This document shows positions 1-51,356 of a stretch of 51,356 nucleotides of DNA, piece by piece. Location: contig NZ_BBPQ01000058.1 of the NCBI RefSeq assembly GCF_000787855.1, positions 1-51,356 of the forward strand, written 5' to 3'. The position numbers and the translations under genes were made by a program. Origin of the DNA: Streptacidiphilus anmyonensis (GTDB lineage: Bacteria; Actinomycetota; Actinomycetes; Streptomycetales; Streptomycetaceae). The notes beneath the pieces are model-generated. The model ran no database searches. It worked only from the letters and a program-made list of their open reading frames with translations, and was not told the origin of the DNA. Numbering within the stretch: the first letter of the stretch is position 1; the number at the start of each line of letters is the position of its first letter.

Positions 1-358
1 CCAAGAGCGCGTTGGCTTTTCCCATGAGCTCCAGAGCGGCGTCCTTGCGCGCGGCCTCCGCCTCCAGGCGGGCGACCTTCTTGCGCAGCCGTTCCACCTC
101 GGCCTGCTCGGCGGCCTTCTTCGGGCGCGCCGGCGAGGTGCGCTTGTCGACCAGGGTGGCCATCGCGCCGGCGTCCCGCGCGGCCCGCCACTCGATGATG
201 TGCGAGTGATACAGCCGCTCGCGGCGCAGGATCGCGCCCTTCTCGCCGTTCGGGGCCGCGTCGTACTCCGCGACGATCCGCAGCTTGTACTCCGCCGGGA
301 ACGTGCGCCGCTTCGGGCGGGGCGCCGGATCCTGCTCGGGGGTGTCGGTGCTGGCCAT
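1..358 (-). CDS. IS3-family transposase OrfA, partial at window edge
   Basis: Reading the minus strand from ATG at 358 gives an open frame that runs off the left edge (about 119 codons seen). It begins MASTDTPEQDPAPRPKRRTF, contains the helix-turn-helix region typical of IS3-group OrfA (FPAEYKLRIVAEYD, then HIIEWRAARDAG at about residues 60-72) and ends in a charged coiled coil with RLRKKVARLEAEAARKD, usually the leucine-zipper-like part of OrfA. It would bind the element's ends together with an OrfB integrase that lies outside the window. The element appears to have landed in, or been joined to, the IS110 gene on its right. The family call is firm; whether the element is complete cannot be seen. 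Confidence 0.8.
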   Translation of the reverse strand, partial: MASTDTPEQDPAPRPKRRTFPAEYKLRIVAEYDAAPNGEKGAILRRERLYHSHIIEWRAARDAGAMATLVDKRTSPARPKKAAEQAEVERLRKKVARLEAEAARKDAALELMGKANALL

Positions 359-412
359 GCCGGGGTCTACTCCTGTCTCGCCCATCCAGACTAACCCGAC
401 ATACCGGGCGTC

Positions 413-853
413 TCAGCAGAGACTGTCAGAGAGGGGGTAGCGGATGAGCCGGCGCCGGTGGTCGACGAGAAGTTTCGCGTCGCGGGCCGGACCGGCCAGG
501 CAAGCCCTGGGCAGGTCGGGCTCGCGCAACGCGACTCGGGCCACGGCCTCGGCGTCGATCGGGTCGGACTTGCCGCGCTCGCGAGCCGAGCGGCGTGCTC
601 CGGCCATAAGCCGGGTGTGCACGCGAACCACGGAGTGGCCTGCGTTGAGCAGGTCGACTTCGAACCGTCGGGTGAGGTGACGGCAGTCCTCGATTGCGAC
701 GAGGACCTGGCCGAACTGCCTCAGCCACTCCAGGGCCTGATCGTGGCCAGTTGGCGTGGCGACCACTGTGAGCTGGTCAGTTCGCCTTCCGAGCTGGTCG
801 ACGACGGCGACCAGTGTGTGGGTCTTCTTGTGTGCGTCTACGCCGACGACCAT
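413..853 (-). pseudogene. IS110-family transposase, N-terminal fragment
   Basis: Starting at ATG 853 after a GGGAGG ribosome site, the frame encodes the RuvC-like DEDD domain of an IS110 transposase: GVDAHKKTH near the start (first Asp), AIEDCRHLTRR (Glu) and SDPIDAEAVARVA (last two Asp). IS110 enzymes are about 350-400 residues; this one stops after about 146, right after DHRRRLIR, where the family would continue into the linker and the C-terminal serine domain. The last few residues (YPLSDSLC) look foreign, so the break is at about 440, next to the IS3 element. It cannot be active on its own. An IS110 C-terminal piece lies at the far right end of the window in the same orientation. Confidence 0.75.
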
Positions 854-1070
854 CAAAGGGAGCCTCCCGGGAGTGTGGGACCGTAGCCGGGTCCACCGCG
901 GGGGCACGCCTCAATCGGGCCGCGGGCACGCTCCTATCAAGCCACTCCGCGGGGACGCCAGGGCCGGCGGGGCGGCACATCAAGGACAAGCCACCGTGAA
1001 CGGGGCAGCAAAAAAGTGAGCCAACCCCGCCGGTCCTGCCACTCTGGCACCACCCGGGTGCCGGTGTCCT

Positions 1071-1358
1071 TCACTCTGGCATTGAGGCAAAAAACACCGA
1101 TGCGGCCTTGAGAATCTCGTTGGCCCGCTTCAACTCGGCGACTTCCTTGCGGAGTTCCTTGAGCTCGTCGCGCTCGGCTGTGGTCAGGCGGTCGTCGCGC
1201 TCGCCGGCGTCGGCCTCGGCCTGACGGACCCAGGACCGCAGGGCCTCCTTGTGGATGCCCAGGTCACGGGCGACGTGAGCCACCGGGCGGCCGGTCGAGC
1301 GGACCTCGCGCACGGCGCGCTCACGGAGTTCATCGGGGTACTTACGTGGTGCTGGCAC
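1071..1358 (-). pseudogene. IS3-family transposase OrfA remnant without OrfB
   Basis: GTG at 1358 follows a GTAAGGAG ribosome site. The 95-residue product has the OrfA layout: RKYPDELRERAVREV and a helix-turn-helix (HVARDLGIHKEALRSWVRQA, residues about 28-47), then a zipper-like helix (ELRKEVAELKRANEILKAAS). It differs in sequence from the IS3 OrfA at the left edge, so it is a second element. After FFA the usual C-terminus is replaced by SMPE and a stop, and no OrfB follows between 1070 and 900, so the element has lost its catalytic subunit. A sequence resembling an IS3-type terminal repeat lies near 1400-1415. Family call firm, function lost. Confidence 0.75.
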
Positions 1359-1421
1359 AGCTCGTGGTTCTCCTTACGCCTGGATCGTAACAAACCCAGA
1401 CATCAGGGACTCCACGAAAAC

Positions 1422-2417
1422 CAGAGCAGCTCACAAGGTCGGCAACTGCCAGATCGGGGTCAGCGTCCACGCGGTCACCGACACCGCGTCCTGCCCGCTG
1501 GACTGGCGGCTGTTCCTGCCCCTGTCCTGGGATCCTGACCAGGCCACCGACCCGGTGGCCGCGGCCGAGATCCAACGGCGGCGGGACCGCTGCCGCATCC
1601 CAGCCGACCAGCACCACCGGCCCAAGTGGGGACTCGCGATCGAGATGCTGGACCGGCTCGCCGCCCGGGGCCTGCGCCCGTCAGCGGTCGTGGCCGACGC
1701 CGGCTACGGCGACAACGCCGCCTTCCGCCACGCCCTCGATGAACGCGGCCTGCCGTGGCTGGTCCAGGTCAAGGGCCAGGCCACCGCCCACCGGATAGAC
1801 GCGGTCACCGTCACCCCGCCCTACAGCGGCCTCGGACCCAAGCCCAAACCCCGCTACCGCACCCCACACGTCTCCCTGGCCGAACACGTCCGCACCGCGG
1901 GCCGGGCATCGGCTCGCACGGTGTCGTGGCGGCAGGGCTCCCGCGACCGGCTCACCTCGACCTTCGTGGTGCTGCGGGTCCGACTGGCCGGCCGCCGCCC
2001 CCGGCTGAACGAGGACGGCACCCTGCCCGCGTGCTGGCTGCTGGCCCAGTGGCGGCCCGACCAGGCCGAACCCTCGCACTACTGGGTGTCCAACCTGCCC
2101 GAGACCACACCGGTGAGGGAACTGGTGCGACTCGCCAAGATCCGCTGGCGGATCGAGCATGACTACCGCGAACTGAAAACCGCCCTGGGCCTGGACCACT
2201 TCGAGGGGCGTTCCTGGACCGGGTGGCACCGCCACGTCACCCTCGTCACCGCCGCCCATCTCTTCGCGACCCTGACCCGGACCCACCCAAAAGTGCCTGC
2301 CGGGGCTTGACCCTCTACCGGACGGTCCAGGCCCTCCAACAGCTGCTGGCCGTCTGGAACGGCACCTGCCCCACCTGCCACCAGCACATCACCACACCAG
2401 AACCAGTCCCGACCTAA
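1422..2417 (+). pseudogene. IS701-like DDE transposase, 5'-truncated and frameshifted
   Basis: The open frame can be read from about 1422 and encodes the C-terminal part of an IS701-like transposase: KVGNCQIGVSVHAVTD, then VVADAGYGDN (second catalytic Asp region), and RLAKIRWRIEHDYRELKTAL (the YREL/DDE Glu region). The N-terminal third with the first Asp and the DNA-binding part is absent. The main frame stops at 2310 after THPKVPAGA, but another + frame continues the family C-terminus (GLTLYRTVQALQQLLAVW, CPTCHQHIT) to a stop at 2417, so an indel near 2290-2300 has shifted the frame. Both lesions make it inactive. It abuts the IS3 remnant on the left. Confidence 0.75.
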
Positions 2418-2613
2418 CAAAGCACTACTAGCACGGCCCGCGCAGCCGCGCGATCCCGCCCGGCCCCCACACCGACTTGACCGTCAAGGAGCGACGGAAC
2501 CATGTCACCAAGCCTGACCGGGACGAATCGGGATGTGTGAACCGCCGCAGACTGTGGGATGAATGGACACCGGCCGTACCGCGGCTCAGAAGCTTGAAGA
2601 AGGAGGAACGAGG

Positions 2614-3078
2614 ATGGCTGTCCAGGTGCGGTCCGGGCGGTTGGCTATCGCTATCACCGCGGCCGCAACGGTTGTACTCACCGTGGGCGGCTGCTCCTCC
2701 AGCGGTGGCGGCACTCCACCACCCGCGACCATCACGACAGCAGCGCCCAGTGCCTCCCCGACGCCGACAGCACCGTCTTCGTTGCCTTCGGCAAGCCCGG
2801 CCACCACGACGATCCGGACCCCGGCTCCGGTGACCACGCCCGCGTCCGCTCCCACGACGCACGCTGCGGTGCCCGCTCCGACAACTCGGCCCGGGGCGCC
2901 TACAACTGCGCCGGCGGGTGGCGGTACCTGCTCGATCCGCTCGAACGCGGGGAACTGCTACAAAGCGGGAGAGTTCTGCCGCGAATCGGATCTGGGAAAG
3001 ACCACCACGACGGCAACCGGGGAGCCGATCAAGTGCGAGGACATCGGCTCGTCGCGACCCCACTGGGAGCCGTACTGA
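2614..3078 (+). CDS. small cysteine-containing lipoprotein, unknown function
   Basis: ATG 2614 is chosen over the upstream in-frame ATG 2563 because AAGGAGG sits just before it and the product then begins with a clean signal peptide. The 154-residue protein has a lipobox (LTVGGC), so it should be an acylated cell-surface protein. A long Thr/Ser/Pro/Ala-rich linker follows (about residues 30-100), then a compact C-terminal module with four cysteines (CSIRSNAGNCYKAGEFC and IKCEDIG) of a type often seen at the ends of actinobacterial secreted proteins. I do not know its function. It stands alone between transposase debris and the minus-strand genes to its right. Confidence 0.75.
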   Translation: MAVQVRSGRLAIAITAAATVVLTVGGCSSSGGGTPPPATITTAAPSASPTPTAPSSLPSASPATTTIRTPAPVTTPASAPTTHAAVPAPTTRPGAPTTAPAGGGTCSIRSNAGNCYKAGEFCRESDLGKTTTTATGEPIKCEDIGSSRPHWEPY

Positions 3079-3256
3079 CAGAGCGAACATGTGCCGTGTC
3101 CTCCAGGCCGTGGTCGACGGCGCGCTGAGCCGCGCTCGGCCTGCCCGGGGGGCAGCAGCGGTCACCGGTGCTGGTCAAGCGCGGCTAGGGCGTCGAGCAC
3201 GTCTTGCGGCAGCGAGACGTGCTCCGGGGCGCCGGTGTGGTGGCACCCCGGGGGTG

Positions 3257-3665
3257 TCAGCTGACGTGGATGGTGCCGCTCGTGGAGGCATTGGTGTTCC
3301 GGACGCTGGTGGCCTGGTAGTGAGGGCCCGGGTGGCGCGCTGGGGCGGGCAGAGAGCGAACGCACCGCTGCTGTCGGTGTGGGCGGTGGTTATGAGGAAG
3401 CCGCAGGTGGAGCCGGTGGGTCGGAACCAGAGCTGGACGGTCGGCCCGGTGCCGGGCATCCAGGGGCCGTAGCCCTGCTGGGGGAGGGAATTGGTGAGGT
3501 GGACCCAGGTGCTGGGGCGGACGGTCGTCATGTTGGGGCCGCTGGTGAGGGTCTGGTAGCGGAAGGGGGACGGTGCTGCTTGTGGCTTGGGTGTAGGGGC
3601 GGTGGGGGTTAGCAGGCGCCCGTGGGAAGGAGGGTCATCACCAGAACACTGAGGACTGCGGCAGA
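3257..3665 (-). pseudogene. frameshifted lipoprotein remnant
   Basis: No single frame explains this stretch, but three minus-strand frames join into one plausible secreted protein. One frame gives a signal peptide with lipobox (VLSVLVMTLLPTGAC) and stops at once at 3609-3611. The next frame continues with LTPTAPTPKPQAAPSPFRYQ and TWVHLTNSLPQQGYGPW through TTAHTDSSGAFAL to about 3350. A third frame then gives SLPAPARHPGPHYQATSVRN and a natural-looking end GTIHVS at 3257. At least two indels are needed, plus a lost start codon. It lies directly downstream of the ComEA-like gene. A sequencing artefact is possible but would need two errors. Function unknown. Confidence 0.45.
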
Positions 3666-3684
3666 GAGCTCACTCCGTCGCCCG

Positions 3685-4395
3685 TCAGCGAGGCAGCAGG
3701 ACGCCGCGCTCGCGCACCAGCTCGGCGGCCGCACCCTGTATCTGCGTGTAGACGAAAAGTTCGTCCAACGAATCGAAGCCACCCAGCTTTTCGCGCGCAC
3801 CCACGATTCGCCCGGCGTCCGCAGGCGACAGTCCGCAGACCGTGGCGATGACCTCCGCGGGCGCGCTGTTGAGATCGACGAGACCTCCGTCCTCGTACTG
3901 GCGAGGCAGATCCGGCCGGCCGATCCGGAGGTCCCGGGCCAGCACGCTGTCGCGGGCAGCCAGGGCCCGCGCTTCCTGGCGGCGAGCGCGTGCGGCGAGG
4001 TGCTGCGCGATCACCGGATCGCTCGCGAGAGGGGGCGGCGGGAAGACGGCCGGGGGCGGTCCGTAGGTCTCGGTTCGCACCCGCGCGAGCTGCACGCAGC
4101 CGACCACGATGCTGGCAAGGGCCGCGATCCCGAAGATCGCATTCAAAGTGGTGCCCAGTGTCCCCGCCGGGTTCCCGCGCGCGTCCTTCGGCGCAATGTT
4201 CGCGAGTGTGACCAGGAGCGCCGCCAGGGCCCCGTAAACGAGAGCAAGGAGCCGATGGCGTCGTTGGCGGCTCCGCGTGGCGGCGTGCAGGAAGGGAATC
4301 CACGTGAAGAGGCCGAACGTCACGATTGGGACCACGAAATACCAGCGGCCGGGCCGGCGGTGCGAAGTCGTGGGCGGTAGCTGCCTGATCGTCAT
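3685..4395 (-). CDS. membrane protein with C-terminal helix-hairpin-helix (ComEA-like) domain
   Basis: ATG 4395 gives 236 residues; the longer open frame upstream (to 4602) has no ribosome site and reads as noncoding. Residues about 15-40 (YFVVPIVTFGLFTWIPFLHA), 55-75 and 95-115 form likely membrane segments. A charged helix rich in Arg and Ala follows, and the last 60 residues are a helix-hairpin-helix pair (VDLNSAPAEVIATVCGLSPA, then GAREKLGGFDSLDELF), the fold used by ComEA to bind DNA non-specifically. Similar proteins occur widely in streptomycetes with no known role. The intact domain suggests DNA or polymer binding at the membrane; a role in DNA uptake is only a guess. Confidence 0.7.
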   Translation of the reverse strand: MTIRQLPPTTSHRRPGRWYFVVPIVTFGLFTWIPFLHAATRSRQRRHRLLALVYGALAALLVTLANIAPKDARGNPAGTLGTTLNAIFGIAALASIVVGCVQLARVRTETYGPPPAVFPPPPLASDPVIAQHLAARARRQEARALAARDSVLARDLRIGRPDLPRQYEDGGLVDLNSAPAEVIATVCGLSPADAGRIVGAREKLGGFDSLDELFVYTQIQGAAAELVRERGVLLPR

Positions 4396-4591
4396 GACTG
4401 ATCCTCTGCCAGGCGGTGGACGCGTGGCACCCAATCCTAGGGCCGCAAGGGCGCTCCGATCAGAGAGTTCGCGAGGGATCACACGGCATCCCCGGCCGCC
4501 GCGTCCGAGACGGCCTGCGGGCTCCGCTGAGATCCGCGGACCTCCCACCTTGTTCCCCGGTACCGGTCCGCCATGCGCCGGGTGGCCCGAC

Positions 4592-5482
4592 TCACGGGTC
4601 ACCCGGCTTCTTCCAGATCACGTAGGTGATGTCGTCCATGATCATGGAGCCGGTCTTGACGATGGCGCCGTACCTGCCGGTGCTGGTATGGACGCAGAAG
4701 GCCGTGCCGGTTCGGAGGTAGCCGCCCCCGGGAATCAGCCCGGTTCCCCAGAAGTCTGCAGGCAGGGCCTCGCAGCCGTCGAGGGTGGGCTCGCCCTGGT
4801 CGTTCCACTGGGAGACGGTAGTGCCGTTGACCGCGACCACCCTTCCCGTGGCCCAGGTGTAGGCGAGCTCGGCGTCCTGCGGGCTGACGTTGTCGTCCTT
4901 GCCGGTGTCCAGGTTCGCGTGCGCGTGGCTGCCGGAGAAGAGGCTGGAGGCGTGCAGGGACATCGACCCCTGCCGGTAGACGCGCTCGTCCGCGTCGGCG
5001 TCCGAGACCACGATGGTGGAGTCGGTGTGGGGCTGCACGGTGATCGTGATCTCGCCCGGGCTGATGTCCTCGATGAACTTCCCGTTCATGGAAACCTGGA
5101 GGGTTCGCTGCGCGGTCACGCGGAAGACGCTGTCCATCTTCCGGCCGTCGATGGTCTGCGTGATGATCAGCAGCGGATCCTTGTTCCCCGCCTCCCATTG
5201 CTTCACCACGTCTTTGACCGTATCGAAGGCGACGACCCCGAGGAGGACCAGTGTCCCGGCATCCTCGTTCTCGTCGCTGACCACCTTGACGAACTGGTTG
5301 TCGGACGCCTTCATGACAATCGAGGCGATCGGAGGCGCGGTGATCGCACCCGCCCCGTGGGTCCCGCCGCCCGAACAGCCCGCGAGCAGCAGCATGACTG
5401 CCCCCGCCAGCGCGCAGACCCGTGCCGCCGCGCCGGCGGCACGCCCGCGGGCGACTGGTCTGTGAGCCTGTGGACCACGCAT
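4592..5482 (-). CDS. secreted lipoprotein, unknown function
   Basis: ATG 5482 is preceded by AGGGGGGAG, a strong ribosome site, so the extra 18 codons upstream are left out. The 296-residue product has a signal peptide and lipobox (MLLLAGC, about residues 25-31) and should be anchored outside the cell. The mature part is rich in beta-strand-like segments (ITITVQPHTDSTIVVSDADA) with two cysteines near the end. I do not recognise a family. It precedes the ComEA-like gene on the same strand with a gap of about 200 bp, so they may or may not share a transcript. Confidence 0.75.
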   Translation of the reverse strand: MRGPQAHRPVARGRAAGAAARVCALAGAVMLLLAGCSGGGTHGAGAITAPPIASIVMKASDNQFVKVVSDENEDAGTLVLLGVVAFDTVKDVVKQWEAGNKDPLLIITQTIDGRKMDSVFRVTAQRTLQVSMNGKFIEDISPGEITITVQPHTDSTIVVSDADADERVYRQGSMSLHASSLFSGSHAHANLDTGKDDNVSPQDAELAYTWATGRVVAVNGTTVSQWNDQGEPTLDGCEALPADFWGTGLIPGGGYLRTGTAFCVHTSTGRYGAIVKTGSMIMDDITYVIWKKPGDP

Positions 5483-5748
5483 GTACGCTCCCCCCTGACA
5501 GCTCACGAGCGACCGCCGCGCGCCCCTCCGCGCCAACTGCTCCTTGGGTCCTGGGAATCCGTAGGCCAGCGCAGACGTGCTTCTTCACTACCCGGCCGCC
5601 TCCGAGCACAATCGCGGCAACGTCCCTGCGCTCGCCGACAGCTCTGCGGTTCCCGACCGGGTGCGGCGGCAGCCCCGCCCAGCGCCCTTGGCGGCACGCG
5701 CCTCGGGAGCTCCGGACGTAGCCGTGACCGCTTCGGCCGGTCCGTGTG

Positions 5749-6006
5749 TCAGCCCGACTGCCCGGGCGGCTCGAAACCGCCAGCTGGGCCGTTGAAAGTG
5801 TCGGCGTGCCAACGCCGGTTGCTCCGGTGCGGCGTCAGGCGGCCGAGCTTGACCAATGCGTTCAGGATGCTCGCGGCCCCCGCCATCTCGGGAGTCGCCT
5901 GCGTGACCGCGTCGAGTGCGCCGTTCGGGTCGTCGTGCTCGTAGCAGTCCAGCGCGGTGTCGGTCAGTCGGCACAGGCGTGTGAGCTTCGCCTGTGCCAT
6001 CCCCAT
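5749..6006 (-). CDS. small hypothetical protein downstream of the dehydrogenase
   Basis: An 85-residue frame with strong third-position G/C lies 127 bp downstream of the formate-dehydrogenase-like gene on the same strand. The start may be ATG 6006 or ATG 6000 (GATGGGG just before). The sequence (AKLTRLCRLTDTALDCYEHD, then ATPEMAGAASILNALVKLG) predicts an all-alpha soluble protein. No family is recognised and no membrane segment or motif is visible. It may be the last gene of the dehydrogenase operon. Confidence 0.45.
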   Translation of the reverse strand: MGMAQAKLTRLCRLTDTALDCYEHDDPNGALDAVTQATPEMAGAASILNALVKLGRLTPHRSNRRWHADTFNGPAGGFEPPGQSG

Positions 6007-6133
6007 CAGGGGATCGCCGCCATCCGGAACAGACTGTGCCGCCCGGCCCGTGCCCGCCCGTCGTGCGGCGGTTCTCCTCGTGACGGGACGTGCTTCGAGG
6101 CGGGGTCACAGTCCCTCCTTCCTGGTGTCAGCG

Positions 6134-8458
6134 TCAGCTCACGGTCGAGCCAGTGCGCTCGATGCGGATGATCACGGACTTGGAGCTGGGGGTGTTGCTG
6201 GTGTCGGCGGTGGAGTCGAGGGGGACGAGGACGTTGGCCTCGGGGAAGTAGGTAGCTGCGCAGCCGCGGGGGGTGGGGTAGCGGGTGGCGCGGAAGCCGG
6301 GGGCCCGGCGTTCGCCGTCGTCGTACTCGCTGACGAGGTCGACCAGGTCGCCGTCGTCCAGGCCGAGGGCGTCGAGGTCGTGGGGGTTGAGGAAGACGAC
6401 GCGCCGTCCGCCGCTGACGCCGCGGTAGCGGTCCTGGTAGCCGTAGACGGTGGTGTTGAACTGGTCGTGGGAGCGGACCGTGGTCAGCAGCAGGCGCCCT
6501 TCCGGGACGTCGACGGCCGTGACCGGGTTGACGGTGAAGCGGGCCTTGCCCGACGTCGTGGGGAAGGTGCGTGAGTCGCGCGGTGCGCGCGGCAGCATGA
6601 AGCCGCCGGGTGCGGTCGCGCGCTCCTCGTAGGCGTGGAAGCCCGGGACGACGTGTTCGATGTGGCGGCGGATCACGGAGTAGTCGCGGCCCATCCGGCT
6701 CCAGCCGAGCTCGTCGCCGAAGAGCTCCTCGCCGAGAGCGGTGACGATGGCGACCTCGCTGCGCAGCTGCGGCGAGCCGGGCAGCAGTCGGCCTCGTGAG
6801 GCGTGGACCATCGCCATGGAGTCCTCGACGGTGATGAACTGGTCGACTCCGTCCTTGATGTCGCGTTCGGTGCGGCCGAGGCAGGGCAGCAGCAGCGCCT
6901 CGGAGCCGTGGCACAGGTGGGAGCGGTTGAGCTTGGTGGCCACGTGGACGGTCAGCGCGCACTTGGCGAGCGCCGCCTCGGTGACGTCCGTGTCCGGGGT
7001 GGCGGCGGCGAAGTTGCCGCCTAGCGCGAAGAAGACGTCGACCTTGCCGTCGCGCATGGCGCGGATGGAGTCGACGGTGTCCCACCCGTGGGCGCGGGGC
7101 GGGTCGAAGCCGAACTCGTCGCGGAGCCGGTCCAGGAACGGGTCGGGCATCTTTTCCCAGATGCCCATGGTGCGGTCGCCCTGGACGTTGCTGTGTCCGC
7201 GGATCGGCGCGGGACCGGCGCCCGGACGGCCGACGTTGCCGCGCAGCAGCAGGAAGTTCACGATCTCGCGGATCGTCGGGACGGCGTTGCGGTGCTGGGT
7301 CAGGCCCATGGCCCAGCAGACGATCACGCTGTCGGCGGTCATGGCGTCGGCGGCGGTGAATTCGATGGCGCGCCGGGTGAGTCCGCTGAGCTGTTCGATC
7401 CGCGTCCAGTCCAGGGCGCGCCAGCCCGTGGCGGCCTCCTCGAAGCCGTCGGCGTACCGGTCGATGAAGTCGTGGTCCAGGACGGTGCCGGGGGCGGCGT
7501 CCTCGTCGGCGAGCAGGGTCTTGTTCAGGCCGGCGAAGAAGGCGAGGTCGCCGTTGACGCGGATCGGCAGGTGGCGGTCGGTCAGCTGGGTGCCCGGACC
7601 GGCCAGGCCGCGTACGGTCTGCGGGTTGTGGAAGCGCCCGAAGCCGGCCTCGGGCAGCGGGTTGACGGTGATGATCTTCGCGCCGCGCCGTTTGGCCTGT
7701 TCCAGGGCGGTGAGCATGCGCGGGTGGCAGGTGCCGGGGTTCTGGCCGACGACCATGATCAGGTCGGCGTGGTCGGTGATGTCCTGGAGGGTGACCAGGC
7801 CCTTGCCCACGCCCAGGGTCTCGGACAGGGCGGCGCCGCTGGACTCGTGGCACATGTTCGAACAGTCGGGCAGGTTGTTGGTGCCCAGGCGGCGGGCCAG
7901 CAGTTGGTAGGCGAAGGCCGCCTCGTTGCTGGTGCGGCCGCTGGTGTAGAAGACGGCCCGGTTGGGGTCGTCCATGGCGCGCAGCCGGTCCGCGGCGAGG
8001 CGGACGGCGTCGGGCCAGGTGATCGGGGTGTAGCGCGTCGCGCCGGCCGCGAGGTGCATCGGTTCGGTGAGGCGCCCCTGGGACTCCAGCCAGTGGCCAT
8101 CGTGCTCGCGAAGTTCCGCGATTGGGTGGGCGGCGAAGAAGGCGCGGTCGACGCGCTTGCGGGTGGCCTCCCAGGCGACGGCCTTGGCGCCGTTCTCGCA
8201 GAACTCCGCGCGCTTGCGCTCACCCGGCGGCGGGTCGGGCCAGGCGCAGCTCGGGCAATCGAAGCCGTCGACCTGGTTGACGGTGAGCAGGGTGCCCACA
8301 CCCCGGGCCGGACCAGCTTCGGTCTGCGCGTACTTCACGGTCTCGGCGATGCCGTGGACGCCCACGCTCTGTGTGAGGGGGCCGGTGGACGTCACCTCCG
8401 GTGGAGGAGCCAGATCCGGGCCCGTTCGGCGGGCGGGACGGGGGTGGTGTGGCGCCAT
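6134..8458 (-). CDS. molybdopterin oxidoreductase, formate dehydrogenase alpha / YdeP type
   Basis: The 774-residue product is full length for the FdhF/YdeP branch of bis-MGD oxidoreductases. Signature stretches include GFDCPSCAWPDPP (about residue 65), YTSGRTSNEAAFAYQLLARR (about 170) and LPDCSNMCHESSGAALSETL (about 195), with cofactor-binding stretches VVGQNPGTCHPR and GNVGRPGAGPAPIRGHSNVQ; the C-terminal molybdopterin-dinucleotide-binding domain ends near VIIRIERTG. Family members are annotated as formate dehydrogenases or acid-resistance oxidoreductases, so the substrate is not certain. There is no N-terminal 2Fe-2S or 4Fe-4S domain and no electron-transfer subunit beside it. It starts 9 bp after the stop of the IS-split membrane-protein gene, implying one operon, now separated from its original promoter by the IS. 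Confidence 0.85.
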   Translation of the reverse strand: MAPHHPRPARRTGPDLAPPPEVTSTGPLTQSVGVHGIAETVKYAQTEAGPARGVGTLLTVNQVDGFDCPSCAWPDPPPGERKRAEFCENGAKAVAWEATRKRVDRAFFAAHPIAELREHDGHWLESQGRLTEPMHLAAGATRYTPITWPDAVRLAADRLRAMDDPNRAVFYTSGRTSNEAAFAYQLLARRLGTNNLPDCSNMCHESSGAALSETLGVGKGLVTLQDITDHADLIMVVGQNPGTCHPRMLTALEQAKRRGAKIITVNPLPEAGFGRFHNPQTVRGLAGPGTQLTDRHLPIRVNGDLAFFAGLNKTLLADEDAAPGTVLDHDFIDRYADGFEEAATGWRALDWTRIEQLSGLTRRAIEFTAADAMTADSVIVCWAMGLTQHRNAVPTIREIVNFLLLRGNVGRPGAGPAPIRGHSNVQGDRTMGIWEKMPDPFLDRLRDEFGFDPPRAHGWDTVDSIRAMRDGKVDVFFALGGNFAAATPDTDVTEAALAKCALTVHVATKLNRSHLCHGSEALLLPCLGRTERDIKDGVDQFITVEDSMAMVHASRGRLLPGSPQLRSEVAIVTALGEELFGDELGWSRMGRDYSVIRRHIEHVVPGFHAYEERATAPGGFMLPRAPRDSRTFPTTSGKARFTVNPVTAVDVPEGRLLLTTVRSHDQFNTTVYGYQDRYRGVSGGRRVVFLNPHDLDALGLDDGDLVDLVSEYDDGERRAPGFRATRYPTPRGCAATYFPEANVLVPLDSTADTSNTPSSKSVIIRIERTGSTVS

Positions 8459-8704
8459 GGTGGCCTCCTACACGCGCCAGTGGTAGCCGAGGGCGAAGTC
8501 GACGGTGACCGCGTAGGCGAGGTACATCAGCCACGCTCCGGTCGCCAGGTGGAACAGGCCGAGGGCCCGGCGGGCGACCTGCACGCCGACGGAGGTGAAG
8601 AAGTCGCTGAGGTAGACGGCGAAGAGCCCGAGGAAGAGCAACCCCACCGGCCAGTCGGCGACCTTGAAGAAGACGGTAGCGCCCATGGCGGAGATCACCA
8701 TTTA

Positions 8705-9642
8705 GAGGGCAACTGATCTAGCTTTTGGGCGGTTTGGGTGACTGCGGCCTGGGTGGCTCGTTGCTCGTCTTGTGAGTTCTCGGCACCCGTATCGCAGCGA
8801 CGTGTCCGATGCCCGCTGGGCCTTGATGGAGCCGGTGTTCACGGCTTGGCGGGCGGCCCGCACAGGCCCAGGCGTCGGCGCCCGTGTCCATGACCTGCGG
8901 GAGATCGTGAACGCGATCCTCTACGTCAACCGCACCGGCATCCCGTGGGAGTACCTGCCGCATGACTTCCCGCCGTACAAGACCGTCTACGACTACTACG
9001 CGAAGTGGGAGGCCGACGGCACAACCCAGCAGGTCCACGACCTGTTACGCGAGCGGACCCGCCGGTCCCAGGGGCGCCGGCCCGGGGCGTCCGCCGCGGT
9101 GCTCGACGCCCAGAGCGTCAAGACGTCCAGCAACGTCGCCGAGGCCGACCAGGGCATCGACGCGGCCAAGAGGATCAAGGGACGCAAGCGCCATCTCGTG
9201 ACCGACACCCTCGGCCTCCTGCTCGCCGTCATCGTCACCGCCGCCTCCATCCAGGACTCCGAAGGCGGACGGCAGGCCCTCGACCAGGTCGCCGCCCAGC
9301 ACCCCGGCGTGGTCAAAGTCTGGGTGGACGGCGGCTACAACACCACGACGATCAACCACGGTGCCCGCCTGGGCATCGACGTCGAGGTCACCAAGCGCAC
9401 CGCCCCGACCGGCTTCCAGCCCCCGCCGAAGCGGTGGGTGATCGAGAGAACCTTCGGCTGGCTCATGCAGCACCGCCGCCTGGCCCGCGACTACGAAGCC
9501 CTGCCTCAGCGATCGAGAACCATGGTTCTCTGGGCCATGACTAACAAAATGAGCCGCGCACTAACCGGAGAAGCCACCCAAACCTGGCGCACTCCGCCCC
9601 AAGAAACGGGCAGATTGACCTAAAAGCTCATCAGATGCCCTC
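8705..9642. mobile_element. complete IS5-family insertion sequence, 938 bp
   Basis: The element has imperfect inverted ends: GAGGGCAACTGATCTAGC at the left and, on the other strand, GAGGGCATCTGATGAGCT at the right. TTA flanks both ends (8702-8704 and 9643-9645), fitting the short T-rich target duplications of the IS427 group of IS5. It carries one intact transposase gene on the + strand, opposite to the gene it interrupts. Intact ends and an intact gene suggest a recent insertion that could still move. Confidence 0.85.
8772..9623 (+). CDS. IS5-family transposase
   Basis: GTG 8772 starts a 283-residue DDE transposase with all catalytic blocks: VLDAQSVKTSS (first Asp, about residue 115), VWVDGGYN (second Asp, about 185) and ERTFGWLMQHRRLARDYE (Glu block with the Arg-Leu signature, about 230). 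The N-terminal DUF4096-like region (VSDARWALMEPVF, IPWEYLPHDFPPYKTVYDYY) is complete. The length is normal for a single-frame IS5/IS427 enzyme. It lies within terminal repeats inside a membrane-protein gene. No frameshift or stop is seen, so it is probably functional. Confidence 0.9.
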   Translation: MSSRHPYRSDVSDARWALMEPVFTAWRAARTGPGVGARVHDLREIVNAILYVNRTGIPWEYLPHDFPPYKTVYDYYAKWEADGTTQQVHDLLRERTRRSQGRRPGASAAVLDAQSVKTSSNVAEADQGIDAAKRIKGRKRHLVTDTLGLLLAVIVTAASIQDSEGGRQALDQVAAQHPGVVKVWVDGGYNTTTINHGARLGIDVEVTKRTAPTGFQPPPKRWVIERTFGWLMQHRRLARDYEALPQRSRTMVLWAMTNKMSRALTGEATQTWRTPPQETGRLT

Positions 9643-10143
9643 TTAGGCGACCGACATCCCGGCGTTGGTGCGCGGGTCGTTGCCCCGGTAGAGGTTCATG
9701 CCGATCGCGAACCAGTGGATGCCGTACGCCGAGAAAGCGAGCGCCGCCATGTAGAGAGGCGGTGAGCCGGTGAAGACCTGAAGCAGTGTCAGTCCGACGA
9801 AGAGGATCAGTCCGGTCAGCAGCTGGCAGAAGCCGGGCATCCACACGCCCCACACGCCCAGCGACCGGTCAGCCCGTTCACTCTTGGCAGGGAAGTTAAA
9901 CAACTCGTGCGGACCGTAGATCAGGTAGCCGGTGCCCAGACCGAAGAAGCCGAGCGCCAGTGGCGGGAACATCGAAGCGGCGAACGTCACCATGGGTTCG
10001 CCTTCCTGGGACTGAACATCGGCTCGAGGATCGTCCGCGATCGGCGAGCAACGGGCCGGTCGATGGTTTTCTCACGCCGAGGCGACTGCGTTGGGCCCCG
10101 GTTCCGGGCCGCGGGCCGGAGCGGGCGGCCGTCTCCAGCACTA

Positions 10144-11358
10144 CTACACGAACGACTCCCCGCCGCCGGGCAGTTGCGCGGCGGGAGCTCCCCAGCGGGA
10201 TCGGACGATCTCGCCGTTCATGACCGCCGCGAGATGGTCGGTCAACCGTGCCCGTTCCGCGACCTGGCCGGCCAGCGACCCTCGCTCCAGGGCCTCGATG
10301 ACCGCGCCGAGTTCCAGACCACGGAGGGCAAGGTCATCGAGGGTGTCATGCGCGGCCGGAGCGGAACCGCGCATAACGTCGGTGCGGATAAGGCCGTGGT
10401 CCTCGACCGCCTTCAGAGTGCGCGTGTCCACCGCGCAGACGGTTCCGGGGGCGACGAGCGCCTCGACGTACCTGGTGTCCTCGCCCATCGGCTGCCGGGC
10501 GGTCGCACTGGTCCACATGAGCCGCAGTGGACGGGCGCCTTCCTGCTCCAGCGACCTCCAGCGCGGGGAGACCGACAGCCGCTCTCCCTCCGCGTAGGCC
10601 AGCCGTGCCATGGCGATCCCCGCTCGTCCGCGCAGTCGGTGGGAGCGGATGCCGCGACGATCCAGCTCGGCGTCGAAGACCGAGTCCACGGCTTCCGGCG
10701 AGAAGAGCGCGACCGCGGCAATGCGGCCGATCCCCAGGCCGCGCCGGAGGGCCTGCTCCAGCCCGGTGAGGAAGGCTTCCTGGACCCGCGCGAAACGGTC
10801 CGGCGAGAACACCAGGTCCAGGCCGACACTGATCCCTTCAGCGAGGCAGGCGACGGCTGCTCGAAGTCCGGGTTCGGTTGCAGGGATCACTGCGATGAGG
10901 TTCGGCCGGTCCACCAGGCCTCGCAGGGCGCCCACGTCGTCTGCCAGGCGAGCGGCGTTGTGCGCCAGCCGCGGATCGATCGCGACGGCGACGTGCCCGT
11001 CGGCGCCCTGCGAGGCCTCGAAAGCCGACCCCATGACATCGCAGGCCCAGCGCGCGTCGCAGGCCGTCAGTGAGCGCAGAGCATCGTCGGCTCCGACGCC
11101 GGTCAGGGCCAGCTCGGCGACTTCGCGATCGTATCCACCGTCGGACCTGATCGCGTCGGCCAGCACGGTGGCGTCGCGATCGTATCCACCGTCGGACCTG
11201 ATCGCGTCGGCCAGCACGGTGGCGTCGAGCAGGGCGCCACTGACCCGGCCAGTCGCCCTCAGCCGCTCCAGGGCTCCGTCGCCCAGGTGGCTTCGCCCGA
11301 GGCCGGCCAGCCAGACGGAAACCCCGGCAGAGGTGAGCCGGGTGAGAGGATCAGTCAT
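10144..11358 (-). CDS. transaldolase-fold protein lacking catalytic residues
   Basis: ATG 11358 follows GGAGGCGGC. The 404-residue product aligns end to end with the long actinobacterial transaldolases (RLAHNAARLADDV, LVDRPNL, IPATEPG, GISVGLDLVFS, MARLAYAEGERL). Known transaldolases have Asp in WLDDLSR, a TTNP motif, Glu in SIEVDPRLA and the Schiff-base Lys in IKIPAT. Here these read WLAGLGR, ALLDATV, VAVAIDPRLA and LIAVIPAT, so Asp, Glu and Lys are all replaced. It is therefore probably not an active transaldolase, yet the frame is intact. It also contains a 17-residue tandem duplication (ATVLADAIRSDGGYDRD twice). Upstream are palindromic operator-like sites at 11410-11438. It may be a regulatory or binding pseudoenzyme. 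Confidence 0.8.
   Translation of the reverse strand: MTDPLTRLTSAGVSVWLAGLGRSHLGDGALERLRATGRVSGALLDATVLADAIRSDGGYDRDATVLADAIRSDGGYDREVAELALTGVGADDALRSLTACDARWACDVMGSAFEASQGADGHVAVAIDPRLAHNAARLADDVGALRGLVDRPNLIAVIPATEPGLRAAVACLAEGISVGLDLVFSPDRFARVQEAFLTGLEQALRRGLGIGRIAAVALFSPEAVDSVFDAELDRRGIRSHRLRGRAGIAMARLAYAEGERLSVSPRWRSLEQEGARPLRLMWTSATARQPMGEDTRYVEALVAPGTVCAVDTRTLKAVEDHGLIRTDVMRGSAPAAHDTLDDLALRGLELGAVIEALERGSLAGQVAERARLTDHLAAVMNGEIVRSRWGAPAAQLPGGGESFV
11123..11224. repeat. 51-bp perfect tandem duplication inside the transaldolase-like gene
   Basis: Two adjacent 51-bp copies (11123-11173 and 11174-11224) read the same base for base. The length is a multiple of three, so the frame is kept and 17 residues are doubled in the protein near residue 60. 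The perfect identity suggests a recent slippage or unequal exchange event. In transaldolases this position lies just after the first strand of the barrel. Confidence 0.9.
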
Positions 11359-11409
11359 GCCGCCTCCAGTGAGTGAGGCTCTGATCGTTCCGGACATCGA
11401 CGATGTCCT

Positions 11410-11438
11410 TTGCCTATGGCAATTATTGCTCAATGCAG
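11410..11438. promoter_or_regulatory. operator-like array of four half-sites upstream of the transaldolase-like gene
   Basis: Half-sites start every 8 bp: TTGCC (11410), GGCAA (11418), TTGCT (11426) and TGCAG (11434). The first two form the perfect palindrome TTGCC-TAT-GGCAA. It lies 52-80 bp upstream of the minus-strand start at 11358. The right half resembles the site before the phosphatase gene at 28111 in both sequence and flanks (ATTGCTCA then TGCA, then AGGTAG). It is judged a degenerate member of the TTGCA-N3-TGCAA set. Confidence 0.55.
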
Positions 11439-11572
11439 AGGTAGTGGCAAGGTCGAGCTCTTTGCCGCGACTCAACTCCACCCCCCGGCCGTCTGGTGAT
11501 GCTTTCCCGGTGTTTCGGGGCCGTCGATGCGCTCGTCCGCGCTCGATCATCAGGTCCGACACCCGCATTGCT

Positions 11573-11585
11573 TTGCATAGTGCAA
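11573..11585. promoter_or_regulatory. perfect TTGCA-N3-TGCAA operator-like palindrome
   Basis: TTGCA-TAG-TGCAA lies in the gap between two divergent genes, 71 bp before the ATG at 11656. A good -10 box, TATACT, starts at 11586 immediately after it on the + strand, so a bound protein would overlap the promoter core. No clear -35 box is seen at the usual distance. Confidence 0.7.
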
Positions 11586-11655
11586 TATACTGGAAGTCAG
11601 AAGATGAACCACCTCGGTCATCGTGATGTGTGACCGCCTCCGGGAGAAGAGCGCC

Positions 11656-12060
11656 ATGGTTCAGCCGGGCCTCCACGACACCGGGAAGCCCGAATCGGGT
11701 CTTGTCGATGCTGGGCGGTTGCGTGCCCGCGTACATGCCGGGGGAGTTGCGGCGCTGGAGCAAGTCCTGCTGCACTTCGCCGCGGAGGGCAGCCGCACCG
11801 AAGCCGCGGCAGCCGACCTCATCCGCGCCCTTCCGGACCTGGAGCCGTCCGACGCGACCAACGTGCTGGGCTTCACGCGGATCCGGGAGGAGCAGCGCCT
11901 TGTCGACCTCACCCCGTGGCAGCGAGGCGCTCTCGCGGTGGCTCTGGCCCACATGCCAACCGCTCCGCGGCAGCGGAGCGTCGACCGTGTCCGGCCGTCC
12001 AGCCCACGTAGCGTACGGCGGTCAGCTCGAGATGGCGATCCCAATGTTCTCGATATGTGA
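11656..12060 (+). CDS. hypothetical protein of 134 residues, divergent from the transaldolase-like gene
   Basis: ATG 11656 is chosen because GGGAGAAG lies 8-14 bp upstream; longer in-frame starts at 11623 have none. The first 100 residues look like a folded helical protein (GRLRARVHAGGVAALEQVLL, then LIRALPDLEPSDATNVLGFT) and the last 30 are basic and low-complexity. No family is recognised. The promoter region carries TATACT and the palindrome at 11573-11585, which links it to the putative regulon. Its tight divergence from the pseudo-transaldolase suggests joint control. Confidence 0.55.
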   Translation: MVQPGLHDTGKPESGLVDAGRLRARVHAGGVAALEQVLLHFAAEGSRTEAAAADLIRALPDLEPSDATNVLGFTRIREEQRLVDLTPWQRGALAVALAHMPTAPRQRSVDRVRPSSPRSVRRSARDGDPNVLDM

Positions 12061-12749
12061 GGCATGACCAGCACCGCAGGGGGTCAGGTCCGAGACGCGG
12101 TACCTAGGCCCGATCGGACGTTCGCGCCATGCGGACAGCCCCGCGCCTGCGCCTGGGCCGGACGACTGCAGCGTTGAGGCTGTCCCTTGCAATCAGGCCG
12201 TCAGTTGTTCTGCATCACGCGTCGCGCGTGCCCACCGTCGGCCGAAGAAATGGCCCGCTGCGGTCGAGGTATGGGGTGCAGCGCCACGGCGGTGCCGCGG
12301 GCCCGGAACTGCCGCGCCCGGGTACGTTTCCAGTGCCCTGAAAGCGACCGTCGGCTGCGCCCATGAGCGAAGGTCCGGGATGGACAGGCAGGCCGGCTGA
12401 CGAAATCCCTCGGTTCTGCTCTGGGCCGTCCGGCTGATTTGGAGGGTGTGATCCGAGCGGGGTCGGGATCCTGGCTGGGGTGGTCGGTACAGGATGGTCG
12501 TTGCGTCCGTGGCTTGGCATCCGTCATGCCGTGAAGGAGTCTCTTCGTGTTCGCCTGCATCGCACCGCCGTTCGAGGACCCGTTCATTCCAGCAGCCGTC
12601 CGTCACGGTCGTACTGTGCCTCGCGGGGGAAGCGCGAATGAGCTGGCGTGACACAAGGGCCTCGGGGCGCCCATCTCACCGAAAGCGGGGGTGCCTGAGG
12701 AGACCGCGTATGGCTCGGGGTGTGCGATGGCTGGCCCGGGGGTGACCCG
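12061..12749. other. stretch of about 690 bp without a convincing gene
   Basis: Several overlapping open frames exist on both strands but none has a ribosome site, a consistent third-position bias or recognisable protein sequence. One isolated TTGCA (12186-12190) has no partner half-site. The base composition is slightly less GC-rich than the genes nearby. It may hold decayed coding DNA; nothing specific can be named. Confidence 0.4.
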
Positions 12750-13277
12750 GTGGCGTCCCTGAGCGTACGTCCCCGCATGCCTTGGGATGCCTCCGCTCTC
12801 CTGACGCTGGTCAACGCCGACCGGCCGCCCGGCCAGCCCGAGACCGACACGATGACAGCCGGCCCGCGCTCGATCCAGCCCCCGTGCGGAGGATGGACGG
12901 TCGCCGTCACCCGTGACAGTCAAGGCGCCCTCGTCGCCGTGGTCCCGGCCCCGCTGACCGGGTTCGCGTGGACCGCCCTGGTGCGAGCCCTCCATGTCGA
13001 ACTGCGCCGACCGACACGGCATGCGGTTCTCGACCTCGGCCACTGGCCGTGGGATCGTGCGGCCTTCACCCCTGTGGTGTCCGTGTACCGGCTGTGCGCC
13101 GCGCACATGATCCACCACAGGTCAATGGGTGAACGGGCTGCGGCGCGATCTACTTTCCTGGGAGGAGAACCGGATTGCGGACCAGCCGCGACCCTGAAAC
13201 ACGTCGGCCGACGTCGCAGACAAAGGACACGTCGGCTCCCCGATGCGTCCCCGGCGATCGGCTCGCCGAGGGGGTGA
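12750..13277 (+). CDS. possible hypothetical protein, weak STAS-like resemblance
   Basis: A + frame with good codon bias runs from GTG 12750 (or ATG 12852) to 13277. The central part (GGWTVAVTRDSQGALVAVVP, then HAVLDLGHWPWDRAAFTPVV and SVYRLCAAH) faintly recalls a STAS-type strand-helix pattern, but this is not a safe assignment. Codon bias fades after about 13130, and the last 100 bp overlap the next gene in another frame. It may be an intact gene with an unusual tail or a gene shortened by a later event. Confidence 0.35.
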   Translation: MASLSVRPRMPWDASALLTLVNADRPPGQPETDTMTAGPRSIQPPCGGWTVAVTRDSQGALVAVVPAPLTGFAWTALVRALHVELRRPTRHAVLDLGHWPWDRAAFTPVVSVYRLCAAHMIHHRSMGERAAARSTFLGGEPDCGPAATLKHVGRRRRQRTRRLPDASPAIGSPRG

Positions 13278-13765
13278 CGCTCTACAGCGAGCCGAACTTC
13301 AGCGGCACTTCGCGTCGACTGCGTGACACGGGCTGGACTGCCTACAGCCTCGTCGCTCTCGGACTGGAGCGCATCGGTTCCGTCCGTGTCGTCAGCTCCG
13401 CTTCGGGTGGCCGACAAGATCCCGCGGCCCGCGTCTTCCGGGCCCAACTGTATGACTGGGCGCCCGTCTACCTCGGCAGCGGAGCGGACGCGCGCAGGCA
13501 CCGGCTGGACGTCACGGCCGACCGGGCGGACACGGGCGACTGGGCGGACCGCGTCCGCTACGTCACCGTCGCCTCATGTCCCGCGACAGACGCGGACTGG
13601 GGACTTGACTGGAAGCTCGCTGCCGGCGAGCCCGTCCGCTACACCCTCGTCGAGCAGCCGCCCGCCTCCGATGAGGGGTTGGGGTCCGCCACCACCGCCG
13701 GGACCGCAGCACGGGAGGACAAGCCCGGCGCGCCGCCGGAAGGGAGTCTCACCGATGACGACTGA
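13175..13765 (+). CDS. beta/gamma-crystallin-like hypothetical protein
   Basis: TTG 13175 is taken as the start because GGAGGAG lies 8 bp upstream. The 196-residue product has one visible Greek-key motif (GVTLYSEPNFSGTSRRLRDT, about residues 33-52), the pattern of crystallin-like calcium-binding or stress proteins, then a beta-rich second half (FRAQLYDWAPVYLGSGADAR). The last 30 residues are low-complexity. No signal peptide is seen. Its stop overlaps the start of the cytochrome b gene by 11 bp (ATG at 13755), so the two are probably translated from one mRNA; a functional link to respiration is unproven. Confidence 0.6.
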   Translation: MRTSRDPETRRPTSQTKDTSAPRCVPGDRLAEGVTLYSEPNFSGTSRRLRDTGWTAYSLVALGLERIGSVRVVSSASGGRQDPAARVFRAQLYDWAPVYLGSGADARRHRLDVTADRADTGDWADRVRYVTVASCPATDADWGLDWKLAAGEPVRYTLVEQPPASDEGLGSATTAGTAAREDKPGAPPEGSLTDDD

Positions 13766-15440
13766 GCACACCGGCGACGACAGCCTGCGTCCGCCGCAGT
13801 CCGGCTCGGGCGAAGGCACACCGGTCCCGTCCGGCATGGCCGAGCGCGTGCCGGGTCTGGTACGGGCGGCCGACGCGCGGCTGCCAGTGCTGGAGGGCGG
13901 CAAGCTGCTGCGCAAGCTTTTCCCGGATCACTGGTCGTTCCTGCTGGGGGAGTTGGCCCTCTACAGCTTCGTCCTTCTGCTGCTGACCGGGGTGTGGCTC
14001 ACCTTCTTCTTCCACCCCAGCATGCACGAGGTGGTCTACAACGGCAGCTACACCCCGCTGCTGGGCGTGCGGATGTCCGAGGCGTACCAGTCGACCCTGG
14101 ACATCACCTTCGACGTGCGCGGCGGCCTGCTGGTGCGGCAGATCCACCACTGGGCGGCCCTGCTGTTCGTCTCCGCCCTGGGCGTGCACATGCTGCGGGT
14201 CTTCTTCACCGGCGCGTTCCGGCGGCCCCGGGAGCTGAACTGGTCCGTCGGGGTGCTGCTCTTCCTCACCGCCGTGCTCGAGGGGTTCGCGGGCTACTCC
14301 CTCCCCGACGATCTGCTCTCCGGCACCGGCCTGCGTACCGCCGAGGGCATCGTCCTGTCGGTCCCCCTGGTGGGCACGTACCTGGCGATGTTCGTGTTCG
14401 GCGGCCAGTTCCCAGGGACGTCGATCGTCCCGCGCCTGTACGCCATGCACATCCTGCTCATCCCCGGACTGCTGCTCGCGCTGATCACCGTCCACCTGAT
14501 CCTGGTGTTCTACCTCCAGCACACCCAGTGGCCACGCCCCGGCCGGCGGCAGCGCAACGTCGTCGGCATCCCGATGTTCCCGCAGTTCGCCGCGCGCTCG
14601 ATCGGCCTGATGTTCACCCTCTTCGGGGTGGTGGCCGTGCTCTCGGCCGTGGCGCAGATCAACCCGATCTGGGTCTACGGCCCCTACCAGCCGGACCAGG
14701 CCTCCACCAACGCCCAACCGGACTGGTATGTAGGCTTCCTGGAGGGCGCCCTGCGGCTGATGCCGGGCGTGGAGACACGCTTCGCGGGCCACACCGTCTC
14801 CTGGTCGGTGTTCCTGCCGGCGTTGGTGCTGCCGGGTCTGCTGGCGGTGATCCTTCTCGCCTACCCGTTCGTGGAGCGCTGGGTGACAGGCGATGGGCGC
14901 GAGCACAACCTGTGCGACCGCCCCCGGGACCGGCCCACCCGGACGGGGCTGGGCGTGGCGGCGATCATCGCGTACGGCGTGCTGCTGCTCGCTGGCGGGC
15001 AGGACGTGATCTCCGACGCTCTGGCAGTGTCGGTCAACGAGCTCAACTGGGTACTGCGGGTCTGCTTCCTCCTCCTGCCCGTGGCCGCGTTCGTGGTCAC
15101 CAAGCGGATCTGCATCGGCCTCCAGTTGCACGAGCGGGAGCTGCTGACAGAAGGCGCAGAGACGGGGCTGATCAGGCAGGACCTCGCGGGCGGGTTCGAT
15201 GAGCCGAACCGGCCGCTGTCGGCGCAGCAGGCATGGGTGATGCTGCCCCGGGAGCCGCCCGGGAAGGTGGGCGCTGGCCCGCGCGGACGCTTCGGGCGCG
15301 CACTGAGGACCTGGTACTTCCGCGGCCAGGTGGCGCTGCCCGCGCGGGACGAGATCGTGGTGCGCCGTCCTAGCGCTCCGGCCGGCGAGCCGCCTCGGAC
15401 CGGTGCGTCGTCGCAGGATGCTCAGGAGTCGGAGCGCTGA
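13755..15440 (+). CDS. qcrB: cytochrome b subunit of a bc-type menaquinol:cytochrome c reductase
   Basis: ATG 13755 follows GAAGGGAG. The 561-residue protein has the layout of actinobacterial QcrB: eight or more membrane helices, paired haem ligands in helix B (QIHHWAALLFVSALGVHMLR) and helix D (HILLIPGLLLALITVHLIL), and the quinol-site PDWY motif (AQPDWYVGFLEGA) where many families have PEWY. The usual partners, Rieske QcrA and cytochrome QcrC, are absent here, so this is a stand-alone copy that would need them from elsewhere. It converges on the ctaD-ctaF pair, with stops overlapping by 19 bp. It probably moves electrons from menaquinol towards the oxidase. Confidence 0.85.
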   Translation: MTTEHTGDDSLRPPQSGSGEGTPVPSGMAERVPGLVRAADARLPVLEGGKLLRKLFPDHWSFLLGELALYSFVLLLLTGVWLTFFFHPSMHEVVYNGSYTPLLGVRMSEAYQSTLDITFDVRGGLLVRQIHHWAALLFVSALGVHMLRVFFTGAFRRPRELNWSVGVLLFLTAVLEGFAGYSLPDDLLSGTGLRTAEGIVLSVPLVGTYLAMFVFGGQFPGTSIVPRLYAMHILLIPGLLLALITVHLILVFYLQHTQWPRPGRRQRNVVGIPMFPQFAARSIGLMFTLFGVVAVLSAVAQINPIWVYGPYQPDQASTNAQPDWYVGFLEGALRLMPGVETRFAGHTVSWSVFLPALVLPGLLAVILLAYPFVERWVTGDGREHNLCDRPRDRPTRTGLGVAAIIAYGVLLLAGGQDVISDALAVSVNELNWVLRVCFLLLPVAAFVVTKRICIGLQLHERELLTEGAETGLIRQDLAGGFDEPNRPLSAQQAWVMLPREPPGKVGAGPRGRFGRALRTWYFRGQVALPARDEIVVRRPSAPAGEPPRTGASSQDAQESER

Positions 15441-15901
15441 GGGCCGCGGTCCTGGGGTGGGCCCTCCGGGTGCAGGGACTCGCCGGGCATGGGCACCGAC
15501 GGCTCCCCGCCGGGGTACTGCCGGTCGGGAAACTGGGCCAGGCTCTTCCAGATGGAGAACAGCAGAAGGGCCCCGCCGATCCAGCACACCCACAGCTCGA
15601 TGACGAAGCCGAGCAGGACGAGGGCCACGCCGACGCCGGCGAGCGGCGGGTAGGGGCTGTGCGGGGCGAAGAACGTCAGCGGACCGGCGCTGTCGATGAT
15701 CTCGCCGTCCTTGCGGTCCTGGGCGCGCGTGCCGCGGCGACGGTACTGGACCTGACAGTAGAAGGCGATCAGCCCCGACATCAGCACGCAGACGATCAAC
15801 GCGACTTTGCCCGCGTTCTCGTGGGCGTAGGCGCCGTAGACCCCAGCGGCGGCCGCGAAGAACACCGCGATTCCGGCGAACAGCAGCGATTCCGCCTTCA
15901 C
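15422..15901 (-). CDS. ctaF: cytochrome c oxidase subunit IV (CtaF-like)
   Basis: GTG 15901 overlaps the ctaD stop in a GTGA arrangement, which indicates translational coupling. The 159-residue product begins with two membrane helices ([40 protein letters not shown]), has a short loop, then two more near residues 90-120 ([20 protein letters not shown]), like the small actinobacterial subunit IV. The last 35 residues form a Pro/Glu-rich tail. Its only clear job is structural support of the aa3 oxidase. The gene ends inside the 3' end of qcrB on the other strand. Confidence 0.75.
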
Positions 15902-17631
15902 GGCTGCTCTCCCTTGTGCTCGTGGCCGACCGGCAACTCCCCCTTCGCCTGGACGGTGCGCAGTGGCGGATGGGTGGGGTCGGGGTCGACCTCCGGGTGG
16001 TGCAGGTCGAAGGCGGGGCTGTCGGAGCGGATCCGGGGAATGGCACGGAAGTTGTGGCGCGGCGGTGGGCACGAAGTGGCCCACTCCAAGGCGCGTCCCC
16101 AGCCCCACGGGTCGTCCTCCTCCACCCGCTTTCCATAACGGCCGGTGTGCCAGACGTTGTAGACGAACACCAGGGTCGACGCGCCGAGGACGAACGCTCC
16201 GCAGGACGAGATCAGGTTAAGGGTGGTGAATCCGTCCGCCGGGAGGTAGTCGGCGTAGCGTCGGGGCATGCCCTCCGCGCCCAGCCAGTGCTGGACCAGG
16301 AAGGTGGTGTGGAAGCCGACGAAGAGCAGCCAGAAGTGGATCTTCCCGAGCCGCTCGTCGAGCATTTTGCCGGTGAACTTGGGCCACCAGAAGGTGTATC
16401 CGCCGAAGGTCGCGAACGCGATGGTGCCGAAGAGCACGTAGTGCAGGTGTGCGACGACGAAGTAGCTGTCGCTGACATGGAAGTCGATCGGCGGCGAGGC
16501 GAGCAGCACGCCCGTCAGCCCGCCGAACAGGAAGGTCACCAGGAAGCCGATGCACCACAGCATGGGTGTCTCGAAGGAGAGGCTGCCCCGCCACATCGTG
16601 CCGATCCAGGAGAAGAACTTCACCCCGGTGGGCACCGCGATCAGGAAGGAGGCGAGGGAGAAGAACGGCAGCAGCACCTGGCCGGTGACGAACATGTGGT
16701 GCGCCCACACCGAGGCGGACAGCGCTGTGATGCTGATCGTCGCGCCGATCATCCCGTAGTAGCCGAAAACCGGTCTACGGCTGAACACCGGGATGATCTC
16801 CGTGACGATGCCGAAGAAGGGCAGCGCGACGATGTAGACCTCAGGGTGGCCGAAGAACCAGAACAGGTGCTGCCACAACAGCGCCCCGCCGTTGGCCGCG
16901 TCGAACACGTGCGCGCCGAAGCGCCGGTCCGCCTGCAGGCACAGCAGCGCCGCGGTGAGCACCGGGAAGGCGAAGAGCGCCAGGATCGAGGTGAACAGCA
17001 CGTTCCAGGTGAAGATCGGCATCCGGAACAGCGTCATCCCCGGCGCGCGCAGGCAGATGATCGTGGTAACGAAGTTGACGGAGCCGAAGATCGTGCTGAA
17101 ACCGGCGACCACCAGCCCGGTGATCCACAGGTCGGGCCCGGTGCCGGGGGAGAAGATCGGGCCGTTCAGCGGCGCGTAGGCGAACCAGCCGAAGGCCGCG
17201 GCCCCGTCGCGGGTGAGGAACCCGGCGAGCACCATCAGGCCGCCCAGCAGGAACGCCCAGTAGGTGAAGGCGTTGAGCCGGGGGAAGGCCACATCGGGCG
17301 CGCCGATCTGCAACGGCATGATCCAGTTCGCGAAGCCGGTGAACGTCGGTGTCGCGAACAGCAGCAGCATGATCGTGCCGTGCTCGGTCAGCAACTGGTT
17401 GTACTGCTCGTGGGAGAAGAACTGCATCCCCGGCTGCGCCAGCTCCGCCCGCATCATCATCGCCAGCAGCCCACCGACCAGGAAGAAACCGAAGGTGGTG
17501 ACCAGGTACATGCTGCCGATGACCTTGTGGTCGGTCGTGGTCACCCAGCGCAGCACGGTCCTTGCCCCACCCTGGATGCGGGCGTCGGCGGCCTGCGGCG
17601 TTGACACAGCGCTGGCCTGATCCGAAGTCAC
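15898..17631 (-). CDS. ctaD: cytochrome c oxidase subunit I
   Basis: The 577-residue product is full length for aa3-type subunit I with twelve predicted helices. Haem a ligand region [10 protein letters not shown] is near residue 85; the copper B and cross-linked His-Tyr site is in [15 protein letters not shown] (about 245); the second copper ligands are HHMF (about 295); the haem ligands HLHYVLFG are near 380. The K and D channel regions are also visible (TLSAS-like ISITALSAS). It catalyses oxygen reduction in the membrane. Subunits II and III are not next to it, so it must use copies coded elsewhere. It is followed at once by ctaF. Confidence 0.95.
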
Positions 17632-18287
17632 GCCCTCTACCCCGTCGCCGTGTTGTCGGTGGGACGGGACTCGTGGGCGCGCTCGGCACGAAAGCGGTCC
17701 GGCCTCACCGCGACCGGTCGGGTCGAACCGCTCGGGCCGACCGCAGCCCGGGCGCCCGTAGGTTCATGCCGTAGAGGCGGGACGACGCGGCGCATATGCG
17801 CGTGGGGCACTGGCCGCCGAGGACCGACCCCTGGAGCAGTTCGGACAACAGCCAAGACCATGGCGACCCGCCTTGGAGTACCGGCGCGGACATTGATCGT
17901 TCACGCTAGCGCTGTTGATCCGCCGGAAGCGGGAGGCGCGAGGTCCGAAAGCGAAACCCGTGCGCCCGAAACGAGAGCGGAGAGGAGGTGGGGTGCTATG
18001 AGATCCGGAAACGCTGACCGGGTCGGCCGAGCGTCGCCGGGGTCACTCCGATTCTGTCGGCCTGCCTGACGGGCAGGTTGCCCCGGACGGACTCAGCGCG
18101 GCGCTCGGTGCCATCCTCCCGCGGGGGTGATCAGGCGTGGTGCAGGCGCTCCCGCAGGATCGCCTCTGGGGCTGTGAAAGGGTCAGCGGGTATTTGGACG
18201 CCCGGATGGGTGGTCGGGGTGTGGGGATCTTCCGGTCACGGGTGTCGACCGGACGACCGATGTTCGGGTTCTGATCCCGGACCAGAG
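17632..18287. other. 656-bp gap between ctaD and the aconitase gene
   Basis: It should contain the ctaD promoter (minus strand) and the end of the aconitase transcript. No convincing gene was found. Just below 18240 on the minus strand a 33-codon stretch without a start codon ends TAPEAILRERLHHA, which looks like the tail of a lost gene. No operator of the TTGCA type is present. Confidence 0.4.
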
Positions 18288-20303
18288 CTACGTCATCCCG
18301 TCCTGAACGGATCTCGGGGCCGCCGGTTTCATGCTCGTTTCACGCCGCTGGCGGACCTGACCATGGGCTGGGATCGCGCCGCCCGCGAGTACGGCGAGGA
18401 GCTGGCGCGTCGACAGGCGGTGTGTGAGCTGGTAGTCGTCGTCCTTGGTCGCATTGTGCACCACGATGCAGTCGTCGCCGTTGGCGAGTGCAGCGCGCAG
18501 GCCGGGGAGTTCCAGCCAGTCGCCGGGCTCGATCCGGTCGTAGTCGCCGGGGTCGGTGAACTCCAGCGCCAGTACGCCGAAGTTGGCGAGGTTCTGCCAG
18601 TGGATGCGGGCGTACGACTTGGCCAGGACCGCCCGCAGGCCCAGCAGGCGCGGGGTGATCGCGGCGTGCTCGCGCGAGGAGCCCTGGCCGTAGTTCTCCC
18701 CCGCCACGATGACGTGCGGCCCCGCCTCGCGGGCCCGCTGCGGATAGTCGGGGTCGATCCGGGTCAGGGTGAAGTCAGCCAGTTTGGGCAGGTTGGAGCG
18801 GTAGGGCAGGGCCTGCGCCCCGGCCGGGGAGATCTCGTCGGTCGAGACGTCGTCACCGACCTTCAGCAGCACCGGCCCGTCGAACCGTTCGGGCAGCGGG
18901 TCGAGCTCGGGCAGGGCGGAGATGTTGGGTCCGCGCACCAGCTTCACCGCCCGCGCTCGGTCGGGCCCCAGCGGGGCCTCCAGCGTCGCGCCGTCCGCCG
19001 CCGCGCGCTCGGGCAGGTCCAGTCGCGGCGGCTCGACGCCCTCGCGGTGGGCCCAGACACGCGGGTCCTCGATCGCCCCGGTCAGCGCGGAGGCTGCGGC
19101 CGTCTCCGGGGAGCAGAGCCAGACCCGGTCGTCCGGCGTGCCGGAGCGGCCGGGGAAGTTGCGCGGGAAGGTGCGCAACGACGCGCCGCCCGACGCCGGC
19201 GCCTGGCCCATGCCGATGCAGCCCAGGCAGCCCGCCTGGTGCAGCCGGGCCCCCGCCGCGACCAGGTCGAAGACGGCCCCCATCCGGGTCAGGTCGAGCA
19301 GCAGCTGGCGCGAGGTCGGGTTGACGTCGAAACTCAGCCCGGGGGCGACGTGACGTCCGCTCACCATGGCGGCGGCCGTGGCGAAGTCCCGCAGGCCGGG
19401 GTTGGCGGAGGAGCCGATGACGACCTGGGTGAGCGGCACGCCGGCGGCCTCCAGCACGGGCACGACCTTGCCCGGCGAGGACGGCATGGCGACCAGCGGG
19501 GCGAGCGTCGACAGGTCGACCGTCTCCTGAAGGTCGTAGCAGGCGCCCTCGTCCGCGGCGAGCGGCCGGTACGCGTCCTCCCGTCCCTCGGCGCCGAGGA
19601 ACTCGCGCACCCGCTCGTCCGCGGGGAAGACGCTGGCGGTCGCGCCCAGCTCCGCGCCCATGTTGGCGATGACGTGCCGGTCCATCGCGCTCAGCGCGGC
19701 GAGCCCGGGGCCGTGGTACTCGAGGATCCGGCCCACGCCGCCCTTGACGCCGTGCCGTCGCAGCAGCTCCAGGATGACGTCCTTGGCGCTGACCCAGTCC
19801 GGCAGCTCCCCGTCCAGGCGGATGCCCCAGATCCGCGGCATGCGCAGCCGCAGCGGCTCCCCGGCCATGGCCAGCGCCACGTCGAGACCGCCCGTGCCGA
19901 TGGCCAGCATGCCGAGCGCGCCGCCGGCGCAGGTGTGGGAGTCGGAGCCGATCAGCAGCTTGCCGGGCACGCCGAAGCGCTGCATGTGAACGGGGTGGGA
20001 GACGCCGTTGCCGGGCCCGGAGTACCACAGGCCGAACCGCTGGGCCGCGGACCGCAGGAAGAGGTGGTCCTCGGCGTTGCGGGCGTCGGCCTGCAGGATG
20101 TTGTGGTCGACGTACTGGACGCTCGGCTCGGTGTGCACCCGGTCCAGACCGAGGGCCTCCAGCTCCTGCATGACCAGCGTGCCGGTGGCGTCCTGGGTGA
20201 GCGTCTGGTCCACGCGCAGCGCTATCTCCTCGCCCGCCACCGCCTCGCCTGCGGTGAGATGGTCGGCGATCAGCTGCTGTGCGAGCGTCCTCGGACTGGT
20301 CAC
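18288..20303 (-). CDS. aconitate hydratase family protein, short type
   Basis: The 671-residue product has the aconitase domains in order: SGPGNGVSHPVHMQRFG, LLIGSDSHTCAGGALGML (about 117-132), the cluster region LHQAGCLGCIGMGQAP (Cys 359 and 362) and the swivel domain with GDDVSTDEI and VAGENYGQGSSREHAAITPR (about 575). This matches the short single-chain aconitase branch rather than the 900-residue AcnA. Classical aconitases carry a third iron-sulfur Cys in GSCTN; here that position reads GSSANP, so it is Ser. Cluster binding may differ, or this may be normal for the branch. It would isomerise citrate or a homologue. It stands alone. Confidence 0.85.
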   Translation of the reverse strand: MTSPRTLAQQLIADHLTAGEAVAGEEIALRVDQTLTQDATGTLVMQELEALGLDRVHTEPSVQYVDHNILQADARNAEDHLFLRSAAQRFGLWYSGPGNGVSHPVHMQRFGVPGKLLIGSDSHTCAGGALGMLAIGTGGLDVALAMAGEPLRLRMPRIWGIRLDGELPDWVSAKDVILELLRRHGVKGGVGRILEYHGPGLAALSAMDRHVIANMGAELGATASVFPADERVREFLGAEGREDAYRPLAADEGACYDLQETVDLSTLAPLVAMPSSPGKVVPVLEAAGVPLTQVVIGSSANPGLRDFATAAAMVSGRHVAPGLSFDVNPTSRQLLLDLTRMGAVFDLVAAGARLHQAGCLGCIGMGQAPASGGASLRTFPRNFPGRSGTPDDRVWLCSPETAAASALTGAIEDPRVWAHREGVEPPRLDLPERAAADGATLEAPLGPDRARAVKLVRGPNISALPELDPLPERFDGPVLLKVGDDVSTDEISPAGAQALPYRSNLPKLADFTLTRIDPDYPQRAREAGPHVIVAGENYGQGSSREHAAITPRLLGLRAVLAKSYARIHWQNLANFGVLALEFTDPGDYDRIEPGDWLELPGLRAALANGDDCIVVHNATKDDDYQLTHRLSTRQLLAVLAGGAIPAHGQVRQRRETSMKPAAPRSVQDGMT

Positions 20304-20560
20304 GATCTTGCCTCCGCATCAGCGCTGTCCGCGATGGAACTGCGGCAACCCGCCGTGCAGGCCGACCGGGGGCCTGCGGGTGGCCCGGCCGCCGTTCCCG
20401 GCCCGAGGCGTACGCCCGTCCGTACAGGTGCGGCTGAGACGAGGAGCTGCCGACAACACTGTTCTTTCACAAGGCGTCTGACCTGCCTGTGCTATGTCAA
20501 ACAGGCCCTTCCACGACTTTCGGTCCTGCGTGGCGGCGATGCCCGGGAGGCCCGGCCCTT

Positions 20561-20803
20561 TCAGATCAATGGCTGGTCCAATGCCTCAGCGGCTGCGGTG
20601 CGGTAGACCTGCTCGCATGTCTCGCAGCAGCGGTCCAGATCGATCTCGGCCAGGTCCGCCAGGGGGCGGGCATCAGCTTCCTTGGCTACGGCGTGGCCGC
20701 ACAGGGAACGGAACTGTCCGGTTTCGACGACGTGCCAGAGGCGCGGGGGGCCGCCATCGTCCGGGGTGGCGCTCCATTCCTGTACGCGTAGTTCGTGCAC
20801 CAT
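20561..20803 (-). CDS. small conserved-looking protein with CxxC motif
   Basis: ATG 20803 is chosen; the 80-residue product starts MVHELRVQEWSATPDDGGPP. It has Cys and His in a pattern suggestive of metal binding: SLCGHAVAKE in the middle and DRCCETCEQVYRTAAAE near the end. Proteins of this size and layout are common in streptomycetes and have no known role. The ten extra codons upstream lack a ribosome site. It lies alone between the aconitase gene and decayed DNA. Confidence 0.6.
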   Translation of the reverse strand: MVHELRVQEWSATPDDGGPPRLWHVVETGQFRSLCGHAVAKEADARPLADLAEIDLDRCCETCEQVYRTAAAEALDQPLI

Positions 20804-20926
20804 GCCGCGCGCCTTCCCCGGTCCGCGGCACATACACCTTGGACTGACCCGAGGCCGGATCGGATGGCGGCCGCACCTCTCCTGGGCGCCGGGCCGTCGC
20901 CGTCGCGCAGGGCACCGCCTTCGAAG

Positions 20927-21180
20927 TTATGACCCGGCGGTCGTGGTGCGGTAGTGCGGCGAGTCGAAGTCCGCGGGCTCCGGCAGGGGGACGGCGGCCG
21001 CGTTCCCCGGGTCGCAGGCCAAGACGAAGACCAGTCTGGCCGCACCGCTCCGCCCGCGATGCGCTCACCGGCGCACGCGGTCCCGAGAGCGTGCAGCGGG
21101 CGCACGTCCGCGGAGCGCGCGAGCGGGTACCAGAACTCCGGGTTCGCACCGATGGGTCGAACGTCGGGGCCATCGACAGC
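20927..21180 (-). pseudogene. remnant resembling a Rieske-type oxygenase
   Basis: Two minus-strand frames join into one protein fragment. The first gives DVRPIGANPEFWYPLARSAD followed by ACAGERIAGGAVRP, resembling the N-terminus of Rieske non-haem iron oxygenases (the FWYPLARS region). The second picks up with RLVFVLACDPGNAAAVPLPE and ends HYRTTTAGS at 20927, similar to the region after the Rieske cluster. The cluster-binding CxH motifs themselves are missing, so DNA has been deleted between them, and no start codon remains. The family resemblance is from motif memory only. Confidence 0.35.
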
Positions 21181-21476
21181 GGTCGGGGAGTCACGGTCAG
21201 CTGAGGACGGCTCGTGGCGTAGGCGGACGGCTCAGCGGGCTTCGGCTGGTCAATGGCCTCTCCTCATACGGTGGACCTGAACATTCCCGCCTCCATGGAC
21301 GAAACCCGCCCCCAGCGCGAAAACGAACGGCATCGTGTTCGGGCAGGTCGTCGGCCCCGGGCTTCCGTCTCGTGCCCGCTTCCGAGCGGCTGCGACCGTC
21401 CGCTCCAACCTCGATCCGCGAACGAGTGAAGCGGGGCCGGATGCCGAAAGACCGTGAGTGACGGAGGAATCGGCGA

Positions 21477-22844
21477 TCAGCCGGTGCCTCCGGCCATGGC
21501 CTGCTGGTCGGCGAGGGCGATGGCCAGTTCGCCAGCGGCGGTGGGGTGGAATGGCGCCTGGCCGGCGGGGCCCTGGACGAAGGGCTGCCGGTCGCACAGC
21601 TGGTGCCCGCTGAAGTCCGGTTGTACGGCGGCGAAGCCCGACGCCAGGGCGCCGTTGCGCAGGATCGTGTTGAGCTGGCTGAGCCGACTCCGCATTTGCT
21701 TGGCCTTGGCGGTGGTGAGTCCTTCACTGGCGAGGCAGCCAGTGCTCGTGCCGAAGGGGTCGTAGTACTCGTTGACGATGACGGAGGGGTGGCCGGGCAG
21801 GGCGGCCAGGTGGGTGAGCAGGCTCTGGTAGTCGAGGGTGAATCGCGTGAGCTGGGCCCGGAAGTAGGCATTGGTGGCGCGGTCGTCGCAGGTGGGTGAG
21901 GCAGCGCACAGGCGGGTCAGATCGGCCCAGTGGACGTCGTTCGCGCCGATGCTGACGATCACGTAGCGGGCGTCGGTGGCACGCTGGGCCTCGGACAGCT
22001 CAGGCGGCGCGGCCTGGGTGCCCAGGATCTGCGGGCCGAGCAGGCCGTCACGGATCGTGGCGCCAGAGCAGCCGAGGTTGAGCACCGTCCAGTGGTTCGC
22101 CGACGCGAGCTTGGCGGCGTAGGAGTCGGCGCTGCGCCCGCAGGCTCGGTCCAGGGCGGTGGCGTGGGCGAGCGCGCGGTTGCCGACGGCGGCGGCGGTC
22201 GAGTCGCCGATCACCACGGCGGTGACCTGGCCGAGCGGCGGCCCGGTGGCCGGGGGCACGGGGGTAAGCGGGCCGCGGCCGACCAGGTCGGCGAGGGTGT
22301 GCACACTTCGTAGTGCAGCGGGCGTCCTGGAGGCGAGGAGGGCGAAGCCGACCGTGTTGAGCGCGCACACCGCGACCAGGCCCGCGGCCAGAAGGCATGC
22401 CGTCCGCCGACGTGTCATGCGGTGCAGGCCGGCGAACGCGAGCAGCACGGTCACCGTGATGCCTGCTGCGATCACGGACTCCCACGCGGCGTAGCGGATC
22501 CAGCCCTGAGCCAGGCTGTGTCCGATGACGGCCAGACCTGATTGGCCGCCGTTGTGCAGGAGCTGCGTCACCGCGGCGCCCGGCGTGATGTGGGTCAGGT
22601 CCAGCCGCGGCCGGATCGGGCCGTCGAACCGGGGCACCGTGGCGATCCGCTGGCCGAACAGGTCCAGCTCGCCCGGCCCGGACAGGCTCAGACCCGGAGA
22701 GGCGGCCCCGACGGCGACCGTCTGGCCGGCGGCGCTGACCGACTGCAGCGGGGCGATCCGTACCGCCAGCCACATAGACGCCAGCGCCACCGCGAGCACA
22801 CCCGCGAGCGGGGCGGCCGCCAAGGCCACTCGCCGCCACCACAC
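21477..22844 (-). CDS. membrane-anchored SGNH (GDSL) hydrolase
   Basis: GTG 22844 is favoured because GGCGGAGG lies upstream and the product then starts VWWRRVALAAAPLAGVLAVA, a proper first membrane helix. The product has a second pair of helices near residues 130-175 and then a large extracellular SGNH hydrolase domain: block I VVIGDSTAAAVG (catalytic Ser), an oxyanion Gly/Asn block ending SIGANDVHW, and block V FHPTAAG (catalytic His and Asp partner). It probably de-esterifies a cell-wall or exopolysaccharide substrate outside the membrane. Cys pairs around CAASPTCDD suggest disulfides, consistent with the DsbA/VKOR genes elsewhere in the window. Substrate unknown. Confidence 0.8.
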   Translation of the reverse strand: MWWRRVALAAAPLAGVLAVALASMWLAVRIAPLQSVSAAGQTVAVGAASPGLSLSGPGELDLFGQRIATVPRFDGPIRPRLDLTHITPGAAVTQLLHNGGQSGLAVIGHSLAQGWIRYAAWESVIAAGITVTVLLAFAGLHRMTRRRTACLLAAGLVAVCALNTVGFALLASRTPAALRSVHTLADLVGRGPLTPVPPATGPPLGQVTAVVIGDSTAAAVGNRALAHATALDRACGRSADSYAAKLASANHWTVLNLGCSGATIRDGLLGPQILGTQAAPPELSEAQRATDARYVIVSIGANDVHWADLTRLCAASPTCDDRATNAYFRAQLTRFTLDYQSLLTHLAALPGHPSVIVNEYYDPFGTSTGCLASEGLTTAKAKQMRSRLSQLNTILRNGALASGFAAVQPDFSGHQLCDRQPFVQGPAGQAPFHPTAAGELAIALADQQAMAGGTG

Positions 22845-23127
22845 CGGACCAACCACCTCCGCCTCACGGACGGAATACCGGAACTCCTCCCGTCCTCGTG
22901 CAGTAGTCCCCGCGGGGCCCCTGCCCAACGCGCCCCGTGCGAACACCAGGCATGAAGGATCGGTTTGTCCGGGACGAAGCCGGGCAGGCGCGGCATCAGT
23001 GAGGGCTTCGGAGATCTGCTTCCCGATGCCCCTGAAGCGAACCGATCCCGCGTTCGCGCATCACTTGGGGGCGAGTCCGGACGGGCGGTGACAACCAGTA
23101 CGGACAGTGCCAGGAATGGAGGCGGCC

Positions 23128-23847
23128 GTGGACTGGTGGCAGTCACTGATCACAGGGCTCGTGGTTTTCGCCGTCGTGGTGCTGCCCATCGCCCTGGTCA
23201 CGACCGACCGCCGACGACGCGGAGTGATCGCGCTCCCTCGGCACCACCCACACACCGGCACAGGCGTGACGAAGAAAGAGCCGACGGGCGCGCTCACGAT
23301 GGGCCGCACCCTGACAGGACGGCCTGTGGTCACACTCACCGGCGATCACGTCGCAGACGTCAAGGACATCGTGTTCGACCCGGCTGACGGCACAGTCCGC
23401 TGCTTCACCCTCGCCACCCGTGCCCTGCTGCCACGGCGGCTCAGCTCCTTGCTGCTGTGGCAGGACGTGAACGCTCTCGGCCCCGACGCGGTCATGATCC
23501 GGGACCGGGCGGCTCTGTCCGCGCCCGAGAAGCTGGGTGAGGACCTGGGAACCGGGAGCAAGGTCGTCGGAGCCCGGCTCCTCACCGATGCCGGAACCGA
23601 CATCGGACGGGTCGCCGACGTCGTCTTCGGCCTCGACGGCCACGCTCATGTCGTCGGCTGCGCGAGCGAGTCAGGACATCGGTTCGGTCGGCGCGTGAGA
23701 GTACTGCTGCCCATCCCGCTCCCCGTGCCCATCTCTCGGGAGCGCGTGGTTGTCCCGGCCCAGATCACCGACTGCCAGGCCGAGGGCCTCGACGCCTTCC
23801 CCGAGGCCAGGGCGAAGCTCCTGGCACAAATGCACGGGAGCGCGTGA
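23128..23847 (+). CDS. membrane-associated PRC-barrel protein
   Basis: GTG 23128 fits best: GGAGG lies 5 bp upstream and the product opens with a membrane helix (WWQSLITGLVVFAVVVLPIA). Two PRC-barrel repeats follow, each with the typical opening: LTGDHVADVKDIVFDPADGT (about 70-90) and DAGTDIGRVADVVFGLDGHA (about 155-175). PRC barrels bind other proteins or RNA and are found in ribosome maturation and photosynthetic reaction-centre proteins; the role here is unknown. Its stop overlaps the next PRC-barrel gene, so the pair is co-translated. Confidence 0.7.
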   Translation: MDWWQSLITGLVVFAVVVLPIALVTTDRRRRGVIALPRHHPHTGTGVTKKEPTGALTMGRTLTGRPVVTLTGDHVADVKDIVFDPADGTVRCFTLATRALLPRRLSSLLLWQDVNALGPDAVMIRDRAALSAPEKLGEDLGTGSKVVGARLLTDAGTDIGRVADVVFGLDGHAHVVGCASESGHRFGRRVRVLLPIPLPVPISRERVVVPAQITDCQAEGLDAFPEARAKLLAQMHGSA

Positions 23848-24278
23848 TGTTGTTCAGCCAGATGACAGGGCGCATCGTTGTCGACCCGGACACCGCCGAG
23901 ACCACAGCCAAGGTCACCGGCGTCCGCATCGCCCCGTCGCCCCCACACATCACCCACATCACCGCCCTCACCGTCGATGCCGACGGCCGACAGCGGCGCC
24001 TGCCCTGGCCGGACATCCACGCGATCGGCCCCGACGCCGTCATCGCCAAGCTGACCGCCGTCCCCGCCCCACCGAGCACGGTGGTTGAGACCGACCCCGT
24101 CGGCAAGGTCCTGCTGACCGAGACCGGCCGACAACTCGGCATCGTCCAGGATGGCGAGTTCGACGAGGCGGACGGGCATCTGATCCGAATCCTGACCGCC
24201 GGCACCGCGGTCGACGGGCAGGAGCTGCTCGGCGCGGGGCACTACGCCGTCGTTGTCGCACCGGTCCACCACCTGTGA
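23847..24278 (+). CDS. small PRC-barrel protein
   Basis: ATG 23847 shares bases with the stop of the previous gene (TGATG). The 143-residue soluble product has one clear and one weak PRC-like repeat (IVVDPDTAETTAKVTGVRIA; ETGRQLGIVQDGEFDEADGH). No membrane segment or signal is visible. The coupled translation with the membrane-bound PRC protein implies that the two act together, perhaps as a complex at the membrane. No known function. Confidence 0.65.
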   Translation: MLFSQMTGRIVVDPDTAETTAKVTGVRIAPSPPHITHITALTVDADGRQRRLPWPDIHAIGPDAVIAKLTAVPAPPSTVVETDPVGKVLLTETGRQLGIVQDGEFDEADGHLIRILTAGTAVDGQELLGAGHYAVVVAPVHHL

Positions 24279-24687
24279 CCGGGCCCAGGCCGCCGTCCAC
24301 GTAGCGCACTCGGGAACGCCTTCCGATCCCTCGCTTCCCGAGTCCCCCGCTTCGAATCGAGGCCGGCGTACAAGCGGGCGGGGAGGCTGGCCTCCGCCCG
24401 GGGAGCTCTCGTTCGACGTAAGACAACGGCTACTGAGAAGCGCTGTGCCCCTTGATGTGGCGGATCCAAGGTGAACCGGACGGGTTGGGGCGTGCGTTGG
24501 CGCAGACCACGATCCTGCGCATCCTGATCCTGGGCGGAGGCATCCAGCCAATACCAGTGGGTCGTCCTCGTCGTGGGGCAGGGCCTCGTGCTCCGCTTGC
24601 TGCGCGAACACGCAGAGGATTCGTCGGGCGTCTCGCCCGTTGATCACTCCCGGGCCTGCCGTCGCGGCAGCACACTGGACGCGAGGC
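24279..24687. other. 409-bp gap before the TetR operon
   Basis: No convincing gene is seen on either strand, and the stretch is somewhat less GC-biased than the flanking genes. It separates the PRC-barrel pair from the TetR-ABC operon and should contain the promoter of the latter near its right end, just before the operator at 24688-24713. Confidence 0.4.
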
Positions 24688-24713
24688 TGTACAAGTGTTT
24701 AGCATGCTGTACA
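24688..24713. promoter_or_regulatory. probable TetR operator: two TGTACA hexamers 20 bp apart
   Basis: TGTACA occurs at 24688-24693 and 24708-24713, with GC before each (GCTGTACA twice). The 20-bp spacing is about two helical turns. The second copy overlaps the ATG of the TetR gene. This is a common layout for auto-repressing TetR proteins, so the adjacent regulator is the likely ligand. No other copy of the pair was noticed in the window. Confidence 0.55.
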
Positions 24714-25348
24714 TGCGTTCAGTCAGGGACGATCGGACCGCTCGGGCGGTCATCCGGGACGAGGCCCTGCGGCTGTTCGCCGCCCGCGGCCCGGATGGGG
24801 TGTCGGTGCGGCAGATCGCTGCGGCGGCCGGGGTGTCGCCGGCGTTGGTCGTCCATCACTTCGGTTCGAAGGAGGGCCTGCGCGAAGTGGTCGACCAACA
24901 CGTGCTCGACACGTTCGATCAGGCACTGGCCGAGATGACCCGGCCGGGTGCCCCGGGTCTGTACGACCCCGCTGCCACGGGCTCGCTGGCGGAGGCGGTG
25001 CTGCGACACCTGCCGCCGGACTCGCCGCTGCCCGGCTACCTGCGGCGACTGCTGCTCGACGACAGCGAGGCGGGCCGGACCCTGTTCCGGCGCCTGTTCA
25101 CCGTCAGCCAGGGCGTTCTGTCCACCCTGTCGCAGGCCGGACTGGCCAGCGAGGGCAACGATCCGGCCGTGCGGGCCGCCTTCTTGATGGCCAACGACCT
25201 GGCGGTCCTGCTCCTGCGTGACCGCCTCACCGAGGTCCTCGGAGTGGACCCCTTCTCGCCGGACGGCATGCGCCGGTGGGCGTCCGAGGTGATCGCCGTC
25301 TACGGCTCCGGTCTGCTGGCCGCCGCGCCGCGCGAGGAGGAGCCGTGA
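24713..25348 (+). CDS. TetR-family transcriptional regulator
   Basis: The start could be ATG 24713, ATG 24704 or GTG 24695; ATG 24713 gives MRSVRDDRTARAVIRDEALR, normal for the family, and suggests a leaderless or very short leader. The helix-turn-helix is clear: GVSVRQIAAAAGVSPALVVH with HFGSKEGLREVV following (about residues 33-60). The remaining 150 residues form the ligand-binding helices. The stop overlaps the GTG of the ABC ATPase (GTGA), so it is the first gene of a three-gene exporter operon and probably represses it in the absence of the exported compound. Confidence 0.85.
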   Translation: MRSVRDDRTARAVIRDEALRLFAARGPDGVSVRQIAAAAGVSPALVVHHFGSKEGLREVVDQHVLDTFDQALAEMTRPGAPGLYDPAATGSLAEAVLRHLPPDSPLPGYLRRLLLDDSEAGRTLFRRLFTVSQGVLSTLSQAGLASEGNDPAVRAAFLMANDLAVLLLRDRLTEVLGVDPFSPDGMRRWASEVIAVYGSGLLAAAPREEEP

Positions 25349-26001
25349 CCGCGATCGTCGCCGCCCAGGGCCTGCACAAGTCCTACGGCCATCACCGAGT
25401 CCTGAACGGCACGGACCTGGACGTGGAGCCGGGACAGCTGGTCGCCGTGGTCGGCGAGAACGGCGCGGGCAAGTCGACCCTGCTCAAGGCGCTCGCCGGA
25501 ACCCTCAAGACCGACGCCGGAACTGTGCGACTGTCCGGCACGCTGGGCTACTGCCCCCAGGAAGCCGTCCTCTCCGACAACCTGACGGTAGGCCAGCACC
25601 TGCGCTACTTCGCCGCGGCCTACCGCCTGGCCGACCTCGGCCGCGGAGAGGACCTGATGGAGCGGCTCGGCCTGGCCAAGTTCCGCGACACCAGCGCCGG
25701 AGCCCTGTCCGGTGGCACCCGGCAGAAGCTCAACCTCGTCCTCGCCCTGCTGCACGACCCCGACGTGCTCCTGCTCGACGAGCCCTACCAGGGCTTCGAC
25801 TGGGAGACCTACCTGCGGTTCTGGGACCTGGTCGGCGACCTGCGCGCCCGGGGCAAGGCCATCGTGCTGATCACCCACCTGGTGTTCGAGCAGGACCGGT
25901 TCGACGTCCTGGCCGACCTCGTCGACGGCCGGCTGCACCTGCGCGACACCACCGCCACCGTCGCCACGACCACACTGGGAGTCGACGATGACCGTCTCTG
26001 A
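25345..26001 (+). CDS. ABC transporter ATP-binding protein
   Basis: GTG 25345 follows GGAGGAG and overlaps the TetR stop. The 218-residue ATPase has Walker A VGENGAGKST (about 38-47), Q-loop in YCPQEAVL, signature LSGGTRQKL (about 120) and Walker B VLLLDEPYQGFDW (about 140), with the switch His in LITH. It would power export through the permease that follows, whose start lies inside its 3' end (overlap 14 bp). The signature has GGT rather than GGQ, which occurs in some exporters. Substrate unknown; multidrug or antibiotic type is typical for this gene order. Confidence 0.85.
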   Translation: MTAIVAAQGLHKSYGHHRVLNGTDLDVEPGQLVAVVGENGAGKSTLLKALAGTLKTDAGTVRLSGTLGYCPQEAVLSDNLTVGQHLRYFAAAYRLADLGRGEDLMERLGLAKFRDTSAGALSGGTRQKLNLVLALLHDPDVLLLDEPYQGFDWETYLRFWDLVGDLRARGKAIVLITHLVFEQDRFDVLADLVDGRLHLRDTTATVATTTLGVDDDRL

Positions 26002-26833
26002 CCTCGCCGCCGTTCCGACCGGCCGGTCGAGCGCTCCGGCGGTCCGGCAGTTCGGCACCGCGCTGCGTTTCGCCCTGCGCAACCAGACCCGCAACCGGCT
26101 CGCCGCGCTGCTGCTGGTGGGCTTCGTGCCCACCTGGTACGGCCTGATGCAGGCCATGGTCGGGCACCAGCAGCTCAGCTTCAAGCTGTTCGCCACCGGC
26201 CGCACGCTGACCGTCGACGGCGGCGAGCTCACCTTGATCAGCGCGGGCCTCAACGCGCTGTCGCTGATCGTCGGCTTCGCCGTCTTCGACGCGATCCGCA
26301 GGACCTTGGCCTTCGACCGCCGGCTGGTGTTCGCCGGGTACCGCCAGCCCACCCTGATCGGCGCGAAGACACTGTCGATCACGGTGATCTCCGCCGGGGT
26401 CGCCCTGTACGCCGCGCTGGTCCTGCTCGGGTTCTGGCGCCCGAGCCCCGCCGGGTGGTTCGCGATCCTGGCCGGCTACGTGGTGATCGCCCTCACCTAC
26501 GGCGCCTTCGGCCTGCTGCTCGGGGTCCTGGTCAAGGGTGACCTGGAGGGCTTCTTCCTGATCATCATGGGCGGGCTGATGGACACGTTCCTGCAGAACC
26601 CGCTCGGTAACCCCCTGGCCAACAAGCCGGTCCTGCAGTGGTTCCCTTCCTTCGGGCCGATGCAGTTCGCCGTCGCCGGGTCCTTCGGCCGTGTGGCGCT
26701 GTGGGGGCACCTTGCCCTCGGGCTGGCGTGGGCCGCCGGGTTCGCCGTCTGCGGGCTGATCGTCTTTCGTCTCAAGACCCGCACCGGGCGCCACACACCC
26801 CACCTCGGCAGCGGTTCGCAGCCCCCGGCATAG
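25988..26833 (+). CDS. ABC transporter permease
   Basis: ATG 25988 lies inside the end of the ATPase gene. The 281-residue product has about six membrane helices (LAALLLVGFVPTWYGLMQAM, LISAGLNALSLIVGFAVFDA, LYAALVLLGFWRPSPAGWFA, LAGYVVIALTYGAFGLLLGV, FLIIMGGLMDTFLQNP and a last one near 255). It is the ABC-2 style partner of the ATPase. The operon ends here with a candidate terminator at 26838-26860. The substrate cannot be deduced. Confidence 0.8.
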   Translation: MTVSDLAAVPTGRSSAPAVRQFGTALRFALRNQTRNRLAALLLVGFVPTWYGLMQAMVGHQQLSFKLFATGRTLTVDGGELTLISAGLNALSLIVGFAVFDAIRRTLAFDRRLVFAGYRQPTLIGAKTLSITVISAGVALYAALVLLGFWRPSPAGWFAILAGYVVIALTYGAFGLLLGVLVKGDLEGFFLIIMGGLMDTFLQNPLGNPLANKPVLQWFPSFGPMQFAVAGSFGRVALWGHLALGLAWAAGFAVCGLIVFRLKTRTGRHTPHLGSGSQPPA

Positions 26834-26837
26834 CCCG

Positions 26838-26860
26838 GCCCTGCTCGTCCCGTGCAGGGC
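26838..26860. terminator. candidate hairpin between convergent genes
   Basis: GCCCTGC and GCAGGGC can pair as a 7-bp GC stem around a 9-base loop, 5 bp after the permease stop (26833) and before the end of the minus-strand permease remnant (26884). No T-run follows, as usual in high-GC actinomycetes. It could serve both converging genes. Confidence 0.45.
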
Positions 26861-26883
26861 AGCCGGCCGGAGGGCGGGTGAGG

Positions 26884-27432
26884 TCACGAGTGGCGGCGGT
26901 AGGCACGCATGGTGAGCGGTCCGAAGACGGCGATCAGGAACGCGGAGGCGGCCACGACGACGCCGACCTGCGTCGGTGTCGCCGTTCCGTCCATGGCGGC
27001 CCGGGTGGTGGTGACCAGGCGGGTGACCGGATTGACCTGGACGAAGGCGCGCAGCCAGCCGGGCATCGTGTGCGGGTCGACGAAGGCGTTGCTGGCCAGG
27101 GTGAGCGGGAACAGCACCACCACGGCCAGGCTCATGATGGCGTTGGAGGAACGCACCACCAGGCCCAGGAGGGTGAAGACCCACGAGAACGCCAGGGCGA
27201 ACACGACCACCAACACGATCGCCAGCACCATCCCGCCCGCGCCACCGCCCGGCCGATAGCCCAGCAGCAGACCGAGACCACCGACGAGGGCGGAAGCGAG
27301 CAGGTAGCGCAGGGCGTCGCCGATGGGGACGGGCTGCCAGATCCGCAGGGTGCGGAAGCGGTCGTACACGCCCGTGCCGAGGTCGGCGTTGAGGTTGACG
27401 CCGGTGTACATGGTGGCCAGCAGCACGGCCAT
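26884..27432 (-). pseudogene. ABC-2 permease (DrrB-like), 5'-truncated
   Basis: The frame encodes the C-terminal part of a daunorubicin-type ABC-2 permease: MYTGVNLNADLGTGVYDRFR, RIWQPVPIGDALRYLLASAL, LGLVVRSSNAIMSLAVVVLF and the family landmark SNAFVDPHTMPGWLRAFVQV, then NPVTRLVTTTRA. It ends normally (YRRHS). In-frame sequence continues upstream for about 16 codons (RDRILRARPLLPGTLV) and then hits a stop, so the first membrane helices are missing, and the ATPase gene that normally precedes it is gone. The break lies at about 27480, next to a less GC-rich patch, suggesting a deletion or recombination junction. Confidence 0.65.
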
Positions 27433-28110
27433 GACCAGGGTGCCGGGCAGAAGGGGTCGTGCCCGCAGGATCCGATCACGCCGGTTGGATGAGGCTCATT
27501 CGGGCCGGATGGTCTGTGTAGTCCGATCCGCGGAGTGCCACCGGGGCAAATGGGTGCGCGGCGATGACGGACTCCCTGCGCAGGGTCGTGCCCGGTCGGT
27601 TGGGATTTTGGATGGTCAATGCCTGCCGGATTTCGATGAGTCCTCGGCCCTTCCGTTCCCCTGCAACGTCTGGAAGACCGCCAAATATGGCGCGAAGGTC
27701 ACGGAAGACGACCCTGGGGCCACGGCCACTCGCTCGAGTGGGACTTCCTGTCCGGTTCCGAAGCCACAACTTCACTCACGGATCGCCGCGCTCGAGTACG
27801 TGGGGAATCAGGGATTCCTTTCCACCCCACCTCGCCCAGGTGGGCTCGAGACGGACGAGAACCGCCGGGGCAAGCCCGCGTGATAAGCCGCTCGACCCAC
27901 GGGCATGAAGGTTCGCTGCCCTACGCGCAGGGCAGGCGGACCCGACCGCCGGACGTCCCTTGGGCAGGTCTCCGCACGCCCGGGTCGGAAGGCATCTGTG
28001 GGTACGGGCCAGCTCACTCGCGGAGCTGACGCCTCGGGCTCCGAGGGATCCGAAGCGCGACGGCCGGCCGGGCCAGGCGCGATGCTGGACCGGCCGCTTG
28101 CCATGAATCA
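27433..28110. other. 678-bp stretch with no assured gene
   Basis: It follows the broken permease and precedes the phosphatase promoter. A 99-codon minus frame (27476-27775, ending HPARMSLIQPA) has no ribosome site and does not resemble a known family. Base composition in 27560-27760 is visibly less GC-rich than in the genes. It may be foreign or decayed DNA. The far right end contains the regulatory site at 28111. Confidence 0.4.
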
Positions 28111-28123
28111 TTGCTCAGTGCAA
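28111..28123. promoter_or_regulatory. TTGCT-CAG-TGCAA operator-like site before the phosphatase gene
   Basis: It differs from the perfect palindrome by one base (TTGCT for TTGCA). It lies 54 bp before the ATG at 28178. The wider sequence, AAT-C-ATTGCTCA then G-TGCA-A-AGGTAG, matches the array at 11421-11443 at all but three positions, including the AGGTAG that follows, so the two are probably copies of one element. Confidence 0.55.
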
Positions 28124-28177
28124 AGGTAGAAGCGCGGTGCGGCTCTCGCGCGCCGTTCAACGAAAGGCACGGAACGG

Positions 28178-29281
28178 ATGCGTGTACCCCGGCGGCCAGA
28201 CGTGCTTGCGGCTGTCCCCTTCGCTGCGATGGCGCTTGTCACGGCCGGGGATGTGGCGGCAGGGCCTGACGTGGGCCTGTTGCCACTCTTTTCGGTCGGC
28301 CCCGCGTTCGCCGCCGCGGCCGGACCTCCCCGTCGGGCCGCGCTCGTGGGCTGCGTCGCCGTGGGCTTGTGTCTGGCCGTCGCTTGGTACGACGGCCTCC
28401 TCGACGCCCGCCGGGGATGGGTCGCCTTCGCGGCGGTCGTAGGTGTCACTGCGGCGGCCGTGCTTGCCGCGGTGCTGCGTCGGCGCACCGAACGGGAGCT
28501 CGCCGACATCACCTCCGTCGCCGAGGCCGCGCAGCGCGTGCTGCTGCGACCGGTGCCGAGGACCGGCGGCCCGATGCGGATCGCCGTCTCCTACACCTCG
28601 GCGACCGCAGCCGCGCGCATCGGCGGCGACCTCTACGAGGTCGTCCCCGCGTCCGGGGGCACCCGCGTCATTGTCGGAGACGTGCAGGGCAAGGGACTGG
28701 AAGCGGTGGAGACTGCGGCCGTCGTGCTCGCGGCCTTCCGCGAGGCGGCGCCGGAGGCCGTCATGCTGGACGAGGTCGGAGACCGCCTCGAACGCGCTCT
28801 CAACCGACGGCTGGAGGGTGAGGAGTTCGTCACCGCGATCCTCGCCGAAGTGGAGCCGGACCACACGGTGATGCTGCTCAACTACGGGCACCCCGCGCCA
28901 CTCGTCCTGCGGCCCGACGCCGAGCCCGAACTCGCCGCTCCCGACCGTCCCGCAGCCCCGCTGGGCCTCGCCGATCTGGGCCCCGAGCGACCGAAACCGC
29001 ACCGCATCAGCCTGCGCCCGGGCGAGCAACTCCTGCTCTACACCGACGGCGTCATTGAGGCGCGCGACGAGTGCGGAGTCTTCTATCCGCTGGTCGAGCG
29101 CGCCGGCCTGCTCGCCGAACCGGACCCCGACCGTGCCCTGGCGGCCCTTCGGCGGGACCTGGTCGCCCACGTCGGAGGCCCGCTCAAGGATGACGCGGCC
29201 ATGCTGCTCCTTCGCTACCGCGAGGCGGTGGTTCCGGCTCAGGGGCCGGAGCCGGGTCGGCGTCAGGAGGCCGAGTCCTGA
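28178..29281 (+). CDS. membrane-bound PP2C (SpoIIE/RsbU-type) serine phosphatase
   Basis: The 367-residue product starts with three predicted membrane helices (residues about 10-95), a short linker helix, and then a PP2C/SpoIIE domain: RIGGDLYEVVPASGG (about 146), VIVGDVQGKGLEAV (about 165), LLLYTDGVIEARDE (about 285) and KDDAAMLLLRY (about 340). The four metal-binding Asp sites are kept, so it should be active. Such enzymes remove phosphate from STAS anti-sigma antagonists in partner-switching pathways. A STAS gene is right next to it, converging with a 19-bp overlap. Control by the site at 28111 is probable. No sensor domain other than the membrane part is seen. Confidence 0.85.
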   Translation: MRVPRRPDVLAAVPFAAMALVTAGDVAAGPDVGLLPLFSVGPAFAAAAGPPRRAALVGCVAVGLCLAVAWYDGLLDARRGWVAFAAVVGVTAAAVLAAVLRRRTERELADITSVAEAAQRVLLRPVPRTGGPMRIAVSYTSATAAARIGGDLYEVVPASGGTRVIVGDVQGKGLEAVETAAVVLAAFREAAPEAVMLDEVGDRLERALNRRLEGEEFVTAILAEVEPDHTVMLLNYGHPAPLVLRPDAEPELAAPDRPAAPLGLADLGPERPKPHRISLRPGEQLLLYTDGVIEARDECGVFYPLVERAGLLAEPDPDRALAALRRDLVAHVGGPLKDDAAMLLLRYREAVVPAQGPEPGRRQEAES

Positions 29282-29682
29282 GACCTGGTGCGTACGGGAG
29301 TCTGCTGGGTCGGATCGGACCGCTGGTGCGTCACCGACGCCCCCTCCGGGGCGACGGCATCAGCGGTGGCCTCGAAGACGTCGAAGATCCGCTCGATGCC
29401 GCAGGCTGTCAGCGCCTTGCGTGCCACCGAGTCCTCGGCGGGCAGGACCAGGCGCAACTGGCCGCCCGCCGAAGCCATCTGGCGCCGCGTGGCGACCAGC
29501 GCCCCGAAGCCGAGGGAGTCGCAGAAGCTCAGTCGGCTGAGGTCCACCACGAGTCTGCGGCTGCCGCTCCAGATCACTGTGGCCAGTCGCTCGCGCACCG
29601 CCGCGACGGCCTGCAGGTCCAGCTCACCCTCCAGTTGGGCGATCGTCCAGCCGTGTCGCTCACCGTAGGTCACCTGCGTCAT
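29263..29682 (-). CDS. STAS-domain anti-sigma factor antagonist
   Basis: ATG 29682 follows GGAAGGAGGG. The 139-residue product has one STAS domain: YGERHGWTIAQLEGELDLQA, VVDLSRLSFCDSLGFGALVA with the Ser that is normally phosphorylated (about residue 57), and LVLPAEDSVARKALTACG. A flexible acidic/basic tail of about 25 residues follows. Dephosphorylated antagonists bind the anti-sigma kinase and release a sigma factor. The neighbouring phosphatase is the natural partner; neither a kinase nor a sigma gene is present in the window. A perfect palindrome at 29764-29776 lies 82 bp upstream. Confidence 0.8.
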   Translation of the reverse strand: MTQVTYGERHGWTIAQLEGELDLQAVAAVRERLATVIWSGSRRLVVDLSRLSFCDSLGFGALVATRRQMASAGGQLRLVLPAEDSVARKALTACGIERIFDVFEATADAVAPEGASVTHQRSDPTQQTPVRTRSQDSAS

Positions 29683-29763
29683 GGTCCGGTTTCCCTCCTT
29701 CCGTGGGTCCGCGGACGGTCGAGCCCGGCCCGGCGGTGCGGACCCGCTCCGTCCGACATGGCT

Positions 29764-29776
29764 TTGCATTATGCAA
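29764..29776. promoter_or_regulatory. perfect TTGCA-N3-TGCAA operator-like palindrome before the STAS gene
   Basis: TTGCA-TTA-TGCAA. On the minus strand the centre reads CATAAT, a good -10 box. An ATG occurs 8 bp after it (29758), opening a 26-codon frame whose stop overlaps the STAS start codon (ATGA). So this site may be both operator and promoter core, with a short leader peptide coupled to the STAS gene. Confidence 0.65.
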
Positions 29777-29833
29777 AGAAAATGCTACGAACGCCACTCT
29801 TCAGCACGAAATGTCGGTCCGACGCCACCGGAG

Positions 29834-30886
29834 TCAGCTGCCGCCGGGTCGGGCGAGGCGGGCCAGGTAGGCGTTGTAGGCGTTGAGTTCGGCGTCGTTG
29901 TCGCGCTCGGCCTGGCGGTCGGTGCGTGCGGCGGTGCGTCGGTCGGACGCGGCCCACTGGACTAGCAGGGCGAGCAGGACGAGGAGGGTGGGGATCTCAC
30001 TGAAGCCCCAGGCGATGCCGCCGCCCGTGCTCTGGTCGCCGAGCGCGGTCAGGTGCCAGGAGGCGGGCGGGTCGGCGAAGAAGCGGACGATGAGACCGTG
30101 GGACATCATCACGGCGATGCCGAAGAAGGCGTGGAACGGCATGCCGATGAACAGTTCCAGCATCCGCAGGACGTGGGAGGGCCGGCGCGGGGCGGGGTCG
30201 ACGCCCATGATCGGCCAGAAGAACAGCAGGCCGACGCCGAGGAAGTGGACGAGCATGAACTCGTGGCCGAGCCAACTGCCCATCAGCCAGTCGAAGATCG
30301 GCGTGAAGTAGAGCGCGTACAGGCTCGCGATGAACAGCGGCAGCGTGTAGAAGGGGGAGGAGACGACGGCGGCGACGCGGCTGTGCAGCAGCCGGACCAG
30401 CAGCTCCCGGGGTCCGGTGCGGCCGCGCCGGGCGGTGGGCAGGGCGCGCAGGGCGAGGGTGACGGGGGCGCCGAGCAGCAGCAGGATCGGCGAGAGCATC
30501 GACAGCACCATGTGCTGGACCATGTGGACGCTGAACAGCTCCATGCCGTAGCCGCCGATGCCGGTGCAGGTGACCAGGGCGACGGTCGCGACCCCGGCGG
30601 TGAACGCGACGACGCGGTGCCAGGGCCAGCGGTCGCCGCGGCGGCGCAGCCGCCACACGGCGCCCCCGTAGACGGCGAGGGCGAGCAGGCAGGCGAGTGG
30701 TTCGAGGGGGAGTGGCTGCGGGTGCCAGGACAGGAGCCGGGCGAGGTCTGGCGGGTCGAGGGGCATCCACATGGGGCCGCTCATGGTGGGATGTGTGCCG
30801 TTGCCCATCCCGGGCATGCCGTTCATTCCGGGCATGGGCGGCATGGTGGAAGTGGCGGCGGCGGTCGCGGCGTTGAGCACGGTCAT
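29834..30886 (-). CDS. ctaG: CtaG-type cytochrome oxidase copper protein
   Basis: ATG 30886 gives 350 residues; the open frame further upstream is read-through of the peroxidase gene in another frame. The N-terminus is a Met/Gly/His-rich extracellular segment (MPPMPGMNGMPGMGNGTHPT), a likely copper-binding patch. Seven helices follow, including the family landmarks FSVHMVQHMVLSMLSPILLL and LYFTPIFDWLMGS, GHEFMLVHFLGVGLLFFWPI. CtaG of this kind supports insertion of copper into haem-copper oxidases. It is last in the copper/disulfide gene cluster. A second CtaG is coded at 48211-49221. Confidence 0.85.
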   Translation of the reverse strand: MTVLNAATAAATSTMPPMPGMNGMPGMGNGTHPTMSGPMWMPLDPPDLARLLSWHPQPLPLEPLACLLALAVYGGAVWRLRRRGDRWPWHRVVAFTAGVATVALVTCTGIGGYGMELFSVHMVQHMVLSMLSPILLLLGAPVTLALRALPTARRGRTGPRELLVRLLHSRVAAVVSSPFYTLPLFIASLYALYFTPIFDWLMGSWLGHEFMLVHFLGVGLLFFWPIMGVDPAPRRPSHVLRMLELFIGMPFHAFFGIAVMMSHGLIVRFFADPPASWHLTALGDQSTGGGIAWGFSEIPTLLVLLALLVQWAASDRRTAARTDRQAERDNDAELNAYNAYLARLARPGGS

Positions 30887-30930
30887 GGGTTCTCCAAGGG
30901 CGGCAGGGGTAGGAGGGCGATGGCGGACGG

Positions 30931-32172
30931 TCAGCCCTCCAGGAGCTGCTGTCCCACGTACTCGCCGGGTCGGGGGCCGCCGGGGACGGCGAACAGGGCG
31001 CCCGCCTCGTGGCGGATGAAGCGGCTCAGGTGGTCGCCGCCGGCGAGTTTGCGCTGGACCTGGACGAAGCCGAGGGTCGGGTCGGCCTGCCAGGCGACGA
31101 AGAGCAGTCCGGCGTCGGGGCTGCCGTCGGCCGGGTATCCGTCGTGGTAGGAGAAGCCGCGGCGCAGCATCGCGGCGTCGGCGTTTGAGGCGGGCGCCGC
31201 GACGCGCACGTGGGCGTCGGGCGGGATGGCGAGGGAGCCGTCGGGGTTGAACTTCTCCAGGTCGACCGGGGTGGTCTCGGTGCCGCCGGACAGCGGGGCG
31301 CCGTCGCGCTTGCGGCGGCCGATGACGCGTTCCTGCTCGGCGAGCGGGAGGGCGTTCCAGGCGGGCAGCAGCATGCGGATGCGGCGGACGACGGCGTAGG
31401 AGCCGCCGTTCATCCATGCCTTCGCTCCACTGGCGTTGGGGGTGAAGACGGTGGCGTTGAAGTTCTTGTCGTCGGGCTTGGGGTTGTCGGTGCCGTCGAT
31501 CTGGCCCATGAGGTTGCGCATGGTGCGGGGTTGGTCGGTGGCTCCGGGGGTGCGGTTGAAGCCGTTCATCTGCCAGCGCAGGGTCGCGGTCGGCGCGGCC
31601 TGCCGTTGCAGGACGTTGAGTGCGTGGAAGGCGACGAGCGGGTCGTTCGCCCCGATCTGGATCCAGAGGTCCCCGTCGGACCGCTCGGGGTCGAGTGCGT
31701 CGCCGGGGAAAGGAGGCACCGGGACCATCGCGGCCGGAACCCTGTGCGTGAGGCCGGTTTTGGGGAAGAGGCTGAGCCCGAAGCCGAAGGTGACGGTGAG
31801 GGAGCAGAGTCCGGAGTCGAGGGCGACCTGGTCGTCGTCGGTGGCGGGCGGATGCCCTGCCGTCATCGCCTCGGCCGAGGCTGACCAACGGCGCAGCAGC
31901 GCCGCCGCCTGCTGGCGCCCGGCGCCCGCGACGAGGTCGAACGCGGCGAGATGGCCGCAGGCCTGCAGCGCGGTGGTGATACCGGCCTGGTGGGTGCCGT
32001 GGAAGGGGATGACGCCGGTGCCGAGGCAGGCCAGGGCTGGGCCGGTGGAGGCGGTGGCGGAGGTCGGGCGGGTCAGGGCGGTGCCGGCCGCCCCGGCCGC
32101 GAGGCCGCCGGCTCCGGTGGCTGCGGCTGTGCTCAGCAGCGTGCGTCGGGAGATGTGCTGGTTGCCGTTCAT
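30931..32172 (-). CDS. secreted Dyp-type haem peroxidase
   Basis: The 413-residue product has a twin-arginine signal (ISRRTLLSTAAATGAGGLAA) and the DyP landmarks: GQIDGTDNP (GxxDG motif with distal Asp, about residue 225) and DAHVRVAAPASN (proximal haem His, about residue 320), then FVAWQADP and FIRHEAGALFAVPGG. It is exported folded, with haem. In EfeB-type systems DyP enzymes assist iron uptake; no EfeU or EfeO gene is beside it, so here it more likely removes peroxide or oxidises substrates near the copper proteins. It lies 44 bp upstream of ctaG, same strand. Confidence 0.9.
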   Translation of the reverse strand: MNGNQHISRRTLLSTAAATGAGGLAAGAAGTALTRPTSATASTGPALACLGTGVIPFHGTHQAGITTALQACGHLAAFDLVAGAGRQQAAALLRRWSASAEAMTAGHPPATDDDQVALDSGLCSLTVTFGFGLSLFPKTGLTHRVPAAMVPVPPFPGDALDPERSDGDLWIQIGANDPLVAFHALNVLQRQAAPTATLRWQMNGFNRTPGATDQPRTMRNLMGQIDGTDNPKPDDKNFNATVFTPNASGAKAWMNGGSYAVVRRIRMLLPAWNALPLAEQERVIGRRKRDGAPLSGGTETTPVDLEKFNPDGSLAIPPDAHVRVAAPASNADAAMLRRGFSYHDGYPADGSPDAGLLFVAWQADPTLGFVQVQRKLAGGDHLSRFIRHEAGALFAVPGGPRPGEYVGQQLLEG

Positions 32173-32319
32173 GATCGGTGGGAGGGTCCAAGTCCGAGGA
32201 GGGGCGGGCGCGCTCGGGAGAGGCGCCCGCCGGCGATGTGTACGGGTACGCGCCCTGCCGGAGCGGTGGCGGTGCCGCGAAGGGGCGGGACCGTGTCGGA
32301 GGTGACGGCGTCAGGACGG

Positions 32320-32850
32320 TCAGTTCGGCGGCTGGTAGCCCATCGGTTCGACCGGAGCGGTGACGGTGACTGGAGCCGAGTGTGCGAAGTGCAGGGTGAA
32401 GCGCACGGTCTGCCCCGCCATCGGCTTGTGCTTCAGGCCCATGAGCATGAGGTGGTCCCCGCCGGTGCGCAGCACGAGCGCGGACCCGGCCGGTATGTCG
32501 AAGGAGGAGACGGGCAGCATCTCGCCGGAGGCGTTGGTGGTGTGCATGGCCACAGAGGAGGCCACGTCGCTGGTGACCGAGGTCAGCAGGTCGGCGGCGC
32601 GCCCGCTGTTGGTGACGGTAAAGTAGCCGGCCGCCATGTCGCCGAGCGCGGGCTGCGGCACGTAGGCGCCGGTCACGCGAAGCCGGGCCTGCGCGTGTGT
32701 CGTGGGCGAGGTCGACGACCCTGAGCAGCTTGCTGAGAGGAGCGTCACCGCCGCGAGCAGAGCCGTCGCCGCGAGCAGACCCGTTGACGTGAGCCGGAAT
32801 GAGCGCTTGACGAGGATGCGACGTCCGGCGCGCAGGAGGAAGGCGATCAC
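32320..32850 (-). CDS. PCu(A)C copper chaperone lipoprotein
   Basis: GTG 32850 overlaps the SCO stop (GTGA), so the two are translated together. The 176-residue product has a signal peptide ending near LLSASC and a PCuAC domain with its copper ligands: VAMHTTNASGEML (His and first Met) and GGDHLMLMGLKHKP (second His and Met). It binds copper(I) outside the membrane and passes it to the CuA site of oxidase subunit II. Together with SCO it forms the standard copper-delivery pair. Confidence 0.85.
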   Translation of the reverse strand: MIAFLLRAGRRILVKRSFRLTSTGLLAATALLAAVTLLSASCSGSSTSPTTHAQARLRVTGAYVPQPALGDMAAGYFTVTNSGRAADLLTSVTSDVASSVAMHTTNASGEMLPVSSFDIPAGSALVLRTGGDHLMLMGLKHKPMAGQTVRFTLHFAHSAPVTVTAPVEPMGYQPPN

Positions 32851-33518
32851 GAGGCGAGGCCCTTCATGATGCGCGGCAGGGCGGCGGCGTACTGCTGGGC
32901 GGAGGTGCCGGAGGGGAACAGTTCGTGGGCGAGATCGTCCTTCGCGTCGAAGGCGAAGACCTCGGCACCGTGGGTGACGGTGTAGCTTCCGTCGGGCTGC
33001 TTGACGGGCTTGGCGATCGCGATGCCGAGCGTCTTCGCGGCCTGCTGGATGGCGGTGAAGTCGCCGGTGAGTCCGACGAACTGGGGGTTGAACGCCGCCA
33101 GCCACTGGTGGAGGCGTTGCGGGGTGTCCCTAGTCGGGTCGGTGGTCACGAAGACCACCTGGAGTCGGGCGCGTTCGGCCGCGGACAGTTTGCCGACGGC
33201 CACGGCGATGTCGCCCATCGTGGTCGGGCAGATGTCAGGGCAGTGCGTGTAGCCGAAGTAGAGCAGGGTGGGCTTGCCCGCCGTCTGTTTGACCAGGTCG
33301 AACGGCCGGCCCTGGTCGTCCGTCAGGACCAGGGGCGGTTTGGCGAACGGCTGCGGGAGCGGCACCGCTCCGTCTGCGGCGGGCGCGACGGCCGGGGGGG
33401 ACACCACGGCGGCTGTCGGCGCCGGGGACGAGCCGCCGCAGGCGGTCAGGGTCAGACCCACCACACAGCCGAGGGCCGCGGTGAGGAGCGCGCGCCTGCG
33501 GCGCGAGAGAGAACACAT
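32847..33518 (-). CDS. SCO1/SenC-type copper chaperone lipoprotein
   Basis: ATG 33518 opens a 223-residue product with a lipobox (LTLTACGG, about residue 27). The thioredoxin-like SCO domain shows the CxxxC copper site FGYTHCPDICPTTMGD (about residue 95) and the distal His in VTHGAEVFAF (about 185). It delivers copper to, or reduces, the CuA site. The upstream extension of the open frame is noncoding. It is followed by, and coupled with, the PCuAC gene. Confidence 0.9.
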   Translation of the reverse strand: MCSLSRRRRALLTAALGCVVGLTLTACGGSSPAPTAAVVSPPAVAPAADGAVPLPQPFAKPPLVLTDDQGRPFDLVKQTAGKPTLLYFGYTHCPDICPTTMGDIAVAVGKLSAAERARLQVVFVTTDPTRDTPQRLHQWLAAFNPQFVGLTGDFTAIQQAAKTLGIAIAKPVKQPDGSYTVTHGAEVFAFDAKDDLAHELFPSGTSAQQYAAALPRIMKGLAS

Positions 33519-33787
33519 GGGAACAGGACTCCGTGGGAACGAGCACGCCGTCCCCGTCCGGCGACGGCGTCGGAGGGGCGAGGGCGGCGAGCGAGGACGA
33601 CACGGCGCGCGGCAGCGCACCGCCCTGACGTACCGGCGTCGATCACCGGGAAGGGCGGCGGCGCACACAGGCACCGTGCGGACGAGGACTTCGGGCGGCC
33701 TTGACCCGTTCGCTCTCCGCCGACTTCCGGACGACGGCCCCGCGTAGCGATCGGGCGTCGAACGGGGGGTCATGGAGCGGTGGTGGG

Positions 33788-34594
33788 TCAGACCGCGAGC
33801 GTTCCCGGTGGCCCTCGGAGGCCGAGGCCGCCCACCACCCAGCGCCCCGACAGGCGCGTCCAGGTGTCGTCCCACACGGGGCGGCGTCGCCGCGGGCTGC
33901 CCGCGAGCGGGGCGGCGGGGACCGCCAGTCCTTCGAGCAGGCCGGTGAACACGGCGAGCGGAACCGCGGCGGCCAGGCGGTCGCCGGCCCGCACCACCAG
34001 GCCGGCGGCCCGCCACACGGCGCGCTCCCCGGTCCGCAGCAGCCAGCCCATCACCAGTCCAGCGAGGACGTGCGCGGCCACCATCGACGGCGTGAGCATC
34101 AGCCCCATGGACATCGCCGTGACGCCGTGAACGCTCGTGCCGCCCATGCCGGCCATCGCCGTCATGCCCGACGGCGCAGCGCCGAACGCGGCCGGATTCA
34201 GCCCCGCCGCCCGGACGATCTGCTCGGCCATGGCCGCGGTCAGGTGCCCCGAGGCGGCATCGCCGCACAGCAGGCTCCTGGCGGCGGCGAGCACGCCCGC
34301 ACCCGAGTCGGCCGCGCGCACGGGCGCGACCGACTGCCCGAGACAGAACAGCGCGTGCAGCACCAGTTGCGCCCCGAGCAGCACCGCGGTGATCCCTGGC
34401 AGCCCCCGCTCACAGCCCGCGAGCGGCACGACCACCAGCATCACGACCGCCCATGCCGCGCCCAGCGCCCACCAGGCTATGCCCGCACCGGAGGCCGAAA
34501 CGTGCCCGATTGCGGCCAGTGCGACGCAGACCACGGAGAACACCCCGGCTCTCAGCAGTCTCAGGTCGACAGCGGCACGCACACGCACGGACAT
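33788..34594 (-). CDS. Met-rich polytopic membrane protein, copper cluster
   Basis: ATG 34594 is preferred (GGGAGG upstream); 268 residues. It has four or five membrane helices, for example VFSVVCVALAAIGHVSASGA, AAWAVVMLVVVPLAGCERGL and VAAHVLAGLVMGWLLRTGER. The loop before the last pair is Met/His/Gly rich (MTAMAGMGGTSVHGVTAMSM), which suggests copper binding. A related protein without the Met-rich loop is coded at 36627-37295: both share the pattern of a helix pair, a Cys-containing loop and VAAHVL / VAVHLVLALVAAWWLRRGEA. No function is known for the family. Position between SCO and VKOR genes suggests a role in copper handling. Confidence 0.65.
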   Translation of the reverse strand: MSVRVRAAVDLRLLRAGVFSVVCVALAAIGHVSASGAGIAWWALGAAWAVVMLVVVPLAGCERGLPGITAVLLGAQLVLHALFCLGQSVAPVRAADSGAGVLAAARSLLCGDAASGHLTAAMAEQIVRAAGLNPAAFGAAPSGMTAMAGMGGTSVHGVTAMSMGLMLTPSMVAAHVLAGLVMGWLLRTGERAVWRAAGLVVRAGDRLAAAVPLAVFTGLLEGLAVPAAPLAGSPRRRRPVWDDTWTRLSGRWVVGGLGLRGPPGTLAV

Positions 34595-34685
34595 CCCCTG
34601 CATCCTCCCACCAGGCGATCCGACCGCCGGGACCGGGGGAGCAGCAGCCGCTGTCACCGCCGACCCCTGGCGCTATGACGGTGGA

Positions 34686-35372
34686 TCAGAGGAGGGTGCT
34701 CCAGTAGTACCAGAAGCGGTTGAGGACCATCAGCGCGATGGTGAGGTAGCAGGCGAAGGGCACGAGCCAGTACCACCCGGCTGCGGCCTCCACCCGGTTC
34801 CTCGCGTGTTCCGGGAGCGGGATGGCGCCGCTGCGCAGGTTGTGGACGGTGGTGTACCAGAAGAGCAGGATCGTGGTGACCCACACGACCATGCAGTAGG
34901 GGCAGACCGCGCCGATCCGGTACAGCGTCTGGAAGATCAGCCAGGAGATCATGCCGACCCCGAACAGCGTCCCGGCGTTCAGGCCGAGCCAGAACCAGCG
35001 CGGGAACCGCGCCCCGGTCAGCGCGACCACGCCGACGGTCACCACGACGGCGAAGGCGCCCAGACCGATGAGCGGGTTGGGGAACCCGAACGCTGACGCC
35101 TGCCAACTGCGCATCACCGAGCCGCAGCTGATGATCGGGTTGATGTTGCAGTCGGGGACGTAGTGCGGGTTCTCCAGGACCTTGATCTTGTCCAGGGTGA
35201 GCTGGATAGCCGCGCCAAGCGCGATCGCGCCGGCGATCACCAGCAGCCAGGCGTAGGCCCGGCTCGGCCCGGCCCATGACGCGGGCTGGTGCGACGGTCC
35301 GTCCGGCCAGGGGTCTGGGTCGTCGTCCGCTCCGGCCGCCAGCGGCAGATCCGGGGCACTGTCCGTGTTCAT
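34686..35372 (-). CDS. vitamin K epoxide reductase (VKOR) family protein
   Basis: ATG 35372 follows GAGAGAG; 228 residues, about five helices. It has the VKOR loop cysteines (DCNINPIISCGSVM, about residues 75-88) and the active CxxC in IGAVCPYCMVVWV (about 155). VKOR proteins reoxidise DsbA with quinone as acceptor and take the place of DsbB in actinobacteria. The DsbA-like gene lies just upstream, so the two should form a complete disulfide-forming system for exported proteins such as SCO, PCuAC and the SGNH hydrolase. Between them is a short gene that duplicates the VKOR N-terminus. Confidence 0.9.
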   Translation of the reverse strand: MNTDSAPDLPLAAGADDDPDPWPDGPSHQPASWAGPSRAYAWLLVIAGAIALGAAIQLTLDKIKVLENPHYVPDCNINPIISCGSVMRSWQASAFGFPNPLIGLGAFAVVVTVGVVALTGARFPRWFWLGLNAGTLFGVGMISWLIFQTLYRIGAVCPYCMVVWVTTILLFWYTTVHNLRSGAIPLPEHARNRVEAAAGWYWLVPFACYLTIALMVLNRFWYYWSTLL

Positions 35373-35404
35373 CGAAGAGTCTCTCTCGTTCATGTGGGCG
35401 TGCC

Positions 35405-35629
35405 TCACTGGCCGGATATGGTCTTGTCCAGGGCGAGCTCGACGGCGGCGCCCAGCGCGATGGCGCCGGCGATCAGCAGGAGCCAGGCGTAGGCCCGGCT
35501 CGCCCCGGCCCATGACGCGGGCTGGTGCGACGGTCCGTCCGGCGAGGTGCCTGGGACGTCGTCGGTCCCTGCCGTCTCCGGCAATTGAGTGGTCGCGTCC
35601 GTGTTCGTCGAGGGGTCTCTGCCGTTCAC
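35405..35629 (-). pseudogene. partial duplicate of the VKOR gene (N-terminus and first helix)
   Basis: The frame starts at GTG 35629, or at GTG 35644 overlapping the DsbA stop, and stops at 35405. The 74 residues repeat the start of the VKOR protein next to it: PDGPSHQPASWAGASRAYAW against PDGPSHQPASWAGPSRAYAW, then GAIALGAAVELALDK against GAIALGAAIQLTLDK. It breaks off at the end of the first membrane helix (ISGQ). So a tandem duplication of the VKOR 5' end took place and the front copy lost the remainder. It may still be translated as a one-helix protein. Confidence 0.75.
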
Positions 35630-35640
35630 GAGGCGGTGGC

Positions 35641-36498
35641 TCACTTTCCGGCGACGGTCTGCTGGACGAAGGCGGTGTACTGGGCGGGCGTGATCGCGTT
35701 GCCCTGGCTGTCGAAGACGGTCAGCGCCTTTCCGTCGAGTTTGAGGGTCGGGGTGCCCGTCACGCCGCTGGAGTTAAACGCGTCGGTGACCTTCTGCGCC
35801 CAGGGGGCGTAGACGCGGTCCTGGACGTCCTTGGTGAATGTCGGGGTGACCAGGCCCGGAACCTTCTTCGCCAGGTCCAGCAGGGTGTTCAGGTTGCCGA
35901 AGCCGTCGGTGGTCTCCTCGGGCTGGTTGGCGTACAGGACGTCGTGGAACGCCTTGAACTTCGCCACGCCACCGTCGTTCAGAGCCGCACCGGCCACCTC
36001 GAGCGCGTCCATCGACCCGGTGCCGCCGAGGTTCCTGTCCAGGAACGTCGCCATGTGGTACTGGATCTTGTACGTGCCGTTGTCGGCGAGCTGCTGGATG
36101 GTCGGGCCGTCGGCCTTCTCCAGCTTGTCGCAGATCGGGCAGCGGAAGTCCTCCCACACGTCCAGGGTGTGCTTGGCGTTCGCGTTCCCGTAGACGATGA
36201 CCGTGCCGTTCGGGCCGGTCGTCTTTGCGGGTATGACCAGCGGGCCGCTCGCCGCGCTCTTGCCGCCACTGGTGGCCGCGACGGCGATTCCGGCCGCGAG
36301 AGCGACGACGGTGACGACGGCGGCCCCGATCATGGCCTTGCGGCGGCGTGCCTGGATCTGCTTGTCCCGGACCCGCTGCTGGGCGAGCCGTTCCCGCGCC
36401 GACTCGCGGGCCTCGCGCTTCGTGGGCTTGCCGGACCTTCCGGAGCCGTTGGTGGTACCGGTGGCGCTGGTGTTGCTTCGGGTGGAGTTCTTGCTCAT
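35641..36498 (-). CDS. DsbA-like thiol-disulfide oxidoreductase, membrane-anchored
   Basis: ATG 36498 gives 285 residues. A charged N-terminal segment (about 50 residues) is followed by one membrane helix (AMIGAAVVTVVALAAGIAVA) and a thioredoxin-fold domain with DsbA insert: WEDFRCPICDKLEKADGP (CPIC active site, about residue 120) and the cis-Pro region GVTGTPTLKLDGK (about 250). It would form disulfides in exported proteins and be reoxidised by the VKOR coded next to it. The gene order DsbA-VKOR is well known in actinobacteria. Confidence 0.9.
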   Translation of the reverse strand: MSKNSTRSNTSATGTTNGSGRSGKPTKREARESARERLAQQRVRDKQIQARRRKAMIGAAVVTVVALAAGIAVAATSGGKSAASGPLVIPAKTTGPNGTVIVYGNANAKHTLDVWEDFRCPICDKLEKADGPTIQQLADNGTYKIQYHMATFLDRNLGGTGSMDALEVAGAALNDGGVAKFKAFHDVLYANQPEETTDGFGNLNTLLDLAKKVPGLVTPTFTKDVQDRVYAPWAQKVTDAFNSSGVTGTPTLKLDGKALTVFDSQGNAITPAQYTAFVQQTVAGK

Positions 36499-36626
36499 GG
36501 CCGTCCTCACAGACGCGAAAAAGGGGCAGGAAGGTGAGGAACCGGGCTGGCGAGCGTGCGCAGGCACGCCTCAGGGCACGGGGCCCCGGACGACCAGAGG
36601 GGATCAGAAGGAGGAAACGGCGCCGC

Positions 36627-37295
36627 TCAGCAAGCCCGGACGACTGCCGGCGGCCCGCGGCGTGAAGCGGCGGACAGTTGCGCGTCCTGCGGGCCGGGGA
36701 GTCCGTCCGGTGCGGCTGGTGGCGCCCACGACGGTGCCTCCGGCAGTGCGACCGGCGTCGTCAGCCATGCCAGGAGGGCCCTCACACCGGTCCAGGAAGC
36801 GAGGGCGACGGTGCTCAGAAGCGTGAACAGCGCGGCCTCACCCCGGCGGAGCCACCAGGCTGCCACGAGTGCCAGGACAAGGTGCACCGCGACGAGCAGC
36901 AGCGCCGCGCCGCCGGTCAGGGACACCAGTGCGCGGGGTGCCTGTTCGGTGAGTCCCAGCAGGCCCGGTCGGATCGAGCCGCCACCGCAGGCGAGCATGC
37001 TCCACCTGGAAAGGCCGCCCGGTGTGCCGGCGCCCGGGGGACAGTTCTGCTGGCCGATGTTCAGCAGCGCGTTGAGGGCCAGTTGGAGCGGGACCATGAC
37101 GGCCACGATCGTCCAGTAGCGGCGTTCCGCTGCGAAGAGGATCAGTGCCGTCCCGAGGCTGAAGCTGAAGGCCAGGGCGACGACGTCCAGCGGCACCGGC
37201 TGGCCGGTTACCACCAGTCGCGCCCCGGTGGACAGCAGGACCGACAGCGCGGCGAACACCACCGCGCGCAGAAGTCGGATTCCGAGGCTGTCCAT
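36627..37295 (-). CDS. polytopic membrane protein, paralogue of the one at 33788-34594
   Basis: The 222-residue product has five probable helices (LLRAVVFAALSVLLSTGARL, VALAFSFSLGTALILFAAER, IVAVMVPLQLALNALLNIGQ, LLLVAVHLVLALVAAWWLRR, and one near 175). The loop after the third helix has two cysteines (GQQNCPPG, MLACGGGS), as does the paralogue (FCLGQSV, SLLCGDA). The C-terminus is Pro/Ala-rich. It is the first gene of the minus-strand copper/disulfide cluster. I do not recognise a family with known function. Confidence 0.65.
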   Translation of the reverse strand: MDSLGIRLLRAVVFAALSVLLSTGARLVVTGQPVPLDVVALAFSFSLGTALILFAAERRYWTIVAVMVPLQLALNALLNIGQQNCPPGAGTPGGLSRWSMLACGGGSIRPGLLGLTEQAPRALVSLTGGAALLLVAVHLVLALVAAWWLRRGEAALFTLLSTVALASWTGVRALLAWLTTPVALPEAPSWAPPAAPDGLPGPQDAQLSAASRRGPPAVVRAC

Positions 37296-37556
37296 CGAAC
37301 GGAGTATGCCAGGCAGGCGCCGACTCGGGACAGGGGAGGGCAGGACGAACTCCGTGCTGGGGGCCGAACCCGATGTGCTCGCCCGTGGTGGCTCCGCGAA
37401 GAGGCCCGCACGAGGGATGGGGCCGCCGGGTTCGGCCCTGGGGGAATTGATGTGGACTCGGGACTCGCGTGACAGCGGAGCGTCGTGGTCGTCTGGGGAC
37501 AGTTGCAGTCCATGGGTAAGGCGAAGACGCTCGATGGTTCCTCGGGAGGGGCTCGG

Positions 37557-38039
37557 ATGGCTTCATGGTTGGATCTTGAGCGGGAGGCACCAGACATCGC
37601 GCGTGCAGGGCACGCAGGGCTGGACCGGGACCGTGTGGCGCTGCTCGGCACTCTCCGGCACGACGGCTCGCCAAGGATCAGCCCCGTCGAGCCGCTGTTC
37701 GCACATGGTGAGCTGGTGTTCGGTGTCATGGCCTGGTCCGGGAAGGCGCGTGACCTCCGCCGGGACCACCGGTGCGTGCTTCACAGCCCGATCAGTCAGC
37801 CGGACGCCGGCGAGGACGAGCTGAAGCTATACGGGCTTGCGGAGCCTGTCGGTGACCTTCTCCGCGCAGCCTGCCATCAGGCATGGTGGTTTCATGAGCC
37901 CCGCACGGCCGCGGACGCCTACACGCTGAACGTGACCGAGGCAGTACTGATCAAATGGGACCTCGGCCGCGGACGTATGGTCACGTCGCACTGGTCGCCC
38001 CTCCACGGGCTCCAGGAGCGTGAGCGGCGGTATCCCTGA
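37557..38039 (+). CDS. pyridoxamine 5'-phosphate oxidase-like flavin protein
   Basis: ATG 37557 follows GGGAGGGG; 160 residues. The split-barrel fold is indicated by RVALLGTLRHDGSPRISPVE (about 30-49), ELVFGVMAWSGKARDLRRDH and the later LKLYGLAEPVGD. Members bind FMN or F420 and reduce or oxidise small molecules, or sense haem. The C-terminal half contains LNVTEAVLIKWDLGRGRMVT, also typical. It is divergent from the copper cluster. No TTGCA-type site precedes it, only a lone TTGCA at 37496. Confidence 0.75.
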   Translation: MASWLDLEREAPDIARAGHAGLDRDRVALLGTLRHDGSPRISPVEPLFAHGELVFGVMAWSGKARDLRRDHRCVLHSPISQPDAGEDELKLYGLAEPVGDLLRAACHQAWWFHEPRTAADAYTLNVTEAVLIKWDLGRGRMVTSHWSPLHGLQERERRYP

Positions 38040-38210
38040 CCGTGGTGCCACGGACGACTCGGTGGGGTGGTTCGGGATGGTGCCCGCATGGAGCAGGGCC
38101 CCTGCACGCGGAGCACGAGGTTCACTCCGAAGTGGTGGCCGCATGGCGGGTGGCCGACGGCGACCCTAGCCTCGCTTCCGTGAGGGGGAGTTCACAGGAG
38201 GTCAACACTC

Positions 38211-39434
38211 ATGCAGGCGCGTCCTCGGTCCACGGTCGGGTCGATTCTTGCCGCAAGCGGTCTGTGTGCGGTGCTCGCCCTGTCGCTCGGAGCCTGCGCA
38301 CGCGCGCCGGGTGCCTCGCCGAGAGGGGCCACGCGCCGGACGACGGGCGCCGCTGACCTGGGCGGCGCTCACGCTGTACGCCGCGATGCGACGAGCAGTT
38401 CCGGACTGGTCTACGGCGCCACGGGCGCTGGCATGTTCAGCCAGGCCGTCTCCGGCGACCCGGAGCTGGTGTACGTGCCGAACAGCGGTGAGCCCGGGGC
38501 GCACGGGTCTCACTTCTCCGCGAGCCCGGATCGCAACAGCGTCACGGTCATCGATCCGCGCAGCTTCAAGGTGGTCAGTCACTTCCCCGCGGGCGTGCTG
38601 CCGCAGCACGTCACCCCCTCATGGGACCTGAGAACGCTGTGGGTGGACGCCAGCGGCAGCAACCAGCTCATCCCGATCGACCCCCGCACCGCGCGCCCGG
38701 GAACCCCGATCGGTGTCGAAGCGCCGTACAACCTCTACTTCACCCCCGACGGGCGGGCCGCTCTGGTCATGGCCGAGCGGCTGAACCGCATCGACGTCCG
38801 CGACCCGCACACCATGGCACTTAGGCGCTCGGTCACGGTGCCCTGCGACGGCGTCAACCACGCCGACTTCTCCGCCGACGGCCGCTACCTTGTCGCCTCC
38901 TGCGAGTTCTCCGGACAGCTCCTCAAACTCGACACCCGCACGCTGGCCGTGCTCGGCGTCCTTGACCTCGGCGCCTACTCCATGCCGCAGGACGTGAGGC
39001 TCGGACCGGACGGTCGCACGTTCTTCGTCGCGTCCCTGAACGGCGGCGGACTCATTACTGTCGACGGCGCGACGTTCCATCGGACCGGCTTCATCCCGAC
39101 GGCCGCGGGGGCCCACGGCATCTACCCGAGCCGCGACGGGCGGCTGCTGTACGTGTCGAACCGCGACGCCGGATCCGTGAGCGTCGTCGACCCGAACGTG
39201 CGTCGAAGCGTCGCGACCTGGCCGGTCCCCCACGGTTCACCCGACATGGGCGGGGTCAGCGCGGACGGCACCCAGCTGTGGCTCTCAGGCCGGGACGACG
39301 ACGAGGTGTACGTGCTCTCGACGGAAACCGGACATCTGCTGGCGCGCATCCCCGTGGGCGCCAACCCGCACGGGCTCGCGTTCTTCCCTCAGCCGGGCCG
39401 CTACAGCCTCGGGCACACCGGCAACTACCGCTGA
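38211..39434 (+). CDS. beta-propeller (YVTN-repeat) lipoprotein
   Basis: ATG 38211 follows AGGAGGT. The 407-residue product has a lipobox (LALSLGAC, about residue 28) and then about seven repeats of a beta-propeller: NSVTVIDPRSFKVVSHFPAG, GRAALVMAERLNRIDVRDPH, GLITVDGATFHRTGFIPTAA, LLYVSNRDAGSVSVVDPNVR and EVYVLSTETGHLLARIPVGA. Such proteins carry binding surfaces and are related to the NirF/cytochrome d1-type propellers. It should sit on the outside of the membrane. Its partner is unknown; the redox genes around it make a respiratory role possible but unproven. Confidence 0.8.
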   Translation: MQARPRSTVGSILAASGLCAVLALSLGACARAPGASPRGATRRTTGAADLGGAHAVRRDATSSSGLVYGATGAGMFSQAVSGDPELVYVPNSGEPGAHGSHFSASPDRNSVTVIDPRSFKVVSHFPAGVLPQHVTPSWDLRTLWVDASGSNQLIPIDPRTARPGTPIGVEAPYNLYFTPDGRAALVMAERLNRIDVRDPHTMALRRSVTVPCDGVNHADFSADGRYLVASCEFSGQLLKLDTRTLAVLGVLDLGAYSMPQDVRLGPDGRTFFVASLNGGGLITVDGATFHRTGFIPTAAGAHGIYPSRDGRLLYVSNRDAGSVSVVDPNVRRSVATWPVPHGSPDMGGVSADGTQLWLSGRDDDEVYVLSTETGHLLARIPVGANPHGLAFFPQPGRYSLGHTGNYR

Positions 39435-39479
39435 ACCGAGACTTTGTCCGCTGCGAGCCGCGAGGGCTTTACAGCAGGA

Positions 39480-39500
39480 TTGCACCCTGCAAATATTGCA
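39480..39500. promoter_or_regulatory. three-half-site operator before the nitroreductase gene
   Basis: TTGCA-CCC-TGCAA (39480-39492) is a perfect palindrome, and a third half-site TTGCA (39496-39500) follows in 8-bp phase. The array ends 31 bp before the ATG at 39531. The same three-part order occurs at 40307-40327. Confidence 0.7.
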
Positions 39501-39530
39501 CTGTCGTATCCACGAGGTGCGGAGGGGTGC

Positions 39531-40028
39531 ATGGCCAGGAGGGTCCGTCCGTCCGCGGGGCCCACGGGGTGGCGGCGCACGATGTTCCGTGCCCCGGTCC
39601 GGCTGTACCGGTGGCACCTGGGGTGGCTGCTGGGATCTCGGTTCTGCCTGCTCACGCACACGGGCCGGAGCACTGGTCGACCGCGTCAGACGGTTCTGGA
39701 GGTAGCGGGGCGTGATCCGGACACCGGGGCGATCCTCGTCGCATCCGGGTTCGGTCGTGCGTCACAGTGGTACCGGAACATCTGCCAGGATGCCCGTGTC
39801 CATGTGCGGGTCGGGCGCCGCAGCAGCGAAGCGCTCGCCCGGCCGTTCACGCCGGACGAGTCAGGTCGTGCGATGGCGCTCTACGCGTCCCGCCATCCGC
39901 GGGCCGCGCGGCAACTGCTGCGCGTGTGCGGCGTGGAAGCCGGTGTCGACGGGGAGGACTTCTACGCTGTCGGCCATGACTTCATTCCGTTCGTCGCGCT
40001 GACGCCGACCGGCGCGTTCCTGGAGTAA
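39531..40028 (+). CDS. deazaflavin (F420)-dependent nitroreductase family protein
   Basis: ATG 39531 with GGAGGGG upstream; 165 residues. The Ddn-type split barrel is recognised from FCLLTHTGRSTGRPRQTVLE (about 45-64), DTGAILVASGFGRASQWYRN (about 71-90) and GVDGEDFYAVGHDFIPFVAL at the end. Members use F420H2 to reduce nitro compounds, quinones or similar. The operator array sits just upstream, placing it in the proposed regulon; quinone protection would fit a respiratory stress response. Confidence 0.8.
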   Translation: MARRVRPSAGPTGWRRTMFRAPVRLYRWHLGWLLGSRFCLLTHTGRSTGRPRQTVLEVAGRDPDTGAILVASGFGRASQWYRNICQDARVHVRVGRRSSEALARPFTPDESGRAMALYASRHPRAARQLLRVCGVEAGVDGEDFYAVGHDFIPFVALTPTGAFLE

Positions 40029-40306
40029 GACTGCGGTGGCCTGCGGGCCGCCGCTCCTGCGAACGGCCTGGCTCGGCGGTGCCCTGGTGGCGGTTCGCAG
40101 ACCGGGCCGCGTGACCGTCCACCCGAAGGCGGTTGCGCGGCCCCCCGCGCTGCGCGCCCGAGGGTGGCTGGGCCTCCCCGGAGACGCAGCTGGGCAATCC
40201 GCGAGTTCCGCCTCGCGGCGACACGCCGAACCGCCTTCCATCCGCTGTCCGGCCTGCGCCGACCTGCGGTGATGGCGTTGTCTTGGCATTCACCCGGGCG
40301 CTTTCC

Positions 40307-40327
40307 TTGCACCATGCAAACCTTGCA
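40307..40327. promoter_or_regulatory. three-half-site operator before the deacetylase-like gene
   Basis: TTGCA-CCA-TGCAA (40307-40319) followed by ACC and a further TTGCA (40323-40327). It lies about 98 bp before the ATG at 40425. A weak -10-like GATGAT follows directly after the array on the + strand, with TTGCAC as a possible -35, 16 bp apart. Confidence 0.7.
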
Positions 40328-40424
40328 CGATGATGAGATTGCGCCGGGCGGGGCATCCGCAGGGCGTCGGCCGGGCTGTGCTCGTGCACCATGCCTGGTC
40401 GCCGATGCGGCACCAAGGAGCACC

Positions 40425-41693
40425 ATGTCCGAGTATTCCCGCCGCGGTGTGGTGACCGCTGCCGCGGCAGCCGCGACTGCGGCTGTCGTTTCCGGCTGCG
40501 GCGACGAGAAACCCCCGAGTGGTCAGGCTGCACCCCGTGGTACGACCCCGGGATCTCAGGACCGAAGCACCGTCCGGCCGGCCAGTCTGATCGGGGACGG
40601 CTCGATGGCCGACACCGGCCCCCAGCCGCACCAACCCGTGCCGCGCCGGCTCGAACCCGGCGAGCGTCCGCCGCAGTTCGTGGTCTTCTCCTGGGACGGG
40701 GCGGGCGAGGACAGCAAGCAGCTGTTCTCGCACTTCCGCTCGGTCGCCCAGGAGGTCAAGGCGACGATGTCGTTCTTCCTGTCGGGCATCTACGTGCTGC
40801 CCGAGGGCAAGAAGGACCTCTACCTGCCGCCCGGCCACAAGCCCGGCGCGTCCGACATCGGCTACCTCGCCGACAACCACGTCAAGGCGACCCTCGAGCA
40901 GGTCCGCCAGGCGTGGCTGGAGGGACACGAGATCGGCACCCACTTCAACGGCCACTTCTGCAGCCCCACCACCGGCGTCGGCAACTGGACGGCCGCGCAG
41001 TGGCGCAGCGAGCTGGAGCAGGCGGTCGGCTTCGTCGAGAAGTGGAAGACCAACACCGGCTTCCACGACATGGACCCGCTGCCGTTCGACTACCGCAAGG
41101 GGCTGATCGGCGGCCGCACCCCGTGCCTGCTGGGCCAGAAGCAGCTGCTGCCGACGGCCGCGGCGATGGGCTGGAAGTACGACGCCAGTTCACCCGGCGG
41201 GTTGCAGATGTGGCCAGGCAAGAAGCTCGGGCTGTGGGACTTCCCGCTGCAGTCCATCCCCTTCCCCGGGCACCACTTCCAGGTGCTTTCGATGGACTAC
41301 AACATGCTCGCCAATCAGACCGGCGGCACGCCGAACGGCGATCCGTCCAAGCGCCCTTACTGGCAGCAGGAGTCGTACCTGTCGTACATGGCCGGGTTCC
41401 ACCGTGCCTACACGACCAACCGGGCGCCGTTCTTCATCGGCAACCACTTCGAGTCGTGGAACGGCGGCATCTACATGAAGTCCGTCGAGCGGGCACTGCG
41501 CGAGATCGCCGCCAAGCCCGACGTGCGCCTGGTGTCCTTCCGGCAGCTGGTCCAGTGGCTCGAGGTCCAGGATCCCTCCGTGCTCGCCCGGCTTCGCACG
41601 CTCGATCCTGGACAGTCCCCGGGGGACTGGCGCGACTACACCGGAGGTGCGCCGACCGCTCCCAAGGCCGGCAGGGCTCCTGCCCGTGCGTGA
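40425..41693 (+). CDS. polysaccharide-deacetylase-like lipoprotein
   Basis: ATG 40425 follows CAAGGAG; 422 residues. The start MSEYSRRGVVTAAAAAATAA with VVSGC suggests a Tat-exported lipoprotein. The core resembles NodB/polysaccharide deacetylases: FVVFSWDGAGEDSK in place of the usual TFDDGP (one Asp kept) and LEGHEIGTHFNGHF with the two metal His (about residue 168). The middle and end (WDFPLQSIPFPGHHFQVLSM, PFFIGNHFESWNGGIYMKSV) fit a larger actinobacterial branch without known substrate. It would act on cell wall or capsule. The operator array upstream links it to the regulon. Confidence 0.75.
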   Translation: MSEYSRRGVVTAAAAAATAAVVSGCGDEKPPSGQAAPRGTTPGSQDRSTVRPASLIGDGSMADTGPQPHQPVPRRLEPGERPPQFVVFSWDGAGEDSKQLFSHFRSVAQEVKATMSFFLSGIYVLPEGKKDLYLPPGHKPGASDIGYLADNHVKATLEQVRQAWLEGHEIGTHFNGHFCSPTTGVGNWTAAQWRSELEQAVGFVEKWKTNTGFHDMDPLPFDYRKGLIGGRTPCLLGQKQLLPTAAAMGWKYDASSPGGLQMWPGKKLGLWDFPLQSIPFPGHHFQVLSMDYNMLANQTGGTPNGDPSKRPYWQQESYLSYMAGFHRAYTTNRAPFFIGNHFESWNGGIYMKSVERALREIAAKPDVRLVSFRQLVQWLEVQDPSVLARLRTLDPGQSPGDWRDYTGGAPTAPKAGRAPARA

Positions 41694-41718
41694 CCCGGGG
41701 TGTTCGCTCCTCTCGGGC

Positions 41719-42234
41719 CTACCAGCCCAGCACGTCGAGCTGGCGCTGCCCGGGGTCGGGCTCACCACTGGCATCGGCGAAGGCGCGCAGAGCCTGGACA
41801 AGGCCGACCCGGTGCTCGGCGGGCATGCGGTCGATGATCTCGGCGATGTCGGCACGACGGCGCTCCGTCGCTTCGACGACCGTGTCGGCGCCCTTGTCGG
41901 TGAGGGCGATGCTCACCTCACGCCGGTCCTGCGCATTGGTCTCACGCACCACCATGCCAGCGGCGATCAGGCGGTCGATCATCCGCATCGCCGTGGACGG
42001 GTTGACCGCGAGCTGCTCGGCCAGACGGGAGAGGTTCATGCCACCGCGACTGTGCAGTAGTACCAGCATCCGAAACTGAGGCAGCGTCAGGGTCTCCGCG
42101 GTCGACCCGAGGGACCGGGCGGAGATGGCCACCAGTACGCGTGAGGCGGTCAGGACAGCGGTCACCAGATCCTGCTCCTCGACGGTGGGAGCGGGAGCCT
42201 TCTTGGTGCGAGCGTGGTGGCGATCGTCGGACAT
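41719..42234 (-). CDS. MarR-family transcriptional regulator
   Basis: The 171-residue product has the MarR winged helix: LTLPQFRMLVLLHSRGGMNL, SRLAEQLAVNPSTAMRMIDR, LIAAGMVVRETNAQDRREVS and IALTDKG. AGAAAGGA precedes the start. It lies in the middle of the genes carrying TTGCA-N3-TGCAA, and MarR proteins often bind 5-base half-sites such as TTGCC/GGCAA, so it is a candidate for that operator. Its own promoter gap (42235-42301), however, has no such site but a CATAAT -10 box, and MarR genes usually repress themselves, so the link is only tentative. Confidence 0.85.
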   Translation of the reverse strand: MSDDRHHARTKKAPAPTVEEQDLVTAVLTASRVLVAISARSLGSTAETLTLPQFRMLVLLHSRGGMNLSRLAEQLAVNPSTAMRMIDRLIAAGMVVRETNAQDRREVSIALTDKGADTVVEATERRRADIAEIIDRMPAEHRVGLVQALRAFADASGEPDPGQRQLDVLGW

Positions 42235-42301
42235 GGGTCCTTTCTACCCTCTCGGGGCACGGCTGGTGACACCGGCGTCCCGAATTATGGCAGGTACCGG
42301 A

Positions 42302-43180
42302 TCAAGAGGCCGGAACGACGGCGACAGGGCAGCGGGCATGCTGGACGACTTCCGGGACGAGCGAGCTGAGACGGCTGAGTGCTTGGGCGGGATGCCCGCG
42401 GCGGCCGACCACGACCAGGCGCGCCCGCTGGGACAGTCTGGCCAGGTAGTGGGCAGGGTCGGCGTGCAGCGCCTCCGGATGCAGCTTCACCTCGGGATGC
42501 CGCGCCTGCCAGGGCGCGAGTAGCCGGTACAGGCGCATCTCCTGCTCGACCCGCAGGTGCATCTCGTCGGCGGGAGGTCGACCGCGGTCGGGGCCGTGCA
42601 TCGCACCGGGTTGCCATGTATGAATCACGCGCAACGGAGCGCCCTCCCGTACGGCGGCCTCGAATGCGAAGGTCAGGGCTGACTCGTCCGGATCATGTCC
42701 GTCGATTCCCAAGATGATCGGCCCGTCCAGGCGGGTGGGCGTGTGATCGGAGCCGCCCTCGGGGACCACCACGACGGCGCACCGCACCGCAGAGGCTGAG
42801 TACAGGGTCGCTGATCCACTGGGTTTCCCCACGGAGCCTTGGGGCTGACGTGCGCCGACAACGAGGAGCTGCGCCTCACTCGACTGGATTTCCAGTGCCT
42901 TCCGAGGGTCGGTGTCCACCAGCTCGGAGGTGAGCAGCAGGCCAGGATGCCTGGCTTGAACGCGCAGGGTGACTTCCCCGAGAAGTTGGCGGGCGTCGTT
43001 CTTGAGAACGTCCCCAGGCAGGCCCATGGCATCTTGGTCGAAGGCGCAAGTCCAGGTTGTGACCAGGTGCAAGGGTGCGCAGCGCAGCACGGCTTCCTGT
43101 GCGGCCCAGTCGAGGGCACGACTGGGCCTTGCGGGGTGGTCGATGTCGACGGTGACGGCGAAGGTGGCCCTGGAGGACAA
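42302..43180 (-). CDS. universal stress protein with two UspA domains
   Basis: TTG 43180 is chosen because AAAGGAGCG lies just upstream; the frame continues further but crosses the divergent promoter. The 292-residue product has two UspA domains: residues about 1-140 (FAVTVDIDHPARPSRALDWA, LLVVGARQPQG) and 150-292 (IILGIDGHDPDESALTFAFE, LVVVGRRGHPAQALSRLSSL). The nucleotide loop GxxG is kept in part. In actinobacteria such proteins rise in hypoxia or stationary phase. It is divergent from the ClC gene, with the three-half-site operator between. On its own strand TTGCAT and CATACT, 16 bp apart, could be its -35 and -10. Confidence 0.85.
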   Translation of the reverse strand: MSSRATFAVTVDIDHPARPSRALDWAAQEAVLRCAPLHLVTTWTCAFDQDAMGLPGDVLKNDARQLLGEVTLRVQARHPGLLLTSELVDTDPRKALEIQSSEAQLLVVGARQPQGSVGKPSGSATLYSASAVRCAVVVVPEGGSDHTPTRLDGPIILGIDGHDPDESALTFAFEAAVREGAPLRVIHTWQPGAMHGPDRGRPPADEMHLRVEQEMRLYRLLAPWQARHPEVKLHPEALHADPAHYLARLSQRARLVVVGRRGHPAQALSRLSSLVPEVVQHARCPVAVVPAS

Positions 43181-43259
43181 CGCGCGCTCCTTTCGTGTCG
43201 GCTGACAGCGACTGCTGCGCGGGGGTGTCTCGGTAAGTGGACCCTCTTTTTTAGTATGG

Positions 43260-43280
43260 TGCAAGCATTGCATAATGCAA
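43260..43280. promoter_or_regulatory. three-half-site operator between the USP and ClC genes
   Basis: TGCAA (43260), TTGCA (43268) and TGCAA (43276) stand in 8-bp phase; the last two make the perfect palindrome around TAA. It can serve both divergent genes: on the + strand its core CATAAT lies 7 bp before ATG 43284, on the minus strand TTGCAT-N16-CATACT gives a promoter for the stress protein. The site and its flanks are nearly the same as at 49352-49386. Confidence 0.75.
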
Positions 43281-43283
43281 AGT

Positions 43284-45101
43284 ATGAATGCCCAGCTCGC
43301 TGCAGCCCCGCCCGCGACCGTGACCCAACGGGCGACGACCTTCCTCCGCACCTCCAAAGGGGGACTGGCCGTACTCGCGCTCGTCATCGGCGCGGGCGCC
43401 GGTCTGGGCGCGGTCGTCTTCCGATGGCTGATCAAGACGTTCACCCAGTTGCTGTCCGGCCATGGCGACTACTCCGCCGCCGGACACGCCGCCAACCCGC
43501 ACGTGCCTTTCCTCGGGCCCTACTTCGTCGTCCTCGCGCCAGTGGTGGCTGGCCTGCTCTACGGGCCTCTGGTGCAGCGCTTCGCCCGCGAGGCGCGCGG
43601 CCACGGCGTCCCGGAGGTCATGTACGCCGTCGCCCGCCGCGGCGGACGGATCGCCCCGCAGGTCGCCGGAGTGAAGGCGCTGGCCTCCGCGCTGTGCATC
43701 GGCGGCGGCGGATCGGTGGGCCGCGAGGGCCCGATCGTGCAGATCGGCTCCGCGCTCGGGTCCACGCTGGGGCAGATAGCGAAGCTGTCGGAGTCCCGGA
43801 TCAAGATGCTGGTCGCCTGCGGCGCGGCCGGCGGCATCGCCGCAACCTTCAACGCCCCGCTGGCCGGGGTGTTCTTCGCGATGGAGCTGATCCTGCGCGA
43901 CTTCGCCGCCGAGTCCTTCGGCATGGTCGTCCTGTCCTCGGTCACCGCCTCCGTCATCGGCCGCTCCATGTTGGGCGACACCCCCTTCATCACCCTGCCG
44001 GCCTTCCACGTCCAGCACCTCGCCCAGTACGGCCTGTTCGCCCTCCTGGGCCTGCTCGCGGGACTGGTCGGGGTCGGCTTCAACAAGGTCCTCTATCGGA
44101 TCGAGGACGCCTGCGACGCCGTCTGGCGCGGTCCTGAATGGGCCCGCCCCGCCGTCGGCGGTCTGCTGCTCGGCCTTCTGCTCCTGGTGCTGCCGGAGAT
44201 GTACGGCGTCGGCTACCCGGTCCTGGAGCACGCCCTGGCCGGCGGGTACGCGCTGCTGTTCCTGCTCGCCCTGCTGGTCGGCAAGACGATCGCCACCTCG
44301 CTGACCATCGGCATCGGCGGCTCCGGCGGCGTCTTCGCGCCCAGCCTCTTCGTCGGCGCGATGCTCGGCTCCGCTTTCGGTCAGGGCGCCCACCAGCTCA
44401 TGCCGTCGATCGCCGGGTCGGCGGGGGCTTACGGGATCGTCGGCATGGGTGCCGTCTTCGCCGGTGCCGCCCGCGCACCCATCACGGCCGTCGTGATCCT
44501 CTTCGAACTGACCGGCGAGTACAGCATCATCCTGCCGCTCATGGCCGCGATCGTGATCGCGACCGGCGTCAGCCGCCTGCTCAGCTACGAGAACATCTAC
44601 ACCGCCAAACTGATGCGCCGCGGCATCGACCTCGACGCCCCCGTCGACCCCGCCGACGCCCTCACCGTCGCCCAGGCCATGACCGGAGCCGCGCACTCGC
44701 TCTTGGACAGCACCCCGCTCGCCCAAGCGCCACGGGCACTCGCCCACGACCGACATGGCATCGTCCCGCTTACCGGCCCGGACGGCTCCTACAGGGGCGC
44801 GGTCCACGCGCACGACCTCATGCGCGCCCTCGCCGACGGAGCCGACCCCGCCACACCCGTGGCGAAGTTCGCCGACACCGACCACCCCACAGCGCTGCGG
44901 GACGCCTCCCTCGCGTCGGCGCGCGACCTCCTCGGCACCGCAGGCACCAGCGGACTGCCGGTCCTGGACCGTGAGGGCGATGGCCACCTGGTGGGGTGGA
45001 TCGACCACAGCGCCATCCTCCACGCGCTCCACCACAGCTCGGCGGGCGAACACCCGGTCGGCCTCCACCTGGTCGCGCCCGTCCACACCACCGACCGCTG
45101 A
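43284..45101 (+). CDS. ClC-type chloride channel/transporter with CBS domains
   Basis: ATG 43284 is preferred over ATG 43275, which lies inside the operator; 605 residues. The ClC filter motifs are present: GGGSVGREGPIVQIGSALGS (gating Glu in GREGP, about residue 155) and GSGGVFAPSLFVG (about 345), preceded by RWLIKTFTQLL and ending the membrane part near FELTGEYSII. The gating Glu suggests chloride/proton exchange. Residues about 450-590 form two CBS domains (DALTVAQAMTGAAHSLLDST; PTALRDASLASARDLLGTAG) that often bind nucleotides. The start lies 7 bp after a CATAAT box, so the mRNA may be leaderless. Confidence 0.9.
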   Translation: MNAQLAAAPPATVTQRATTFLRTSKGGLAVLALVIGAGAGLGAVVFRWLIKTFTQLLSGHGDYSAAGHAANPHVPFLGPYFVVLAPVVAGLLYGPLVQRFAREARGHGVPEVMYAVARRGGRIAPQVAGVKALASALCIGGGGSVGREGPIVQIGSALGSTLGQIAKLSESRIKMLVACGAAGGIAATFNAPLAGVFFAMELILRDFAAESFGMVVLSSVTASVIGRSMLGDTPFITLPAFHVQHLAQYGLFALLGLLAGLVGVGFNKVLYRIEDACDAVWRGPEWARPAVGGLLLGLLLLVLPEMYGVGYPVLEHALAGGYALLFLLALLVGKTIATSLTIGIGGSGGVFAPSLFVGAMLGSAFGQGAHQLMPSIAGSAGAYGIVGMGAVFAGAARAPITAVVILFELTGEYSIILPLMAAIVIATGVSRLLSYENIYTAKLMRRGIDLDAPVDPADALTVAQAMTGAAHSLLDSTPLAQAPRALAHDRHGIVPLTGPDGSYRGAVHAHDLMRALADGADPATPVAKFADTDHPTALRDASLASARDLLGTAGTSGLPVLDREGDGHLVGWIDHSAILHALHHSSAGEHPVGLHLVAPVHTTDR

Positions 45102-45117
45102 CCCGGACAGCCTGCTT

Positions 45118-45144
45118 TCCGGCCGTGCACCCGCGGCGGCCGGA
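45118..45144. terminator. candidate terminator hairpin after the ClC gene
   Basis: TCCGGCCG and CGGCCGGA form an 8-bp stem around an 11-base loop, 17 bp after the ClC stop. No T-run follows. Confidence 0.4.
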
Positions 45145-45355
45145 GGGCAGCCGGCCCCGGCACAGACCGCTCCCGGTCGCTGGGGGAGCGTACGGAGCAG
45201 GCGGGGCGGGGTGTGTCGGCCCAGTGAGTCAACGGGTCTGTCAGCACGTCCCTGCGAGCGGGGGGCGGGGAGAGCGCGTGCTCCCCGCCTCCCGCTCGGC
45301 AACCCCTGACAGGAGGCGTGCCTGGGCACGACCGTTCCGCTACGAAAGGACTCGA

Positions 45356-45727
45356 ATGACAGTGCTCATGACGCCCACTCAGGTCACCGCCGCGCTGCGT
45401 GAGGCCCTCTTCGGCGAGGACATGCTCGCGCTGTTCGACCTGCTTCCCACCGAAGTGCTCTGGTCACCCGGCCCGACAGATCTACCGGTGCTGACCGCCC
45501 GCCCCACGGTCATCGAGTGGTACCGGCAACTGCGCGCCCGAGGCGCTCGAACGACGGTCGGGGAGACCTTCACCTACCCGGACGCCGTGGTCCTTGGCCT
45601 CGCGTGGGAACCCGGCGGGTCGGCAGTCCGGTACCACCTCTTCCGTCTCGTCAACGGCCGCGTCACCCTGCTGCAGGTGTACGACGACCGTTACGAGGCC
45701 CTCGTCGCTGCTTATCGCACGGTCTGA
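45356..45727 (+). CDS. SnoaL-like (NTF2-fold) protein
   Basis: ATG 45356 follows GAAAGGA; 123 residues. The pattern of an N-terminal helix pair (TQVTAALREALFGEDMLALF), a conserved Trp (VLWSPGPTDLPVLTARPTVI) and a curved beta sheet (RYHLFRLVNGRVTLLQVYDD) matches the SnoaL/NTF2 family. These proteins bind or isomerise small hydrophobic molecules, or act as simple scaffolds. No catalytic His-Asp pair is clear. The gene stands alone, 254 bp after ClC. Confidence 0.6.
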   Translation: MTVLMTPTQVTAALREALFGEDMLALFDLLPTEVLWSPGPTDLPVLTARPTVIEWYRQLRARGARTTVGETFTYPDAVVLGLAWEPGGSAVRYHLFRLVNGRVTLLQVYDDRYEALVAAYRTV

Positions 45728-45780
45728 TCGCCGTCGGCTGCCTGGCGGTCGCGATCGACCCCTTGCCCGCGGTTGCCGAA

Positions 45781-46000
45781 CTATCGGGCGGCGGCCTCAT
45801 CGGACGCGTCCAGGGCGGGCTGAGCCGCGGTCGTCCGGCCCGTCCCGCGCACCGTCGCCGCGAGCTTCCAGCCGAGGTTGACGGCGTCGCCGATGCCGTT
45901 GCTCAAGCCCTGCCCGCCGAGGTGAGTGGATGTGGGTGGCGTCACTTGCGAGCAGGAAGTGGCCGCGCCGGTGGTACGGACGTGTCCCTTGCGGCCGCGG
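45781..46000 (-). pseudogene. remnant of an FAD-dependent aromatic hydroxylase
   Basis: Two minus-strand frames combine into the FAD-binding C-terminal motif of class A flavin monooxygenases: GHFLLASDATHIHSP in one, then GGQGLSNGIGDAVNLGWKLA in the other (family: GDAAHxxxPxGGQGMNxGxxDAxNLAWKL). A frameshift lies between them near 45925. The fragment runs on as AATVRGTGRTTAAQPALDAS to a stop at 45781. The remainder of the gene is absent. Confidence 0.6.
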
Positions 46001-46051
46001 CCACCCCGACCGTGGTCTCGCGCCGTTGAGCAGGCAGCACTGCATAACAGC

Positions 46052-47491
46052 TCACTTCGGAGCCTCGGCCTCAGCGGCGACCTCACGGATGCCTCGTGGT
46101 CGTCCCGCCTTGACCCACATCCGATACAGCACGCCTGCGATGAGGACGGCAGCGGCGAGAGAGGCGATGGGTTCGCCGCGCGAGAGGTTGACCACCAGGA
46201 CGAAGGCAACGGCGAGAGCGCCGAACAGGTTCACCGCGGCGTGGCCGAAGGCCCGCTCGCGCAGGGAGAAGCGGGCCATGGCAACGAGTCCGGCGAGGAA
46301 GGCCATGAAGACGGAGACGGCGTAGAAGAGCACCAGGCGCTGGTCGTCGCCGCCGGCGGCGACGATGACCAGGCCGGAGACGGCAAGGAAGAGCGCGACG
46401 CCCCAGTAGGGGGTGTGGTGCTTGTTGGTGCGGCCCCACACTGTCGGGAGGATGCCGGCCTCGCCGCCGGCGGCTCGCTGGTGGCGGGCAAGAGCCTTCA
46501 GCAGGCCGGGCCCGGCGGCGAAGGAAGATGACGCGGCGGAGAGCAGCAGCAGCGCCGTGAGCAGTTGGAAGAGGGCGTAGAGCGGTCCCGATGCGGCCGC
46601 GTGGGCGAGGTCGGCGATCTGTGTGCTGTCCGGGGCGGGAATCCCGATGCGCAGGTGCACAGCCTCGGCGGTCAGGCTGAGAGTGATGCCGCCGACCAGG
46701 ATCAGGGTGAGCCACAGGGTGACGCGCCCGAAGCGTCGGCGCCCGGCGTCGTCGAGCTGCCCGAGCTGCGCGATGGCGGAGGAGGGGGCTTCGACGCCGG
46801 TGGCCAGGGCCATGGCGACGGGGAAGGCGACCGCGACGGCGAGCGGGGCCCAGTGGCCGGCGCTGTGGGTGATCGTGCCGCTCGGATGAACCGGAGCGGT
46901 CAGCCCGCCGAAGAGCACCGCGACGGTGACGCCGATGAAGGCGAGCGTCATCAACGCGAAGACTGCGCGCCCCAGGTGGCCGAACCAGGTCAGCCCCGCC
47001 ACCAACGTGGTGAGTGCGAGCGCGAGCGGGATGCGCCACGGTGCTGCCGCCGGTGCGTAGGCGATGATCGCGGACGCTCCCGCGGCGGAGGAGATCGCGA
47101 TGGTCAACACGAAGTCGACGATCAGCGCGCCGATCGGCACGAACGCGGCCGCCTCGCCGAACGCTTCCCCGGCCGCCGCGGCGGCCCCGCCGCCCTGTGG
47201 GTAGCGTGCGACCAGCTGGTGGTAGTTGACGATGACCAGCGCGATCAGGCCGACGACCAGGCCCATGGTCGGCATCAGCAGATCCAGGTCCCCGTGCAGA
47301 GCGCGCAAGGCGGCCTCGATCGCGTACGCGACGGAGGAGACCGGGTCGGCCATCACCGCGAACGCGAACGCGAACAGCAGGACGGGGCGTGCGTGCAGGA
47401 CGGCCCGCCACCGCGCGGGCTTCGTCGCGGGCTCGGAAACGTGGTGGGACGGGGTCACGGGAGTGAGACGCCTTCGCTGGCAGGGACGCAT
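46052..47491 (-). CDS. APC-superfamily amino-acid/cation permease
   Basis: The start may be ATG 47491 or GTG 47458; the second lacks little of the protein. About 479 residues with 12 helices, for example VLLFAFAFAVMADPVSSVAY, LVVGLIALVIVNYHQLVARY, FVPIGALIVDFVLTIAISSA, and APLAVAVAFPVAMALATGVE in helix VI. The consensus YPQGGGAAAAAGEAFG after helix II is typical of this APC branch, related to potassium and amino-acid permeases. Two overlapping promoters lie upstream at 47541-47580. The substrate cannot be told from sequence. No TTGCA site nearby. Confidence 0.8.
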   Translation of the reverse strand: MRPCQRRRLTPVTPSHHVSEPATKPARWRAVLHARPVLLFAFAFAVMADPVSSVAYAIEAALRALHGDLDLLMPTMGLVVGLIALVIVNYHQLVARYPQGGGAAAAAGEAFGEAAAFVPIGALIVDFVLTIAISSAAGASAIIAYAPAAAPWRIPLALALTTLVAGLTWFGHLGRAVFALMTLAFIGVTVAVLFGGLTAPVHPSGTITHSAGHWAPLAVAVAFPVAMALATGVEAPSSAIAQLGQLDDAGRRRFGRVTLWLTLILVGGITLSLTAEAVHLRIGIPAPDSTQIADLAHAAASGPLYALFQLLTALLLLSAASSSFAAGPGLLKALARHQRAAGGEAGILPTVWGRTNKHHTPYWGVALFLAVSGLVIVAAGGDDQRLVLFYAVSVFMAFLAGLVAMARFSLRERAFGHAAVNLFGALAVAFVLVVNLSRGEPIASLAAAVLIAGVLYRMWVKAGRPRGIREVAAEAEAPK

Positions 47492-47540
47492 GGGACACTG
47501 CATCGCCGACCAGACTTCCCGGCACACCAGGGCGAGAGCC

Positions 47541-47580
47541 TAGCTAAGAAATCGCTAGTCGAGCGTCAAGAACTCGTCAA
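47541..47580 (-). promoter_or_regulatory. two overlapping sigma70-like promoters for the APC permease
   Basis: Reading the minus strand, TTGACG (47580-47575) with a 17-bp spacer leads to TAGCGA (47557-47552), and a second TTGACG (47569-47564) with a 17-bp spacer leads to TAGCTA (47546-47541). The two are shifted by 11 bp, about one helical turn. They are among the best consensus promoters in the window and drive towards the permease start. Confidence 0.5.
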
Positions 47581-47728
47581 AATTGGACTTGGGGACGCAC
47601 GTGGCCGATGCCCTGCCGCCCCGTTCGTTCGCGGAGCCCTGGCCGTGTGGGGCGGGCGGTCGTCGCCGGACACCGATAGGCTGAAACTCGGAAGCACCGC
47701 AGGCCGGAGGTCGCTGAGGAGGCTGGTG

Positions 47729-48169
47729 ATGGCACGGTGGATCAGCCGTCCGGAGCGCACCCTTCGGCGCGCCGGCGTCGTCGTCGTGCTGATCGCCTTG
47801 GCCGAGCTCGCGACACTGGTGATCGTGTCCGGGCGGGATCGGCTGATCATGGCGGGTGCTCTGGTGGGTGCCACCCTGTCTGTGGCGATCATGGCCTTCG
47901 GTATCGTCAGGCTTCGCCGCGTGGTCGACGGCGGCCCATGCGGTGACGCGGCCCAGGCAGTCCAGGTGCCCGCAGCGATGCTCGAAGGCTTCCCCATGGA
48001 CCGACTGCGCCCTGCCCTCCTGGCCGATCCCGAGCGACTGCACCTGGACCTGTTGTATTCGGCCTGGGTGTGCGCGGTCCTGGGCAGAGACGCGGCATGG
48101 ATCGCGGCCCGGTACGGAATGGACCGGTGGGTGGCCGACTTGTTGGTCCGAGCCTCCGTCGACGCCTGA
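47729..48169 (+). CDS. small membrane protein, unknown function
   Basis: ATG 47729 follows GAGGAGGC; 146 residues. Two membrane helices (VVVVLIALAELATLVIVSGR and LIMAGALVGATLSVAIMAFG) are followed by a soluble C-terminal half (VPAAMLEGFPMDRLRPALLA, ERLHLDLLYSAWVCAVLGRD). No family is recognised. The very long open frame that contains it upstream is antisense to the permease and is not coding. Divergent from the permease. Confidence 0.6.
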   Translation: MARWISRPERTLRRAGVVVVLIALAELATLVIVSGRDRLIMAGALVGATLSVAIMAFGIVRLRRVVDGGPCGDAAQAVQVPAAMLEGFPMDRLRPALLADPERLHLDLLYSAWVCAVLGRDAAWIAARYGMDRWVADLLVRASVDA

Positions 48170-48210
48170 CCGGTTTGGCTCAGCTCGGCCATCGGACTGC
48201 TGGCGGTCCT

Positions 48211-49221
48211 TCAGCTCTCAGGCGGAGTGCCTGCGTATCGGTGCGCCAGGCGGGCGTCTGTCTCCCACCAGGGCCGGGGATCCTCCTCCGCGGACTCTGT
48301 CCCCGACCCCTGTGACGTCCCGGCTGGAGCCGAACCACGTTGCTGCTCCTGGCGGTCGAGTTCTTCATCCACCTCCCTGGTGCGGTCCTTCTCCTCTTTC
48401 AGGACGCGGACGATCAGAGCGGCCATGAACGGGACCCCGGCGATGTCGCCGAGCCCCCACAGCACGGCCCCACCCCACTTCTGGTCCACGGCAGGGGTCC
48501 AACCCCAGGGTCGGTGGAGCGAGCTCCAGTAGTGGGGGAGCAGGACATGACCGCCGAATACCAGGACGCAGCCCAAGGCCGCATCGAAGATCACTTCGGC
48601 CACGGTGATCACGACCCCGATGAGCGGGTGGTAGCGGCGCGGCACCGGATCGACCTGGAGCCGAGGCCAGAAGTAGGCAAGGCCGAACCCGACGAACCCG
48701 ACGTGGAACGCGGCGTTCCAGACGGCGGTGGTGAGGGAGAGCGCGTACCACGGTGTGAAGTAGAACAGCCACGGAGGCGCGATCAGCAGCACCGTCGAGA
48801 CCAGAGGAAACATCAGGATCCTGGACAGGCGCCCTGACAGGGCGGCCTCCAGTCGGCTCGCTGTCCAGGGCGACGCGCTGCGCACCATCAAGCTGACCGG
48901 CGCACCGAGCGCAAGCAGGAGCGGTACCAACATGAGCAGGAGCACTGCCTGCACGGCCCGGTCGGTGAACAGCACCCGTTCGTAGACACCGAGCCCGGAG
49001 CAGCACACGGTGATCCAGAGCCCCAGCCCGCCGAAGAACGCGAGCATGCGCGCCGGGCTCCATGTACCACCGCCCCGGGCAAGGCGGAACGCGGAGATCA
49101 GGTACCACGCCGCAGCCGCCGTGCTGATGGCGAGGACGGCCGGCTCGACCTGCCAGTCGGTGGCCATGCGCGACAGGTCCCAGGCTGGCGGTCCGCTGTA
49201 GGCGAGAAGGCGCATCATCAC
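48211..49221 (-). CDS. second CtaG-type membrane protein
   Basis: GTG 49221 or ATG 49218 starts a protein of about 336 residues with seven helices, similar in layout to the CtaG at 29834-30886: LLLMLVPLLLALGAPVSLMV, WLFYFTPWYALSLTTAVWNA, AAFHVGFVGFGLAYFWPRLQ, and then a helix with HVLLPHYW. It lacks the Met-rich N-terminus of the first CtaG and has a charged tail of about 60 residues (EEKDRTREVDEELDRQEQQR). It probably helps oxidase copper assembly or an alternative terminal oxidase. A three-half-site operator lies 139 bp upstream, with a minus-strand promoter TTGCAT-N16-CATAAT. A 28-codon leader frame ends on its start codon. Confidence 0.8.
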   Translation of the reverse strand: MMMRLLAYSGPPAWDLSRMATDWQVEPAVLAISTAAAAWYLISAFRLARGGGTWSPARMLAFFGGLGLWITVCCSGLGVYERVLFTDRAVQAVLLLMLVPLLLALGAPVSLMVRSASPWTASRLEAALSGRLSRILMFPLVSTVLLIAPPWLFYFTPWYALSLTTAVWNAAFHVGFVGFGLAYFWPRLQVDPVPRRYHPLIGVVITVAEVIFDAALGCVLVFGGHVLLPHYWSSLHRPWGWTPAVDQKWGGAVLWGLGDIAGVPFMAALIVRVLKEEKDRTREVDEELDRQEQQRGSAPAGTSQGSGTESAEEDPRPWWETDARLAHRYAGTPPES

Positions 49222-49734
49222 TCCGGAGTCCGGGAGTTCGGGTATCGGCGGGTCGCGCGAGCCGCGCGGGGGAGAAGGGCGCCAGCCGGAAGGGGCGCCA
49301 TGAGGCCTGCTCCAGGGAGGTCATGGCCGATGTCGCTCGCGAACCCCTTCCTATTATGGTGCAAATATTGCATAATGCAATGCATGATCCGCGGCTCACC
49401 CCGACACCGCACAGCGTGCTGTTGCGGAAGGCAACATCCTTCCCGCATACGGCAAGGGCGGCCGGTTTCCGTGGCGTTCCCAGTGGTGCTTCACCGGCCC
49501 CCGGGATGCCTGTGCGGCGCACGTGTGCCCGCCAGGGCGCCCGACGGCTCGATGACCGGTCGCTGTTGGGGCAGCCGCTCGCGGTTGGACCGCCAAGGGA
49601 CTTGCCTTCCTGTGCAGTTACGGCAGGCACCGACGTCTTCGTGTTGCCGGCAGCTTCGACGGTCGGCTCGACCTCCGGGCGATCCTTCACGCCCCTTCTC
49701 CACACGCCACGTACCGAAAGCCCCAGGCCCTCCC
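49222..49734. other. 513-bp gap between the second CtaG gene and a small membrane-protein gene
   Basis: It contains the operator at 49360-49380 and probably divergent promoters. On the + strand, an open frame starts at ATG 49384, 7 bp after CATAAT, and runs in frame into the small protein starting at 49735, but its sequence is Cys- and Arg-rich without codon bias, so it is more likely a leader. On the minus strand a 28-codon frame (starting MAPLPAGALLPRAARATRRY) overlaps the CtaG start. Confidence 0.4.
49360..49380. promoter_or_regulatory. three-half-site operator upstream of the second CtaG gene
   Basis: TGCAA (49360), TTGCA (49368) and TGCAA (49376) in 8-bp phase, TAA in the palindrome centre. 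The region 49352-49386 matches the USP/ClC intergenic region at most positions, including TATGG before and GCATGA / GTATGA after. The minus strand carries TTGCAT-N16-CATAAT, the best promoter match for CtaG. Confidence 0.75.
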
Positions 49735-49983
49735 ATGCCTACTGACACGAACACCTCGCACGCCTCGCGGCCTGCGCCTAACAGTCCAGCCGGCCTGTCG
49801 GACGGTCGACAGGGACCCGCTGACCCACCCCGACCCTCGGCGGAATGGCTCTCCGTGCTCGCGGGGCTGGCAGCGCTTGCGATCTTCGTCGGGCTCGCAC
49901 TGTCGGCGGCAAAGGCCCACTCACCAGCCAGCGGGCCGGGCCATGGCCCGGTGCTCCGCCCCGGCCACCGTCAGCGTCGGTGA
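49735..49983 (+). CDS. small single-helix membrane protein
   Basis: ATG 49735 opens 82 residues with one membrane helix (WLSVLAGLAALAIFVGLALS) after a hydrophilic Pro/Ser-rich N-terminal half, and a His/Gly-rich tail (GHGPVLRPGHRQRR). It has no strong ribosome site. The long upstream frame is considered leader or noncoding. It could be a small accessory protein; function unknown. Confidence 0.4.
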   Translation: MPTDTNTSHASRPAPNSPAGLSDGRQGPADPPRPSAEWLSVLAGLAALAIFVGLALSAAKAHSPASGPGHGPVLRPGHRQRR

Positions 49984-50085
49984 GCCCCTCCGCCCCAGGA
50001 GCTGTCGAGCCGGACGCGCGCGCACTTCGCCCACCGGTCAGACCCTCCGTTCGTCTCTGGGAATCAGGAGTGGGCGAAGTCATCC

Positions 50086-50628
50086 TCAGCCCCGGACCAC
50101 AACGGCTCGGAGGTGCACCAGGCCTGCCACGCCGAACTCCAGAAGCAAGGGCAGGGACTTCGCCCCAGAGCTGACGACGATGTCGTGCAACTCGATTCGC
50201 GGACCGCCGCTGTCGAAGCGTGTCGTAGCGCCGGGGTTGAGGAGGATTCCGTCGGGGGAGAGCGAGCCGTTGTCGTCGCCGACGCCGACGAGGGTAGCCC
50301 TTGCCCCGCCCGGAGCCGACACCATGGCCAGGTGTTCCGGGACGCTGCTGTCGTTGCGCACCACCATGGTCAGCTCGCCATTGCCTGAGGCGCTGAGGCG
50401 GGCCGCTGCGTCCGTGATGGTGAGGCGTGTGGTGGGCCCCGTGGTGGTTGCGTAGCCTGCGCCGGAGCTGGCCGACGGGGCACTCCTCGGAGTGCTTGCC
50501 CCCGATGACGCGGTCGCCGTGCCAGGCCGTGGCGATGTGGCGGTTGAGCAGCCCGCTGCCACTGCCAGGACGCACGCGGCAGCTGCGACGGTCCGCACGG
50601 TCTGAGGGAGGGTACGGAAGCCATTCAT
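50086..50628 (-). CDS. small secreted lipoprotein, PCuAC-like fold suspected
   Basis: ATG 50628 is preferred over ATG 50643, which lies inside the palindrome; 180 residues. It has a lipobox (VLAVAAGC), a Ser/Ala/Thr-rich linker and a beta-rich domain of about 110 residues (LTMVVRNDSSVPEHLAMVSA, GILLNPGATTRFDSGGPRIE, LHDIVVSSGAKSLPLLLEFG). The strand order recalls PCuAC copper chaperones, and His/Met residues occur at EHLAM and ELHD, but the exact H-M...HxM ligand set is not clear. The palindrome lies 3 bp before the start with CATAAT as -10, so the mRNA would be leaderless. Confidence 0.65.
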   Translation of the reverse strand: MNGFRTLPQTVRTVAAAACVLAVAAGCSTATSPRPGTATASSGASTPRSAPSASSGAGYATTTGPTTRLTITDAAARLSASGNGELTMVVRNDSSVPEHLAMVSAPGGARATLVGVGDDNGSLSPDGILLNPGATTRFDSGGPRIELHDIVVSSGAKSLPLLLEFGVAGLVHLRAVVVRG

Positions 50629-50630
50629 CT

Positions 50631-50643
50631 TTGCATTATGCAA
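50631..50643. promoter_or_regulatory. perfect TTGCA-N3-TGCAA palindrome at the start of the lipoprotein gene
   Basis: TTGCA-TTA-TGCAA on the + strand; on the minus strand the centre is CATAAT and the ATG at 50628 comes 6 bp later. The two flanks extend the symmetry (CATCT before, AGATG after). The placement is the same as at the ClC gene. Confidence 0.7.
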
Positions 50644-50873
50644 GATGGTGCGTTTGCCCCTGACAGGGGCCCTCGGTCAGGTCTTCGCCGGCTCGTCGCA
50701 GCGGACGGTGGGACGGGCCGGGTTAGCTGGTCGGTTTCCAGGCCCAGCATGTCGGACCAGGGCAGCGGCCGGGGGGTGCCCCTATGGGTTTGGTCAAGGC
50801 GTGGGTCGTCGGGGGGAGGTGGTCTGGCACTCTGACGGGCGTGGGTGTTGATCAGGTTGAGACGGGTGCGGGC

Positions 50874-50990
50874 ATGAGGCCGTGTGACTTTTGTGGTCAC
50901 CCGGTCCCCGTGGAGTCTGTCGACGAGTACGACTGCCCGGTGTGTGGGGAGCCGCCGGCCGGGGTCGATCCGGCGGATGGCTCAGCCTGA
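50874..50990 (+). CDS. possible zinc-ribbon microprotein
   Basis: ATG 50874 starts 38 residues with two CxxC knuckles: MRPCDFCGHPVPVESV and EYDCPVCGEPP. This is the spacing of a small zinc ribbon. A longer in-frame start exists at 50784 (68 residues). It overlaps the tail of the IS110 fragment on the other strand, so one of the two frames there is not real; the zinc-ribbon pattern looks less accidental. Low certainty. Confidence 0.35.
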   Translation: MRPCDFCGHPVPVESVDEYDCPVCGEPPAGVDPADGSA

Positions 50991-51190
50991 GCGGAGGGTT
51001 GGGGCTGGTAGAAGGTGCCGTCGCGGAGCATGGCGAACAGGACGTCGGCCCGGCGGCGGGCGAGGCAGAGCAGGGCCTGGGTGTGGTGCTTTCCCTGGGC
51101 GATCTTCTTGTCGTAGTAGGCCCGGGAGACGGGATCGGCGAGCGACGCGAACGCGGAAAGGAAGAAAGCGCGTTTGAGCTGCTTGAGGGC
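50897..51190 (-). pseudogene. IS110-family transposase, C-terminal fragment
   Basis: The frame gives LKQLKRAFFLSAFASLADPV, SRAYYDKKIAQGKHHTQALL and CLARRRADVLFAMLRDGTFY, the final part of the IS110 serine-containing transposase domain, then an atypical tail. The frame upstream is closed near 51316 and does not resemble the family, so the front part is missing. The left end of the window holds an IS110 N-terminal piece in the same orientation; whether they come from one copy cannot be told here. Confidence 0.7.
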
Positions 51191-51356
51191 AGTCCCCAAC
51201 CCCGCAGGGGGCTTGGGTGCCGGTTGTTCGGTTCGTCGGCCTGCGTGGGATCTGTCGGCGATCTGATGACCGCATCGCGCCCGGCTGGGGAATGGGGATT
51301 GCTCGCGACTCCCGGCTCAGCGCTTGTCGGTTGTCAACGGACGTGTAGTTCTGGCT

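What the first reader, a model, noticed from the sequence alone, without database searches (positions are those of the whole stretch)
11410..50643. A local regulon marked by the palindrome TTGCA-N3-TGCAA
The exact sequence TTGCA-N3-TGCAA is seen seven times (11573, 29764, 39480, 40307, 43268, 49368, 50631), always in a gene start or an intergenic gap; one-mismatch and degenerate forms are at 28111 and 11410. With 15% each A and T and 35% each G and C, about 0.01 exact matches are expected in 51 kb. The genes behind them (PP2C phosphatase, STAS antagonist, F420-type nitroreductase, deacetylase-like lipoprotein, universal stress protein, ClC channel, CtaG, small lipoprotein, pseudo-transaldolase and its neighbour) make sense as one stress/respiration response. 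I know of no described actinobacterial operator that fits exactly.
Basis: partly seen in the sequence, partly recalled or inferred. Interest (0 to 1): 0.9.

Follow-up and report, generated by a model that had tools for sequence, protein, structure and literature searches.

The report
MarR operator of a local regulon
A short mirror-image DNA word marks the switches of a cluster of stress and transport genes in an acid-loving soil bacterium, and genome comparison points to a repressor encoded in the same cluster, related to a tuberculosis-bacterium protein linked to acid stress, as the protein that reads it.

Summary
TTGCA-N3-TGCAA occurs seven times in the window (0.009 expected) and once more in the 9.39 Mb genome; all seven are intergenic. 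In 60 loci of its relatives there are 61 exact sites (0.18 expected); 29 of the 41 site-bearing loci have one just before or behind marR. In 200 Streptomycetaceae genomes marR carriers average 2.46 sites, non-carriers 0.28; a reversed control differs little. The commonest other target is a ClC chloride transporter: all 33 ClC carriers carry marR. STAS, SpoIIE, USP, F420-reductase and PCuAC-like genes recur. The operator centre, CATAAT, looks like the ClC -10 box, so repression by promoter occlusion is likely. The closest solved relative, Rv1404, is cited as an acid-stress regulator and the genus is acidophilic, so acid or chloride as signal is a reasoned guess; the hypoxia/respiration theme is hardly supported. 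No report of this operator in actinobacteria was found in the open library searched. Nothing was tested at the bench.

The parts
11410..11422 (.). degenerate site TTGCCTATGGCAA, 58 bp before the called start of the transaldolase-like gene; unsupported by relatives
11573..11585 (.). exact operator before the transaldolase-like gene; no support from relatives
10144..11358 (-). transaldolase-like gene (an in-frame ATG at 11568, directly behind the 11573 operator, is an alternative start; my reading)
28111..28123 (.). one-mismatch operator TTGCTCAGTGCAA, same form as the second operators at marR promoters; before the SpoIIE phosphatase gene
   Evidence: SpoIIE-family genes have exact sites in 3 other genomes
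28271..29281 (+). SpoIIE/PP2C-type phosphatase
29263..29682 (-). STAS anti-sigma-factor antagonist
29764..29776 (.). exact operator before STAS; centre reads CATAAT on the STAS strand
   Evidence: site also at STAS genes of 4 other genomes
39480..39492 (.). exact operator before the F420H2-dependent reductase, with third half-site TTGCA at 39496-39500
   Evidence: site at this gene family in 5 other genomes
39531..40028 (+). F420H2-dependent quinone reductase / deazaflavin nitroreductase family
40307..40319 (.). exact operator before the deacetylase-like lipoprotein gene, with third half-site TTGCA at 40323-40327
   Evidence: site at this gene family in 2 other genomes
41719..42234 (-). MarR-family regulator, proposed reader of the operator; no cysteine
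42302..43180 (-). universal stress protein, first gene of the presumed USP-marR operon
43259..43264 (.). third half-site GTGCAA, 3 bp upstream of the 43268 operator
43268..43280 (.). exact operator between USP-marR (-) and ClC (+); CATAAT at its centre on the ClC strand
43284..45101 (+). ClC chloride transporter with CBS domain; ATG 3 bp behind the operator
48211..49215 (-). CtaG (caa3 oxidase assembly factor)
   Evidence: a Saccharopolyspora locus also has the site before a homologue
49368..49380 (.). exact operator before CtaG, with third half-site at 49360-49364; CATAAT follows on the CtaG strand
50086..50628 (-). PCuAC-like lipoprotein (weak Pfam match, below cut-off); ATG 2 bp behind the operator
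50631..50643 (.). exact operator directly before the PCuAC-like lipoprotein
   Evidence: site at this gene family in 2 other genomes

Best explanation
TTGCA-N3-TGCAA is the operator of the MarR-family repressor encoded at 41719-42234. The dimer is proposed to bind the palindrome, which sits on or beside the -10 box of its target promoters, and to block transcription of a local regulon: its own USP-marR operon, a ClC chloride transporter, an F420H2-dependent reductase, STAS/SpoIIE sigma-factor regulators, a deacetylase-like lipoprotein, CtaG and a PCuAC-like lipoprotein. A second, weaker operator or half-site 8, 16 or 22 bp away, present at part of the sites, probably allows two dimers to bind. 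A signal, most likely low pH or a linked ion or weak acid, releases the repressor. Shown by sequence: sites, positions, gene families, co-occurrence. Inferred: binding, repression, signal (acid or chloride about 0.45).
For: 61 exact sites in 60 marR loci (named Streptomycetaceae, Pseudonocardiaceae and Thermomonosporaceae, and one metagenome bin), 0.18 expected, reversed control 0; 41 of 60 loci have a site, 23 of them 29-183 bp before the marR match and 6 more 491-606 bp behind its start. In the genus, the 8 of 14 genomes with a close marR hold 42 sites, the 6 without hold 2. In 200 Streptomycetaceae genomes 56 of 68 marR carriers have a site against 29 of 132 others; three or more in 21 of 68 against 1 of 132; control means 0.49 and 0.56. 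ClC (E <= 1e-100) in 33 of 200, all 33 with marR, 32 of 33 with the motif. 67 of 68 sites lie outside called genes, 40-bp margin. In gene orientation the operator centre is TAA (CATAAT) at 16 of 22 ClC targets and TTA at none; 11 of the 22 ClC starts lie 6-10 bp behind the site centre. Closest solved relative is Rv1404, cited as acid-stress regulator (passages); its neighbours Rv1403c and Rv1405c are listed as raised by high chloride and acid pH. The genus grows at pH 3.5-6.5 (passage).
Against: No binding or expression data. 12 of 68 marR carriers have no exact site, 29 of 132 non-carriers have one or more, and 19 of 60 marR loci have none. Of 40 more distant marR loci only 4 hold an exact site, and six loci of the Rv1404 group show a different promoter block, so Rv1404's function may not carry over. 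16 of 36 target clusters have a single target, some of them small doubtful ORFs. No histidine or cysteine column is conserved. The ClC has Leu where ClC-ec1 has its internal proton glutamate (alignment; role recalled), so it may be a channel and not an acid-extruding exchanger. FAD monooxygenase genes would also fit an aromatic ligand.
Confidence: 0.82

Rival explanations
1. The sites are read by another regulator (the TetR at 24695, an AtsR-like TetR, or a factor encoded on another contig), and marR is only a co-travelling target.
For: The motif also lies before TetR genes in two Actinomadura loci. Corynebacterium AtsR, a TetR protein, binds TGCAA-N2-TTGCA (passages). 29 of 132 genomes without marR have at least one site.
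Against: The loci were gathered by marR alone and 41 of 60 carry the motif. Non-carriers have no more sites than the reversed control (0.28 against 0.56). AtsR's half-sites face the other way with another gap. The window's TetR sits beside ABC transporter genes and has no site. Other regulators of these genomes were not searched for.
Confidence: 0.1
2. Same MarR operator, but the signal is an aromatic or phenolic compound, with ClC and USP as part of a detoxification response, not an acid response.
For: Many MarR proteins bind aromatics (recalled). FAD-binding monooxygenase genes lie next to marR or behind sites in L074, L102, L108 and L166.
Against: The most frequent non-regulator target is a ClC transporter, not a degradation enzyme. 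The nearest characterised relative is tied to acid stress.
Confidence: 0.3
3. A LuxO/sigma-54 type enhancer system, since the consensus is letter-for-letter the LuxO site.
For: LuxO consensus TTGCA-N3-TGCAA. Five matches to the sigma-54 activator domain PF00158 exceed its cut-off in this genome.
Against: No sigma-54 DNA-binding domain (PF04552) was found in this genome, while 4 of 14 control genomes have one. The PF00158 matches are weak (best E 1.8e-7) and that search rings in all 14 controls, archaea included, so it is not specific.
Confidence: 0.01
4. Chance or a repeat family spread by mobile DNA.
For: Transposase genes lie in the window.
Against: 0.009 expected against 7. The flanks of the 68 sites are all different. 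The same target families recur in other genomes.
Confidence: 0.01

Closest known systems
Rv1404 of Mycobacterium tuberculosis (MarR family, PDB 2nyx)
   Same: Closest solved relative (E 1.6e-36). A methyltransferase gene lies behind an operator in the Streptacidiphilus melanogenes locus, as methyltransferase genes flank marR in two loci of the Rv1404 group.
   Different: No exact operator in the Rv1404-group loci looked at; another block, seen by eye, stands in six of them.
MarR-type repressors with short palindromic operators (MarR, SlyA, MexR, AdcR; recalled)
   Same: Winged-helix MarR protein, inverted-repeat operator near its own promoter, divergent target.
   Different: Seven exact operators spread over 39 kb around the gene; at part of the sites a half-site at 8 bp or a second operator at 16 or 22 bp.
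AtsR (TetR family) of Corynebacterium glutamicum
   Same: Same 5-bp half-site letters, TGCAA (passages).
   Different: TGCAA-N2-TTGCA: half-sites in the opposite order, gap of 2; TetR protein, drug response.
LuxO operator of Vibrio qrr genes
   Same: Identical consensus letters.
   Different: LuxO works with sigma-54, not found in this genome. Chance likeness.
ClC-ec1 / ClcA H+/Cl- exchanger
   Same: The target belongs to the family and keeps the gating glutamate (GREGP).
   Different: GHGVPEV in place of GSGIPEI, Leu at the internal proton glutamate, extra CBS domain.

Membership tests
MarR family | MarR winged-helix domain | tested here: met
   PF01047, 62.5 bits, cut-off 24.6
MarR family | binds a palindromic operator at its own promoter | tested here: inconclusive
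   palindrome 29-183 bp before marR in 23 of 60 loci; binding not tested
named MarR families of NCBIfam (HpaR, OhrR, Rv0880, SlyA, AdcR and others) | score above the curated cut-off | tested here: not met
   16 families matched, all below cut-off
Rv1404 (acid-stress MarR) | closest sequence kin among solved proteins | tested here: met
   E 1.6e-36 against 2.2e-11 for the next
Rv1404 (acid-stress MarR) | same operator at Rv1404-type promoters | tested here: not met
   no exact site in the Rv1404-group loci, different block. One-mismatch sites in neighbouring loci L102, L108, L117. Rv1404's own promoter was not available by name
Rv1404 (acid-stress MarR) | acid-responsive regulon | not testable with these tools
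   needs expression data at low pH
OhrR/MosR-type thiol sensor | reactive cysteine | tested here: not met
   no cysteine in the protein; no column with cysteine in more than 5 of 60 near rows
LuxO regulon | sigma-54 dependence | tested here: not met
   PF04552 not found in the genome
AtsR regulon | operator TGCAA-N2-TTGCA | tested here: not met
   the window's operator is TTGCA-N3-TGCAA
ClC H+/Cl- exchanger | gating and internal glutamates | tested here: inconclusive
   gating glutamate present, internal one replaced by Leu

The most novel reading that the evidence does not exclude
An acid/chloride-response island of acidophilic actinomycetes, gained and lost as a unit: one MarR protein reads a composite operator placed on -10 boxes of leaderless genes, and through SpoIIE/STAS also switches a sigma-factor partner system. 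Its regulator is kin to a mycobacterial acid/chloride-response regulator, so the module would show how pH and chloride sensing spread across actinobacteria.
Probability: 0.25. Interest if true: 0.7.

Novelty: new member of a known kind. Interest (0 to 1): 0.52.

Why it matters
It gives a regulator, an operator and a target list for a regulon that I did not find described, present in part of the Streptomycetaceae and in other actinobacterial families, with a ClC transporter as its most frequent partner. It offers an entry to acid adaptation in acidophilic actinomycetes; two genome papers on such organisms, searched for MarR, chloride and acid-stress or acid-tolerance terms, held nothing that bears on it. 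The kinship to Rv1404, whose neighbours rise with acid and chloride, makes a shared pH/chloride response testable in harmless soil bacteria.

Tried and rejected
A LuxO-like system was rejected because sigma-54 was not found. Thiol sensing was rejected for want of a cysteine. A histidine pH switch was looked for and no conserved histidine found. An identical operator in the Rv1404 group was looked for and not found. Literature: paper searches showed no actinobacterial report of this operator; most hits were seen as listings only, and passages were read. Healy et al. 2016 was not seen: only its title and citing sentences. A genome-wide one-mismatch count was not run because tens of chance matches would be expected (own estimate).

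Caveats on counts: loci include duplicates of one place (L040/L176, L063/L178), so its ClC counts are slightly inflated; genome numbers that I give for target families are my tally of its listing, window included unless said otherwise. The 200-genome tests ignore shared ancestry; without the window's genus Mann-Whitney p is 3e-16 and Fisher p 8e-15. marR carrier means E <= 1e-30; weaker MarR matches (E <= 1e-10) occur in all 14 genomes of the genus. Gene calls are from my own simple caller. rest on tables transcribed by hand. (40391-42079) and one protein each (40391-41693) were in a wrong frame for the 40425 gene; replace them, again without a family match.
Full report
Observation. Seven exact TTGCA-N3-TGCAA sites are present at the coordinates given, plus one one-mismatch site at 28111 and a degenerate one at 11410, one of four non-exact TTGC-N5-GCAA forms. 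The expectation for exact sites is 0.009. No other TTGCA/TGCAA spacing between 0 and 24 occurs. The window is a whole contig of a 9.39 Mb genome with only one further site. That eighth site, at the 5' edge of a BrkB-family gene, shares its 13-mer with two congeners lacking a close marR, so it may be unrelated.

Organism. Three genomes of its genus match named Streptacidiphilus contigs by length and marR place (for instance 266,089 bases, S. melanogenes), so I take the genus to be Streptacidiphilus.

Regulator. The window holds one MarR gene, 41719-42234, 67 bp behind a USP gene whose promoter region carries the 43268 site. Searching by this protein alone fetched 60 loci. They contain 61 exact sites against 0.18 expected and no reversed-control site; 41 of 60 loci have a site, 23 with one 29-183 bp before the marR match and 6 more with one 491-606 bp behind its start; 19 have none. 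In 14 genomes of the genus, the 8 with a close marR hold 42 sites and the 6 without hold 2. In 200 family genomes, 56 of 68 marR carriers against 29 of 132 others have a site, mean 2.46 against 0.28, while the reversed control gives 0.49 against 0.56. On a tree of 101 MarR rows the motif label is clustered (15 changes against 32.0 in shuffles, 0 of 500 as low) and occurs in Streptomycetaceae, Pseudonocardiaceae and Thermomonosporaceae rows; several rows have long, unsure branches. Among 40 more distant loci only 4 have an exact site, though TTG-N7-CAA stays the commonest TTG/CAA spacing near marR (14, next 5).

Targets. Of 68 sites in window plus 60 loci, 67 lie outside called genes with a 40-bp margin. 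ClC and MarR are the two largest target groups (20 and 21 loci). In a second set with further genomes, F420H2-dependent reductase (6 genomes), STAS (5), USP (5), deacetylase-like (3), PCuAC-like (3) and SpoIIE (3, window not counted) genes recur, while 16 of 36 target clusters have a single target. A Saccharopolyspora locus has the site between ClC and a CtaG homologue. Thus six of the seven exact window sites have a same-family target in another genome; the transaldolase-like gene does not. ClC at E <= 1e-100 occurs in 33 of 200 genomes, all 33 marR carriers, 32 of 33 with a site; the other 35 marR carriers have a site in 24. By the coordinates, 28 of the 33 have ClC within 5 kb of marR (my reading of the tables). 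In the genus the same 8 of 14 genomes have ClC and marR.

Operator anatomy. The consensus of 68 sites is about wTTGCA-YNR-TGCAAw. Around 121 distinct sites there are 14 near-matches at 22 bp, 6 at 16 bp, 27 in all against 3 in shuffles, and 23 half-sites TGCAA 3 bp outside. Of the 14 sites in the 22-bp form, 13 lie 103-183 bp before marR in Streptomyces, Actinacidiphila and one metagenome bin. The half-site form is that of the window's 39480, 40307, 43268 and 49368. One unnamed distant genome has TAGCACTATGCAA-tga-TTGCACTTCACAA before its marR, opposite an F420H2-dependent reductase gene. In gene orientation the centre is TAA (CATAAT) at 16 of 22 ClC targets and TTA at none, and in 11 of 22 the ClC start stands right behind the operator. 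The PCuAC-like lipoprotein at 50628 is built the same way. I infer that the operator holds the -10 box of leaderless genes and that MarR binding occludes it. On the USP and CtaG sides the outer half-site runs into CATACT and CATAAT.

Signal. The best solved relative is Rv1404. Citing papers describe it as coordinating adaptation to acid stress through Rv1405c (passages; the original was not seen). A table in PMC3616970 lists Rv1403c and Rv1405c as raised by high chloride and by acidic pH (passage). Streptacidiphilus grows in general at pH 3.5-6.5 (passage). Against an easy transfer: loci of the Rv1404 group, two of them with a 274-aa methyltransferase gene beside marR, lack the motif, and six share another block, seen by eye. 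The ClC target lacks the internal glutamate of ClC-ec1. So acid or chloride is the favoured signal, not a shown one; an aromatic ligand is the main rival.

Known operators. The letters equal the LuxO consensus of Vibrio, but sigma-54 was not found here. Corynebacterium AtsR, a TetR protein, binds TGCAA-N2-TTGCA: same half-site, other order and gap. No report of this operator in actinobacteria turned up in the open library.

Verdict. What it lacked was the regulator; comparative evidence for the MarR is strong, evidence for the signal moderate. It is a new member of a known kind, MarR repressor plus operator, with an operator and target set that I did not find described.

Noticed in passing
L099, L100, L104, L105, L111, L112 (marR promoters): A different shared block (roughly AGTATNNNTAGGAAATAATC, read by eye) stands before marR genes of the Rv1404 group, possibly that group's own operator.
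   Followed up: partly
ClC genes of genomes G013, G018, G019, G094: The ClC match is crossed by one TGA in each of these four genomes; broken genes or assembly errors.
   Followed up: no
window 29834-37295: A run of minus-strand genes (DyP peroxidase, PCuAC, VKOR, DsbA-like and unknowns) looks like an envelope copper/disulfide operon without an operator site before it.
   Followed up: no
window 413-2310 and 8772-9623: IS110-, DDE- and IS4/5-type transposase genes lie in the left part of the contig, which may bear on how the island moved.
   Followed up: no
L166:16914-18101, L074:8907-10001, L102:4568-5812, L108:2677-4050: FAD-binding monooxygenase genes next to marR or behind sites in several genera.
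   Followed up: partly
L001:1501-1513: Eighth exact site of the genome, at the 5' edge of a BrkB-family gene; same 13-mer in two congeners without a close marR.
   Followed up: partly
window 15081-15646: ARAGORN calls a tmRNA overlapping the cytochrome b gene end; probably false.
   Followed up: no
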